Assembly: GCA_011033025.1 (NCBI GenBank) | Contig: WFMF01000274.1 | Span: 1-64,000 of the forward strand | Length of the DNA stretch: 64,000 nt | Origin: Beroe forskalii | Taxonomy: Eukaryota; Ctenophora; Nuda; Beroida; Beroidae | Direction: 5' to 3' | In this document: piece after piece, positions 1 through 64,000 of the stretch | Layout of the letters: the number at the start of each line of letters is the position of its first letter | How positions within the stretch are numbered: position 1 is the first letter of the stretch | The notes under the pieces: model-generated | What the model was told of the DNA's origin: nothing | Seen by the model: only the letters and a program-made list of their open reading frames with translations | Database searches by the model: none | Position numbers and translations under genes: made by a program

Positions 1-1330
1 CCCTTTAAAGTTGGACCCATTCCTAATAAATCAACATAAAAGAAGTTTCGCTTTCCAGATCCAAATAAAGGTTTTTAAAATCCCCAACGTTTAATTCCTT
101 TTGGCCCCAATGTGAGTTTTTTAACCACCCTTCCTAATCGTTTAAAACCCTTTGTTTTGGTACCTTATTAGGTACCCAATTTCAACCACCCCAAACCCTT
201 CAAAAAAAACCGGGTTTTTGGTTTCGTCAGGCGCGCGTTTAATTTAAAGTTGCCGCCGGTGATCCCAAAAAGGGCCCCTTTGCCGGAAAAAATTCCCATT
301 TTGGTAGGCCTTTTTTAAAAAAGCCCCCTGAACAAAGAATTTGGTTCTTTTTCCAAAAAAATTTTTAAAATTTGTTTAGAAATTTTAAATTTGTGATGAA
401 ACGTTTTTTCTTAAAAAAAAAATTTAAGGGAGGGTTTGGATTTTGGGAAATTTAAAGGGGTGAAAAAATGGAAAATTAAAAGGGAAATTTTTATTGGGCC
501 CCGATAAAAAACCCAAAAGCTTGTTCGAAATTAACCAGGAAAATTTAGCCCCAAACATTTCCGGTGTTTTCCCCTGTTTTCCCTTTTAACCAAACCATTT
601 TTTAAAACCCCCAAAGCGATTTTTTTAAATCCGAGAAAACCTCAAAACCCCGGATTTATTTTACGTTTTTCCCAAATTCGTTTTAACCGGGCTTTGCCTG
701 TAAATTTTTCCCAAAACCGGAACCGCTTTTGGGGTTTTTGGGGAAACCAAATTTAAAACCGGGGGCATTTGTCGTTTCGCCCCCCAAATTTTTAAAAGGA
801 TTTTTGGGGTTCCTTTAATTGCTCGTCCTCTAAATTTCTTGCCAAACCGAAAACTTGAAACGCAAAAAATTTTTTAATGGGGCAAAGAAAAATTTTACTG
901 CGCTTCATTTTAAAATTTCGGGATTTCCAAAATAATTGGCGGTTTCCCTTTTCCAAAAAAAGATTTGAAACGCAAGATTTTTAATGCGTTCTCGAAAAAA
1001 TCGATTTACCGTCGATTTCACCAACCAGATCTTGGGCACATACTGAGGCCGTAGCCTTCAAGCGAAGTTTAAAGCCAAATTCGAGACAGATTCGGAAACG
1101 CAGATGCACGTATAAATTTCGAAAAAGATTTTATCAAATTTTCTGTCACCACTGGGGCACATATAGACAGCCTGCATCTCGATGTTAAATTCGAGATAGC
1201 GACTTGAAACGCAAGATATGGGTTTTGAATGCGTACAAATTTCGAAAAAGTCGATTTAATTGGGCCGATTTTTCAACTAGGACATTCTTGGGCAATACAA
1301 TTGAGTGGTACTGTGTAAGTTTCAAGGAAT
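1..1330 (-). repeat. Degraded, inverted-orientation satellite at the window edge
   Basis: From about 830 to 1330 the sequence is the same ~168 bp satellite as at 1331-4223 but in reverse orientation (GAAACGCAAG, AATGCGT, then TCGAAAAA). Toward base 1 it becomes increasingly garbled, with many doubled or stretched homopolymers, and below about 800 only traces are recognisable. The orientation flips near 1325-1335. There is no coding content. The noise pattern suggests a poorly polished contig end or a fold-back read rather than real divergence; that is inference. Confidence 0.6.
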
Positions 1331-4223
1331 TATGTGCCCCAAGATATCCTGAAAGTTTGGTGAAAATCGGTAAGAGAAATTTTGAGTAAATCGACTTTTT
1401 CGAAATTTGTACGCATTCAGAATATATCCTTGCGTTTCAAGTCATATCTCGGATTTACATAGAAATTCCTTGAAACTTCGCCAGTACACCCAATCTATGT
1501 GCCCCAAGATAGTCCTGAAAGTTTGGTGAAAATCGGTAAGAGAAATTTTGTAAAACGACTTTTTTCGAAATTTGTACGCATTCAAAATAGATCCTTGCGT
1601 TTCAAGTCATATCTCGATTTGGCACATAGAAATTCCTTTGAAACTTACACAGTACACTCCAATTATATGCCCAAAGATATCCTGCAAGTTTGTGAAAATC
1701 GGTAAGAGAAATTTTGGGTAAATAATCTTTTTTTTTCTGAAATTTGTACGCATTCAAAATATATCCTTGCGTTTCAAGTCGTGCATCTCGATTTGGCACA
1801 TAGAAATTCCTTGAAACTTACAGTACACTCCAATTATATGCCCAAAGATATCCTGCAAGTTTGGTGAAAATCGGTAAGAGAAATTTTTGAGTAAATCGAC
1901 TTTTTTCGAAATTTGTACGCATTCAAAATATATCCTTTGCGTTTCAAGTCATATTTCGGATTTGGCACATAGAAATCTTTGAAACTTACACAGTACACTC
2001 CAATTATGTGCCCCAAGATATCCTGAAAGTTTGGTGAAAATCGGTAAGAGAAATTATGAGTAAATCGACTTTTTCGAAATTTGTACGCATTCAGAATATA
2101 TCCTTGTTTCAAGTCATATCTCGGATTTGGCACATAGAAACCCCTTGAAACTTACACAGCACACTCCAATTATGTGCCCCAAGATATCCTGAAAGTTTGG
2201 TGAAAATCGGTAAGAGAAATTTTGAGTAAATCGACTTTTTCGAAATTTGTACGCATTCAAAATATATCCTTGCGTTTCAAATCATATCTCGGATTTGGCA
2301 AATAGAAATTCCTTGAAACTTACACAGTACACTCCAATTATGTGCCCCAAGATATCCTGAAAGTTTGGTGAAAATCGGTAAGAGAAATTTTGAGTAAATC
2401 GACTTTTTCGAAATTTGTACGCATTCAAAATATATCCCAGGTTTCAAGTCATATCTCGGATTTGGCACATAGAAATTCCTTGAAACTTACACAGTACACT
2501 CCAATTATGTGCCCCAAAATATCCTGAAAGTTTGGTGAAAATCGGTAAGAGAAATTTTGAGTAAATCAACTTTTTCGGAATTTGTACGCATTCAAAGTAT
2601 ATCCTTGCGTTTCAAGTCATATCTCGGATTTGGCAAATAGAAATTCCTTGAAACTTACACAGTACACTCCAATTATGTGACCAAGATATCCTGAAAGTTT
2701 GGTGAAAATCGGTAAGAGAAATTTTGAGTAAATCGACTGTTTCGAAATTTGTACGCATTCAAAATATATCCTTGCGTTTCAAGTCATATCTCGGATTTGG
2801 CAAATAGAAATTCCTTGAAACTTACACAGTACACTCCAATTATGTGCCCAAAGATATCCTGAAAGTTGGTGAAACAAAGAGAAATTTTGAGTAAATCGAC
2901 TTTTTCGAAATTTGTACGCATTCAAAATATATCCTTGCGTTTCAAGTCATATCCGGATTTGGCACATAGAAATTCCTTGAAACTTACACAGTACACACTC
3001 CAACAGCCCCAAGATATCTGAAAGTTTGGGAAAAATCGGTAAGAGAAATTTTGAGTAAATCGACTTTTTCGAAATTTGTACGCATTCAAAATATATCCTT
3101 GCGTTTCAAGTCATATCTCGGATTTGGTACAAATAAATTCCTTGAAACTTACACAGTACACCCCAATTATGTGCCCAAAGATATCCTGAAAGTTTGGTGA
3201 AAATCGGTAAGAGAAATTTTGAGTAAATCGACTTTTTCGAAATTTGTACGCATTCAAAATATATCCTTGCGTTTCAAGTCATATCTCGGATTTGGCACAT
3301 AGAAATTCCTTGAAACTTACACAGTACACTCCAATTATGTGCCCAAAGATATCCTGAAAGTTTGGTGAAAATCGGTAAGAGAAATTTTGAGTAAATCGAC
3401 TTTTTTTCGGGAAATTTGTACGCATTCAAAATATATCCTTGCGTTTCAAGTCATATCTCGGATTTGGCACATAGAAATTCCTTGAAACTTACACAGTACA
3501 CTCCAATTATGTGCCCCAAGATATCCTGAAAGTTTGGTGAAAATCAGTAAGAGAAGAGAAATTTTCGAAATTTGTACGCATTCAAAATATATCTCCGTGT
3601 TTCAAGTCACTTTGGCACATAGAAATTTGAACATTAATTTCCAATTAAAGATATCCTGAAAGTTTGGTGAAAATCAGTAAGAGAAATTTTGAGTAAATCG
3701 ACTTTTTCGAAATTTGCGCATTCAAAATATATCCCAGGTTTCCGTCATATCTCGGATTTGGCACATAGAAATTCCTTGAAACTTACACAGTACACTCCAA
3801 TTATGTGCCCCAAGATATCCTGAAAGTTTGGTGAAAATCGGTAAGAGAAATTTTGAGTAAATCGACTTTTTTGAAATTTGTACGCATTCAAAATATATCC
3901 TTGCGTTTCAAGTCATATCTCGGATTTGGCACATAGAAATTCCTTGAAACTTACACAGTACACTCCAATTATGTGCCCCAAGATATCCTGAAAGTTTGGT
4001 GAAAATCGGTAAGAGAAATTTTTGAGTAAATCGACTTTTTCGAAATTTGTACGCATTCAAAATATATCCTTGCGTTTCAAGTCATATCTCGGATTTGGCA
4101 CATAGAAATTCCTTGAAACTTACACAGTACACTCCAATTATGTGCCCCAAGATATCCTGAAAGTTTGGTGAAAATCAGTAAGAGAAATTTTGAGTAAATC
4201 GACTTTTTCGAAATTTGTACGCA
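1331..4223 (+). repeat. Tandem satellite array, ~168 bp unit, about 17 copies
   Basis: Landmarks such as GTACGCATTCAAAATATATC, TCATATCTCGGATTTGGCAC and AAGTTTGGTGAAAATCGGTA recur every 165-173 bases (for example near 1747, 1911, 2081, 2249, 2418, 2583, 2748 and 2917). Most units are over 90% alike by eye; those near 3550-3640 and 3710-3740 carry deletions. The array ends sharply at 4223. Reading frames of 60-100 codons inside it are periodic artefacts. It lies beyond the last visible exon of the BACE-like gene and is either in its next intron or marks where that gene is broken. Confidence 0.95.
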
Positions 4224-5077
4224 GCGTACATTGCGAACACGAAAGTCCAACTCCGCTACTTTAGTACTTTGGATGTGAGCCCACAATCGTCACGAGGAAA
4301 GAGTTAAGCACGGTATTGGGTAGTGCAGAAGTCTGACTATATTTATGAGTGGCACGAAAGTGAAGTTTTGGAATTGATGACGTATGGTGTCAAGGACACG
4401 TCGGAAGTTTAGGAATGTGCGGCATTTAATAGTTAACTTTCAGAGTCTTGACGTGTGGTTGTCAGAAATACAAATTATGGCGACCTGCAGGAATGCGTGT
4501 GAAGTAAAGTGATATCAAGTGGTGTCAAGGATGCAGTCCACATAAAGCGCTGTCATTATTTCCGTACTACGCCTTCAATGACCACACCTTCCGTTATGGT
4601 TCACGCCTTCCTTGACGAGTGAAGACCAGCCCCTCCTACTCCTACCACGCCTTCTTAGACAAGTAATAACCAGCTTCTACTCATAGTTAACCTACAAAAT
4701 TGAATGTTTGAAAATGTAACATCTTGTAACAATGAAACATGATCGCATCACATCGAACCAGTAAATTCAATTAGCCAACATTCAAATCGCATTATCTGCA
4801 CACTAATGGATGTTATTAAATCTTACATTAACTATATTGCGTGACGACAAAATAGTAACATTATCAAACTATGGAAATGAAGGCCAATAAAGCAATAATT
4901 GACTTAGCTGCAAAGTTACAAATAGACTTTCAAACTGTACAAAACCTCGGGGTTATAAATTTTCGAATTCTCAATTTCGGGGTAGTTGAAATTTTTTGGA
5001 TTGACTTACATGAATTATGTGCAAACACATAGTAAATACTAGTTAATGAGTAAACCAACTCTCAAATCGCTCATTAC
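4224..5077. other. Unannotated stretch between satellite and BACE-like exon 7
   Basis: I searched both strands for the expected next protease exon, which should contain a second D-S/T-G catalytic motif, and found none. No other gene is evident. If the gene is intact this is intron sequence. Confidence 0.5.
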
Positions 5078-8000
5078 CTCTGAGCAGTGAGCACCAATAG
5101 AGTTCCCATCAACTGTTAGATCTGTCAGCTCTATCTGATAGTACCATTCCTTTACTATGTCTGTGTAGGTGTAGGATGCGTCAGCAGAACCACCAAATTC
5201 CTGAAGATGACACGAAATGTTACCTTGTGTTGTTTTGAAACCCATGGTGGGGCTGGTTATGTGCCGAAATAGTAACTACATTTTATACATCTACAACGAT
5301 ATACCATACAACGAGGAACCAAACATAACTCAATGCTTCAATGTACCAATCGCCTTACTTGTAAATCAGTAAAATCTAGGCTTTTTATCGGAATGAAATC
5401 TTGAGTATATATGCTAAAACTATGGGGCTGAAGAGTTACTGGACACCCTAATAATACCCTATATAGATTTAGCATAAATATTGGCTATTGATAACACCGG
5501 TTCTCCCCATGAGTATAAACTCTGTGCTAACCTGGTAAACCTGGCACTGGCCCAACCCTTACAGGAATTTATTTCAGACGCCGACCAAACCAGGCTCGCT
5601 TCTACCCAACTACCCAAACAGGAATCTGTTCCAAACCCCTACATTAACATTTAACAACACAACCCTATCTAGAACTCACCAATGCCCCATGTAAGTCAGG
5701 TGTATCCCTGTCTCTCTGTCCACAAAGTGTAACACTGAACAGGGGTTGCGGTATCACGTGACTTTTAGTCAGGGAGTCCAGCACCGGAACACTGCTATGA
5801 GGGCTCGGCTGAAGGGAGGAAAAATAATTTTTTAACTCAATGATGGGATCTCTGTTTATTATCAGCTCAATTGATACTGATTAATGTTTCAGTCAAAGCA
5901 AATAAAGGAAGGAAATCATGTTGGAAAACTTCTGCACTGACTCTTAATTAAAGTCTTACTGTCTTAATCTTCTTGCAAATCTAAAATTTGTTGTGATGTT
6001 ATTTGATAGGTGGAATCAGTTTGTAGACAGTACCTGCATAAGAGCTTGGTATCCCAGTCCGAGGATCCCTTGCCACAGACCACGATACACAAAGAAGTTG
6101 GAGGAGGTGGTGATCACAGAGACATCCACAATCCCACTCTCGCCTGAGGATAAGTATTATCTTCATTTCTGTTTTCATTTTGATCTCATTGCGGCCAAAG
6201 TTCCGCAATCCACGTAAGCCTCTGTGTCTCACAATCACTATCAGATCTGAGATGCCCAATCCGTCCGCAAACTCGCAAAGAAACAGGACCTCAGTAAAAA
6301 GCTCCTAACAGAGGTTCTGTCTCCCGCGGAGCAGCGTGGATGTGGCTGCAAGGCCCCATTTTTGAAGTTTCATTGCTTCTTAATATTCATTCCAACAGCT
6401 GTACGGTCAATTGTACGAATTGGAGGGTCCAAGTGACGGTTAAGTGATTGTAATCCATACATTATTTGGGCAGGACTTCGCTGCGATGGGCAGCTCCTCA
6501 ATAAACCCGCCCGGTCAATGTCATCAATTTTTCACTTGAAATATTGACAGGGACATAAAGCTTGGCGTATAACTTGATTAAAGTTTAGTAAGATAATGAG
6601 CTACTAGTTATTGATGAGTTGATAAGGAAGGTGCCTACTCACATTCCAATTTAACACGGTAAATGCTGTTTCAACACGTTTATGACTGTATGTTTACAAC
6701 GAAAATGATGATATTATTATTATTTATTTATTTTTTTTTCTTATAGTTAAGATGTCGATATCATGATACGATATTCAGATCATTAACTAATTATGTGTAA
6801 CTAATTATGTGTACCTGTAGAACAATTCATAAGCTTTGCTTACCAATCTACAAAATTCATAAGCCAAAATAGTTACAAGGCTTTTAATTTAAAAAGATCT
6901 ACTTTTCTTAGAATTCATGCGCTTTTTAAGATTCAAATGACGCAATTCATATTATGAATTGTGTCAATAAAGCTTATGTATTTCATAAAAGACTCATAAT
7001 TCATTAAGCTTTACGTTTACTTCATCACGCATAACTAACAAGACTCACAATTCATGAGATTGACTTACAGGTTTCGCAATTTATGAGCTTGACTTACAAG
7101 TGTCATAATTCATGAGATTGACTTACAAGTTTCGCAAAGTTTGAAAGTGTCAGTAGCGTAGTACCCATCCCATGAGCCGTTTGAATAGTGAACACTTATA
7201 CTTCTGTCTTTTTTACCGATATAGCTTCCTGATCTGAAAAGGAAGAATTAAATGAGGGTACCTATAAATACACAAAAAGAAAGTTTATTGAAAACGAGAT
7301 CGATTTTGACCAAACCACTGGGCTCGCCCTTTCCATTCATATGTAACACAAATATTGAGAAGGGATCAAAATTCATGGCTTGGCTTAGTGAATGATAAAT
7401 TTAATCAAAACTTTGAACAAAACCTTAATCAGTTACAACTAGAATAAACACTATTTTTCACACACTTTGAAGAATCATAGAAATCATCAACTCCTGCTGA
7501 TAAGGAACCTGCTACAGCAAAGTTAGCACTTCCAGTGTCCACAACTACATTCAACGGTTGAGGAGGGGTACCTGTGGAAATAGCATAAAAGGTCGTATGA
7601 AAGTGTACCAATGACCTCCTACTGTTCCACCCCAAAAGCAGCAGCAGCAGACCCCCTACTGACCCCATAACCCCCTGTGCATTGGTAGAGGCTCATTGGT
7701 ATACTTTCATTCGACCGTATGAAAAGAGGCAAAATAAATAAATTAGAACGCTTCTTTCAAGCTTCTTACGAGCTTGGACATTTTCAGGTGTAGATATCTT
7801 GAAGGGAACAATTTCAGCCGTTTAATCATTTTAACTAAAACATAACTTGTGATTATGTTCACAAACCGGGGAAAATAAGTTTGTGCTACAATAGGTGCAA
7901 ACAAATCAATAGTTTGCTAATAGTACATACCGAGAAATATTTCAATATAGTATCCTAGTTCTGGTTGTCCATAAACTTTTTTCACATTTTTCTGATCCTC

Positions 8001-8293
8001 CAAGGCACCTGCAGAAATTAAAGAATAGCATCGATGTGTTCAGAATTCCTCTGATGATCATTCTAATAATGGGAATATTTGTGAACAAATTAATTGTAAT
8101 AAGATCATTCACACGACTTAATTTAAAAAAAAACAGATAGAAAAGACTAAATGAGCTGGGTAGATTATTTATTTATTCATGGAAAATGGCATTTTACATT
8201 CCCTACTTCCATACCATTCTGATGACTCTTTCCTGATTCAGCAAGAACAAACACTGCACTTAAACAGTAGAAGAAATATAATGCTCCTGCCAT
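5078..8293 (-). CDS. BACE: Beta-secretase (BACE)-like aspartyl protease, N-terminal seven exons
   Basis: Seven minus-strand exons join with matching phases and canonical GT-AG ends: 8215-8293, 7931-8008, 7466-7571, 7127-7233, 6034-6143, 5680-5808 and 5078-5200, giving 244 codons. Exon 1 starts at ATG 8293 with a signal peptide (MAGALYFFYCLSAVFVLAES). Exons 2 and 3 give GYYIEIFLGTPPQPLNVVVD followed by TGSANFAV, the first catalytic Asp motif (Asp64), matching the BACE family GYYVE..VGSPPQ..N..VDTGSSNFAV. Exon 5 has WQGILGLGYQAL (family WEGILGLAYAEI), exon 6 PLFSVTLCG, exon 7 EWYYQIELTDLTV. This family consists of type I membrane proteases of the secretory pathway. The second catalytic motif, C-lobe and membrane anchor are absent; they may lie left of the window beyond the satellite, or the gene is truncated. 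Pepsin/cathepsin D is less likely because the EWYY and NWEGILGLAY-like motifs are BACE-specific. Confidence 0.9.
7022..7130 (-). repeat. 29 bp tandem repeat carrying three copies of a splice donor
   Basis: On the minus strand the exon 4 donor of the BACE-like gene (CTT|GTAAGTC, intron starting 7126) lies in a unit repeated every 29 bases. Further GTAAGTC donors fall at 7097 and 7068, in similar flanks (CAATCTCATGAATT). Confidence 0.8.
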
Positions 8294-8651
8294 CCATCCA
8301 TAAATAAGCTAGAAACTCAAGTTCATTACTGTAGCATGTCAATAAATACCTTTTATGGATTTTGTTGATCATATGAATGAAGATTATAAATCTGATTAAA
8401 GGATAATCTAGTAGAAATAGCCAAATAAAAGTCTATTGAAGATTATAATGTAGGATCAGTCAATGTTAACAAGAACTCAGAATTCGATTGTAACAGTCAT
8501 ACCAGTGTTAAAATATTGGGTCAGATCCCTGGCAGACCTCAGACAGGTCAACTAGTGCTCACTTAGGGACCAGGATCAGCTTTGATATATAAATGATTGC
8601 TTTTACTTAACTGATGGCCATCCGAACTCACTATGACACGAATATCAAAGA

Positions 8652-9660
8652 ATGCAGTTGAACACTATAAGAAAAAAAAGTATAGGTATCAATTTTATAA
8701 ATTTCTGGTATTTAATGTTTTTGCGCGACAGTAAAACTAGTATGTTTTACCTCATGTCTATCAACCTTTTGTTAATTGTAATAACCACACCCAGTATAGT
8801 CAACCCAGGCCCAATTAGTGCAACGTTCAGACCACTTAAAGTTTTCTACAATAATGTCCAAGGCTTTGTAAACCCAAATCACCTTAAGTCTGACTCCCCT
8901 CCATTGAATATGAAAAAAGTCCACGAACTTCATGGCTTTATTTTCACTGAAAAACCTGATATTATCATTCTAAATGAAACCTGGCTAAAGAAATCTATTC
9001 TAGACAACGAAATTTTTCCTCCTGATTCTTATAAAATTTATAGAGCCGACAGGTCCGGTGAAACACATCCCTGGGATCCAAGCAACCCTAAAAAATACCG
9101 TAGGTTTGGTGGTGGTGTTTTAATAGCGCATCGACTTGACATAGCCTTAGAAAGTACCAGAGTTAGTTCGGTGAAAGCATTAGCTGAAATTTTAACATTG
9201 AATTTCAAACTGCCAACAGGTAAAAGGTTAAATCTCTCAACATTCTATCGTGTTGGTAACCTTGGGCTTGAAAATTTTGAATCTGTTAAAACATATCTCA
9301 CCACTCTGGCTGCTAAGAAAAAATTAGACAAACATATCCTCATCGGGGACCTAAATTTCCCTGAAATTTCGTGGCCTGACGAAAACACCTCCGTTGAGCT
9401 GCATAAAAAAGTTTGTCAATTTATTTATGCTTGATCTCAACCACTCTCAACTGATAACTAAACCGACTCATAAAAACGGGAATATGCTTGATTTACTATT
9501 CACCAATGTTCCAGAGTTGATTGAAGATGTTAGTGTAATGGGTTATAAAGAGGCCTGCTCATCAGATCATTTTGGAATTAAATTCTCGCTAAAAGTTAAT
9601 ATAGCACATAAAAATTTCCAAAGAGATCAATGTATAATTATCATAAAGCTGACTGGAAAA
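8652..9660 (+). pseudogene. LINE endonuclease (EEP/APE-like) region, frameshifted
   Basis: An open frame at 8652-9434 gives motifs in the usual order for the exonuclease-endonuclease-phosphatase fold: NNVQG, ILNETWL, FGGGVLIA and IGDLNFPEISW. A shift near 9400-9430 moves the continuation to another frame, which carries LDLLFTNVPELI and the catalytic SDHFGI near 9570. In an active element this domain nicks target DNA to prime reverse transcription. The break separates the SDH motif from the rest. Confidence 0.85.
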
Positions 9661-11798
9661 ATCTAAATTATGATATGAAGAAATTAGACTGGGATAGAAT
9701 TATTGGCAGTCACGACCCATGCGAATCCTGGGAAATTTTCAAAACAGTCCTGAGTAAGCTATGTGACAAATATATTCCTAAAAAGTCTATCAAATATCAA
9801 TTTCAACCACCATGGTTTGACTCGGACTGTGCAAAGGTACTTCGAGAAAAGGAAAAGTGGAGGGCCAAAGCAAATTCCTCAGCTGGTACAGAGGAGGATC
9901 ACAAAAAATTTCGACAACTAAGAAGTGATTTTAAGAAAGTTATGGACGAGAAAATGAGATTAAGTGTAGAAGATGATACCGACCCAGCCCTCGTCTCGAA
10001 GAAATTTTGGAGGCATGTCAAATCCAAAACTAAGTCAACAAGAATACCTGAAACTGTACACTACAAAGGTAAGTATCGCACGAAACCTTCTGATCAAGCC
10101 GACTTATTTAATGCCTTCTTCTGTGACCAGTTCTCTGATAAAAGCAAATACGATATTGACATTGATATGAGTGCCAATAGAAGTTTTCTAGACCTAGAAT
10201 TCCATGTGTTGGATGTCATGTTACTATTGAAAAATGTCAACCCGAATAAAGCCGCCGGCCCTGATGGTATCCATGGTATGGTTCTTAAAACTGTGCTTCT
10301 AGTATAGCCAAACCACTTACGCTGCTTTTTTAATATATCCTTCGTCTCAGGAATTATTCCAAACGACTGGAAACTTGCTTCCGTTGTGCCAGTGCATAAA
10401 AAAAGAAGATAAGGGCTGTGTCGGTAATTATAGACCAATTTCTTTAACTTCACTTGTCATGAAAGTTTTTGAGAGGTGCATACACAAGGAACTTTTTATT
10501 GCCTGCGAAAATTCTCTAGATTCTCGACAACATGGTTTTGTCAATTCTAAGTCATGTACAACACAGATGGTCCCTTTTATACATGACCTTAGTCTTAATA
10601 TCAATAAAGGGACTACTGCTAATATAATTTACTTCGACTTTGCGAAAGCCTTTGACAGTGTGTCTCATGACATCATCCTACATAAGCTGAAGTATGAATT
10701 TAATATCGATGGGCTTATGCTTAGGTTCATCAAGTCTTATCTGGAAGGTCGACTGCAGCAAGTGGTCATAGGAGGAGCCACATCGACCCCCTCCAGTGTA
10801 GATTCAGGTGTGCCGCAGGGTTCCATCCTCGGCCCGCTCCCTATTGTATTATTTATTAACGACATGTTTTCCTGTATCTCTGAGGGAACCCAAATTGTTT
10901 TGTACGCTGACGACACTAAAATATGGAGGAAATCATCACATCGGATGATCATTTTGCTCTCCAGACTGATATAGATAACCTCCAGGCCTGGGCCACCAAA
11001 AACAAGATGAAATTCCACCCTTCAAAATGTAAAGCCCTATCAGTCACAAACAAAATCAATATCCTACATAATCTCCCATGTACAGTATTTAATTATAAAC
11101 TCGGTCGTGTTTTTATTGATTATGTCGACTCTCAGAAGGATCTGGGAGTATATGTTAATGGGAAACTCTCATGGAAGGATCACTGTGATAAGCTTGTTGC
11201 TAACGCCCGGTCTAAACTAGGGTTGTTAATGCGTACATGCCATTTTACATTGGATAGAAAACAAAAGAGAGTATTCTACCTAAGTATTGTTCGTTCAATT
11301 TTTGAACATTGCTCCATTCTATGGCGTCCTTTAAGTAACAATCAAATAGCACCTTTTGATGGCATTCAAAACAGGCTATAAAATGGATTCTTGGTGAGAG
11401 GTTTAATCATTATACTGATATCGAGTATTTTGAAAAACAGAGAGAACTGTCTATATTACCTATTAAGATGAAATTCTATCTTAATGATCTCTGCCTATTT
11501 TATAAAATTATCAATAATCTTGTCATCATTAACCTCCCAGCTGAATTTGAACTCCTAAACCCTGATGAGCTACGGTATACACGGAAAAATTCTGCTGTTA
11601 TTAATAAAGATGATAAAACCAGGATTAAGTGTACTATTAAAAAAAGTGTCGGAGGGTTTTAAAAAATCATTCTTCTGGAGAACAATGGAAATATGGAACA
11701 AGATTCCATATACCATTAGGCAAGTTCCTGCCATCTCGACATTCAAGGGACAGATTACCAAATTCCTGTGGGAAGCCCAAAATGGCTGGCCGGATTGA
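9630..11798 (+). pseudogene. LINE reverse transcriptase region, frameshifted
   Basis: Successive frames carry NPNKAAGPDGI (near 10,240), GNYRPISLTSLVMKVFE (near 10,430), YFDFAKAFDSVSHD with the motif A aspartates (near 10,640), GVPQGSILGPLP (near 10,815) and YADDTKIW (near 10,905), then a C-terminal region to about 11,798. These are the canonical fingers-palm motifs of non-LTR reverse transcriptases. Frames change near 10,310, 10,950, 11,380 and 11,640. After GPL, the usual L-F-x-L is replaced by PIVL, consistent with decay. Confidence 0.88.
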
Positions 11799-12539
11799 AC
11801 ATTATAGAGCATTATGCTATGAGATAATTCGATAGGTCAGGAATGACAGCTCCCGCGACGTAAGTGATACAGAATTTTAACTTTAAAGGGTCCAAGGTGA
11901 TAAGGTAAGAACTTCTTAGGTTTTCTAGTTAGAGTCCAAAAAAATGCTGCTGCTTTAAGGTAACTGATTGATCATTTGTCGACTGACCTGTGACACCACA
12001 TTTCTCATTACTTTTTTATTCATAGTAGCCTTATAGGACCTATTTATTTTTATCATCTCAGAAGACATGACCTAGGGCTGTATTCTGCCTCAATATTTAG
12101 ATAGATATATTTTAAATTCTTTTTTAGTTAGATAGATCTTCGAAATTTTAACCAATTTTCGACCAAACTTTTAACCGAATTTTAACCGAATCCTGACTCA
12201 GGGTTTACTTCATTTGTTATTTAATAATTGAGTTTTAGTATTTGTTTACTTATAGCTTTTTATGGGCACCTAAATATCTATTTATTTATCTTGCGGCTCT
12301 TATATTTATCTATACAAATATAAGTTGATTGTTTTATTTGAGGGGAACACTGTTATTATGGCTCGGCTGTGTTGTGTTCCCCAAGTTATATGTTGCTTTT
12401 AATAAGTAGGAAATTTTAAAAAGTGACATTGTATACATATTACTGCAATATATGATTTGAACCTTTCAAATAAAAAAAAAAACATTATGCACCTTCCAGG
12501 CGTGTTTATGCTATGTATTCAAAAACCCTATAGGCACCA

Positions 12540-12662
12540 GGGTACCGTGCGCAATAAATTATTGCGCACTGTAGTGCCGAAATCTTGATTTATTATGCAC
12601 TGTAGGTCATAATAATTTATTATGGTGCAGTAGAACAGTGCGTAATAATTTATTTCGCACAG
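12540..12662. repeat. Cluster of short inverted repeats
   Basis: GTGCGCAATAAATTATTGCGCAC at 12,548 is a near-perfect palindrome. Related half-sites follow at about 12,590 (TTTATTATGCAC), 12,610 (ATAATAATTTATTATGGTGC) and 12,640 (GTGCGTAATAATTTATTTCG). This is probably debris of a small palindromic element. Confidence 0.5.
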
Positions 12663-12751
12663 TTGAGCAAACTGTACCTTCAAATCTTAATTTAAAACAT
12701 TTCCTTGTGTTTGAAAATATTGCCATTTTTTCGAGTAAAGTCGGTGCATAA

Positions 12752-12899
12752 TTCAGTTTAATAACTTGTAATAATTACTAAACTCAGCATTAAAAAACCT
12801 CGGCCTTCGGCCTCGGTTTTTCAATGCCATATTACACACTCGGGCCTCCGGCCCTCGTGTGTAATATGACGTTTAGTAATTATTACTCGTTACTAAACC
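12752..12899. mobile_element. Small inverted-repeat element with two internal GC hairpins
   Basis: The left end AATAACTTGTAATAATTACT and the right end, read in reverse complement (AGTAACGAGTAATAATTACT), form terminal inverted repeats of about 29 bp. Inside are two hairpins, CCTCGGCCTTCGGCCTCGG and CTCGGGCCTCCGGCCCTCG. At ~148 bp with no coding capacity it looks like a MITE. The GGCCTTCGGCC hairpins resemble those at 42,484-42,769. Confidence 0.7.
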
Positions 12900-13402
12900 C
12901 TTCATTATATATCACAACATTATTACCAGAAGGTGTATCTAAAAGAAGTCATCATAAATACACTTGATGAAAAATCTCTGCAAGTGTGTTATATTAAAAA
13001 CAGATTAAATCCAGTATAAACATCCCAACAATGATAAAATGTCTTGCAAAATAACAAAACAGCCATGAAGATGTTGAACTTGATTGCTCTTAGCATTGAC
13101 TGAGGGAGACCCCATAGTAAAACACTAAGAATGCAAAAATGGATTCAAATCAGATGAATGAAGATGAATTTTGAATAAGTTGCCCAATGTCAGAACGATT
13201 AGATGAGTGAAAATATTATATGATATTCAGTAAATTACACTATTATAGTATGTTTGTGATACATACCTAGCTCCTGTGGAAAGGTGCTAGAAATAACTAC
13301 TTAATGTAACCCCAAAAAACCAAAAAACCTAGCGTACGAATCTGAAAAGTAGAGCTAGGCTTGTTTTTTTGGGTTTCACCCCCCCCCCCTTATCTGGTTG
13401 CA
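12900..13402. other. AT-rich stretch downstream of the zinc-finger gene
   Basis: No coding exon or RNA gene is evident. It includes a poly-C run at 13,380-13,389 just before the zinc-finger stop codon and should contain that gene's 3' untranslated region. Confidence 0.4.
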
Positions 13403-14737
13403 CTAGCAAAAGTGACAATACTTGCGATGTTTCTCCAAAATTTTTACTTTAGAAAAGTGTTCATTGCAGCCATTGCACTTGATAAGCTCAGGTGATTTAT
13501 CATTGTTCTGAGCAGAAATATTAGATTTTTTCTTTGAAACTCTCGATACTGAAGATTCACAATTTACATTTAAAGAAGCATTGTTTTTCTTGCTGCACTG
13601 ACTTGAGCTGATGTGGCGTCTTAGATTCTTTTTAGAGACAAATTTAGTTGAGCAATTGTCACATCCAAACCTTTTGAGTGTTCTATTATGACTCTGAATT
13701 TCATGTTTATGGATTATTTGCTGTGATGAAGCCTTGAAGGAACATACTGAACACTGATAAACCAAATGGCTATTTTGATGATCTTGAAACAGCTTTTCAT
13801 CATAAAACTTTTTTGAGCAGTGTGGACAGCGAAGTTGGGTTGGGTAAAAGTGTTTATAAATTTGATGTCTATAGAGATTTGATTGACTTGTGCATTTGTA
13901 TTGACAATAGCTACATGAAAATGGTCGTATTCCAAAATGAGTCCAAGAGTGTCTTTCAAGTTCAGCGAAACTTTTAAAAGCCAGCCCACATACCTTACAT
14001 ACAATATCTGTGGAAGATGATTGCTTTTCCTGAGGGTGCTTCTTCTTCACATGATTGGTAAGCCCTAGTTTTGTTGTGTACTGCTGACTACATCCTGACA
14101 CAGAGCATAGAAATGATTTGCAATGATGGCTTTTCTTTAAGTGGGATCTATAACTATTAAAATCTGTGCAAGAAAAAACACATTTTTTGCACTTCCACTC
14201 TTTGGAACATCCCTTACCATGGTATAAATACTTATGTCTGACATACCTTTCTTTCCTTAGGAAGAGTTGTGAGCACTCTTGACAGGAAAATAATTCGGAA
14301 TAATGAATATGTTTAATATGTTCTATAAGTAAAATTGTACTGTTGCTATGAAATTCACATTTCAAACATTTATAATTGTGTTTAAATGCAAGAGATTCAT
14401 GATTCACAAGATATCTCTTCAAAGACCCAATTCTTAATGTGAAAGAAGAGATATCAACATCAACAGTACTGCTATTGGGGGGATCTTCACAACTGGCATT
14501 ATCAATTTTGAGAGTATTTATTTCATTCCCATTCATTAATATTACTTCAGTTATTTCTGTTTTATCATCTGCCATATCAATCATAGGATCCTTCACTTGA
14601 TGTTGGTTTCCTGTAATAGAAGCATCATCAATGCTCAGTTCCTGCTTCACATTTGTGATAGAAAATGAACTTGAGCTACAGTTTTCTGTATTTAACAGCT
14701 GTGAATCAACATTGATCCTAATGGCTGATGTGTCCAT
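13403..14737 (-). CDS. C2H2 zinc-finger protein, about ten fingers (444 aa)
   Basis: A single uninterrupted frame encodes an acidic N-terminus (about residues 1-115, with DMADDKTEITEV) followed by a run of C2H2 fingers: YKCLKCEF...HIKHIH, FSCQECSQ...HKYLYH, WKCKKCVF...HLKKSH, FLCSVSGC...HVKKKH, IVCKVCGL...HSWTH, FSCSYCQY...HQIYKH, LRCPHCSK...HQNSH, YQCSVCSF...HEIQSH, FGCDNCST...HI, and IKCNGCNE...HRKYCH. Linkers are irregular rather than the TGEKP type, so this resembles the PRDM/ZNF-like dispersed class rather than a KRAB array. It is a likely nuclear DNA-binding regulator; the target is unknown. The start is the first ATG of the open frame and is not preceded by an obvious acceptor; upstream untranslated exons are possible. 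Confidence 0.88.
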   Translation of the reverse strand: MDTSAIRINVDSQLLNTENCSSSSFSITNVKQELSIDDASITGNQHQVKDPMIDMADDKTEITEVILMNGNEINTLKIDNASCEDPPNSSTVDVDISSFTLRIGSLKRYLVNHESLAFKHNYKCLKCEFHSNSTILLIEHIKHIHYSELFSCQECSQLFLRKERYVRHKYLYHGKGCSKEWKCKKCVFSCTDFNSYRSHLKKSHHCKSFLCSVSGCSQQYTTKLGLTNHVKKKHPQEKQSSSTDIVCKVCGLAFKSFAELERHSWTHFGIRPFSCSYCQYKCTSQSNLYRHQIYKHFYPTQLRCPHCSKKFYDEKLFQDHQNSHLVYQCSVCSFKASSQQIIHKHEIQSHNRTLKRFGCDNCSTKFVSKKNLRRHISSSQCSKKNNASLNVNCESSVSRVSKKKSNISAQNNDKSPELIKCNGCNEHFSKVKILEKHRKYCHFC

Positions 14738-15250
14738 AGCCTATCCTAGCTTTCCTCAGTTCTCTGACTACAGCCTCTATACAGTTTTCACTTTTCAGTA
14801 GATTTGTTGTTGATTCATGCCCATCACCTGTACCAATGACATATTACAGCAACTCTGTATGTAGGAAGTAGTGTTAAGTAAAGTTAAGTAAAGTAAGCAT
14901 TATGATATTTAACCATCTCTAATCTCATACCCCATTGATCAATATCAAATATCAACAATTATCTAGCACCCTTTCACTTTGGTGCTCATTCCATAGTAAC
15001 ATTATAAAAAGCAATTTTACAATAAACAAATAATAAGTTATTCAATCTTCTTTGTAGAACAAATACAGTCATCTTTATAGCCAAGCCACATAACTCTCCA
15101 ACAACTCCAACCATAGTCTCTGACGGGATCCATGAAATAAATGCCTTCATCAGAGAGCTAGGCAGATCCAATTAAAGCATGAGACACAGTTATTCAATGT
15201 GATGAAATTAATTTTAAATTCCACAATGACAAATAATATCAAAAAAAAAA

Positions 15251-15284
<34 letters not shown>

Positions 15285-15640
15285 ACTGAAAAGCCAGTAA
15301 AAATAGTCAGTCAAATGAACATGGTCAAATAAACATGGTCAAATAATACAAACCAAAAATACCGTCGAGTATGACTGTATTTGTTCTATATCTACAAAGA
15401 AGATATTCTCAAAATCTTAATGTTTCATAAAATATTAACCTAAATCTTTCAGTCCAAATAATGATATTAATTCTTAATGTTTCATAAAATAGGAAGCTAA
15501 ATTTTTCAGTCCAAATAATAATAATATGAAATCATTATATAAATTGTAAATTGATGTTCCCATTGTTTCCACGACTGTAGCTCTGTACTCACAGTGCAGA
15601 GTCGTCATATAAAAATGTTGTAAATGTAGGATGCTACCCT
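14738..15640. other. Upstream of zinc-finger gene: poly-A tract and small repeats
   Basis: Holds a ~43-base A tract at 15,241-15,283 and a tandem duplication at about 15,416-15,525 (CTTAATGTTTCATAAAATA twice). A short inverted repeat pairs 15,045-15,080 with 15,369-15,404 (TGACTGTATTTGTTCT ... ACAAAGAAGAT). A minus-strand segment near 15,055-15,150 could encode a short peptide ending in DDCICSTKKIE, but I could not link it to a gene. Confidence 0.4.
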
Positions 15641-16560
15641 ACCCTCCGCCGCGCACACATCGTTTTTCGCGGCCCTCCATGCCAAACTTCCGAGTGTTGC
15701 GCGCTAAAGATGGGATTGCTCTAACCAGATCCCTAGTTTTACGCGCGCGCGCCGCGCCTTGCTCCAAACCAGTCGTTTCGCGACACCCCTGATTAGGGGA
15801 AAGATGGGAGAAATCCATCAAATAAAAATGTGAAATAATGGGTCAGACGACGCGACGTCAGACAACAGAAAACCACTAGGGTCCTGGTTAGGTTTGCCAG
15901 GTTGCTTGCCTTAACCAGGACCGTGGTTTCGTGCATGGAGTGCACGTGCGCGACGCCCCTGGTTTGTTGTCTGACGTTGATACAGACCCTCAGCTCGAGA
16001 ATCAGCGCCGCGCGCGGCGCTTACTCCATGTTGCGGAGCCTTATTTTGCGCGCCGCGCAAGCGCGCCTCTTCAGAAAAGCGCGCGCGCGAACAAACAGGG
16101 ACACGTAACATGTGGTAAGCGCGGCGTAGATGGATTTCACCCATCCCTAGCGCGCAACACTTGCCCTAACCAGGGCCCTGGTTACGCGCATATGACAGAG
16201 TGTCGTATCGACACCTCTGGTTAGGGGAAGCGCAACACTCGGAAATTTGGAGGGTCGTGTTGCAGACTCCCCGCGGTCGTAGGATGTTACCCTACCCTCG
16301 CGCGCGCGGCGCAACGTTCCACATTTGGACGTCACTTTGCGCCTTCCGGACATCGCCCGTCGACCCCGCGGAAAAAAAATTGGCGCGCGGCGGAGGGTAG
16401 GGTAAAATCCTACTATAGCGCGGCGTTGATTCTCATCGCGGCTGGCGTCAGCTCGGGTCATACATCGTACGACAACTGGTTTGTGGTTAGGGGAACCAAG
16501 TTGCTTGGCCCCCCTCCGCGCTCGTCCAGACGGTCAGACTCGAAGGGCGAAGAGTCTATT
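15640..16560 (+). repeat. CpG-rich dispersed repeat with paired CTAACCAG/CTGGTTAG motifs
   Basis: This block is far richer in CGCG than its surroundings and contains repeated inverted pairs: CTAACCAGATCCCTAG (15,719) with CCCCTGATTAGGGG (15,785), and CTAACCAGGGCCCTGGTTAC (16,165) with CACCTCTGGTTAGGGG (16,210). Related sequence recurs at 19,060-19,120, 34,183-34,740 (minus) and 36,476-36,535, including shared text such as GACCCTCAGCTCGAGAA versus GATCCTCAGCTCGAGAA. It is probably a non-autonomous mobile element; the class is unknown. Open frames across it are artefacts of the CpG composition. Confidence 0.7.
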
Positions 16561-16594
16561 AAAAAACATTGGTATGTGTCCCATATAAATCTGG

Positions 16595-19050
16595 CTTAGG
16601 GTGCGCCCTTTTTTCAAAGTTTTTTGGGCTCAATGGTCCACTGGTAGATATCAGTGAGCTGATCACGAATATATCAAGTTTTTTGAAATTGGACAATGCC
16701 TTCCTTGTCCGCAGGGCCTTTTGTGTTTTCGACGTCATGTCACGTGTCATATCACGTGACCCGTCTGCTAGTACTTTGTGCGCTGGTTGCTTCCGCGCGC
16801 GCGATTGTTATACTGTGCGCGTTCGCGGATCTGTGATCTGATGGCAGAGGAATTATAGGAATTAGGAATTGCTTATGGCAGTGGCTGGGTCCACTGTTTG
16901 AACTTTTAAAGCTTACCAATACTATAATACTGAAGACCAGCTTCTGAAGAAACGCATGAACTTATAATCCAGATCGCGATCGAGTTTGTTTCTTTGTTTA
17001 ATCTCTTAATACTTCAGCACGAGCGGATTCGACTAAGCAGATTTAGCAAAATTAGTAATTACTCAAAGATGGCAGCATCGAGTAAACGAGAGAACAAAAG
17101 AGTCAAGAAATCTAAAAAACTCAAAGTACCTAAGCGGATCCGCTAAGCTACTGCTAAGCGGATCCGCTTAGCTACTGTTAAGCGGATCCGCTTAGCTCAA
17201 TGGATTCAGCTCAGCGGATTCAATATTCATCTGAGAGGATTCAGCTGACTGCCTGAGAGGATTCGGTTTTGCGGATTCAGCTATTGCTGTGTAGATCTGC
17301 TAAGCTACTGCTATAAGTGCTAAGCGGATCCGCTTAGCTTAACGGATTCAGCTGAGAGGATTCAGTTTAGAGGATTCAGCTATAGGCGGATTTAGCTGAA
17401 AGGATTCAGGTAATCGAATTCGGCTTAACGGATTCAGCTGAAGGCAGATTCAACTTAGCGGATTCAGTAGTGGATTCAGCTCAGAACCACTCGACGACTC
17501 GACTCGACGACTCGACTCGACGAATCGACTCAACGACTCGACTCGACGAATCGACTCGACGTCGAGTTTTTGAGTCATCGAGTCGAGTACCATCGAGTTG
17601 ACTTTGAGCCGTCGAGTCGAATCAAGTCGTCGAATTGAGTCGTCCAATTGAGTCGTCGAATTGAGTCGTCGAATCGTCGAGTCGTCCGGTCTTCGAATCG
17701 TCAAGTTGTCCAGTCGAGTCGAGCTGTCCAGTCGAGTCGTCGAGTCGAGTCGAGTCGATTCGATTCGAGCCGATTCGAGTCGATTCGAGTCGATTCGAGT
17801 CGAGTCTTCGAGTCGATTCGCTTCAATTCGATTCGAGTCGAGTCGAGTCGAGTCGAGTCGAGTCGTCGAGTCGAATCGAATCGAGTCTTCGATTCGTCGA
17901 GTCGAGCCGAGTCGAATCGAGTTGTCGAGTCGTCAACTCAAGTCGAGTACCGTCGAGTCGAGTACCGTCGAGTCGAGTACCGTCGAGTCGAGTACCGTCG
18001 AGTCGAGTACCGTCGAGTCGAATCGACTCGATTCGAGTTGTCGGGTCGAGTTTTCGAGTCGAGTCAACGAATCGATGACTCGACTCGACTGAATCCGCTA
18101 AGCTGAATCGGCTCTCAGCTGAATCCGTTTAGCCGTATCTGATTACCTGAATCCTCTCAGCTATATCCGCTTTTAGCTAAATCCGATAAACCGAATCCAC
18201 TCAGCTGAATCCGCTAAGCTAAGCGGATCCGCTTAGCACTAGCAGTAGCTTAGCAGATCGGTCAAGCTCAAGCTGAATCCGCTAAACCGAGTTGGGTCAA
18301 CGAATCGATGACTCGACTTGACTGAATCCGCAAAACCGAATCCTCTCAGGCAGTCAGCTGAATCCTCTCAGATGAATATTGAATCCGCGGCCGCTGAGCT
18401 GAATCCATTGAGCTAAGCGGATCCGCTAAGCTAAGCGGATCCGCTTAACAGTAGCTAAGCGGATCCGCTTAGCAGTAGCTTAGCGGATCCGCTTAGGTAC
18501 TTTGAGTTTTCTAGATTTCTTGACTCTTTTGTTCTCTCGTTTACTCGATGCTGCCATCTTTGAGTAATTTTGCTAAATCTGCTTAGTCGAATCCTTGCTC
18601 TTGATGCTGCCATCTTTGAGTAATTTTGCTGAAGTATTAAGAGATTAAACAAAGAAACAAACTCGATCGCGATCTGGATTATAAGTTCATGCGTTTCTTC
18701 AGAAGCTGGTCTTCAGTATTATAGTATTGGTAAGCTTTAAAAGTTCAAACAGTGGACCCAGCCACTGCCATAAGCAATTCCTACAATTCCTCTGCCATCA
18801 GATCACAGATCCGCGAACGCGCACAGTATAACAATCGCACGCGCGGAAGCAACCAGCGCACAAAGTACTAGCAGACGGGTCACGTGATATGACACGTGAC
18901 ATGACGTCACGAAACACAAAAAGGCCCTGCGGACAAGAAAGGCATTGTCCAATTTCAAAAAACTTGATATATTCGTGATCAGCTCACTGAGATCTACCAG
19001 TGGACCATTGAGCCCAAAAAACTTTGAAAAAAGGGCGCACCCTAATCTGG
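16595..19050. mobile_element. ~2.5 kb fold-back element with ~700 bp inverted arms
   Basis: The left arm (about 16,595-17,280) and right arm (about 18,340-19,050) are near-identical reverse complements. Outer ends are TTAGGGTGCGCCCTTTTTTC on the left and its complement on the right; interior landmarks such as CACGTGTCATATCACGTGAC, CCAGATCGCGATCGAG and CTCAAAGATGGCAGCATCGA occur once in each arm. The inner arms carry AAGCGGATCCGCTTAGC palindromes and GGATTCAGCT units. There is no coding capacity. Target-site duplications were not identified; an extra ~260 bp block on the right (19,060-19,310) separates a possible outermost end match (TGTCCCATATAA near 16,578 and its complement near 19,317). 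Confidence 0.85.
17488..18092. repeat. GTCGA pentamer satellite at the core of the fold-back element
   Basis: About 600 bases are built almost entirely from GTCGA/TCGAC pentamers with TTCGA variants. Orientation changes near 17,560 (CGACTCGACGTCGAGT) and again near 18,070. A higher-order unit GAGTACCGTCGAGTC repeats five times at 17,940-18,020. The pentamer period opens all reading frames, giving false serine/arginine/glutamate/valine proteins. Confidence 0.93.
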
Positions 19051-20348
19051 CTGAGTTACGTCTTCCCCTAACCAGGGGCGTCGCGCGTAACCAGGGTCCT
19101 GGTTAGGGCAAAGTGACGTCACAGACCTAAACGTCAATCTTTTTTGTATCCTAAACCTAATCATTGCCCTTACCAAAACCATAACCTTAATACTGCGACC
19201 CTAAACCTAACAAATCCTGACCCTAACCGTAACCTTTAAAGCGCTAGATGCGCTTAACTATATTTTTGAATTTTTCTGACTGACGTCATTATCATATATA
19301 ATGAAGGCCCTTGAATTATATGGGACACTGGCCAAAATATTTATCAGGCGTTGGGGCCGGCCGGCAGACAACGTTTGTTAAGGCGTCAGCGGGTCAGACA
19401 ATCCGGTTATCCGAGGTACTGTTTATGTTATTGTTAGTGTAAGTGAATTCGTGTTGCAGACTCCCCGAATGAATAAATGATTATTCTGAAACAATTTGAT
19501 ATGGTTCCACACTTATTCAATTTTGATTTCCCGACTGATATCATGAAAACATATAACAATGGTCAGACATTTCAGACAACATTTCAGACAACGTCCGACA
19601 ATTACAAACCTATGCACAATGCAGGCTTAGGAACTGGCAAGCCATTGTTATATGTTATATGATATCAGTATGGGAAATCAAAATTGGAATAAGTGCCAAA
19701 AAAGGGAACCATATCAAACTGTTTCAAAATAATCATTTAATATTCATGTAAGTTCATAAATCTTATATTTGTTACAGTTACACTGTACACTAACAATAAC
19801 ATAAACGGATATACAACTCTCAATTAATACAGTATTACAGTTTCTATTTCTGAGGGCACTGTCAATGAAAATTTCATTGAATCATTGATTGATATAAAAA
19901 TAAACGGGTAAAATAGTGAATTTGTTCCAGCTATAACATTTAACATATATATTGTGGTATACATGGATCGTTGGATCAATACCAATTGCCAAATTTGACA
20001 TTCAATTTTATCCATGACCTTCAAGATTTTGAATTGAACGCGAGCATAATACAAATTCTCAGAATCGACCTATAAGTATAATTGTGAAACATCGATATAA
20101 TATTTCGGTCACAATATAAAAATAGTCATTTATATTAAAGAGCTCTTCAAATCTGTTCAAGTTAAGAGGCGGAAATGCTTTTCTTGTTACAATGACTGAC
20201 CAGAATACAACGCGTCATATTGAATTAAAGCAGCAAATACACGCGTGGTTTTTTCATAAGATTCTCACGCACGTGACTTATTTTCATACAGTTTTCGCGA
20301 GCGTGGATCATATTTCCAAGAATTTCATTAATCTGCACATTTAAATGT
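19051..20348. other. Repeat debris and 3' flank of the PAH gene
   Basis: Contains a CTAACCAGGG/CCCTGGTTAG fragment (19,060-19,112) and a degenerate CCTAAACC/CCCTAACC-rich stretch (about 19,130-19,235). Three TGACGTCA palindromes are nearby (18,902, 19,114, 19,281). No gene is evident; the PAH 3' untranslated region should occupy part of 19,900-20,348. Confidence 0.45.
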
Positions 20349-23300
20349 TTAATCCTCAAGTTTGTTGACAGCATCTTCCAGGGTCTTCATCTCACTGGCC
20401 AGATCCCGGATCATCTTGACGCAGTTGGAGCGTTTGTTGATCAGTTCCACGGACTGGGTGTAGGGGTTGTAGCGCGCGGTGAACGCTCGGGGGATTTGAG
20501 AGGAGTATTCCCTGGGAAGGAGGGAGAAATTAGCTGCGATTTTCGTGGAATTTCTCCGTTTTTAAAGAGTTGACAAACGAAGAAAATTGATAAAAGATGA
20601 AGGACTGAAGGAATATTATTGGACAACGAGTAAGAAGTCGTGAAATCAGCCCAAACTCTGCAAGAGGAAATATCAATCTGATTTTGGGATAAAAACATCA
20701 AAAACCCACCGAACCACTGGTCCATGTCTCACCTGACTTTTCTCTTAGCTTCCCCAAACGATGGAGCCACGAAGTACACCGGCTGGATGGTTGTTATTGG
20801 GTACTTAGTTACCGCAATCTCAGGCACCTCAAACGGTAGCTTCTTGGAGGCATCACACACGCAGTTCTGTAGTTCTTCAATCGAGGAGAGGCAACCTGCA
20901 GGGTCATTGGTTGTTTCAAATGTTTCACATAATTTAAAGCACAGTTATATTTGATTTCACGGATCGGGTCGTTGAGATTATACGGTATACCGCCCGAAAA
21001 TATGTCAGACCAAGCCTTTTACTTCCTGACCTCCGATCTCGGTTTCAGGATTCAAGGCCTGAGAGTGATCTGTTGTCAAAATGAAAATAACTGATCACCT
21101 TAGATTTCAGTTTTCAACAATTGATTCGCGGAAATTTGGATCCAATGCACAAGTAAAAGAATAATAGGTTCCTCATATCTCATTCTCAACAAAGCTTGTG
21201 TTAAGAATAAAACCACGTAAAAGTATTGACAAAGAATCAACGATGCTTGCTTTGCTAACCTGCACCGTAAGCTTTGAGTGCCCCATCTTCCCTGCAAACC
21301 CCGAACTCAATAGTGAACCAGTAGAGTGTAGCCAGCTTCTCAATCCAATCATCAGGCGCTCCAAGGGACGCCATACCGATCTCCTGGAAAACGAATTTTT
21401 AGCAAAACTTTGTTATTAGGAACTTGAAAGATACGTGGAGAAAACGTGAAAACTCAATTTAGTTATTTTAGATTTTAGAAGGTACTAAGTAGGTTTAAGT
21501 TTGAAAATCTAGCTACCAATTGGGTATACCCATAGCAATTGGAAATGCAATTTGTGCTGTTTCAATGGCAAATAAGCGTGTAAATGCGATGTATATACAT
21601 AAATGTATAAATGCGCGGCGTGCGCGCGTTGAATTCTGTCAAAGAAAATGGTAAATTGGAAACTTATTCTAACAAAATTTGTGTTCGGCGCCCGCGCGCA
21701 GCAGAATTTCAGAGAAAATTTCCCTCTACATTCAAAAAAGATTCGCAAAGAGCATCAATGACCAGTCATAAATTCAATTACAGATTTTATCACACACAAA
21801 AGCAAAATTCAAAGTCCTATAAACTGAGAAGCTTTATGTGACTGTGTAATAGTAATAAGATTAAATTTCTCTCCGGTCATGGACCACCATCAATGCCTTC
21901 TTGAGCGAGGCTAAACAAATAAAAATCTTTGCACGTTGCTGCTCAAGACAGGACTTCTTAGGAATTAGGACAAATTTGCCTTTCAAATTGTGCCATGTTA
22001 TAAAACTATTTACTATTATATGTAGGTACCCAAGGCCCAAGTGCTCACAACTTTTCAAGTTTTTCAAATGAAGAGAAAACAAAGGTAACCTGAGAGAAAG
22101 CTGCGAATTCAGGATCACAAAACATTGGTACGTGTCCGATCAACTCGTGGCACACATCTCTGAAATTAAACGGTAATAATGAGGTTCAATTTGCTACAGC
22201 AAAGGAATTTAGAAAATCACAAAAAAGCTAAAAAGAGATACCCGTCGTTTACAAATTTCTTGCTGAAATACTCCTGTGATCCCCAAAAATGATAATTGTC
22301 ATCAAGTGATCACATCCCTGATAATGACATCACTAACTCACATTCTAACCCCAGATAATGACGTCATCAACTTACGGTTCGGGGGTGTAGAAGGGGTTAG
22401 CCCCATGTCGAATGTACTGAGTGCTGTGGAACACTCTAAACGCTAGTCCAGCTAGGAAATCACGGGATGAGAGAAGGCCAGCCACGGGGCGTAGAGTGAA
22501 TCCAGTGCAATCTGAAGGGAGGGGGTTAAAAGGGAGGGGTTAAGGGGGGAGTTAGGGGGTTAGGGAAGAGTGAGGGGTAAAGGGGGAGTGAGGGGGGTTA
22601 GGGATGAGAGGAGGCCAGCCACAGGGCGTAGAGTGAATCCAGTGCAATCTGAGAAGAGAGGGGTTAAAAGGGAGGGGTTAAGGGGGAGTGAGGGGGTTAA
22701 AAGGGAGGGGTTAAGGAGGAGTGAGGGGTGTAAAGGGATGAGAGGAGGCCAGCCACAGGGCGTAGAGTGAATCCAGTGCAATCTGAGGAGAGAGGGGGCT
22801 TAAAAGGAAGGGGTAAAGGGGTAAAGGGGTAAAAGGGGGTTCAGGAGGAGCGAGGGGGTCAAATAGTTTGACCAAAAGGTTTAATTATAATAAATGCAGA
22901 ATCAACGATTTTAATCGAAACCCCACATTTTAAAAGATTTGCTGTGTTTTTATTTGTCCATATCCCTGCGTAAACATATCTCTCAAGATTTTTCTGTCAC
23001 GAAACGTATTTTACTGCTGAATTTAACGTGTCCGACCTAATGACTTGGAAATTTGATGTGTGAATGTGACTTTCCCAACATTCGCAAGTTTGCAAGTTTG
23101 AATTGTGGGAACCGTATTTTGTGTGTAGAAATACTGCTTGCAAAATGTGATGAAGCAATTACTCAAGTTGCTTGCTAATCAAGTCTGGAGTATGGATTTA
23201 ACGAGGTAAAAGGAAATTGAAGCTCTTTGTGACTCCTGTGAAGATTGGATCAAGCTCAATGTAAATAAACAAGTGAAAGTGTGAAGATTGAATCAAGCAA

Positions 23301-26300
23301 GTAAATAAACAAACATAGAACAGACATGGAAACACGTTGTCCTCCGAAAAACAAACAAAGAAAACTTCACAAAAATCTATAAAAATCCACCCAATCAAAC
23401 AACATTTGCCCTTGGGATCTACTTCAATGATACATGAAACTACTTTGATGATACATGAAACTGAAATGGTTCATAAAGTTATTCTTTGTCCAGAATTAGC
23501 ATAAATACCTTCAAGAAATTGATATTGCCCCAAACGTTAACATTAAAACCTGATCACTAAAATAAAAACTAATCATGAAAAGCCCACCCACCTTTCAGAA
23601 ACTGAGAGACCTGCTGGAGCTGTGGAATGTTATCCTTGTTGTAGTTGCAGTTCTGTACCAGTAGTGGCCACACATTCCTGATTAATAATAGTCACATGAT
23701 TATAATAGTCACAGTACTTGAAGATTTGAAAGTGAAATAACTGGACAGGTCGATACAGCCAGAATATTATCAATTATAATGATTTCAAACAATCAGAGTA
23801 CTCATTTTCATAAGGGCAGCACTATTTCACAGATATGAAATATTGTTATTCTATAAATCGATTGTACATTGCCAAGAAATTGAGCTAGATTTTGTTTACC
23901 TGAATTCCTTACAGGCGTGGGTTTCAAACAGGGTGGAGAGCTTGGTGAAGACAGTACTCCAAGTCTTGAGTTCTGCTTCGTTGTACTCAACGGCGGGGAT
24001 AGGTTCACCACTGGGAGAAGAAATGAGTATTAATGGGGGATTAAAACAATATCGCTTGGAGACACCAAAGAGAAGGGATATACAGGAGTGGCTATTATTA
24101 GGGGAAAATAGATGTATTTAGGGTATAATTGGGATTGGTTCACCACTAGGAGAAGATTAGTGGCAAGTGCCATATATTTGGAGACGTTGCAAAAGCTGTA
24201 AATTGAGTTGAATGTACAGCAAGTGTAATATGTCTTGTTAGTCTCTCATTGTGTAAGCTTGTAAGGAGTTGGCACTGAGTACTCACTCAAAGATTTTTGT
24301 GTATGTTCGATGCTAACAATAAAAGTTTCAATGAGTCAATGTAAGTCTTTTGTAAACTATCGATGAATGAAGCATAAGCTTTCAATGAACAATTTGACCC
24401 AAGGGAAGAATTTTGCCCTGTGGGCCTGTGGCCCTCTGAGCCATCACGTTTGTAAACACAAACAAGTTTGAGATGCTCTTACTACAAGAAAACTTGTATT
24501 TCCTGACCGGAAACACTAATGACACTCATTACACACCGTTTAATCGTTTATACAGCCAAATGTTTCTCAAGAATGACGCCATGATTATGGTTTACAATGG
24601 TGAATTGATGACGTTGAATGTGTGTACTGTTTACCAGCGTTTACCACTAAAACATGCTGTTCACATCCATCCGTATTACTCAGAGCATGGAAATATGCTT
24701 GCTGACTTCATCAACTCACTATTCTAAGCCCTGGTAATGACGTCACTCTCAACCACCAATTTGTTGAGTAGAAATTTGGAGCGTTTAAGCCATGCGTTGG
24801 TGTATGAATATTGTGATAAAATGTGGATAAACAGGTTGGATAAAAAGATAAACAATGTACAGAGAAGAGGTTCCATGAGAAGGTGACGGGAAGTGCGTTT
24901 CTTCAAGCAAATACTCAAATAAAGTACTCTGGGGTTGCTACTTTGCTAGTTAAGTCACATAATTAGTTACGTCACATTATTCTTGTTTTTTGATAATTTT
25001 TGTAGGATTTTCAGTAAATTGACTATGGTAGTATTTTTAGTGAATTGCTGTACTGTAGATAAAAATAATCATAACCGGTTTGGCATTACGAGTCAAAGAG
25101 TTCTACAGAACTAATTTACTTTTAGCGATCTGCAATTTTAAAACAGACCTTTTCTAAGTGCTTGGTCATAACTTTTTTCTTTCGGTTAAAAGAATGTCAA
25201 GAACTGAATTTGATGAAGAAAATTCCATAATTTACAGGAATCTTAATATCTAATTTATGTTTTTTGTGATTTTGACCCTCGAAATGTTTCACGGTTAAGT
25301 GCTAAAATATTATCCTTTTGTTAATAGCTCTCCCAGAGACGCAGCTGGTGCCCCTTTGTCTAGGTATTAAAATTTTTGAGTTTAATCAACAATTTAATCT
25401 AATTTGCACATCATGTGACTTAAAACAGTGGATTTAAATTCAACAATTTTCAGCTAAAAATTTTAGTGTTTCTCACTTTTTGGAACGATTTAATATGAGT
25501 ATAAATAGTCAAGTAAATTCCTCCTAAAATACTTTTTATCTTGAATTTTTAGTTCGAGTTGAAAGTTTGAATCAATAATTCTTTTGTGATCGTTTCTTCA
25601 TTTCAATTATACAGAAATAACCGGGGACATAAATACCAGTTTATCTACAGTCTTGAAAAAAGCATTTTGGGTCTTTCAAACTTATCTTATATCTATTCTA
25701 GTATTCCATGCAACCTTGAACTACATCAAAACATGTGTTGAAATGATGGATTTTGAACACTAAACAGCTCTTGACCAATGATAAAAATCCCCCACTTTGA
25801 GTGACCCGTGGAAACATGAAGAACACTCTCTTCCTCTTAGCAGCATGCCTTCTCACAACCGTCATGGGACGGATGATACCACACCCACCAAAGAGGAACA
25901 TGGTCAAGTGTGACATGAACCTGTTTGATCCAAAACAGGATGGAGCAGGAGATTCTATAGGTTGGTGACGTCATTATCAGGGGTTAGAAAGGGGAATTTA
26001 TGATGTCATAATCAGGGTTTAAAAGGAAGAATTGATTGCAACGTGACGCTATTTTTCGTAGCATTTTTTAATGATTATTTCCCATCTTATCTGCCTGATT
26101 TGTATTTGACATTGATGTGATTTTTAAATTGATGCCAAAACACCCCCAGGCACTGTTACGATTGAGGCTGACTTGGAAAACGAGAGTTGGCTCCGGATCA
26201 TGTTTGATTTGGATGACAATGGTGCTGGGAAGTTGACAGCAGGGTACCATGGCGTCCACGTGCACAATAACTCAGTGGACGATGGTATGTATAGACCATA

Positions 26301-29300
26301 ATCAGATGGCTGACGACGACTAACATATGCTATTCGAAAGCTCCTGTTTTTCAAACTTTTTCGTACATTGAATTGCTAAAAAGTTAAAACTAAAACGCAA
26401 AGTGGTTACCAATGGTAACCACTTTGCGTTTTAGTTTTAACTTTTCAGCAATTCAATGAGGCCAAAAGGAATATGGTAACTTACCATATTCTAGGCATTT
26501 ACAGGTCGATTTAAGGGTCGATAGAGGCTTTAAAATACACTTATAGAGAGATTGAGATTTTAAAACTTTTCAGAAAGTCCTTAACCCTGTTCGGTAAGAT
26601 GTATTTGACGCCCCCTCCCTCTTACAGGTAACTGCCTGGGGTCGGGACCTCACTACAATGCGGATGGTACATTTGGAGTACACGGTGGTTTCTATGGGGA
26701 TGAGGACGGCAACTCAACCCTGAGACACACTGGGGACTTGGGGAACGTTATGGCTGGGGACGGACAGGTGAGGCATGACACTCAATGGCATGAAAACCAG
26801 CAATTCAGAACATTTCACATAACCAAAAGTTGGGAAACCTCTATCATGAAATCCCAAAAACAGCTATTTCAAAAATTTGCTGCATCTCTGCTCCATCGAC
26901 CCGCTTTAACACCAATTAATTAACAACAGTTCACTTTTTTCTTTTTTTAAACCACTTCAAACTTTCAACAGGTCTACGAGGAACTGATATTCGTCCTGAA
27001 CAACAGTACCTTCACCAACCCTCTCATATCAGTACAAGACTTAGTGGGCAGATCTATCTCAATCCACATGGGGCAAGATAACGAGGGACAATCTGATGAC
27101 GAAGGTATGCTAAATTACCCTCACGAGAAATAGGCTGGGGTGACGTCATTATCATGACGTCATGTAGTATTGTGATGACGTAGATCCATCTATTGTCCTC
27201 GCTCATGGTTTAGTGGTGATTGGAAATGACGTCATTACTCATTATAATAGTTTAAAGTGGTGAATTGGTGACGTGACGCTGCAGTTTATCACGTTGGCAG
27301 TTTAATGGTATGAATCTAGGTCATTTAGAAACCTAATTTCCTAATTCTACTCATTTCAGAGGCGAATCTGTTCGGCGATGCGGGTGTCACCGTAGCGTGT
27401 TGTACCATTGAGGAAGCAAACTAAAAGCTCACTACACGCCTACACGGAGATTGCAACACGGAGTTTGCTAAAACCTGAGTCTTCTGTGAAGTTCGTATTC
27501 ATTGAACTGTCGGCGGGAAGTTGAAATTTCCATCAGTTTTTCTGCATTTTTCAGAATGATTATTTCATTTTCGGGTTACCATATTTCAGTATTTTCTATT
27601 TTAATGACAAATTGAACAAATAACTTGTGGTTTTTCCTTTTTTAATCTATTTATCAGCAATTCGGAACCTTATCCCATGATATTGATAATGACGTCATCA
27701 TTTCACTATTCTGCCCCATGAAAATTACGTCATCATCCCTAACTCACTGTTTGTAGTTGTAAGCGATGTCTGCGAATATCTTCCTCCTCTTCCGGTACAC
27801 ATCGTCTGTAAATCCCGGGTGGTCCGCGTCCAAGTCAGCTCCGTAACTGGGATAATAGGGTAGTTTTACATTGACCAATCAGCGTACGAGTTAACTGAGA
27901 ACTCGCTCGCTGGTCAATATCATGACAACTTAAGGATAATATATATTAAACCATGAATTGAGTCAATTTATTTATAATCATAAAGTTCAAACGTAAAATA
28001 TCTAAATTAGTAGCTGATAACGCCATCATTCATTATAAAAAGATCTCTGCTCCCTTCCCACCTAAGAATCTGGCTGGCGAATCTGTCCAGTTCAGCTATC
28101 TTGATGGGGAACCAAGGCACCTCATCATCCTTGTGAGCTACATCCAACACGTCACGTCGTGATAGCACCTTGACACAGTCCTTGTCCGAAATCTCTTTCA
28201 GCTCCGAGATAGCAGTCCTGAGATGAGTGGCATTAGTGAGTTGTATTAGTAATTTACCATATGTCGGGGGAGGGAAATCATGACGAACAGTCAACAAGTC
28301 AAACAAAATACTATGTGAAAAAACGCGATGTTTCTCTGTTTTCCAACTCACTGGAATCGTTTCTCGTCCTCCTCATGCCCAATCTCCAGATTTACCAGGA
28401 ACTTGTACTTGCTCGTGTCTTCCGCCAGCGGCCGAGACTCTATGTGCGTCAGGTTGATGCAGTTTTTCTGGAGATTAAGATCAGAATTAAGATTATAATT
28501 ATAAATTATAATCATCAAAATTAGGATATAAAAAGAGTGAAAGTGGTACTGATTATTCTTGACGACATAACATTTGTGAGATTACCGTTTTCCTTTATGA
28601 CGGTTTCACAGTTTGAAAAATAAAAAGAAGAATAAATTCTTCTCAGCTTTCTCGCGTATTTTCCGCTGTTTGCAAACATCAAGAAAACGGATAAAGTTGC
28701 CTTGATTAGATTATTGTAGTTAGTTTGTACACGGTCTCCTCTCCTGTGTAAACATGCCGGGGAATTCATGAGAAAATAATTTTCCGCGTACGGAAAGCCG
28801 GCAGATTATGACGTCATCATCATAGCTTAATGTTATCAATTGATGACGTCCGACAAAAATTATTCGCACACAAATATTAATGAAATTTTTCGAATCTAAT
28901 TTGACCGGGTCAAGGAATTAAATCATTAGAAAGACGAGGTCACGGACAAAAATTGCATTATTTTCTTTAATTAATTCCACTGAATTTATGAAGAAAAGCA
29001 TGTACCTACCGTACCTCTGTACACAAATAAAGGTGCAGAATTTGTCTTCTTGACAAATTATACATACAAAAAATTCATTAAGAAATAAATGACGAATAAG
29101 CAAATTGACAGAATTTACATACAGAAATGCACTTAACTGTCAAATAACAAATCTTTATTACTTCCCATGCAGTTCATATTCATATCATTTCTTTATTTGT
29201 TTTACATTTTTTATAAAAAAATATATACCTGGAAGGGCGTAAGAGCTTTAACGAGGGCAGAGGGTTCGTTCCTCACTGAGAAAACAACGGACATCTTCTC

Positions 29301-29309
29301 TGACACCAT
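20349..29309 (-). CDS. PAH: Aromatic amino-acid hydroxylase, probably phenylalanine hydroxylase, 11 exons
   Basis: Exons 29229-29309, 28352-28467, 28062-28217, 27748-27846, 23900-24010, 23592-23677, 22376-22511, 22090-22159, 21260-21383, 20733-20895 and 20349-20511 join in phase to 434 aa (human PAH is 452). The N-terminal ACT regulatory domain has NLTHIESRP (residues 32-40). Then come [14 protein letters not shown], the core [20 protein letters not shown], iron ligands in CHELIGH (His266, His271) and YWFTIEFG (Glu311), and a C-terminal tetramerisation tail. The enzyme is cytosolic, iron- and tetrahydrobiopterin-dependent, converting Phe to Tyr. GAPDxxIEKLAT favours PAH over tyrosine or tryptophan hydroxylase; a basal multi-substrate enzyme is possible. 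ATG 29309 has a good context, but an acceptor lies 12 bases upstream (29,321), so an upstream exon probably exists. Intron 4 contains the SOD gene on the opposite strand. Confidence 0.93.
22460..22860 (-). repeat. Tandem repeat duplicating the PAH exon 7 acceptor and first 48 exon bases
   Basis: The 3' splice site and start of exon 7 (exon from 22,511, ATTGCACTGGATTC) are repeated at 22,648 and 22,782, spaced 137 and 134 bp, in a G-rich minus-of-pyrimidine array (GGGGTTAAAAGGGAGGGG). Each decoy keeps TCAG|ATTGCACTGG and the codons up to LLSS, then diverges into array sequence instead of continuing RDFLAG. The decoys lie 5' of the true exon in the transcript. Confidence 0.92.
24011..25815. other. 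PAH intron 4, part left of the nested SOD gene
   Basis: AT-rich intronic sequence. An 84-codon plus-strand frame at 24,473-24,727 has no recognisable domain and no splice context. The region 25,000-25,815 should contain the SOD promoter; no TATA box is certain. Confidence 0.4.
25816..27424 (+). CDS. Secreted Cu/Zn superoxide dismutase-like protein, nested in PAH intron 4
   Basis: Exons 25816-25960, 26150-26284, 26628-26767, 26972-27104 and 27360-27424 join in phase to 205 aa. ATG 25816 begins a signal peptide ([18 protein letters not shown]), so the protein should be extracellular. The fold signature is complete: GYHGVHVH (His85, His87), GSGPHYN (His102), VHGG (His112), RHTGDLGNV (His127, Asp130) and SISIHMGQD (His172) correspond to all seven metal ligands of SOD1, and Cys96/Cys198 to its disulfide. 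The active-site Arg143 of SOD1 (AGSRLAC) is replaced: here AGVTVAC, Thr195. It may therefore bind metal but dismutate superoxide slowly, or have another role; that is inference. N-glycosylation sequons occur (NNS, NST). The whole gene lies within one intron of PAH, on the opposite strand. Confidence 0.93.
27120..27205. mobile_element. CRE-core palindromic MITE copy in SOD intron 4
   Basis: GAGAAATAGGC at the left, two TGACGTCA palindromes (27,141 and 27,154) separated by TTATCA, then TGATGACG and a decayed right end (CTATTGTCCTCGC). It matches the better preserved copy at 63,112-63,215. Confidence 0.6.
27864..27929. mobile_element. CCAAT-box palindromic MITE copy beside PAH exon 4
   Basis: CATTGACCAATCAGCGTACG and GCTGGTCAATATCATGAC form inverted arms around GAGTTAACTGAGAACTCG. 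The copy lies about 20 bases upstream (in transcript sense) of the PAH exon 4 acceptor, so it covers the likely branch-point region. Relatives lie near 48,340, 49,790 and 52,730. Confidence 0.7.
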
Positions 29310-29321
29310 CGTGCTAACGTA

Positions 29322-29995
29322 CTGCAGGGGAGAGGGGTGTGTTCAAACACAAGGAAATATTTTATTTTGATAACACTCTATCTATATTGGCGGTGTTAAG
29401 ACACGAAGAAATATCTTATTGACATAGGAATGAAATATAACAGTTTCAACGTTATATCCTCAAAGAAAAGTCTCAGACAGCTCTCGACGTAATTATATTT
29501 TCAGTTTCGGGCTGAAATACATGGTATTTTCCTGCTCTAAATGATCAGAATATAATCTAGATTTTGCTAAATCCATGAATCCTCACAATGTGGAAAGAGT
29601 TTTGGATTCAATACCAAGCTCAATTTAAACGCAAGGATGTTCGGTGCAAACAACCAAACCTAAAGACAAATCAGCTACTGAGACTTCAACCGAAATGTGG
29701 TTTTGGTTATACCGCTTTTGGAAATGAAATCTTTAAACTCTATTAGTTGCGATCTAGGGCACTCTGTCAGGGATATAGCAGAGTTGAGATCGCGACTGCT
29801 GACGTCATCATGATAATGGGTTTGAAAGGGTGATTTTGTGACGCCATTATCATGGTTTAGAATGGTAAGTTGAAGTTGTGCCCTATTCAAGTTCCGCTTT
29901 ACTATATCTTAATTCAAAAATGGTTGTGAGCAAGGCTTTTAATGGAATGATACTGAGAAACAATGTTTGACTGTGAGAACCAATATATGAGATTT
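29322..29995. other. Region 5' of PAH
   Basis: Should contain the PAH promoter and possibly a leader exon. It has a TGACGTCA palindrome at 29,800 followed by a TTATCA-type repeat fragment. No further exon could be assigned. Confidence 0.35.
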
Positions 29996-30515
29996 AGGGG
30001 GTGCACAAACGTGGATTATAAGCCATGGACTATAAGCCATGGCTTATAAGCTACGTGTGTGCTGTCGATAACTTACCCTTGGAATATCATCCATACGTGT
30101 GTCTTGGGTGAAAGTATCGACTACTCTCTACAAAAGTGTGGAGATAAGTCCATGAAAAATAGCCGGTCTTAAATTTGGTTTTACAATCCACATGGCTTGT
30201 TAGCCAGGTGTGTCTTGTAGACTATAGTCGACACTGAAAGCAAGAAAATTGATAGGGGTTAAGTTTCCGATACTTCCTGTGTTGTGTTACGATCAGAGCA
30301 TCCGAGGGTATCATGTCAAATTTCTTCAATCAATTTCTATTCGGGAACTCAGAAGAAACTGCTTTCGATATTTTGGTACGATAACCTGTGTTGATAATAG
30401 TCTACAAGACACACGTAGGATTCGTGGGCTATACTCCACGTCGTGTGTCTTTCAACCAAAAACTCGGCGTAGACTAGGGTTGGCATGGCTTATAATCTAC
30501 GTATGTACAGCCCCT
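29996..30515. mobile_element. ~520 bp MITE with ~32 bp terminal inverted repeats
   Basis: The left end AGGGGGTGCACAAACGTGGA followed by TTATAAGCCATG is matched in reverse complement by the right end (AGGGGCTGTACATACGTAGA, then TTATAAGCCATG). Internal repeats of the same motif occur at 30,018-30,045 (CTATAAGCCATGGCTTATAA). No transposase is present. Read-through frames inside are not credible genes. Confidence 0.78.
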
Positions 30516-31715
30516 TACAACTGAAAGGATTGATAATTTTTGACTTCAAGGACGATGGTCCAGGATCGAAATTTCGGAAAAACACTGAGTACTGCGAAGT
30601 TCAGAAAAGACAGCCTTTTCGAATTAGCGACAAACGAATTCTCGCATATCACAACATTGACTTGCCAGCTTGTTGATTCTGAGTGAAAATCAGAGCAAAG
30701 GAGCAATGGAAGTCTGCATACCAAGGATAGTTAATGGAAAATGACGTCATTATCATGGCTTAAAATGTCGAATTTATGGCGTAGATTCGCCTGTTTTAGA
30801 GCTTGATTTGCATGCCAGATCGCAGATTTTAAATCCTAGCAGAGTGCACATGATGAACATATTAAAATATTTATATTAGAATAACTAGAGATACCTTGAG
30901 ATATTTCAAGGAATTATGTTTGTGAGCGTCTGAGAATAATTTAGGATTTTATTTGCCATTTGCCATTATAATTTCCAACGTTTCCATGCGTAATTCGTAA
31001 ATCATAATACCTATATTATGATCATATTTTAATCGAAAAAAATGATCTTTTATGCCTCCGTGATATTAACTTGCACACAGCTATTTAAATCTATCTGCTT
31101 TGTTGCTTAAAGCAGAATTAGGTACGTAGATACTGTGGTACATAAATTCCGATCTTAATACTTTAATAGTCAATGGCTCGATTGCTGTCAATTCAAGAAT
31201 TTAGAGCCCATGAAGCAACAATTGAGTTGAGAAAAATCCAACGATAAAATGATCAGCCAGTTATTAGGCACACAGCCACAATTTGAAGTACTTCTACAAT
31301 ACACATCAACCTTAAATTTAAATCATTGAACAGTACATGATTAATTCAACCCACCATTGCAGATGAAGGCATATCACCGTGAGGACTCATTTCACCGCCA
31401 GAGGAGAAGCAAAAACTAAAGTTTCAACGAACAAGAAATCACGTTTTGTGAACTGTGAAAGTTAATGAGAAATGGTGACTATATTCCTCAAAGGTCGTGC
31501 AGAAAAATAGGAAGCTGAGGATATAACGTCATTATCACATAAGAACGGGTCAATTGATGACGTCATAGCGTCTATTGGACGTGTCCATTCTGTGAATTTG
31601 ATACACGTGGGTTTTATTTGTTCTCAGAATTGAACTCGCTGATTGGATCATAGAATTCAATTACAATTCTTGGGATTTCATGATTCATCGGAATTTTCTT
31701 ATAAAAACAATCGAT
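30516..31715. other. Gene-poor AT-rich stretch
   Basis: TGACGTCA palindromes at 30,742 and 31,558 belong to the dispersed repeat. At 31,361-31,420 an acceptor-like TTGCAG precedes an 18-codon frame (MKAYHREDSFHRQRRSKN, then stop) that could be a terminal exon, but no partner exons were found. Confidence 0.35.
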
Positions 31716-32042
31716 TCACAATGTGATCAACTTGAACTTCTATGAGGTTCGGTTGATCCTAATTTATGAAGATAAACAAAAGTTAATTATTTCCAATACA
31801 GCAATACCTGTCTAATTGCCTATCTAATTTATCAAACACTTACATTGTTTATCATAAGATCCATGGAATTCCAACTATCACGATACACAATGTGATCAAC
31901 TTGAACTTTTATGAGGTTCGGTTGATCCTAATTTATGAAGATAAACAAAAGTTAATTATTTCCAATACCTGCCTGGCTGCCTATCTAATTTATCGTTTAC
32001 TTGCATTGTTTATCATAAGATCCATGGAATTCCAACTATCAT
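31716..32042 (+). repeat. Tandem duplication of a ~169 bp unit
   Basis: ACAATGTGATCAACTTGAAC at 31,718 recurs at 31,887, and TCCATGGAATTCCAACTATC at 31,859 recurs at about 32,021. The copies differ by a short deletion and a few substitutions, so the duplication is fairly recent. Confidence 0.92.
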
Positions 32043-32718
32043 GTTTTGAGTTACTGAAGACTGTAGCCCTTTCAATCAAATTACACCAGCTAGCTTGGGT
32101 GACTGAAGTCTGTAGATAATCAGACTCTAATTCAATCCATGGGATGATTTCGAATGTTTGCACCAAATTAAATGGTTTTATTTGGATGGGATTCGGCATG
32201 AAAAAGTTATACCATACCTATGATCGATTACACTGGATTACACCATTTAATCGAATATAAGGTTTATAAATTCAATTTTATCTCACAGCCTAAATGTAGG
32301 TTAACTCATTTATTCAAAACAGAGAGTTGCAAGTGAGGTCATGCTCACTGTTTAGTGTTGTGATGAAGAGGAATTTTGAGAGTGATGTAGAATGTACACA
32401 CATTGGGATAATAACAAATGAATTATATGAACAAACAAACACAACTGTTGAGATTTAGCTATGACCAAGCATACAAATATGATAAATTTCGATAGACAGT
32501 CATATGAATATCGCCATTTAAATCGTTGACGAAGTTTTCTAGTCATTAGGAAGTTAGGAAGCTTGGATTGATCATACTCCAACATCAGCAATGCTACTCA
32601 AGCATTGAAATACCGATCGCTTTTTAATGAATTAAAGTGTTCAATAGATTCTATTGTCTACAATTATAGAAAGAAAATGAGATGCTTTATTAAAGAATGT
32701 TATTATTGAAATACTCAC

Positions 32719-33009
32719 AGAGCTAGATTTATGTACCTGAAAACAAAATAATCAGTTAGTCATTAGTCAATGATAAACTGAGAAAATATCTAGTTCAAAC
32801 TACCTGGTGATCATGTAACTGTATGCATTACTCAAACATCAATGATTGAAATAAAGAGCAACACTCTGCAAGTTGATTTTAAGGTGAGGGTGGCAAGATC
32901 CTCACATGCCAAACCACTGTGTCAGTGTGCTAACAAGATTTAAAACAACTTACATCTCCTCCATGATCAGTCTTTTGCCTTTTCACACCATTATCCATAT
33001 TGTTTAAAG
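32719..33009 (-). CDS. Candidate first exon plus 18-nt micro-exon of an unidentified gene
   Basis: On the minus strand a segment bounded by a TTTCAG acceptor (exon from 33,009) and a strong GTAAGT donor (exon to 32,954) contains ATG 32998 followed by 15 codons (MDNGVKRQKTDHGGD). The next exon would be 32719-32736 (VHKSSS), flanked by TTTTCAG and GTGAGT and in the same phase. The basic KRQK could be a nuclear signal. I could not find the following exons or a family, so this is a splice-pattern-based guess. Confidence 0.35.
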
Positions 33010-34182
33010 CTGAAACTAATTGTTATATTAGTTATGAATTGCCAAAAAACTTTCTCCACTGTCTACAATTAACAGATAAGACTTTGTGACACATCTGTCA
33101 TACAAGAAAAAGATGGAAAAGATGGAAATGTCCAAGATTTTGCTACCTTGTATCATAAACCAATTTGTGTACTGATGGATGTACCATGAAGAGGTCAGAT
33201 TATGTTAAACAGCAAGAGTACAGACCAGCATAGATCAATATGGATTTGTGTTGAGAACAATGCTGGACTATCAATTCCATTGAATAATGACACCTTCATT
33301 TCATTCAATCATGTTTAATAGTTTAATGTTTTTTGTGAGTATCCACATGATACATATGATTTTTTGTAAATTATTAACTGAGGTCTGAGACCTTAAGTTC
33401 TCAGTAACTGAAGAAATTGATTGTCATTGGAATAATGAGTATAACAAGTAAAAGGCTATTGATTGAGGTTAACTAACTTTAGATTGTGCATTGACGACTT
33501 AAACATGTTTTATGAGCTCAACTATCACCTTCCCTCAATTTTCCTATATAGTGTAAAGATTAAAATAAAATAACTACTGAATTTAATATTTATGTAACTA
33601 ATTAAGTAAAAGCAATAAAAAAAAGATTATAAAAAAAATAAAAAATAAATAAAAAATAAAAAAATAAAAAAAATTAAGTAAAATTATAATTCTTACATAC
33701 AGATTAAAATGATAACTATATAGCTGAGGTAGGTATTGGACTGCAGATGCCTGCACACCACTCATCTTGGTGTGACTCATCTCCACATTGCATCACCTAA
33801 ACTCTAAAGGGATCATGTTGGTGTTCAAGTAGCCCTATGGAGTTGGAGAAAAGTCTTGCAGATTGATGTCTTGAAGAAAGATTTCTTTTTAATTCAAATA
33901 TATAGCTATGACTTTTCATAATCAATACAGTAAGAAGATGAAGATGAGAGTATGAGACATAATGAAGCATGATGCATACGAGAGAATCTCGAATACCATC
34001 TATTTATATGAGAACTTTTGTAAAAGATAAAGAGCACCTTCAAAAAAATAAGAAATAAAGATATTACTACTTAAGAGTTTTCACCACAAAAATTAACAAT
34101 CAAAAAACTTACTTACACCTTGCATAACACGTATAAAGTAAAACTCAGCAATCAGCATTCAAATTTTTAAGCAAGTAATAAT
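33010..34182. other. AT-rich intergenic stretch
   Basis: Contains an A/T simple-sequence tract at 33,614-33,690 (AAAAATAAATAAAAAATAAA). A minus-strand frame at 33,598-33,786 is mostly a read-through of this tract. No gene is supported. Confidence 0.45.
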
Positions 34183-34740
34183 TTAATATTGAAAGATAAT
34201 GCATACTTTATGTTGTCGCACAATGTATGACCCGTTTTCGCCAGCCACAAAGCGCCGCGGCGCGCTGCCCTGTTTCTCGAGCTGAGGATCTGTCAACGTC
34301 AGACAAATTTCATGCACTACTGCACTAGTCAATTTTACAAAACGTAGCATGATTTTACCAGACGTTCGCGTTTTGCTAAACACGTATATCCCTGTCTGCG
34401 TTGCGCGGCGCGCTTCCTCAGGGTACTAGGGTACTAGGGTAGCGCAACGCGCGTACGCACACCTATGCGGGCTTAGGAAGTTCGCGTTGTCTGCCCGGCC
34501 CGGCCTGACATTTTATCAAAAATACGCAGACTCTGCGAGCGAGTCTGTGCGCGCGCAAGCGCCGGAAGGGGCCGAGCAACTCTTGTCAAGCATGATTCAT
34601 TTTTATTTTAAAAAATAAAGCCTGCATCCGAGTGATCCGATCCTCCGCCGCGCACTCCGTGCCGCGCGTTACCAGGGCCCTGCCGCCCTGGTTATGTCCG
34701 ATTCTGGCACGCATGGTTAGGGCAAGCCTGCATCAAGGAT
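34183..34740 (-). repeat. Second copy of the CpG-rich CTAACCAG repeat family
   Basis: In reverse orientation it shares GTCTGACGTTGA, CCTCAGCTCGAGAA, GGGTCATACAT and CGACAAC landmarks with 15,960-16,470, and ends near TTACCAGGGCCCTG (34,669) and CATGGTTAGGGCAAG (34,710). A 66-codon frame at 34,183-34,383 runs through these shared repeat segments and is not treated as a gene. Confidence 0.65.
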
Positions 34741-35084
34741 GGTCGATGGATTTATCATTATTTATATTACAATAATGGTGATTGTTCTTAAAAGATCCTT
34801 GCTTTTACGTGCGCGCAGCGTTATAATATTGCTTCATTATTGTTTCAACGTTCCTTTAACCAGTTTAGGCGCGTGTGCAGCATGTGGCTGTTCTGAAAGG
34901 ATTTTCCTGATTTTATAATTTTAAAACCAGGAAAATTAAAATGAACTATCTGTGGTTAGAATTATAAATACTGCTCCAATTTATTTTAATTTGTTTCTAA
35001 TCGTTGAATAGATAATTTAAAGTCAGATAATTATGATAGCCTTGCTAACATTTAGTAAGGTTATATCATCCTCTAATTTTAAAA

Positions 35085-35594
35085 TCCAAAAAGTTTTCCC
35101 TAGCTAAGATTCTTTCTAAAACACGACGCTACGTCGATGATCTTATCACCACTAATTATCTCAACTTTGAAGCTCTAATCAAACAAATCTATCATCCTTC
35201 TCTTGAAATGGAGAGGTCAGGTAATGACAACAAGAACGTGAACTACCTGGACCTCAATATTTCTATCCAACCAAGCAAGGTTATTGTGTCTGTATATAAC
35301 AAGACCGATGACTTTAATTTCTCTGTAGTTTCCTTAACATTTCCACCGAGTAATATCCCTCTAGAAGTAGGCCATAATGTATTCTATAGTCAAATCCTTA
35401 GGTATGCTAACATTTGTACTGAATTAGAAACTTTCCTCTTCAATCTTAAAAAAGTTTTCCAAAAACTGATTGAAAGAGGATATAGTAACTCCAATCTTGT
35501 AGACATTATTAAACGTTGCCTTAATAAGAATAGCTTAGTCTTTCAGAAATATGCAATTTTAGATAACAGTACAATTTTAGATCAATTTGTTTAG
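35085..35594 (+). pseudogene. Reverse-transcriptase fragment of a retroelement (Penelope-like or related)
   Basis: An open frame contains RRYVDDLI, the YxDD catalytic box of reverse transcriptases, near 35,125-35,150. It is followed by NYLDLNISI, then VYNKTDDFNF, and a basic C-terminal region (LKKVFQKLIERGYSNSNLVD). The box followed ~40 residues later by a YLDL/FLDI motif is seen in Penelope-like and related reverse transcriptases. The N-terminal palm and any endonuclease are missing upstream and the frame stops at 35,594, so this is a 5'-truncated remnant. Retroelement class is uncertain. Confidence 0.6.
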
Positions 35595-36327
35595 GTATTG
35601 GCATGCGAGGTTCTTCACATTCTGTACTGGATAGTTGTGCAGCTTGTTGCTGACCTTGAGCAACTTACTGTATGATTAGCCTGGGACTGAATGTGGGGCT
35701 GACAGGCAGATGCCTGTAACCTCCCATTCATTTTAACTTCCACTTTCAGGTTTTAAATAGCATAACATTAAGATGTTTCACCCGAATTTAATAACACTCA
35801 TTGATCTTTTACCTCTACTGAACTCTTTCCTTTTCCTCCCCTTCCTCTAAACTGTGTTGCTCAGGAATCCGGAGTCCTGGGTGGCCCAGCCCTGCAGTTG
35901 TAAGCTGTGAGGGGGGTACGGGCCGAAACCCCTCCGTTTCCCTTTGTCACCTGCTGATGGTACACCTACATCGCAGATGGCAGGGAGACCTTACAACTGT
36001 AGGGTACTGTAACCGCTGATGATTCACAGTTTAGTCTCTTCCGCCTCTTATGTCAATCCTTGAATTAGAAAATCGATGTACAGTATTTTGTTATGTTTGT
36101 AGTATACCCATACACCTCTATAGATAAGACATTGGATTGAATAAACAATTATCAAGCTGATTAATGTCTACTGTCTCTAATAAACCATAATAGTGGGGAT
36201 GGAAAGCTGAATGTTGTATTTTTGTTATTAGCTTTTCCATTTATAAATCCTCCTGGTTTCAAACATTCACATTGTTTTATATCTATGTGTTTTATATCCA
36301 GCTCTATTAAAGGAATTAGAATCAAAG
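35595..36327. other. Probable 3' part of the truncated retroelement, then BCKDHA promoter region
   Basis: 35,640-36,060 has GC-rich segments (GGTGGCCCAGCCCTGCAG, GGCCGAAACCCCTCCG) and an imperfect inverted pair around CAGTTGTAAG/CTTACAACTG (35,896 and 35,990). They may be the element's 3' region. The ~200 bases before 36,328 should include the BCKDHA promoter; no clear box is seen. Confidence 0.4.
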
Positions 36328-39300
36328 ATGTCACTGAAAGCTATGAGACACCTGGCAAGATGGAACTGCATTCGACCTAAAAGTTCGGCCATGGCATCTG
36401 GTGTTGCAGGTCAATTCTGATTCCATCAAGTGTAATCGAGAATCATCTGTGAATGATCAAAATTAGATGTGTTGCTCTAACCAGATCCCTAGTTTTACAC
36501 GTGTGCCCCGTTTTGCAACACCCCTGGTTAGGGGGGGGAGTTTCACTGTCCCAATTGTCCCTGTCCCAATTCACTTTTTTTTGAGTTTGGGACTGGTTTT
36601 TGGGACATTTGGGACAATTGGGACAAACAAAAATTTGAAAAAATTAGTCATTTATCATTTTTTACATTGATTCAAGATTTTCTATCATTGAAATGAATGT
36701 TATATTCATACTAGTATACTAAGTTCATATTCTGGTTGTGTTTGTTTGCCGTAGTTAAGTGTTCCCACTTTCCTATCCCAAAACCTATGATGGGAAAAAG
36801 ACAGTGGCAGTTGCAACACAGCAAGTGCTGCTATGTAACAGGCTGTGAGACAAAAACACTAAACTGCCGCTCAAAAACACAATCATTTGAATCCCAGTTG
36901 TCTCTGCCATTTTTGTCCCAAATGTCCCATTTGATCCAGTCCGCACTTACTTTTTTGAGTTCCATTTGTTCCACTTTCTCTGTCCCATTTGTCCCAAATG
37001 TCCCAATTGTCCCAGTCCAAATTCACTTTTTCGAGTCCCATTTGTTCTATTTTCTCTGTCCCATTTGTCCCAATTGTCCCATTTGTCCCAAATGTCCCAA
37101 TTGTCCCAGTCCAAATTCACTTTTTTCGAGTCCCATTTGTTCTATTTTCTCTGTCCCATTTGTCCCAATTGTCCCATTTGTCCCAAATGTCCCAATTGTC
37201 CCAGTCCAAATTCACTTTTTTGAGTCCCATTTGTTCTATTTTCTCTGTGCCATTTGTCCCAATTGTCCCATTTGTCCCAAATGTCCCATTTGTCCCTGTC
37301 CCAATCCACTTTTTCTTGAGTTTGGGACAATTGGGACAGTGAAGTTAAAATAACTTCAATTTTGATTTCAGGGATCATTCTTCTTGAATTCCCAATTATA
37401 TAATGATCTATCAATTGTTTGACCAGGTTCAGCTGCAGTTTACACAGATAGTCTGGAATTCACGAACCCAAAAAGCATGCCTCAGATACCTACTTATAGA
37501 GTCCTTGATAGACATGGCTCCATTAAAAAAGGCAATGTAAGTTGTTTGTAAGTATATTAACTTAGATTTGTTTCCTTTTTTATTGATCAATCAGTATAAG
37601 GTGTCTTGGATTGTTACTAAATCATTTATTTCTGTACACTGAGATTGGACACATACTACCATAAACTTCATTATTGCATACCAAAAACTAAACATTCTAT
37701 TTAATAATTTCCAGGTACCATCAAGCTTATCAGCAACTCTTCTAGTAGAAATCTACAAAAAGATGCTTCTGCTGAGTAAGATGGATAAAATCCTCCTACA
37801 GTCTCAGCGTCAGGGCAGGATATCTTTTTATATGACCTGTAGTGGAGAGGAAGCTGCAGTTATTGGTAACTACTTGTTATGTACATTGGTAACTACTTGT
37901 TATGTACATTGGTAACTATTTGATATGTACATGAGTAGGTATTTTCAATAAGGGAGAATTCAATTTATCTTCCCTGTTGATAGTTTCTTGTTGTCCTTTG
38001 ATGCTTTTACATTTTAATCTAAAAGCAATTGAAATTTTATTACATCAAATTAATATGAAGCTTATCTTTTTGCAGCATATAACTCTAAAAGTCTAATTCT
38101 AAGATCCATAATCTCTACATCAAATTCAAATCATCTACAGGGAGTGCAGCAGCTCTACAGGATTCTGACACAGTCTTCACTCAGTACAGAGAAGTTGGCG
38201 TGTTCCTGTGGCGGGGTTTTACCCTTGATGACGTCATGAACCAGTGTTTCAGCACCCACAAGGTGATTATTGTACAGTTACTGCATGAAAAATACTTAGA
38301 CTTGCTGTAAAGTAGGGATTGCTTGTTTGATTTTGGGTGCTGCTATTATGATTTTAGACGACAGAATGGGAAGTGAATTTATGCATAACTTTTTGAAATA
38401 TCTGCTATTAATCCATGAACCTTGACTGATATTACTTCAGGACAACACAAAAGGTCGTCAGATGCCCATTCACTACTCTGCCAGAGAACACAACATCCAG
38501 TGTGTTAGCTCTACCTTAGCCACTCAAGTACCTAATGCTGTGGGATATGCATACTCCAACAAACTCAAGAACAAGAAATCGGTAGGAAGATTGAGTAGCT
38601 CTCTAGCAAGATTCCTCTGAATTAGAGCATTGAAATATTCCCAATATTCAATTTGAGATACAATCAATAATTTTACTTACACTCAAATTGCAACGTGTAT
38701 TGTCACATGTGTTTCTCATTTGTATTGTTACGAGACCCAATTCGTGACCCATCTTGTGAATCTGTCCGTGACCCATCACGAGATGTCGCCAGGTGACGGT
38801 GGCGTATTTCGGGGAAGGGGCTGCTAGTGAGGGAGATGTACACGCTGCAATGAACATGGCTGCTGTCCTGTGCTGCCCTACCCTCTTCATCTGCAGGTAT
38901 ATACAGGGGAAGCCGGAAGTGATTCTTTGCTATCAGCTTCTTAAATCAATCATTAAACCATGAGCAGTTGATAGTTTGTTGATTTGAAATTATCCACATA
39001 CTGTCTCCTACGCTTGATGACTTTTATAAAATAGTGTTATTCGTAGCTTATCCCCTTTGCCCCTATGCAAATCCTTCATTTTCCCATCATTATTCATTTC
39101 CCTTCAATCTACCTACTTTCAGGAACAATGGGTACGCCATATCGACGAGTACAAAAGACCAGTATTTCGGTGATGGAATAGCAGCAAGAGGAGCGGGGTA
39201 CGGGATTAGAACTGTTAGAGTTGATGGTGAGTGGTATAACGCGGCATAGTTCATTTGGTTACACGTTGTATATCACGCAGTGGTACACTACGATATCGTC

Positions 39301-40391
39301 ACTTTTTACCGGCTGAAAGTTGAACATATCGCTCATATCAAGCAATGAAAAGTTGATTCTTAAAAATGAACGTCACTCACAGATTGACATTCTCTAGCCC
39401 TCAACCTATCACAGATTGACATTCTCTTGCCCTCAACCAATCGCAGGTAACGATCTGTTCGCGGTATACCAAGCAGTAACAGCTGCTCGAGAGCTAGCTT
39501 TATCTGAGTCGTGTCCGGTGCTACTGGAACTGATGACGTATCGTGTGGGACACCACTCTACTAGTGACGACAGTACTGCGTACAGGTATAAGATTAGTCA
39601 TAAGTGGTATCGCGAATTTATATGGGAATGAAATTCTCAGTCACATTTCCAAATTAGAAGTTGAAAGCAGCTTGAAAATCCAAACGAAATTAGCTTAGAA
39701 ATGAGAAGTTTGCGCTTAGACGTAGGCTATTGGAGTATTGGTGATAAGGGTTAGCGTGAGAGTCGAGGGCTCAGGAAAATCGAAGTAAATTCTAACTTTG
39801 AACTTGCCGTTTGTTTATCTACGCGTAATGGCAAAGCTTTCAGATCCATAGACGAGGTGAATTACTGGAATACTCGTGATAGTCCCGTGGGTCGCCTGGG
39901 TCACTACCTCGTGCAACAGAAACTCTGGAGTGACGAGGAGGAACAGAGCTTTACTAAAGAGGCGAGGAAGTTTTCTTTTTATTATTTTTTAAAATTTTTA
40001 GATGCTAGGAGGTGAGGAACGTTTGATTTTCATTTTGATATATCAGCACCGATTTGAGCTAAAACTTGCACAATCGGAGTAAAGTTTGATCGCTTAATGA
40101 AGCCCACCGAAATGAATTCATTGACTGTAGATTCCATTGATCACTCTTCTCGCTGTTCACTAATTATTCTATTTAAACCCAACTAACTCCCCCTCCTTCC
40201 CCCAGTGTCGTAAGGAGATCATGGGAGCCTTCAACCAGGCAGAAAACACCCCCAAACCCTCACCCTACCTGGTGTTTGATGACGTATACGATACGATGAC
40301 GTCACAATTGGGTGAACAAAGGAGGAGTTTAGAGGAGCATTTGGAGGAATACGGAGAGAATTACAACTTGGATGAGTATGATATGAAATAA
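36328..40391 (+). CDS. BCKDHA: Branched-chain 2-oxoacid dehydrogenase E1 alpha subunit, 10 exons
   Basis: Exons 36328-36409, 37427-37536, 37715-37865, 38141-38262, 38441-38581, 38793-38896, 39123-39226, 39447-39585, 39844-39961 and 40206-40391 give 418 aa (human 445). The basic N-terminus ([20 protein letters not shown]) fits a mitochondrial targeting peptide. [12 protein letters not shown], the thiamine-diphosphate region [10 protein letters not shown] through RNNGYAIS (residues 208-243) and [11 protein letters not shown] are conserved. The regulatory loop [20 protein letters not shown] keeps both serines phosphorylated by BCKD kinase in mammals (here Ser309, Ser319). The subunit pairs with E1 beta to decarboxylate oxoacids from Leu, Ile and Val. 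Exon 9 is in phase with exon 10 only if its intron begins with GC (39,962), a GC-AG intron. All other junctions are GT-AG. Confidence 0.95.
36539..37345. mobile_element. Inverted-repeat element with internal minisatellite in BCKDHA intron 1
   Basis: The left end TTTCACTGTCCCAATTGTCC (36,541) matches the right end GGACAATTGGGACAGTGAAG (37,323) as an inverted repeat. Inside, about 36,950-37,300, a ~108-114 bp unit made of TCCCATTTGTCCCAAATG and a TTCACTTTTTTGAGTCCC spacer repeats three to four times. Frames across it read as Pro/Cys/Asn/Val- or Ser/Gln-rich repeats and are not proteins. A CTAACCAG-family fragment (36,476-36,535) abuts its left end. Confidence 0.8.
37862..37932 (+). repeat. 23 bp tandem triplication of the BCKDHA exon 3 donor
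   Basis: The donor ATTG|GTAACTACTTG at 37,866 lies in a 23-base unit repeated three times (ATTGGTAACTACTTGTTATG then TAC), giving further identical donors 23 and 46 bases downstream. Confidence 0.93.
39376..39446 (+). repeat. ~34 bp tandem duplication at the BCKDHA exon 8 acceptor
   Basis: CACAGATTGACATTCTCTAG is followed by CCCTCAACCTAT, then CACAGATTGACATTCTCTTG and CCCTCAACCAAT before the true CGCAG acceptor at 39,446. The first copy ends in an equivalent CACAG. Confidence 0.85.
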
Positions 40392-41750
40392 AGGGATTGT
40401 GATAGGGAAGGGACTGTAGGGAATGGGGCATTTCTCGGATTGTGTTATTGTAGGAGTTGTAGGGGATGAACTGAGATGGAAACGTATTCTTTGGATTCTG
40501 TTAGACTTGTTAAGGGAATTCCTTGGAAATTGTTGCTTAAGTGGGAATTCCTTGTTGACAATGTGCTGTATTTGTAAATGATTAATTGATATTAAAGCAA
40601 ATGAAACTCCAACATGAGGTACATTAGAAGCCTTACCACTTCTTGTAGTGGGTGTCAACCCCCACAGCATGGGTCGTAAACCACGCGTTTCACTTTGTTG
40701 AATATGAAGATATGGGGACTCAATCTAATGAGAAATGGGTCGGGATTCTGAGTTGAAGGGGTTAATTCGAAATTGGTTTGTATCAGTATTTCAGATTGGT
40801 AGCTTTTCGTGTTGTTGGATATTTCAGTCAGATCTTCAGATATTTGTGTACAGTTAACAGTTTTGGGTTAAAAACGTAAAATATTTCAATGTAAAGTTGA
40901 TAAATTAAACATAATATACATATCTTAAAATTCAGTAATTTACTGTTATAGCTATCCAGTTATAGTTACGCCTTTTTAGTTTCGTGTATTTCTACCCTCA
41001 TCTGTTTATTAACTGATAGTTATGCCGATGTATTCAAGCTGAACTGAATCTATGTATATGAATGATATCATGTATGAAACTTAGTATTTGTTAATTCATA
41101 TCACGTGTTTGATTTAGAAATCAGTATTTCAGATTCCCAATGATCAGATTTAAAATGATATGATGGCTGATGCCGGCAAATAGCGGTTTAAATGTTTGAA
41201 AACTTGAAAGTGATTAATTATCATGATTTAAATATACAGAATGGCGGTTATTGAGAAGACCTATTTATCTGTTCTGTCACTCAACTATCCACTTTGTCCA
41301 AGGCATGGCTCTACAGGATCACTTCACTGACCGATGGACTAGGAGGAGTCAAAGACTGTGAACTCTGGGGCTTGTTTTAATCGTGAGGGAATTTGAAGGA
41401 TTCTGCTACGTTCGACTTACTGTCGAAAGCAATCAACTGTGAAGCCTATGGTGAATAAATTTGATTCAGGATAATCATTCATTTCATTTGGTACAATAAA
41501 CAATGTTCTAAATAAATATTTCATTGCACAAGTATTGTAAATTAATAACAAAAAGCAGGAGTCATCATTCATTCATAGATTCGTTTTATCTCTTAGACCG
41601 TTTTGAGTGAGAATCATGCACACACATGAAATCCTTCCAGGAAAAACAACTGTTGATCACAAAGAAAGTGTTGATGTTCATTGGAGTACGACGTCCATTG
41701 GCGTGCACGTAAGTTGCAAGTTTATTTCTTAGAAAAACTTATTGGCACAT
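40392..41750. other. BCKDHA 3' untranslated and intergenic region
   Basis: Candidate poly(A) signals are ATTAAA at about 40,590 and AATAAA near 41,454 and 41,500. No other gene is seen. Confidence 0.4.
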
Positions 41751-41751
41751 T

Positions 41752-41922
41752 TTGGCACAATTTCCCATGGGAATCTAAACATTCGTGTCAGGCGCGAGGA
41801 AATTTTAGTAGAATTGTACGCGCAAATCTCATTTTTTCGTGCGGCGCGCGCGCGTGCAGTAAAATAATCTCTTCGCGCCTGACGACATCACATTAATTTC
41901 CTCCAGGGAATTGTGCCATTGA
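41752..41922. mobile_element. ~170 bp hairpin MITE
   Basis: TGGCACAATTTCCCATGG (41,753) pairs with GGGAATTGTGCCA (41,908), and GTGTCAGGCGCGAGG (41,785) pairs with CTTCGCGCCTGACG (41,872), forming nested inverted repeats around a CG-rich centre (GCGGCGCGCGCGCG). Confidence 0.7.
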
Positions 41923-42483
41923 CGCGTTTTTTAGTTTAATTTGTTCCCAATCTAATCAAATTAGGGTAGCATTATATTAGATTCCTTGTGCAAGTCATCA
42001 CTGGTCACTCACGGCATTTCCTCTCTTATTCATTGACTACCTACTGCCGGGGAATAATAAACTTATTGTGGAGTTGACCGCACTCCTGGATCATCAGCCG
42101 GGTCAGATCCGCGGCAGTGGGACCCCACACTGTGGGTTAGTGAATGGGGCAGGCACAAAGAGTATACCTTAGTGGTAGAAATTATGATGTGTACTCGGGG
42201 GATATCAGTGAGTAAGTGCAGAGACATATATGGTGAGAAAGTGCATTTAGCCAAATTTCAGAGATACCACCCACCCCATATTGCAGTTACTCACAATAAT
42301 CCAATTAATACTAAGTGATTTTTGAAAAAATTTTCAGGCACCACCCCAAAATATCGGCTAATTTGACTATTTAGACAGTTATGACAGAATTTTATTTCAA
42401 CAAAATGCAACATTCTGATGAATGGTAGATTTTACACGCTAGATCAGATCACTAAATACAAATTTCTGCCTTGATATAATAAT

Positions 42484-42769
42484 CAGGGGGCTGGCAAGCC
42501 CCCGCGGCGGGCAGCCTGAGGCCCGAGGGCCTGAAGGAGCATTGAACGGCGGTCCAAACAGTGCGAGGGCCGAAGGCCCGAGCCGTGAGCTCGAGGACCC
42601 GAAGGGTCCGAGGGCGAGCATGGACGGCAGACCTAACAGTGAGGGCCGAAGGCTGAGTGAGCCTGAGGACCCGAAGGGTCCGAGGGCGAGCATGGACGGC
42701 TATTCTAACAGTACACGAGCCTCCCGAGCATCGGGAGTGAGTTTCTTAACTTTGCTTGCCAGCCCCCAA
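42484..42769. mobile_element. GC-rich hairpin-array element nested in the 3.5 kb element
   Basis: Ends GGGGGCTGGCAAGCCCCC (42,485) and GCTTGCCAGCCCCC (42,755) are inverted. Between them is a series of hairpins: GGCCCGAGGGCC, GAGGGCCGAAGGCCCGAG and GAGGACCCGAAGGGTCCGAG (twice, with a duplicated GAGCATGGACGGC spacer). Frames over it on either strand are artefacts. Confidence 0.78.
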
Positions 42770-43654
42770 CTATATGTTTTCATGGATTCACCATATTTCA
42801 CGTTGAAATTTGAGCAAATTCCCGTTGCCGAAATCGCACTAAAATTTGAACATCACATGTTTAGGGGTCAAAGGTGCAACTGTCAAAATTTCAGGTCAAT
42901 CGGATGAAAAATGACCGAGTTATTACAACTTGAATATTGCCAAAATCGAGGGTGTTCTTGTTAAATTGGGTTACGACCATATATATACATACATATATAT
43001 ATACATATATATAGATATATAGAGGTATATACATATACGAGAGATGACGCTTTAGTGCGAGAAGTATACCCTATTTAAACGGCGATATCTCGGGAACCAT
43101 AAAAGATACAGAGCTCATCGACCCAGCGTTGTAAAGTAGAAAGATAGAACTTGCAGTTAGTGACCTTAAAAAACTATTTTACGTCATGATAATGACGTCA
43201 TAATGACGTCACAAAACTAAGAATTTCAAATGTCAATTTTCCCAAAAATAGGCGTTTTTCAACGCAATTTTTCGGTATGAAGCTTTCGAGATAGAAAAAA
43301 TGCTCCTGTTAGCGCAGAAAGGAAATTTAATGTACTTTCCAAAGATGTGGTCGAAAAGTTCCGGGCTCTACGGCATCATTGAGATATTTGCGATTGTTCG
43401 AAGCACTTTGACACGAAAAAATTTCCAAAAACTGGCAAATCTTGTGAAGCTAGTGGAGAGAACAGGACCACCCCAGAACTTCATCTTTGGATATGTTGTC
43501 GGTCATAGTCCCAACTGTGTAAATGAATGGGTCTCAGATAGCTCATCTAATTTTATGACGTAATTGTGACGTCATCAGTAATGCTAGGTAACGCGAATTT
43601 TTACGCGTGATTTGACGCCAAAATTCAATATCACGGCACAGAAAAAGGGTGATA

Positions 43655-43934
43655 TTTTTCCCAAAACCAAAAGGATTTGGTTGTGATGGTCCGCGGCGGT
43701 TTTAAGGCGTTCTTTACTGTAAAACCCATGATATGAGAAAGAACGCGACGGTTAAAACTGCCGCAACGGCACTTTTGATGCATCAAAGTTACGTGAATGC
43801 TGTATGTTTTATAAGTGACGTTGCAGCAGTTTTAACCGTCGCGTTCTTTCTCATATCATGGGTTTTACAGTAAAGAACGCCTTAAAACCGCCGCGGACCA
43901 TCACAACCAAATCCTTTTTGGTTTTGGGAAAAAA
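43655..43934. repeat. Near-perfect 280 bp palindrome
   Basis: The left arm 43,655-43,761 (starting TTTTTCCCAAAACCAAAAGG and ending GACGGTTAAAACTGC) and the right arm 43,826-43,934 are reverse complements with only a single-A length difference noticed. The loop is ~64 bases. There is no coding capacity. Confidence 0.94.
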
Positions 43935-45571
43935 TAAAAGTATAACTTTCTATTGGTTCACTAATACACCCGCTTAAACTATAAAATAGTGATAGGATAG
44001 GGATACTTAATATATATTACATGTATTGATAGCAATATGATCCCTACCATGTTAGGAATGTTTAATTTATTTTCTAATTTCTATAGTCCATAGAAGAAAT
44101 TATGAAAAAAATTATTATTCACGAGTCACGACAAGCTTTTATCATAAACTAGAGCGTATTACATACGTTGAATCTCAACCATAACAATGATTGTATGGAT
44201 CTGCACACAAGAAATTATGAATATTTAATAACCTAACCGTTTGATTTTACTATGGGAAAAACTGTTGATTGTTGAACATTCAACGAAAAAGTACACGCAC
44301 AACTTCGCACGGTGACGAATAGAAAGTCAGACTCAGTAGGTATGGACGTGTAGACGACAGAAAGCCGTATCAAAGTATCAATTCTGGGATTGGCTGGGAT
44401 TGGAAAAAGATTCTAATATCATTAAAGTTACTGTTACCATTCAGTATTTTGTCTCCAGACCGGCTCAGTACACGATCATCATCCGCGCCAAGTAGACTGT
44501 ATAGAGAGTATAGAGATAGTAATGCTGGTAATGCTGGTAATGTAGGTAATATGTATGTATGATACGGTGTAATCGTGTAATCAATATCTAAATGAACTGG
44601 CTAGATATAGTTCTAGATATATGTAGATATGTAGTTCTATAATTAGTTGTGACTTCAATTTTGAGATACAATCATATACCACATCGAAATGCTTTGAAAT
44701 ACCTATATTTACATCCCGACAAAGCTACATATATTGCGGTTTTTTGCTGCACTTACTCACAAATGAGTAAGTGATATTTGGCATGACCTTGGGACACCAC
44801 CCTTTTCAAAGAATTCCCTATGAGTAACTGCAATGTGAGTAACTGCATTTCTGAATTTTGGAGCACGACCACCACGTGAGTAAGTGGGCATAAGGTCTGT
44901 GCACTTAATCACTGATATCCCCCGGTGTACTTATTATGACGAATGAAATTATGATCGGTACTTATTATGATGGAAAAATTTTGGGATAAAAACAAACCTT
45001 TTTGGGATAAAAACAAACCTTTTTTGGAATGAAATTTCATTATTTTCGAACCATTTTACCCGGCCCTTTGAACCAAATTTGTCCAGAATCCTCCTAAAAG
45101 TAAAATTGGTCAAAAATCATGAAGCCTTGATGCCGGCTATTTTCTGACAAAATCATTTCTTTCAGCATGATTAACATCCATAATTGTGCCAACTTTCAAC
45201 AACATGGTGATTGGGAATTTAATGTTATGTGAATAACACGCCTGCACATTCACATATTGTTATTTGACAGATGTTGTTTTTTGATAAGGTCTGGCAGTAA
45301 GGTAGCTTATATTTTGAAGGTAAAGGCCTTGATGATAGGTATCTGTTTCTCAACTAATTGAGTGAAACTTCGTTATTTGTGGCAACTCCATGATATTGAT
45401 TTTGAGAATTTTGCTGATTGAAGTTGTATTACAAAGATATGAAAAGGGGGTAAGAGCCAAACATAATCTTGGGCAACATGGTCATCCTGGTTGTTTCAAC
45501 ATGTTTTCAAAAAGTCTAAATAATGGTCGAATTTTGAAAAAGTACAAATTATGATCTGTAGAAATTATGAT

Positions 45572-45648
45572 GTGTAGAATTTATGATGCGTACTAATTAT
45601 GATCATTTTGCGAAAATGATCATAATTAGTACGCATCATAATTTCTAC
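45572..45648. repeat. Subterminal palindrome of the 3.5 kb element
   Basis: GATGCGTACTAATTATGATC followed by ATTTTGCGAAAAT and its exact complement form a hairpin centred near 45,609, directly inside the right terminal repeat. Confidence 0.85.
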
Positions 45649-45689
45649 CACTAAGGTAATCCTCACTCTCCCCACTGTGGCCCCCATAG

Positions 45690-46105
45690 GGGACCGAGAA
45701 ATCGTACAATCCCTGAACTCTCTTCAGTCTGACAGGAGTTTTCCACCATTCCTTTCTCCAAATCCTCTGTCTGTACAGATATCTCCATCCCTTTCTCTGT
45801 GTTGTCATTCTTCAGAACATTCTTCAGCTTCTTTTTCAAGTAGTAAAGTCTTTGCTTTGGTATAAAGTTGCATTGTGGTCTAAAGTCTTTGATGTGGTTG
45901 AAGGTCTTTACTCCATTTCCAGTACCGTATCTGATCTTGGGGTTGTCTGACTGGAGCTTTCCACCATTCCGCTCTCCAGATCGTCCGTCTGTCCTGCGAA
46001 ATCCACCTTTTTCTCCATCGGAGACCGTTTTAGAGCATTCTTTAGCTTCTTCTTTAAGAATACCTCCATCTCCGAGAATGTCCTGTCATTCGTCAGCTGA
46101 TCTTG
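45690..46105 (-). repeat. Extra tandem copies of a membrane-protein tail cassette
   Basis: Downstream of the 110-aa membrane protein, its cytoplasmic tail is repeated. Copy 2 (about 45,907-46,100, offset 163 bp) encodes FSEMEVFLKKKLKNALKRSP and VESSSQTTPRSD. Copy 3 (about 45,690-45,845) is diverged (KKKLKNVLKND, EKGMVENSCQTE). Because 163 is not a multiple of three, copy 2 is out of frame with copy 1. Confidence 0.85.
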
Positions 46106-46418
46106 GGGTTGTCTGACTGGAGCTTTCCACCATTCCGCTCTCCAGATCTGTCTGTGCTGAGAAATCCACCTTTTTCTCCGCTGGAGACCGTTTCAGGGCA
46201 TTCTTTAACTTTTTTTTCAAGAACACCTCCATTTCTGAAAATGTGCAGTCATTAGTCAGCTGAAGTTGAGTGATTTTAGCCACACTCTGGTTCAGCTTCC
46301 TCACCGACATAATTGCATATTTCTTGGCGCTTGTAATCAGGTGGACGAAAAGTCCGAGTAGGCACAGGGCCATAATGAGGATGAAGGAGGAGATTACGAT
46401 CATTGTCTTGTCTTCCAT
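46086..46418 (-). CDS. Small single-pass membrane protein (110 aa), unknown family
   Basis: From ATG 46418 the protein is MEDKT, a hydrophobic helix (about residues 6-29, IVISSFILIMALCLLGLFVH), then a basic and polar tail with FSEMEVFLKKKLKNALKRSP and a Ser/Thr/Gln-rich end (VESSSQTTPRSADE). There is no cleavable signal, so topology is probably type III or tail-facing-cytosol; that is inferred from the positive residues after the helix. The open frame extends 5' to 46,655, but this part looks like leader sequence. The terminal ADE and stop arise from reading into copy 2 of a 163 bp duplication, so the original tail was probably longer. Family not recognised. Confidence 0.6.
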   Translation of the reverse strand: MEDKTMIVISSFILIMALCLLGLFVHLITSAKKYAIMSVRKLNQSVAKITQLQLTNDCTFSEMEVFLKKKLKNALKRSPAEKKVDFSAQTDLESGMVESSSQTTPRSADE

Positions 46419-47024
46419 GTCGAACAAGAGTTGAACACAAAAGAGAGTTTGAGCAAAATAGGTTGAGCAAAGTAACTCGATGAGCGTAATATTCGTTGAT
46501 CGGGCAGAAATGAAATGGTTGCTAGTAGTGGATCCACGGGTCGATAGTGGATACAGACCGCAGCTTGTAGGACGAGTGACGTATGAGAGGTATAAAATGT
46601 TCAAAGACCAAGGAATTGCACGTGCCAGCAGACTCGGGTCCGACTGCTCCTTCATAATATCATATTAATAACGCGATGACACACTATACACTATACACCA
46701 CTAGGGCTGCACACGCGTGCAAACATGTGAATCATCACTTTGTTTGAGCCGCGCGCGCATTATCATATGAATATTTTATTGATTGAAAGGCGGTTAAGAA
46801 TACTCAATGATTTAAGATTTATTCAATGATATAATAACCAACATTGTAATCGAAATCAGAACTTTAAATTTCACAGATCATAAATTATCAATTCACTCGT
46901 TTCTTCGATCTTTCAATGATTAATCACGGCACTTAAAATAACGATCAAAAGTTTACTCTGCTGCTTCATACTTATCACAAATACTGCTTCTCCAATTCAA
47001 TTCCTTCTGAAATCACACAACTCA

Positions 47025-49546
47025 TCATCTTTTATCGTAATCCTTAAAACAAAGTCCAAATATCACTGTCATCAACACGAACGTGATTGAAAACGTAGCA
47101 AAGAACTTAGTAACAATATCACGTGACTGATGCTCGGTGTAACTGTTGTGGTAGCACTTTGTTGCGTTAGCAGCGGTACAGCAGGTGTCGTGTTGAGTGG
47201 TACAGATGGTAATGTTGTTATCGGGGGTGTCGTGACTGCAACCAGTCTCAATCAGACCTGCAAAGAAGGGGGCAGAGTTAGACTGGTTGAGACAACCTGT
47301 CTCAATGAGACCTGCAAAGGGGTACCAGGGTTAGGGCTAAGTAGGTTCTAACTTAAGTAAGAGACTAACGTTGCATACTGTCTCTATTGAATGTGAACTG
47401 TGACCTGTACCATAGGTATTGATTCATTGAACTAGTGCACACTGCAAGGCAATTAAAACCAATCGCGATTTTGAATCTTCACTTTAGACATTACTAGCAC
47501 GTACCTGAGTGATTTGACATGAAGCAGAAGCCCTTGCATTCCCGTACCGTACAGTTACTGAGGGACTCTGTGGTGTTAACTTGGGGTTGTAGAGGACACT
47601 TCTCACAGTGTAATGGTGGCTCTGATTGGCACTGTGGGTTTAAACGGGAATTAGACTGGAAGTAAACATGAATTTAACACTAAGAAGGAATTAAACAGGA
47701 TTTAAAAACAAGGTCTTGAATAGAATTTTACAGATTTTGAAAATAAATTAAAGGTGAATCAAACAGGACGTTAACAGGGATTAGAGACGATGTTCAAACA
47801 GGATTCAAACAGGGAATAAACAGAAGTTTGAAAAGCAATTGAACTGAAAATAACGTTTGAAATTTGTTGGAAATGAGAGAGAGAGAATGAAAATAGTGGG
47901 CGTTTGAAATAGGATTAGAATCTCAACTGAATCCTACCTTAGTTGCATTCCAACTGGTATATACAGTCCTTCCATCACAGCACCTGGTCCAAGGAAATTT
48001 TAAATTTGACATAAGCATTGTGTTATATGTGGTCTAGTTAGATCAAACATTTCATGGATAACTTTTAGCCTTGCTCGCAAAATAACAAAAGAATTGTGTG
48101 ATGATTCGCTCAAATATGCCGAGTGACAAGTTATAGAACACTTGATAGAGAATTTGAGTCTGGGTTGTGAATTCTTGACTAAAATTTATTACTGACTACA
48201 ACTTTTAAGGTTACAAAGGCCTTTCCATGCGGAATCAATGGATGATGCAGTCTGCATTCTATGGTACTGTTAAACTGACTTAAGAACTATTATCGATGGC
48301 CTAGTATATCACCCGTTAAAGCCCAAAATCGTCATTAAATCGACCAATCAGCGAGCGAGTTTACTATAAACGCATGCTGATTGGTCAATGTCAAACAGAC
48401 CAGCTCATCATCGTCTTGCTTACCTGTCGTGCTCTTTGCTACATTCACCGTAGTCTGATGTTCCTGCGCATCCACTGCGAAACCTATTGGAAAACATCGA
48501 ATTTAAATCCTTTTCATAACATTACTGTAGAAAAGAGTAAAAATTATCTTTTTCAAGTTTTTATGCCATTAAAATATTGAAATATCACATACTACCGACT
48601 GTTTTTATGAAATTATGATACTATATAACGGCTCTTTAAGATGGTAATGCTGCAACGGATAATGCGTGAATAAATTGAATAAATTCAAAATTGCGACACG
48701 TTGCTATTAACAAGTAAGGATATATTTTAACAAACTGATGGTTGTAAGAAAAATGAGATACTTTATGTCTATCGTTTAGCATAAGTAATATGTTTGCGGT
48801 AAATGATATTTCAACAATCTTAATTCTTGAGTTTAGAATAAATTCTCTACTTCAGCATCTTAAAGCTTTTCGGAATCTCCCGAGTTTATTACATTGCAAC
48901 ATTCTCCCTCGGCTCGGACATAACGTGCACGGCTCTAAAATTGAGGATGAATTGTTTGTTGTTTGTTTTATTGTTTGTTTTTTGTTTGTTTTTTGTTTGT
49001 TTTTTGTTTGTTTTTTGTTTGTTGTTTGTTTGATTTTTTGTTTTTTCTTCCTTTCGATACCAACCTGTCTCCGAAACAGAGGTTCCCCTTCTGACACGCC
49101 ACTGCTTGACACCCCTTATCACCATCACACTCATGACACATCACCGGGGGTATGTCGTGATTGCATGCGGAGGAGTTAAACCTCGCTCCGTGGAGGTCTT
49201 CACGGGCAAAGCAACAGTCACCCCGGTGCATGTTTCTGGGGAGAAAGGGGTGTTACTTTCATGGTTTGCAGGGGGGAGGGAGTCGAGAAAAACGCACTAA
49301 TTCTCGTTCGTTGAGTACGTTTTTGCGTCGTGTATTAAATTGTGAAAAAATGCTTGAAAAGGATTTTTAATTACTGAAAAAAAAAGTTTCAAAAATTTTC
49401 GGTTACCTGCACTCGTTTATTTCGTGCATGTACGGATTGCTACACCCACTAGCAGTGCTGGTTTTGTAACAGAAGTGTGAACGGTCGCATCGTTCTTCCC
49501 TGCAGTATCTTCTACGTAATAAGTCGCACGAGTAACAGAATATCCC
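47025..49546 (-). CDS. Membrane protein with three Ly6/uPAR (LU) domains, first exon missing
   Basis: Exons 49407-49546, 49065-49235, 48424-48483, 47938-47983, 47505-47631 and 47025-47257 join in phase to 258 aa. Three Cys-rich repeats follow the LU spacing: domain 1 FCYSC...ERC...FCY...SGC...ECR...DCCF...SACN; domain 2 VMCHEC...GC...VAC...LCF...SGC...ECS...RCCD...TKC; domain 3 LHCEKC...NC...ECKGFCF...TGC...IC...DTCC...TKC. A C-terminal hydrophobic helix (FFATFSITFVLMTVIFGLCF) and the short tail KDYDKR indicate a type I membrane or possibly GPI-anchored cell-surface protein. Asn-x-Thr/Ser sequons fit an extracellular location. The signal-peptide exon was not found; it should lie right of 49,546. 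Ligand unknown. Confidence 0.85.
47257..47315 (-). repeat. 54 bp duplication giving tandem acceptors for the last LU exon
   Basis: The exon start TTTGCAG|GTCTGATTGAGAC (47,257) is duplicated at 47,311 as TTTGCAG|GTCTCATTGAGAC. The 54 bases between are open in frame (GLIETGCLNQSNSAPFFA), so either acceptor yields an intact protein. Confidence 0.85.
48333..48397. mobile_element. CCAAT-box palindromic MITE copy in an LU-gene intron
   Basis: CGACCAATCAGCGAGCGAGT pairs with GCATGCTGATTGGTCAATG. It lies ~30-90 bases after the 48,424 donor. Confidence 0.7.
48955..49045 (+). repeat. TTTTTTGTTTG simple repeat
   Basis: About eight units of TTTGTTTGTTTT in an LU-gene intron. Lys/Gln/Thr/Asn-rich frames here are artefacts. 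Confidence 0.9.
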
Positions 49547-49744
49547 CTGAAATGATGTGTGGGATGATGACGTCATTATCATAGATTTAAATGATCAATT
49601 TATGATAATCAATCAATTTATGATAATCAATCGATGATTTATTTTACAAATTACCTAGATACGATTTATAATCGATGACGATAGTGAAAAATCCCATTTT
49701 CAGTAATTGTGGTAAAACATCAAACGTCCCGCTGCTCACAGCCT

Positions 49745-49890
49745 AGCCTTTTCATGGCGGTTTATTACCCACAGCTTACCCACAGGCCCATTAAACATTG
49801 ACCAATCAGCACGTGAGTTAACTGTAAACTCGCGCGCTGATTGGTCAATGTCATGACGATTTTCTTTCCTACGGGTAAGCTTATATGCGC
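49745..49890. mobile_element. CCAAT-box palindromic MITE, longest copy
   Basis: TTACCCACAG...CATTGACCAATCAGCACG and its arm CGCGCGCTGATTGGTCAATG...CTACGGGTAAGCTTATA form an imperfect ~140 bp palindrome around GAGTTAACTGTAAACTC. Partial copies lie at 53,262-53,325 and 62,615-62,670. Confidence 0.75.
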
Positions 49891-52424
49891 CGCCGATATC
49901 CTTTGTAACATGCTCATTATATTTAAACCCAACACTCACGGATAATGATAATAATAATATGTAATAACACTAAGTCACGTGACGACTCTTCATTTACACA
50001 AAGGATTTTATTTTAAAGCGATTTTTTAAACGCCAGTTTTGTGCACTTCCCGTTGTCCGAATTTCATAAAAAATTGGTAATATCGTGGTCTTTTTTATGA
50101 AAAGCTCATTTTATCTCAATCTTATGGGCAAATCGCAACTCCGTCATATGTGTCTCTAATAATCGTGATCTCGCATATATTCGCATATAAACACACATAA
50201 GAAGCTCTTCACTGAAACTTCACTGCAATTAACACCGGTGCTGTGTTTTGTAATTATAATTCAAAACGAGACATGATTCTCTTTGATCTGCTGTAAGTAG
50301 TGTGAAATTAGTAGGTGGTTTAGAGTGATGTCATTATCAGGGTTTAAGGTTGGAAATTGATGAAGTCGGTCACTGCTTAGTTTCTTACGAGATTTGTGAT
50401 AATAGCTTATCATTTTGTAAAAGCTCTCTGGTAGTGCTCACGATTGGTTGTTTTATCTGAGATCGTTGAAGGATCGTTTTAGTTCTCCAATCTCCAGGGC
50501 TAAGGCCTGTTTGCCAGTTTTGCCTGGTTTGAATCAACAATGCCGGTATCTAGTTTAGGTCTGATCTAGTAGGCTAGTTGTTCAAACATTAATTTACTTT
50601 TAATTTGAGTACCTAATTATGAGAATTTCTATCACGCACAATTAGAACTCAAAACCACATGGAATATGGATTGTGCAATGTCTCTACCAACCAATCGTCA
50701 TTGTTGATTATTTCATAATTTTCATTATAACTTTCATCTTATCTGCTTCAAAATTGTTATTAATCACAAATTATCGATAATCGGCAATCGTTTAATCGTA
50801 TGACCGTTTAATCGGTTAACGATTGTTAATGATTGATTTGAGATTGATATCAATCCCTGTTCTGAATTATAGATTTCACAGATCGGTCGTTGACTAGCCG
50901 CATGAACTAACGACGGTAATTAAGGCTTTCTGGCAGCGGCTTTCAATTTGTTGGAAGACTGAAGCGTCTAAAGTTTTACTGCATCCTACACAACAGTGTA
51001 AAGGCTGTGCCATTTTAAGCCAAACGTTTCTTTTCAAGCCTAGTACAATAGGGTAATTTACATACTCTATTGAACTTAACACAAGTTCGAGTTTAACACA
51101 CATTCATCAAGGTAACATATCAAAACGTGTCACTGTCAGCTGTCCCATTTCTTCTATTTTTTTCTTTCAAAGATTATGTTACAGCAGCCGTAAAATAGAA
51201 CAGATGTCGAACTTTTGAAATTTATAATAACTTCTGTAATTTATCATGTTAATCACGTTATAATTGTTTCGCCAAGTGTCATTGCGGTGTGTTATTAAAA
51301 TCAGGCGGTTAAAACGTCACAAATTTACATTTTAAACCCTGATAATGACGTCACTAACACACCTTCATGTGCACGACACTTAAGCTCACACTTTTTGACT
51401 TTTGTCACACAACAGATGTTCGTTATATATTTCTGATTTTACTTTATTGATTTCCCGCCAAGGTGATGGTTAGTGTTAGCTGGTTTCATATACAATTGCT
51501 GTAATGAGGGAGTCCAATTAGCCCGTTCTGCGGTTTTTGCTATTGTTTTTCGATTTTCGTTTTTATCTTTTGTTTGTGATAGAATGGCCCAATTATGGTG
51601 TACAAAAGATCCAAATTGGATTGATTAAGAATCAGTGCTTTTGCGGTTCCATCATAATTACTTAATATGCCAATTAGTATTCAGTCTAGTATGAATTTTA
51701 TTAGTCGGGTGTATAATTTTAATACCAAATGTTGCTGAAATTCAGTCATTCTTAAGTCTCAGAACTCATAGCAAAGGTATCAAATCCAAATCTGATTTTG
51801 AGACATCTTAAAACTAATCATCGTGTGAAATTTGCAGCGTAAAACCAAAACGATAAATAAATCGTGATTTCTACGATCGTACCTTTTCTATTCTTGCTGA
51901 AACCAGTCTGAATAGCATAAAATAGACCACTGTAATTCCGCCAATCATGATCCTTTTCAATGCAACTTTTAGATCTAGTTTTAATGCAACTTTTAGATCT
52001 AATTTTTGAACTATCTTATGGATTGTTTGATTTTTATGCAATATCTCAATATTTACTTATCTAGTTTTAATGCATCTTAAAATCGAATGCAACATATTAT
52101 ATTCTAATCTTAATTAGCACAGATATAACGTTTAAATCTATTACAACATAATATGTAGTTTAATAGAACTTAAAGTCAATGTATTATCATCTAGTTTAAT
52201 GCATTTTTAAATCTAGGGTAACGTATAGTTTAAACTTTAGTGTAACGTTTAAATCTAATGCAAAATCTATAGTTTAATGAAACTTCTAAATCTAACGAAA
52301 CATCTCGATCTAATGTAACGGCTTATTCCGAAGGGAAGCAAACATAGACCTTGTAGTACTGTGCAAGAATAATCAACTAATATACAGTAAAATTTGTTAT
52401 ACCGACTACTAAACCTTTCTCGTT
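49891..52424. other. AT-rich region with no assignable gene
   Basis: The missing LU first exon may be here. TGACGTCA occurs at 51,346. At 51,955-52,320 the phrase AATGCAACTTTTAGATCTA recurs in loose, diverged form. No coding region is supported. Confidence 0.4.
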
Positions 52425-52508
52425 CCAAAAATAAGCGGTTCAACTTCCTACATTGCGCTATGATAATGACAACATTTTAACCGCCTATTATTTTAGTGCG
52501 AGTATGCA
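52425..52508. mobile_element. CRE-core-family MITE, copy with mutated core
   Basis: AAAATAAGCGGTTCAACTTC at the left and TTTTAACCGCCTATTATTTT at the right are inverted, enclosing GCGCTATGATAATGACAACA, where the family core TGACGTCA is altered. Confidence 0.7.
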
Positions 52509-52694
52509 TTATGCTGACGGTATGTGTTCAATGAATAGACTGGTCAATGTCAACAATTGCTCGTCTTAAGCTATGATAGTGATGTCACAAAACCAGCTCT
52601 ATTTGTTTGGTATATCATGTGATGAAATGTCAACGCGCATCCTCTCTCCAGGCTGTGTCATTAAATTAACTTCATGTTTACTGTGACAAATCAG

Positions 52695-52818
52695 GGTGGA
52701 TTAGTTTACCCACAGATCCATCTGACATGAACCAATCAGCGCGCGAGATTGCTGGAAATCTGCGCGCTGATTGGTCGATGGCATGATGATTTTAGGATCC
52801 CAGGGGTAAACTAATACG
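52695..52818. mobile_element. CCAAT-box palindromic MITE copy
   Basis: GTTTACCCACAG...GAACCAATCAGCGCGCGAG pairs with CTGCGCGCTGATTGGTCGAT...GGGGTAAACTAATA. Confidence 0.78.
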
Positions 52819-54220
52819 CCGCTGAGAGTATAGTTGGATGAGTTTGGAGTCTGAATTTGAGTTAATTGAGATATGCATGATACCTGATGTATACCTGCTG
52901 CATATATTGGGAATTGGATGATGAATAAAACCGAATAAAACCAGAAAAACCCTCGTAGTACTAGTACTATTATTCTGTGATTGTATGTTCTAATGTACTA
53001 TGCAAGGGATTGAAGATAAACATTCTACCGGATACTCTGAGGTCGGCCTCAGTATGCATGTACCGAAGATAAACGTTTAAATACAGTGACTCCACTAGAA
53101 CTTTTTGATTGGGGACCCGTGTTATTATGACCCAGGGGTGTGTTGTGGACCCTTTATATGTAATTTGACTGGGTATTGACTTTAGTTTGAGAAATTTAAT
53201 TGTATCTGATATAAAATCAACCTTTTCTAATTAAAAAACAAAGAAAAATAACTGATTCAACTTCTTGGTCAATGACAAGACGATTTCGTGACCCTACGGG
53301 CAAGCTAATAGGCTGCCGATTTAAATCTAACTCTCTACAGTATAAACAATGGTCGCATCATGATTCAGATAACTGACCTACATCGTTTTGATCTGAAGAC
53401 AATGGGCGTATATTTCTATATCTTAATATTCACATTCATTCTAATTTAGAAATCATATGCGCACGCGCGTCACTAAGTTGTATTATATCAATGCTAATTT
53501 AATTATAACAACACAATATCAAACCAAATTGTCGTGGGTCAGTGGCCGTGTTTGCTGAAGGTTGTGTTCAAATGAGTTGCGTTGGGAAAGTTGCGTTTTT
53601 ATCTGGCTTTACATTTGCGAATTATTGACACAAAAATCTGTTCTATCATTGAGAGATGTAGGGATTGTTTGATGATAAAGCTTTCCCCGGATCTCAATGC
53701 ATCGAATTATCTTGCTTTGTGATCGTGAGGCTGAGCATTGTGAATAGTATAAAGTAATCAACCATCTTTGTTTTTGGATAATATTTGATAAATTCTTATA
53801 TTTCGATATGATGTAAATTTTACGAGCAATTTTTCGCCCTTTTATAACATTCCTCTGGCTCTCCAAAGTTTAAATAGCCGCGAGAACACTGTTTTTCCTG
53901 CAGTCTCGTAGATACAAACGTTCTTTATCCACTTGTTGTAAACTGCCGGTTTTTATTATAACCCAAGACGGGAATTTATCCTGCGTCGAGACAGCCACAA
54001 CAGCTTGCTTTAAAATACAAATCTTATCGCCACCAATCCTTCACTTGCAGCCATAACGATGACCTCATTGCAGGTTGTCTATCATTTATAATTCGTTCAC
54101 GACTTCTTCAAATATTTATTTCTTTGCCTGTTGAAGCTCCGGGCAGAGACTAAAAATATTCGTGAGAACTTCATCAAATTCGCCACTTTAATCCGTGACA
54201 ATGACGTCATATTCACCCTC
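52819..54220. other. AT-rich intergenic stretch
   Basis: Contains a half copy of the CCAAT MITE (53,262-53,325) and one TGACGTCA (54,202). No exon is supported. Confidence 0.4.
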
Positions 54221-55865
54221 CTAGTGAACTTTTGGGCGAGACTGCAAAGCAGTGAGAATCCGTACAAATCGTGAAGCAACCTCTCCAGCACTTGTGAAGA
54301 TATGTATGCCACTCTGTATCGAGTTCAGGGTTACTTCTATATTGTTGGAGGGTTACTTTCATTGTTTACTTGAGTCAGAGTTGCTGGAATTCATGTTCTG
54401 TCAGGATTTGGTTTGATTAATATATTGGGTTCGGTTTTAATTGGCAATCTGATTTTAATTTAGACTAAAATAGCTAGATTCAGGGACGTAAAAGAGTGTT
54501 TATGTATTGGACTTGAGTAGATTTTGGTTTAAAGTAGTAAATCACTATATCCATGGCGCTGCAATCGGTTATATTTGGTAAATCTTCGTGCAGCAATATA
54601 TAAAGGTTTTGCCATTTTTCGAGACTACTAAAGCTAACTGAAACATATTTCTTGAGTTTACTTATTAAGCTAGACATGATGTTCTATAATTTCTCCGAAG
54701 AATGTGTCACTGATCATATATTGTACTGAATATTCCGGTAGTGAAAGACAGTTCGAATAAACTCAGCCGTTTTTTCTATGTTCGGTCTATTTGGTCATAT
54801 GCCTACTATAACAGTACACGGTTTGTGTGGTATTTTCAGTCTACCAACGAACAAAGTTGCTGTGATATGTTCTTCAATGATAAGGAATCAAATGATTCCT
54901 TTTATATCACAAATGAAGGAAGGAATATCAAACAATAAAGTAAAATTTAAAGCCTACTCAAGTGTAAAATTCGAATTGGTCAGGACATACCTGAGAGATC
55001 CTTTGGCATCGTGATATCTGAAAAGAAGAGCAAGGAAGTCGTCCCCACCCACACAGTCTCCCAGCCACATTTGAGAAAATGGGGCGGGATCATTCAAGAG
55101 CTGTTTAATGTTTTATTTTGTTGGCTCAAAACATTTTTCAAAATGAACGAAATTGCTGTAGGAGTGTTTCATGGAATAAGTGGTTTGAGTAGTCTACTAA
55201 GTATTACCGACTACGAAATTGGGGCAACAGACCTGCGTGAGGTCCGGGCAGTTAATTTAATTTGAGTAGGCTTTATTTTTTGTTCAATTTTGTAATTAAA
55301 TGTGTGCGTGATTTTTACAAACTTGTAGGATAAAAGGACGAGAAAAACTTTTGGTATATACTTGGTTCTTGAGTAGGCTTGGCACTCCTTCATTTTGATG
55401 TAAATTTATAAATGCGCGCCAAAACATTTATATTTTGATTAATTGGTTTGAGAAAATCGAGCTACTGGTGAAGGGAGTAAGAAGGGCCGAAATTTCACTA
55501 AGCAAATGGAGAAATTTCTCGTTCTAGCTCATTCTGCTAACTTATTTCTTGATGGTAAACTATTGCGTTTATTGCTCACGTCTACATCGCACCGGATGCA
55601 ATTTACATAATATTTCTTAACATCTTGGTATGTAAATTGTTTTTGAATTCACAAAGTTGCACGTGAATAATCCCTGACATCTCCATCGACATAATGACAC
55701 TTTATTTTGTGCTATATTTTTACGTTGGAAACTTGCCATATTACGCCCTGATAATGACGTAAAATTTACCTGCCGGTGAATTTGCACGTGATCTGCGGTG
55801 AGGGTTTTGTTCGTGGTGAATTTTAACGGAGGAGTAACACTTTTCAAGTTGCCGGCGACCCCCAT
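54221..55865 (-). CDS. Predicted small three-exon gene, 71 aa, family unknown
   Basis: Exons 55770-55865, 54991-55017 (27 nt) and 54221-54313 share phase 0 and have GT-AG ends, including a strong pyrimidine tract (CTTGCTCTTCTTTTCAG) before the micro-exon. The product starts MGVAGNLKSVTPPLKFTTNK and ends with IFTSAGEVASRFVRILTALQ followed by ten more residues and a TAG. An acceptor (CTTTCCAG) lies one base before the ATG, so this may be the first coding exon after a leader exon. No signal or membrane segment; the last exon could form an amphipathic helix. I do not recognise the family. The support is splice signals and open phase only. Confidence 0.4.
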
Positions 55866-56464
55866 GCTGGAAAGAATTAATCAGGATCAAATATGTTATA
55901 TAGACAGTGCTTTTCATCGGTTTTTGGTTGATCCAGTGTTGAATATAGTCTATCATTCGGTGTGAATTTGAGTTAGTGCTTTTTGTTATTTGTTAAGTCT
56001 GCTTGCATGTCCTTGGATAAGATTGGTGATAATCTCTTGGATTTATTGTAAAATTTAATTTTGGTTGACCCAGGATCGCATGAACAGCTAAAATTGTGTA
56101 CTGTTATCAGTACCTAGCAACTGCTCTTGCACAATATAAGACAACACTAAAAATTAAGTAATTTTAATTGCTCAATCTTATTTCAATTCAATCTTTTATG
56201 TTGAACCAAATTTGTTGAGCGATTGAAGCATTGAGTACAGTGCGATGAACATAAGTTACAATATTATATGTTTCAAATATCTGGTATTTCCAAAAATATC
56301 CAACTATATGTTGTGCGACTTCCTCGATTATATTTTATGTTCCTGGTGTTTTTACTGTTGACTGTTGAGTGGGTGTATGTGACAAGTGAGCATTCTTTTA
56401 TTGCTGTCTAACAATCCGCGCTTTGGTCGGAGTAATATATTTTCATGTATGCTCTGAACTTTTT

Positions 56465-56572
56465 AGAAATAATTTGTACTTAATTTGTACTTAATTTGTA
56501 CTTAATTTGTACTTAATTTGTACTTAATTTGTACTTAATTTGTACTTAATTTGTACTTAATTTGTACTTAAC
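56465..56572 (+). repeat. 11 bp minisatellite (TTAATTTGTAC), about 10 copies
   Basis: Perfect tandem copies of TTAATTTGTAC, suggesting recent expansion. Confidence 0.96.
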
Positions 56573-57319
56573 GCCTCATATTCAGCTTCATATGGGCTAT
56601 AGGCTAATTAGTAGTAATTATGCTTTTTAAAATGTAATTTAAGTTTAATATTGTTGCATAATTGTTCCATAATTGCGTTGAAATATTGTTAAAGTTCATA
56701 CCGCACGCGCCATTTCTCAGGAAACTGACGGATGGCATTTATCAATTATCAAGGTTTCATGAAAATTCTACCAATTTATTTCAATTACCAATTAAACACC
56801 ACTATAATAATTGGCAGTCTTTTCTACCCCTTTTTCTGGGTATGCCATCATTTGTTTCTACATTGGGACCGTTTGTATGACCCTCAAAAGATGCCAAGAA
56901 CAGTCTCAGTATTGCCGGATCACTTTCAAAGTTTAAAGCAAAATACTGAATTATAGCCTAGACTTGGTACTTACCCGTTGTTATCACATACTTGGAACCA
57001 TTTATACCTCATACCTACTATAAATAAGTGTTAAGTTGATCAGAGATCAATGAATTCTGATGTTTCCACCCAACTGGCAGACAACTTCCGTTAAAATGCA
57101 ATTGCTATATGATTACTGTGCTCAGCCATGTTAAATCGCAGGTTTGATACTATAATATACCGAGTAATTTGTAAATTGTATCTCATTAGCACTAATGGTA
57201 TCTCATTAGCACTTGGTTTACATGTCCTTCCACTGCTGGCAGTAATAATTTTGCTACAATATTTTGCTACGATATTGTAGCTTTTTACTTTTCCGCAGTC
57301 AAAACTTCAACAGATTTGT

Positions 57320-57428
57320 TCCATTTATCTTTCATTTCTTTCTTTCATTTCTTTCTTTCGTTTCTTTCTTTCATTTCTTTCTTTCATTTCTTTCTTTCAT
57401 TTCTTTCTTTCATTTCTTTCTTTCATTT
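57320..57428 (+). repeat. TTTCTTTCTTTCA tandem repeat
   Basis: About eight near-perfect copies of a 13-base pyrimidine-rich unit (TTTCTTTCTTTCA). Ser/Phe-rich frames here are artefacts. Confidence 0.93.
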
Positions 57429-58322
57429 ATATCAATTTCGAAGTATATGATACACGGTTATCTAGCGGTTGTTTAATTAAGGCTATAACATATTTCTACT
57501 CCCTCTCAGCATAATTTCAGAGACTTTCTAATTTTAGGTTACAATTTATATTCACCTAAGACACATATTTTCTGGTAGTATAAAACTATGTATGGTGCGC
57601 GGTACGCACTGAAAAGTCATATTCTGTCGTAGTCTCCACCCTACTTTTTGCCCTGATAATGACGTCTTTTAAGACAATATCGCCTGTGTGTGACCTTAAT
57701 CAAATTTTCAAATATTAAAAGTTGACGGCTTTTTCTTCCCCCGTTGACAGAATTTGTGTCTGTTAATTAAGCTGTAAATTGGCATTCCCATCAGTCAATA
57801 ATTGAAAAGTTTCCGTAGCTCTCAGAATTTTTGGCAGTTTGATATGTTTCGCTTGTTTTTTATCACGACCATTTCGTGGTTATCTAGTCAATTCTAGTGT
57901 TGTATGTTGTATGTTGTATGTAATTTTAACTTGGCAGTTATGCTTGGTAGTTGGAAAGTTTACCCCGTGACAGTTTTGAATTTACCGCAACCCGCGACAG
58001 TTTACTAGTTCGTATCTTTACTAGTTCGTATCTTATCAAGTTCGTATCACGTGATATTGCAGATCACGTGCTTCGAGCTTGTTATGATCGACAAAGCAAG
58101 GATCAGAATCCCAGTTATCAGAAAGGTGTCGTTTTAGACTTCCAATACACGCAAACGGTAAACGGTAAATTTTCAAGTCCCAAAATACCGCCCCACTGAA
58201 ATAGTCTGTATCCTACCCAAGAACGGTGCTTCCATTAAATCCTTTCAAAACTCTAATTCCAAGATGTTTCCATTTCCAGTCTTAGTACACGTGTTTCCAC
58301 GGGGCTTCATGGTGATAAACCC

Positions 58323-58385
58323 TCAGTATTCCGCCTGAAACTCCTTCCAATTACTGATGATGTATTCAAAAGTATCGATTGAGTT
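58323..58385 (-). CDS. Candidate terminal exon (21 codons)
   Basis: An acceptor with a long pyrimidine tract (CTTTTTTTCGCAG) precedes NSIDTFEYIISNWKEFQAEY and a stop. It may be an alternative last exon of the gene at 58,966-62,815, but a clean donor linking them was not found. Confidence 0.3.
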   Translation of the reverse strand, partial: NSIDTFEYIISNWKEFQAEY

Positions 58386-58965
58386 CTGCGAAAAAAAGTC
58401 ACTCAGGGAAAGTCACATCTGCTTGAATAGAAAATCTTGTGGGAAGCTCCTACGGTCAATGAACAGTCGGGTGCTGATGCACCCTAATTAATGCGCCCTA
58501 ATAAACGCACCTCCAACAGTCAACGCTGATCCCTAAATGTACCATAAACATATCCTTATTAACTCTGGCGGGGTAAACTGTCGAGTGTGCCCACCGTTCT
58601 GCTATCGATTGGACGACTATTTCTGGAGAATTTGTACAGTTGTTGTAAAATATAAGTACTTATATTGAAATTTCATGTGTGCTGAAACTTTCCAGGTGGC
58701 AAAATATAATTGTCAACAACGTTAATTTTGTGTCTGCAATTATTGATAATTAAATATGACTCATTAGTAACCTGTGTTGTGATTAATTTTCTGTTGTACG
58801 ATGCATCACGAATATGAAAAATTTATATCTTAAATTAACCACTCTAAACCATGGTAATGACGTCATTCTCAACTGTCCATCATAATTCTAAGGACTCTGG
58901 CATGTGTTGCCAATTACTTTGGTTATGTCATGAATAATGAACCCAGCTGGAATACAAATCCATTC

Positions 58966-61900
58966 CTAATCCTTCCGAATGAACGAAAATGCTGTTTGCT
59001 GCCATTTCTTGAGAACTCCCTCCAAACGTTTCGTCTCGATGTCATTCAAAATTTCATGGTATCTCATTTTATTTGATATATCTGTCACTTTGCTATCCCA
59101 GGTCCCTAGTTCCAACTTTCGGGGTTATCAATTGTACTCGGTTATTAATGACTACCACTACAAGTACACAATGGTGTTCTTTAAGTGAAGGAGCTAATTA
59201 ACAAATTCATTAATCACCAATTTATGATTTTAATGTAATCAGTAGTAAGCTCTGATATTTTGGTCGCCGTGAAATCACGTTCCAATCATTTTTAGTGAAT
59301 GTTTGCTTCACTGGTTTAACTCCGCTCTGGGGGGCACCGCCCGTTTCCCCCGCTGGGGCGTTCCCCAGACCCGCACAGCACATGAGTGTCCTAGGACAGC
59401 TTGCCCTCCTCTCCTTCGGACAGGAAAACATATCCCTCGCCTCCCACCAACCCCTTCCGATTCTCCTCTTCCCTTCCTGTCCCCTTCCTTTCCCCCTCTC
59501 CCTCTAACCCCGTTACAGCTGTATTTTCAATTTTAATTGTACAATATGTAACGCGCGAAATGTCAATTGTCAAATTTCATAATTCATTCAGTCCAATTCG
59601 CACCAACTTTAATTCATGATTTCGTTGCAAACTGTTATCGAAACATAAATGGGTCCAGTGTCAGAGTACTTTATCTCTGTCGAGCTACACCCTTATACGA
59701 TCATTGCAAATTTATTCAAGGGAGCATAGATTGTTAATTGCAATGAATAATAAATTCGTAATTGCTATCATGAATATCGGTATGGATGACCGGTGGACTA
59801 CAATCAATTAATTGGAAGTTAAGGCTTTTATAAGACATAATTTGCAAAATGTCATTATTGTGGGTTTACAATGGGTGATTTGATGACGTAACTACTTCTT
59901 TATGCGTTCATAATAATGAATATGAATCTAATTTGCAGCTCTACATTCTAACGTTAAATTTTAACGTCAATTTCTAACGCTTTAACGATTCACTTGGATG
60001 GGGATAACCTGGTCTGTTTCTTGTAATTTCCAAGGTAAATTTTACTTTTACAGCGTTCATGATTGGTATTCCATGAGTTTGATGATAATTATTTTGAATT
60101 ATGCTCAATTACATTTGGGCCCCCCCACCCCCCATGGCCTTCATGCGGTTTGAATTAAACCATATCTAGGGATATCTCCTAGTTTCCCTTGAACCCTTGA
60201 ATAATGCAATGTTATACCAAGAAGATAATGGGGCCATTAAATCCAAGTAGAAGCTGCTTAGAGCTAATTCTACTGATTGACCTCTCCATCCTCTGATTTA
60301 CAGTAGGAGTTGGATCTGATGAATTTATTCAAAAGATCCTTCTTTAGCGTGCCTTACAAGTTCGGATTCCTTCAAAATGCTGCTCCTAGGTGGGTAACAT
60401 GGGGCACGAGATTATTCACGGTGATTACGAACCAAATCAGTTAAATTACCACAATTTCCTTGGGTTACGAAGCTATACTGTTATGATTATGATTTATTCA
60501 ACAACCTCTTATTCCCAACAAAGGATTTTAGATTATTTGCCCCACATGGCGAGAACAACCTACACTTCAACGTCACAAACTGTACATGTTAACCTATGAT
60601 AATGACGTCACTCTTAACTTGTTATGCTGCGTATAATAGATTCTCCTGTACCCTGTAATTATAGCCAATGTCTCCAGATCAGACTGGCGCTCTGGATCAC
60701 TAAAGCTTTTCTTATTCCTAAACAGCTCGCACAGACCATATTGTGCTAATAAATGATCTCATGAGATGAATAGGCGGTTAAGATGACGTCATTATCAGAG
60801 AGTAAAGTAGTAAGTTATGATGATGTAGTATAGTCTATTATTTGCGCACGGGGTTTACCTAGGCTGTTGTTAATGCTGCGAAGGAAAAATGTACGTTTTG
60901 AGTGATGGAATTATCAGGTTAAGCGTACGGAGTTGATGACCCAAACCGTGCCCATTTTGCTCTTGAACTTTAGGTGGTTTATTACAAAATGCAAGACCTT
61001 GCTCCCAAATGCTCATAATACATACTCCCAATAATTGCTTATGCCCTCTCAATCTCATATTCGGGCATATGCAAGATCGATGAATTATGTGATTTGGGAG
61101 GGTTGCGCTTTTGTAACAATCCCCAACGCGCAGGAATGGAGGCGTCTCACACTTGCAGTTTATGATTCTCTCATCAAGTATGATTCTCTCATCAAGAAGC
61201 CTTTGCTGCAAAGTTATTCTCTCATCAAGTAGGCCTTTGCTGCAAAGTGCGATAATCACTTCGCGATTTTATATCATAAATAGGCGAAGGTTTGCGCGTT
61301 CTGGTATAGCTGATTATTAAGTTTGTAACTTCCTTGCAATGGATTCCTAATTTTAGCACTCCATTCCCTTAATCGCATGCTGCTTTGAGGCGTATTAAAG
61401 TATCAAAGTTCTCTGGCTTTACTTAGAGTTAATAAACATGATGTTGCATTGGTAGAGAACTATGTTCATATTTATCATATTTTGAATTTTTCCATTTTCT
61501 TTTCCTCTTTTCCCGTATGTTTGTATGTTATACTCATCATGATCGTATACACTCGCGAATGACATCGTAACCACTCGGATCTTGTCTTCCGGTTGTGGCT
61601 GGTACTGCAACGCGAGTTGTGTGACTTGCTTGAAATGTCACGTGACACTTACAATGTCACGTGACAAGTAAGCGTGACAGGCAACGCGTTGTCACGGTAA
61701 CCAGAGCTGGGCAATATGACGATCGCAACCCAGCACCAAATCGATTTTAATTTCCAGTCTGTCCGATGAATGTCATGACACTTTTTTGTCATCATCGACA
61801 CCTACTTTGATTTTTGTCAAAGAATATGCGTGCGAAGGCTAACTTTCGGTTTTCTTGGATTTCTCAAAACTTTTCCGGCTGCCTATCGTTAAGACATCCT

Positions 61901-62815
61901 GGTTTATTCAGTTTTAGCTCGTTGGTCAAAAACTCCTCATTGGTCAAAAGCTATTGGCTGAGCTTCTCTCTACTTATTGTGCCATACTATACGTTTTTAA
62001 CTTTCTCAAGTAACTTTGATGTTTGTAATTACCAAAAGTTATGACCGCTTTCGCAGTTTTTGCCTTCATTCAGCCCTATAAAAGAATCACTTTCGTTTTA
62101 GCTCAAGCATAATAATTTTCGTTCTGCATAATATAACGTTGTTTGATTTCGTTTAACCTGCATTTACATCCCCCGAACTTTTAACAATCGTCCTTGGCTT
62201 TGATAAAACCTGCATCTTAAAAAGAGAGACTATTCAATCCCACCAACTTAAACATTGCGCTATGATGGTAGCGCCATCTTAACTTAACATTTTATATATG
62301 TTCTCATTCTCTTTCAGTCATCCATCTTAAACAGTAAACACTTCTCAGTGCTAGACTGAGAACTCTGCTTGCATCTCTGCCGGCGAGAAAGAAGCAGACA
62401 TTTTCCAGTTAGTTCCCATTCTCCCTAATCTCAGTGTTGACTGAGCAGACATTTTCCAGTTTGTTCCCATTCTCTACTCTCAGAGTTGACCTAAAACTTT
62501 GTCTCTTGATTGTCAATACAGTAATACCGGCGTCGTATAATATAAGCTCACCCAATGGTACATTTTTTAATTCTTCAGAGTTGATTCTTCAGAGTTGACT
62601 GCGTGCAATTTGACCGTAAACTCGCGCACTGATTTGAACCATTTTTAGTTCTACAGGCAAGCTTATAACACACTTCTGATATTGTCTGATCGCTCTTTTG
62701 TTCTTCAAATAGCCTTATTTTCCGGTGTATTATTTTACCTGAATCACCTTACCATTGTCTAGAAACTGTAGCTTGAGGAATCTAGACAGTACCTTCAGGA
62801 CATTTTCATCGGCGT
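58966..62815 (-). CDS. C-terminal exons of an unidentified gene
   Basis: Four minus-strand exons are phase-compatible: 62739-62815, 61553-61628, 60652-60745 and 58966-59092, ending at a TAG. They read ADENVLKVLSRFLKLQFLDN, then LALQYQPQPEDKIRVVTMSF, then YGLCELFRNKKSFSDPERQS, then VTDISNKMRYHEILNDIETK and KRLEGVLKKW. Composition is coding-like (charged helices, no low complexity). Donors are GTAAAA, GTGTAT and GTACAG; the acceptors TTCAAG, TATTAG and GGATAG are weak, which lowers confidence. There is no signal peptide or membrane segment in this part. I do not recognise the family. The N-terminal exons would be right of 62,815 or outside the window; an incoming phase-1 intron is required. Confidence 0.45.
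60767..60852. mobile_element. CRE-core-family MITE copy
   Basis: ATAGGCGGTTAAGATGACGT continues as CATTATCA, with a decayed right half (GATGATGTAG...TATTATTTGCGCACGG). Confidence 0.6.
61155..61248 (+). repeat. Short tandem repeats (ATTCTCTCATCAAG)
   Basis: Three copies of ATTCTCTCATCAAG and two of GCCTTTGCTGCAAAGT, inside an intron of the unidentified minus-strand gene. Confidence 0.85.
62390..62490 (+). repeat. ~60 bp tandem duplication
   Basis: GCAGACATTTTCCAGTTAGT at 62,395 recurs at 62,447 as GCAGACATTTTCCAGTTTGT, each followed by TCCCATTCTC and a CAGTGTTGAC/CAGAGTTGAC tail. Confidence 0.85.
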
Positions 62816-63111
62816 CTGTGATACATATAGACACTTGCTTTGCCAAGTAAAGCTAGACCCTCGCTCTACCAGGTAGAGACAACCCTTGCTCTACCAACTA
62901 CGGGTCTAAACCAGCTAGAAGAACTTAGACTGAATAATTCCACAGGGGAGCTAGCGATATATTCCACTTTCAGAAATGAGAACTTTAAGGAATCTAGATT
63001 TTTTATAAATTATAAAAGATATTGTTCGAATTCCATGTAATAATAGTTAGTTTGAGCTGAAGTCCTACCGGTAGTAACACCTCGAAAGCAAAGCAATTAT
63101 ATAACCTAATC

Positions 63112-63215
63112 GCCCCGCGCGCGAGAAATAGGCGGTTCAACGTCATCAACTCACTACATCACGCTATGATAATGACGTCATCTTACCCGCCTATTTCTCG
63201 TGCGCGGCGTTTAAT
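63112..63215. mobile_element. Best-preserved CRE-core palindromic MITE (~100 bp)
   Basis: CGCGCGCGAGAAATAGGCGG at the left and CCGCCTATTTCTCGTGCGCG at the right are inverted ends. Inside are GTCATCAACTCACTACATCA and GCTATGATAATGACGTCATC, with TGACGTCA at 63,173. There is no coding capacity. This is the reference copy for the fragments elsewhere in the window. Confidence 0.8.
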
Positions 63216-64000
63216 AGTTCCACGTGTTAATATTCTCAGTATTTGTCAGCACATTTCAGTGCCATATATAACTGCTCCTCGAAGCAAAGAAGTTTCACGA
63301 TGCTTATAAATAACTTTGCAAAGGTGAGAATTCCACCGAATATTCGACTTGACAGCACGCACAGTATATAATAGGTATGAAGTTTACACTTTGTTTGTCA
63401 CTGCATCGTGTCAATTTGTTAACTTCGTTCGGTCGTAAAATTTGTTAAAAACAAAATCTTGATTTTCAATAAAGTGCAGTATTCCGGATTTATGAAGATG
63501 AAATCATGAAACTTTTTACTCTGCTTTCGCAAGAAAATGAGCTGAAAATTTCATAATTTCGCGCCCGCGGTGTAATGGCGCGCGCAGAATTCTGGTTTCC
63601 AGTTTACAGAAGTGATGCAGGATCGGACTATACTTCAGTTTTCCAAGGCGGGTGGATTAAAAGGAGACATCATAGTTTGACATTAATCAACAAATTTATA
63701 ACAATATTGCATCCCACCTTTCAGCTGTCAGGCATAAAATTTACTATTATAATTAAATTTCCAATCAATGACATATTACAATTGATATAAATAATCTTAA
63801 TCCTTTGTGCTCACGTGCAGCAGGCGCTGTTGAGAAACGTTTAAATAAGCGGCAAATCCCGACAAATCATATATAATGATGAAAGTATGAAGGAAGAATA
63901 ACCTCCCCTGCCTTATACTTTCTTGACTGGCTTCCGAGCGAATTATTGTTGGCCAAATTGGCGCATACTTCATCATTGTTTATGGCATCGTGACAGTTCT
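63216..64000. other. Right edge, no gene assigned
   Basis: AT-rich with CG-rich islets at 63,560-63,590. A 71-codon frame at 63,575-63,790 has no recognisable domain or splice context. Confidence 0.35.

Follow-up and report, generated by a model that had tools for sequence, protein, structure and literature searches.

Exon edges in the ctenophore Beroe forskalii are repeatedly covered by short duplications that copy the splice site. These duplications are most likely mirage-type minisatellites, that is, short tandem duplications of an ordinary kind that arise close to exon edges and whose surplus is hidden by splicing; we put the probability of this reading at about 0.78. The cases were noticed in a window of 64,000 nucleotides (positions 1 to 64,000 of contig WFMF01000274.1, forward strand, assembly GCA_011033025.1), and the pattern is not peculiar to it. 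We sampled 29 gene-model pieces, 24 of them from elsewhere in the genome; of their 301 junctions, 21 lie inside a duplicated copy. Both boundary types are affected (8 of 149 donors and 13 of 152 acceptors) and the unit length ranges from 12 to 162 bp over all events. Outside the window, arrays with a duplicated junction were found at dynein donors (26, 40 and 86 bp), dynein acceptors (34, 37, 49 and 61 bp) and a myosin acceptor (34 bp). The flagged duplications copy one intron end, and since each event copies a single splice site, introns would grow by this route rather than arise.

The five genes in the window comprise 33 introns with 66 scorable junctions, a total that the first-pass annotation of this DNA had put at about 40. 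Pfam matches support PAH, the BCKDHA-type E1, the aspartyl protease and a nested SOD. The LU protein matched 0 Pfam families, and its name therefore rests on the first-pass annotation and the cysteine pattern. The duplications in these genes are listed below, where the true site is presumably the one used in RNA, as judged from the genomic sequence.

7034..7137, minus strand: array of a 29-bp unit (x3.6) spanning a donor of the BACE-like gene; true exon end 7127
22464..22821, minus strand: array of a unit of about 137 bp (x2.6) spanning the PAH exon 7 acceptor; true exon start 22511
23996..24156, minus strand: PAH exon 5 acceptor, copied once; true exon start 24010
36912..37315, plus strand: 76- to 94-bp array in BCKDHA intron 1, entirely intronic; a comparison case in which the splice site is not copied
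37862..37932, plus strand: array of a 23-bp unit (x3.1, ATTG/GTAACT..., the slash marking the exon end) spanning a BCKDHA donor; true exon end 37865
39377..39446, plus strand: repeat of a 32-bp unit (x2.2) abutting a BCKDHA acceptor; true exon start 39447
47239..47319, minus strand: last-exon acceptor of the LU-type gene, copied once; true exon start 47257

All five junctions named in the first pass indeed lie in or against local duplications, and at four of them the duplication spans the boundary. Three had been described much as we find them, namely the BACE-like exon 4 donor (29 bp x3), the PAH exon 7 acceptor (about 135 bp x3) and the BCKDHA exon 3 donor (23 bp x3). The copies of the BACE-like array carry CTT/GTAAGT or a variant of it (ACTTACAAG reads CTT/GTAAGT on the opposite strand), and every PAH exon 7 unit contains the pyrimidine tract, the CAG and the first 48 exon nucleotides. 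The BCKDHA exon 8 acceptor, for which two copies of about 34 bp had been claimed, is abutted rather than spanned by its repeat, because the copies stop exactly at the AG and include zero exon bases. At the LU gene the acceptor is copied as claimed, but by a spaced repeat of two 27-nt copies (25/27 identical, 54 nt apart, both in the exon frame) and not by a full 54-bp tandem unit. The PAH exon 5 acceptor is a sixth case that had been overlooked; here 26 nt recur 135 nt upstream with 24/26 identities.

We propose that a short segment of about 20-140 bp, which by chance includes an exon-intron boundary, would be duplicated in tandem, and that the repeat may afterwards expand or contract, as minisatellites generally do. 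The frame would be kept as long as splicing still uses one good site, either the exon-proximal donor or the acceptor adjoining the complete exon. All remaining copies would become part of the intron, which lengthens. Such duplications would be tolerated because splicing removes the surplus, while selection would usually eliminate those lying entirely in coding sequence, which would leave introns and boundaries as the places where copies are seen.

The extent of such growth is seen in a pair of dynein loci (L029 and L030) whose exons are identical at 114/118 and 153/156 bases. Their common intron measures 2789 nt in L029 and 592 nt in L030, and the difference consists mostly of arrays of the intron's own donor and acceptor; the acceptor unit is present in 28 full copies in L029 and, by reading, in one copy in L030. 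One dynein intron has arrays at both ends. Array size thus differs greatly between two near-identical dynein exon pairs, in a comparison of two loci. The core dinucleotide is intact in 27/28 full copies of the dynein acceptor, in 6/6 of the dynein donor and in 11/11 and 17/17 of PTPS, the last two figures coming from the two pieces in which a single array was read; of the 37, 11, 11 and 20 matches, partial copies were left unscored.

At three of the six window sites the decoys score like the true site: 9.4 and 11.2 against 10.1 for the PAH exon 7 acceptor, 4.2 and 4.1 against 4.2 for the BACE donor, and 4.0 and 4.0 against 4.0 for the BCKDHA donor. They are weaker at the other three, i.e. the BCKDHA acceptor (4.2 and 5.0 against 6.8), the LU acceptor (7.3 against 9.7) and the PAH exon 5 acceptor (3.6 against 7.4). 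That equally strong upstream decoy acceptors in PAH should be ignored is not predicted by a simple scanning view. Exon definition may be the reason, as only one copy would go together with a whole exon and a partner site. With their decoy donor and acceptor arrays, some of them matching the true site in strength, essential genes such as dynein, myosin and PAH offer a natural experiment on how the spliceosome chooses among similar sites and on how introns lengthen.

The 29 pieces do not equal 29 genes, since the pairs MYO_B/MYO_B2, MYO_D/MYO_D3 and DHC_c/DHC_c3 each share a contig and probably each belong to a single gene. In the myosin and dynein pieces outside DHC_a, most exon edges are fixed by protein homology. 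Left out of the counts were a copy of the window (L001), near copies of L018, L028 and L029 (L021, L026 and L030), the PTPS array, where only the preceding exon can be placed (L015, L020), a locus in which no exon was found (L025), and loci without a trusted gene model (L002-L004, L006-L009, L012-L014; an exon in L009 matched 0 Pfam families). Untrusted sites were removed as well: the LDLA gene first exon with donor 2665, the TNFR-like exons upstream of 1206 including donor 3512, SUSHI 3896 and 4458, BCKDHA 39969 and 40206, MYO_C 1861 and 1219, MYO_D 1516 and 1764, MYO_F 2913, DHC_e 867 and the outer edges of some first or last exons. LDLA 2665, TNFR 3512 and SUSHI 3896 are inside duplications, and the observed count is therefore lower without them. 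The multi-gene counts also exclude low-complexity segments. Contig C441 (DHC_a) had been picked after its repeats were noticed and is excluded from the outside-window tests. The P values carry no correction for the testing of several related subsets.

The control proposed in the first pass, junctions against random intronic positions, gives no excess, with 7.0% of junctions and 14.5% of intron-interior points inside copies. In the window, 5/66 junctions (7.6%) lie at least 3 nt inside a copy, compared with 8.5% of 12,671 intron-interior points. In this naive control each copy in an array is counted, whereas there is just one of any junction. We have therefore added a null that counts each event once; it is our own choice and raises the excess. 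Over all pieces, 21 of 58 events then include a junction, where 10.2 would be expected. The numbers are 14/46 against 8.2 (P 0.017) when the window and DHC_a are set aside, and 11/32 against 4.8 (P 0.003) for the myosin and dynein pieces outside DHC_a. A bootstrap over the 19 outside-window pieces gives a ratio of 1.07-2.61, on small numbers. A duplicate finder (score at least 14) returned 352 segments in the window, whereas a single first-order Markov sequence of equal length yielded 0. The once-per-event count for the window is 5/10 against 1.1 expected (P 0.0016). Permutations placing both copies at random, kept as the strict end of the tests, range from P 0.55 (anywhere in the gene, junctions counted) to P 0.001 (little exon allowed, abutting site counted). 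All window P values are post hoc, this feature being the reason why the window was singled out. The systematic process suggested in the first pass thus holds up in so far as the duplications recur in genes elsewhere in the genome with a modest once-per-event excess, but it fails the junction-versus-intron control.

Selection on exon sequence and splice site might on its own produce the excess by keeping pairs recognisable about twice as long. This is quite possible, though we lean against it. The overall excess is near two-fold, as predicted. However, it falls in the youngest class (identity at least 0.95), with 8/15 events against 2.2 expected, and is absent below 0.90 identity (1/12 against 2.3), which does not look like the outcome of detectability alone. 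Some units include just 4 exon bases (the BCKDHA donor and the myosin D donor). Entirely intronic duplications are likewise in excess near junctions: 13/28 are no more than 30 nt from a splice site, with 6.4 expected (P 0.002), for which constraint on exon sequence cannot account. The boundary excess probably combines longer detectability of copies with constrained exon sequence and a real, unexplained tendency to duplicate near exon edges.

A mutational hotspot at exon-intron boundaries, caused for example by transcription-linked breaks, nucleosome edges or R-loops, could drive intron growth in this genome, a reading that we regard as tentative. It would fit the once-per-event excess in all pieces and outside the window, its strength in the youngest class, the intronic events close to splice sites and the dynein intron with arrays at both ends, and also the event density of 1.03 per non-exonic kb of gene spans, compared with 0.63 per kb in 9 loci (90 kb) that have no gene model. 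Taken over whole gene spans, however, the density is 0.71 per kb and hence near 0.63. Coverage by position lacks a junction peak (7.0% at 0, 9.6% at +40 and 6.1% at +150 nt), the relative position of entirely intronic events gives by itself P 0.06, and spaced duplications taken alone have little excess (5/18 against 3.2, P 0.19). No fixed breakpoint was seen among the junction-duplicating cases. In 19 of the 21 cases the exonic fraction of the unit ranges from 0.17 to 0.92, the other two having merged or underestimated units. Such variation argues against a process starting or ending at the splice site and leaves template switching there, as proposed in the first pass, without direct support.

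The duplicated sites may be kept by selection as alternative splice sites for protein variants, which we consider improbable. The LU copy, 54 nt away and open in frame, would add 18 residues, and the full copies in three arrays keep their AG or GT. On the other hand, the BACE and PAH exon 7 copies run into stops, the BCKDHA donor copies shift the frame, and 28 full copies in one array exceed any such need. Creation of introns by tandem duplication of AGGT segments, also raised in the first pass, is very improbable. Donor-side and acceptor-side flanks are alike (score at least 10) in 2/139 introns against 0.05 expected, and a dynein exon start (L037) recurs directly after the upstream exon, but neither of the two introns is among the flagged cases, and those in the window copy only one intron end. 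Moreover, the near-identical partner of L029 has the same intron with much smaller arrays, and intron positions are, by reading, common to several dynein pieces. The odd upstream exon of L037 was considered as proof of intron gain and rejected, as no usable donor was identified. That the duplications are assembly artefacts is scarcely credible: one contig does end within the PTPS array, but the copies differ from each other (best-segment identity 0.80-1.0 over 58 events), the unit length varies by locus and the flanking exons read through.

A more far-reaching reading, which we hold to be doubtful, goes beyond the one that we prefer. In a non-lancelet animal, duplication would be centred on exon-intron boundaries, would have copied about one splice site in fourteen and would be a main route of intron growth. 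Some introns would then be largely spare copies of their own ends, and the splicing machinery would have to find the correct site where as many as about 28 nearly equal copies compete.

The pattern matches a kind already known from lancelets. Canestro reportedly presented Adh3 as a lancelet mirage case in 2002. No genome-wide count of splice-site duplications was among the literature matches listed, a search with most subscription journals outside its scope. In the available part of the lancelet report, mirages are tandem copies across a 5' or 3' exon boundary with units of 10-160 bp, against 12-162 bp here (PMC3087553); PGBD5 is another such case (PMC3902484). Lancelets are the only hosts named there, and a search of the present genome for the GFP family gave 0 matches, a result that falls short of proving its absence. 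Lancelet mirages and the present arrays have in common that copies span the boundary and keep the AG or GT, and that array size differs between near-identical intron copies. RT-PCR suggested regular splicing in lancelets (PMC3087553), whereas the present arrays are known from genomic DNA. Intron gain by tandem genomic duplication (the Rogers model), as outlined in the accessible portion of a review (PMC3443670), likewise involves a short direct duplication with splice signals, hidden by splicing, but there the duplicated exon segment provides both ends of a new intron, while our flagged cases have one end copied. In human segmental duplications, internal tandem repeats alter gene structure (PMC2812944). 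Like the present arrays, these have units of about 30 bp on average and differ in copy number between paralogues, and at an exon-intron boundary they may change introns, as here; half of them lie in coding sequence, and the part of the paper at hand gives no splice-site frequency. The lancelet reports, as far as their available text goes, proceed gene by gene, whereas here 21/301 junctions were counted, a frequency that makes the handful of lancelet reports countable in any annotated genome.

All five of the splice-site duplications named in the first-pass annotation are present in the window, with two corrections: the second BCKDHA duplication stops precisely at the AG, and at LU the copy is 27 nt long and lies 54 nt away. 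A sixth site, the PAH exon 5 acceptor, was absent from that list. For the gene models behind these sites, exon edges were read from the sequence and the frame across the joins was checked. The models cover PAH, a nested copper/zinc SOD, a BCKDHA-type E1, a BACE-like aspartyl protease and an LU-type protein; together these five genes have 33 introns and 66 junctions. The first four have Pfam support, while the LU-type protein matched no Pfam family. Genes and other features observed in the window are:

25816-27424, plus strand: copper/zinc superoxide dismutase (Pfam Sod_Cu), five exons, within the PAH intron between 24010 and 27748, on the strand opposite to PAH
39844-40391, plus strand: BCKDHA exons 9 and 10, where the chosen sites give no in-frame join, reflecting either wrong edges or an indel
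1328-4223: 168-bp satellite array of about 17.5 copies, just past the BACE-like exons
16563-19102: inverted pair of similar stretches around a TCGA-rich array (17489-18220), with similar open frames on opposite strands
8637-11798, plus strand: open frames with a motif resembling LINE reverse transcriptase, a putative assignment

To look beyond the window, about 233 kb of the 216.1-Mb genome were sampled. The sample consisted of 14 10-kb stretches picked by position, 13 of them on other contigs and one adjoining the window, together with the terminal part of one of these contigs and myosin and dynein stretches found by family searches. A small gene finder, with the window genes and later also predicted exons as its training set, supplied the models. 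Nine of ten predicted proteins sent to Pfam matched a family. Trypsin, sushi, PTPS, four myosins and an ephrin-receptor-like region exceeded the cut-off; an LDL-receptor domain match fell below it and lay in a different exon from the one giving a hit. The tenth protein had no Pfam match and was left out of use. The later myosin and dynein exons are based on family search rows and conserved protein reading, the first Pfam scan being the only one. On one contig (C173) a myosin stretch is itself duplicated, with 91% and 94% DNA identity over pieces of about 1.0 and 0.8 kb; the gene finder gave no exon in the stretch fetched between the two copies.

Splice-site duplications are real and also occur in other genes of this genome. 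Across the total set of 29 model pieces, 21 of 301 trusted junctions fall within a duplicated copy, 3 nt or more from its edge. The clearest cases are the arrays in dynein genes, among them a donor array with about a dozen repeats of the unit GACAACCTCAAG/GTACGGTCC, a 40-bp donor unit and acceptor units of 34, 37 and 49 bp. Thirteen of the 29 pieces contain no junction covered by a duplication (the dynein pieces DHC_c3, DHC_d, DHC_f, DHC_i and DHC_j, the myosin pieces MYO_C, MYO_D3, MYO_E, MYO_F and MYO_G, and SOD, SUSHI and TNFR). A PTPS-type gene carries a 69-bp acceptor unit whose array reaches the contig end and was left out of the junction counts; since contig C1100 terminates inside it, an array of this kind may have caused the break in the assembly. 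In another dynein stretch (L037:2160-2540) the acceptor stretch recurs at a 34-nt spacing, and the exon start also stands directly after the upstream exon, as in spliced mRNA. In a myosin stretch (L024:1125-1604) a motor exon occurs twice in tandem (104-nt segment, identity 0.86), the arrangement expected of mutually exclusive exons.

One dynein intron can be compared between two near-identical exon pairs on the same contig, about 7-9 kb apart, whose exons agree at 114 of 118 and 153 of 156 bases. In the first (L029) the intron is 2789 nt long and its two ends carry an 86-bp donor unit and a 61-bp acceptor unit, respectively, whereas in the second (L030) it measures 592 nt and, by reading, has three donor units and a single acceptor. 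Thus, since the two copies separated, the acceptor array has either expanded in one or disappeared from the other.

The first-pass annotation had proposed a systematic process, and this interpretation is partly supported; two counts, both true, give different answers. Under the control that it had suggested itself, junctions against intron-interior points, there is no excess: duplications cover 7.0% of the 301 junctions, 14.5% of 50,125 intron-interior points and 2.5% of 21,450 exon-interior points; coverage within the intron is 9.6% at a distance of 40 nt from the junction and 6.1% at 150 nt. However, an array of many copies can overlap a large number of intronic points but no more than one true junction, and therefore each duplication was also counted once, against a null in which a unit of equal length may fall anywhere in the gene span except entirely within an exon. 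By this count 21 of 58 events include a junction, with 10.2 expected (P 1.7e-4). Outside the window and without DHC_a, a dynein gene chosen after its repeats had been seen, the figures are 14 of 46 against 8.2 (P 0.017), made up of 9 of 28 tandem events against 5.0 (P 0.03) and 5 of 18 spaced events against 3.2 (P 0.19); at a score of at least 20 they are 13 of 30 against 6.7 (P 0.004). Without the score limit but with a myosin exon duplication removed, they are 13 of 43 against 7.6. A bootstrap over 19 pieces places the ratio at 1.07-2.61, and an earlier run with larger unit estimates gave 13 of 40 against 7.6 (P 0.018). Events of identity at least 0.95 include a junction in 8 of 15 cases (2.2 expected), those below 0.90 in 1 of 12 (2.3 expected). 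Among wholly intronic duplications, 13 of 28 lie within 30 nt of a splice site, with 6.4 expected (P 0.002; P 0.06 for relative position alone). As these tests are several, related, uncorrected and built on small numbers, we read the boundary bias as modest, not strong.

The splice site does not look like the start or end point of the duplications. In 19 of 21 cases exon sequence makes up between 0.17 and 0.92 of the unit, a spread that random placement would give. Each flagged event copies one splice site, and the core dinucleotide is kept in nearly all full copies examined. At three of the six sites in the window decoys score similarly to the true site; at the remaining three they score below it. 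Splicing to the copies in BACE, PAH exon 7 and the BCKDHA donor array would cause a frame shift or a stop, and use of the LU copy would lengthen the protein by 18 residues in frame. PAH, dynein and other genes tolerate such arrays, which points to a preference for one copy, and exon definition may be the reason.

Splice-site-spanning duplication of this kind is already known. From sequence, intron gain by tandem duplication, the Rogers model, would account for a minority at most, with 2 of 139 introns of this type. Lancelets have many GFP-family genes, and duplicated motor-domain exons in muscle-type myosin are a protostome feature. Here, a family search of the genome returned no GFP matches, which is not proof of absence, and L024 encodes a muscle-type myosin with duplicated motor-domain exons; both speak weakly against a lancelet host. 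What would be new is the frequency of splice-site duplication and, should the host prove not to be a lancelet, its occurrence outside that lineage. The closest likeness is to the lancelet mirages, minisatellites whose unit spans an exon-intron boundary, and it is by anatomy that the present duplications belong with them: the mirage reports describe the same anatomy (PMC3087553, PMC3902484), and in lancelets RT-PCR suggested regular splicing and copy numbers differed between two haplotypes (PMC3087553).
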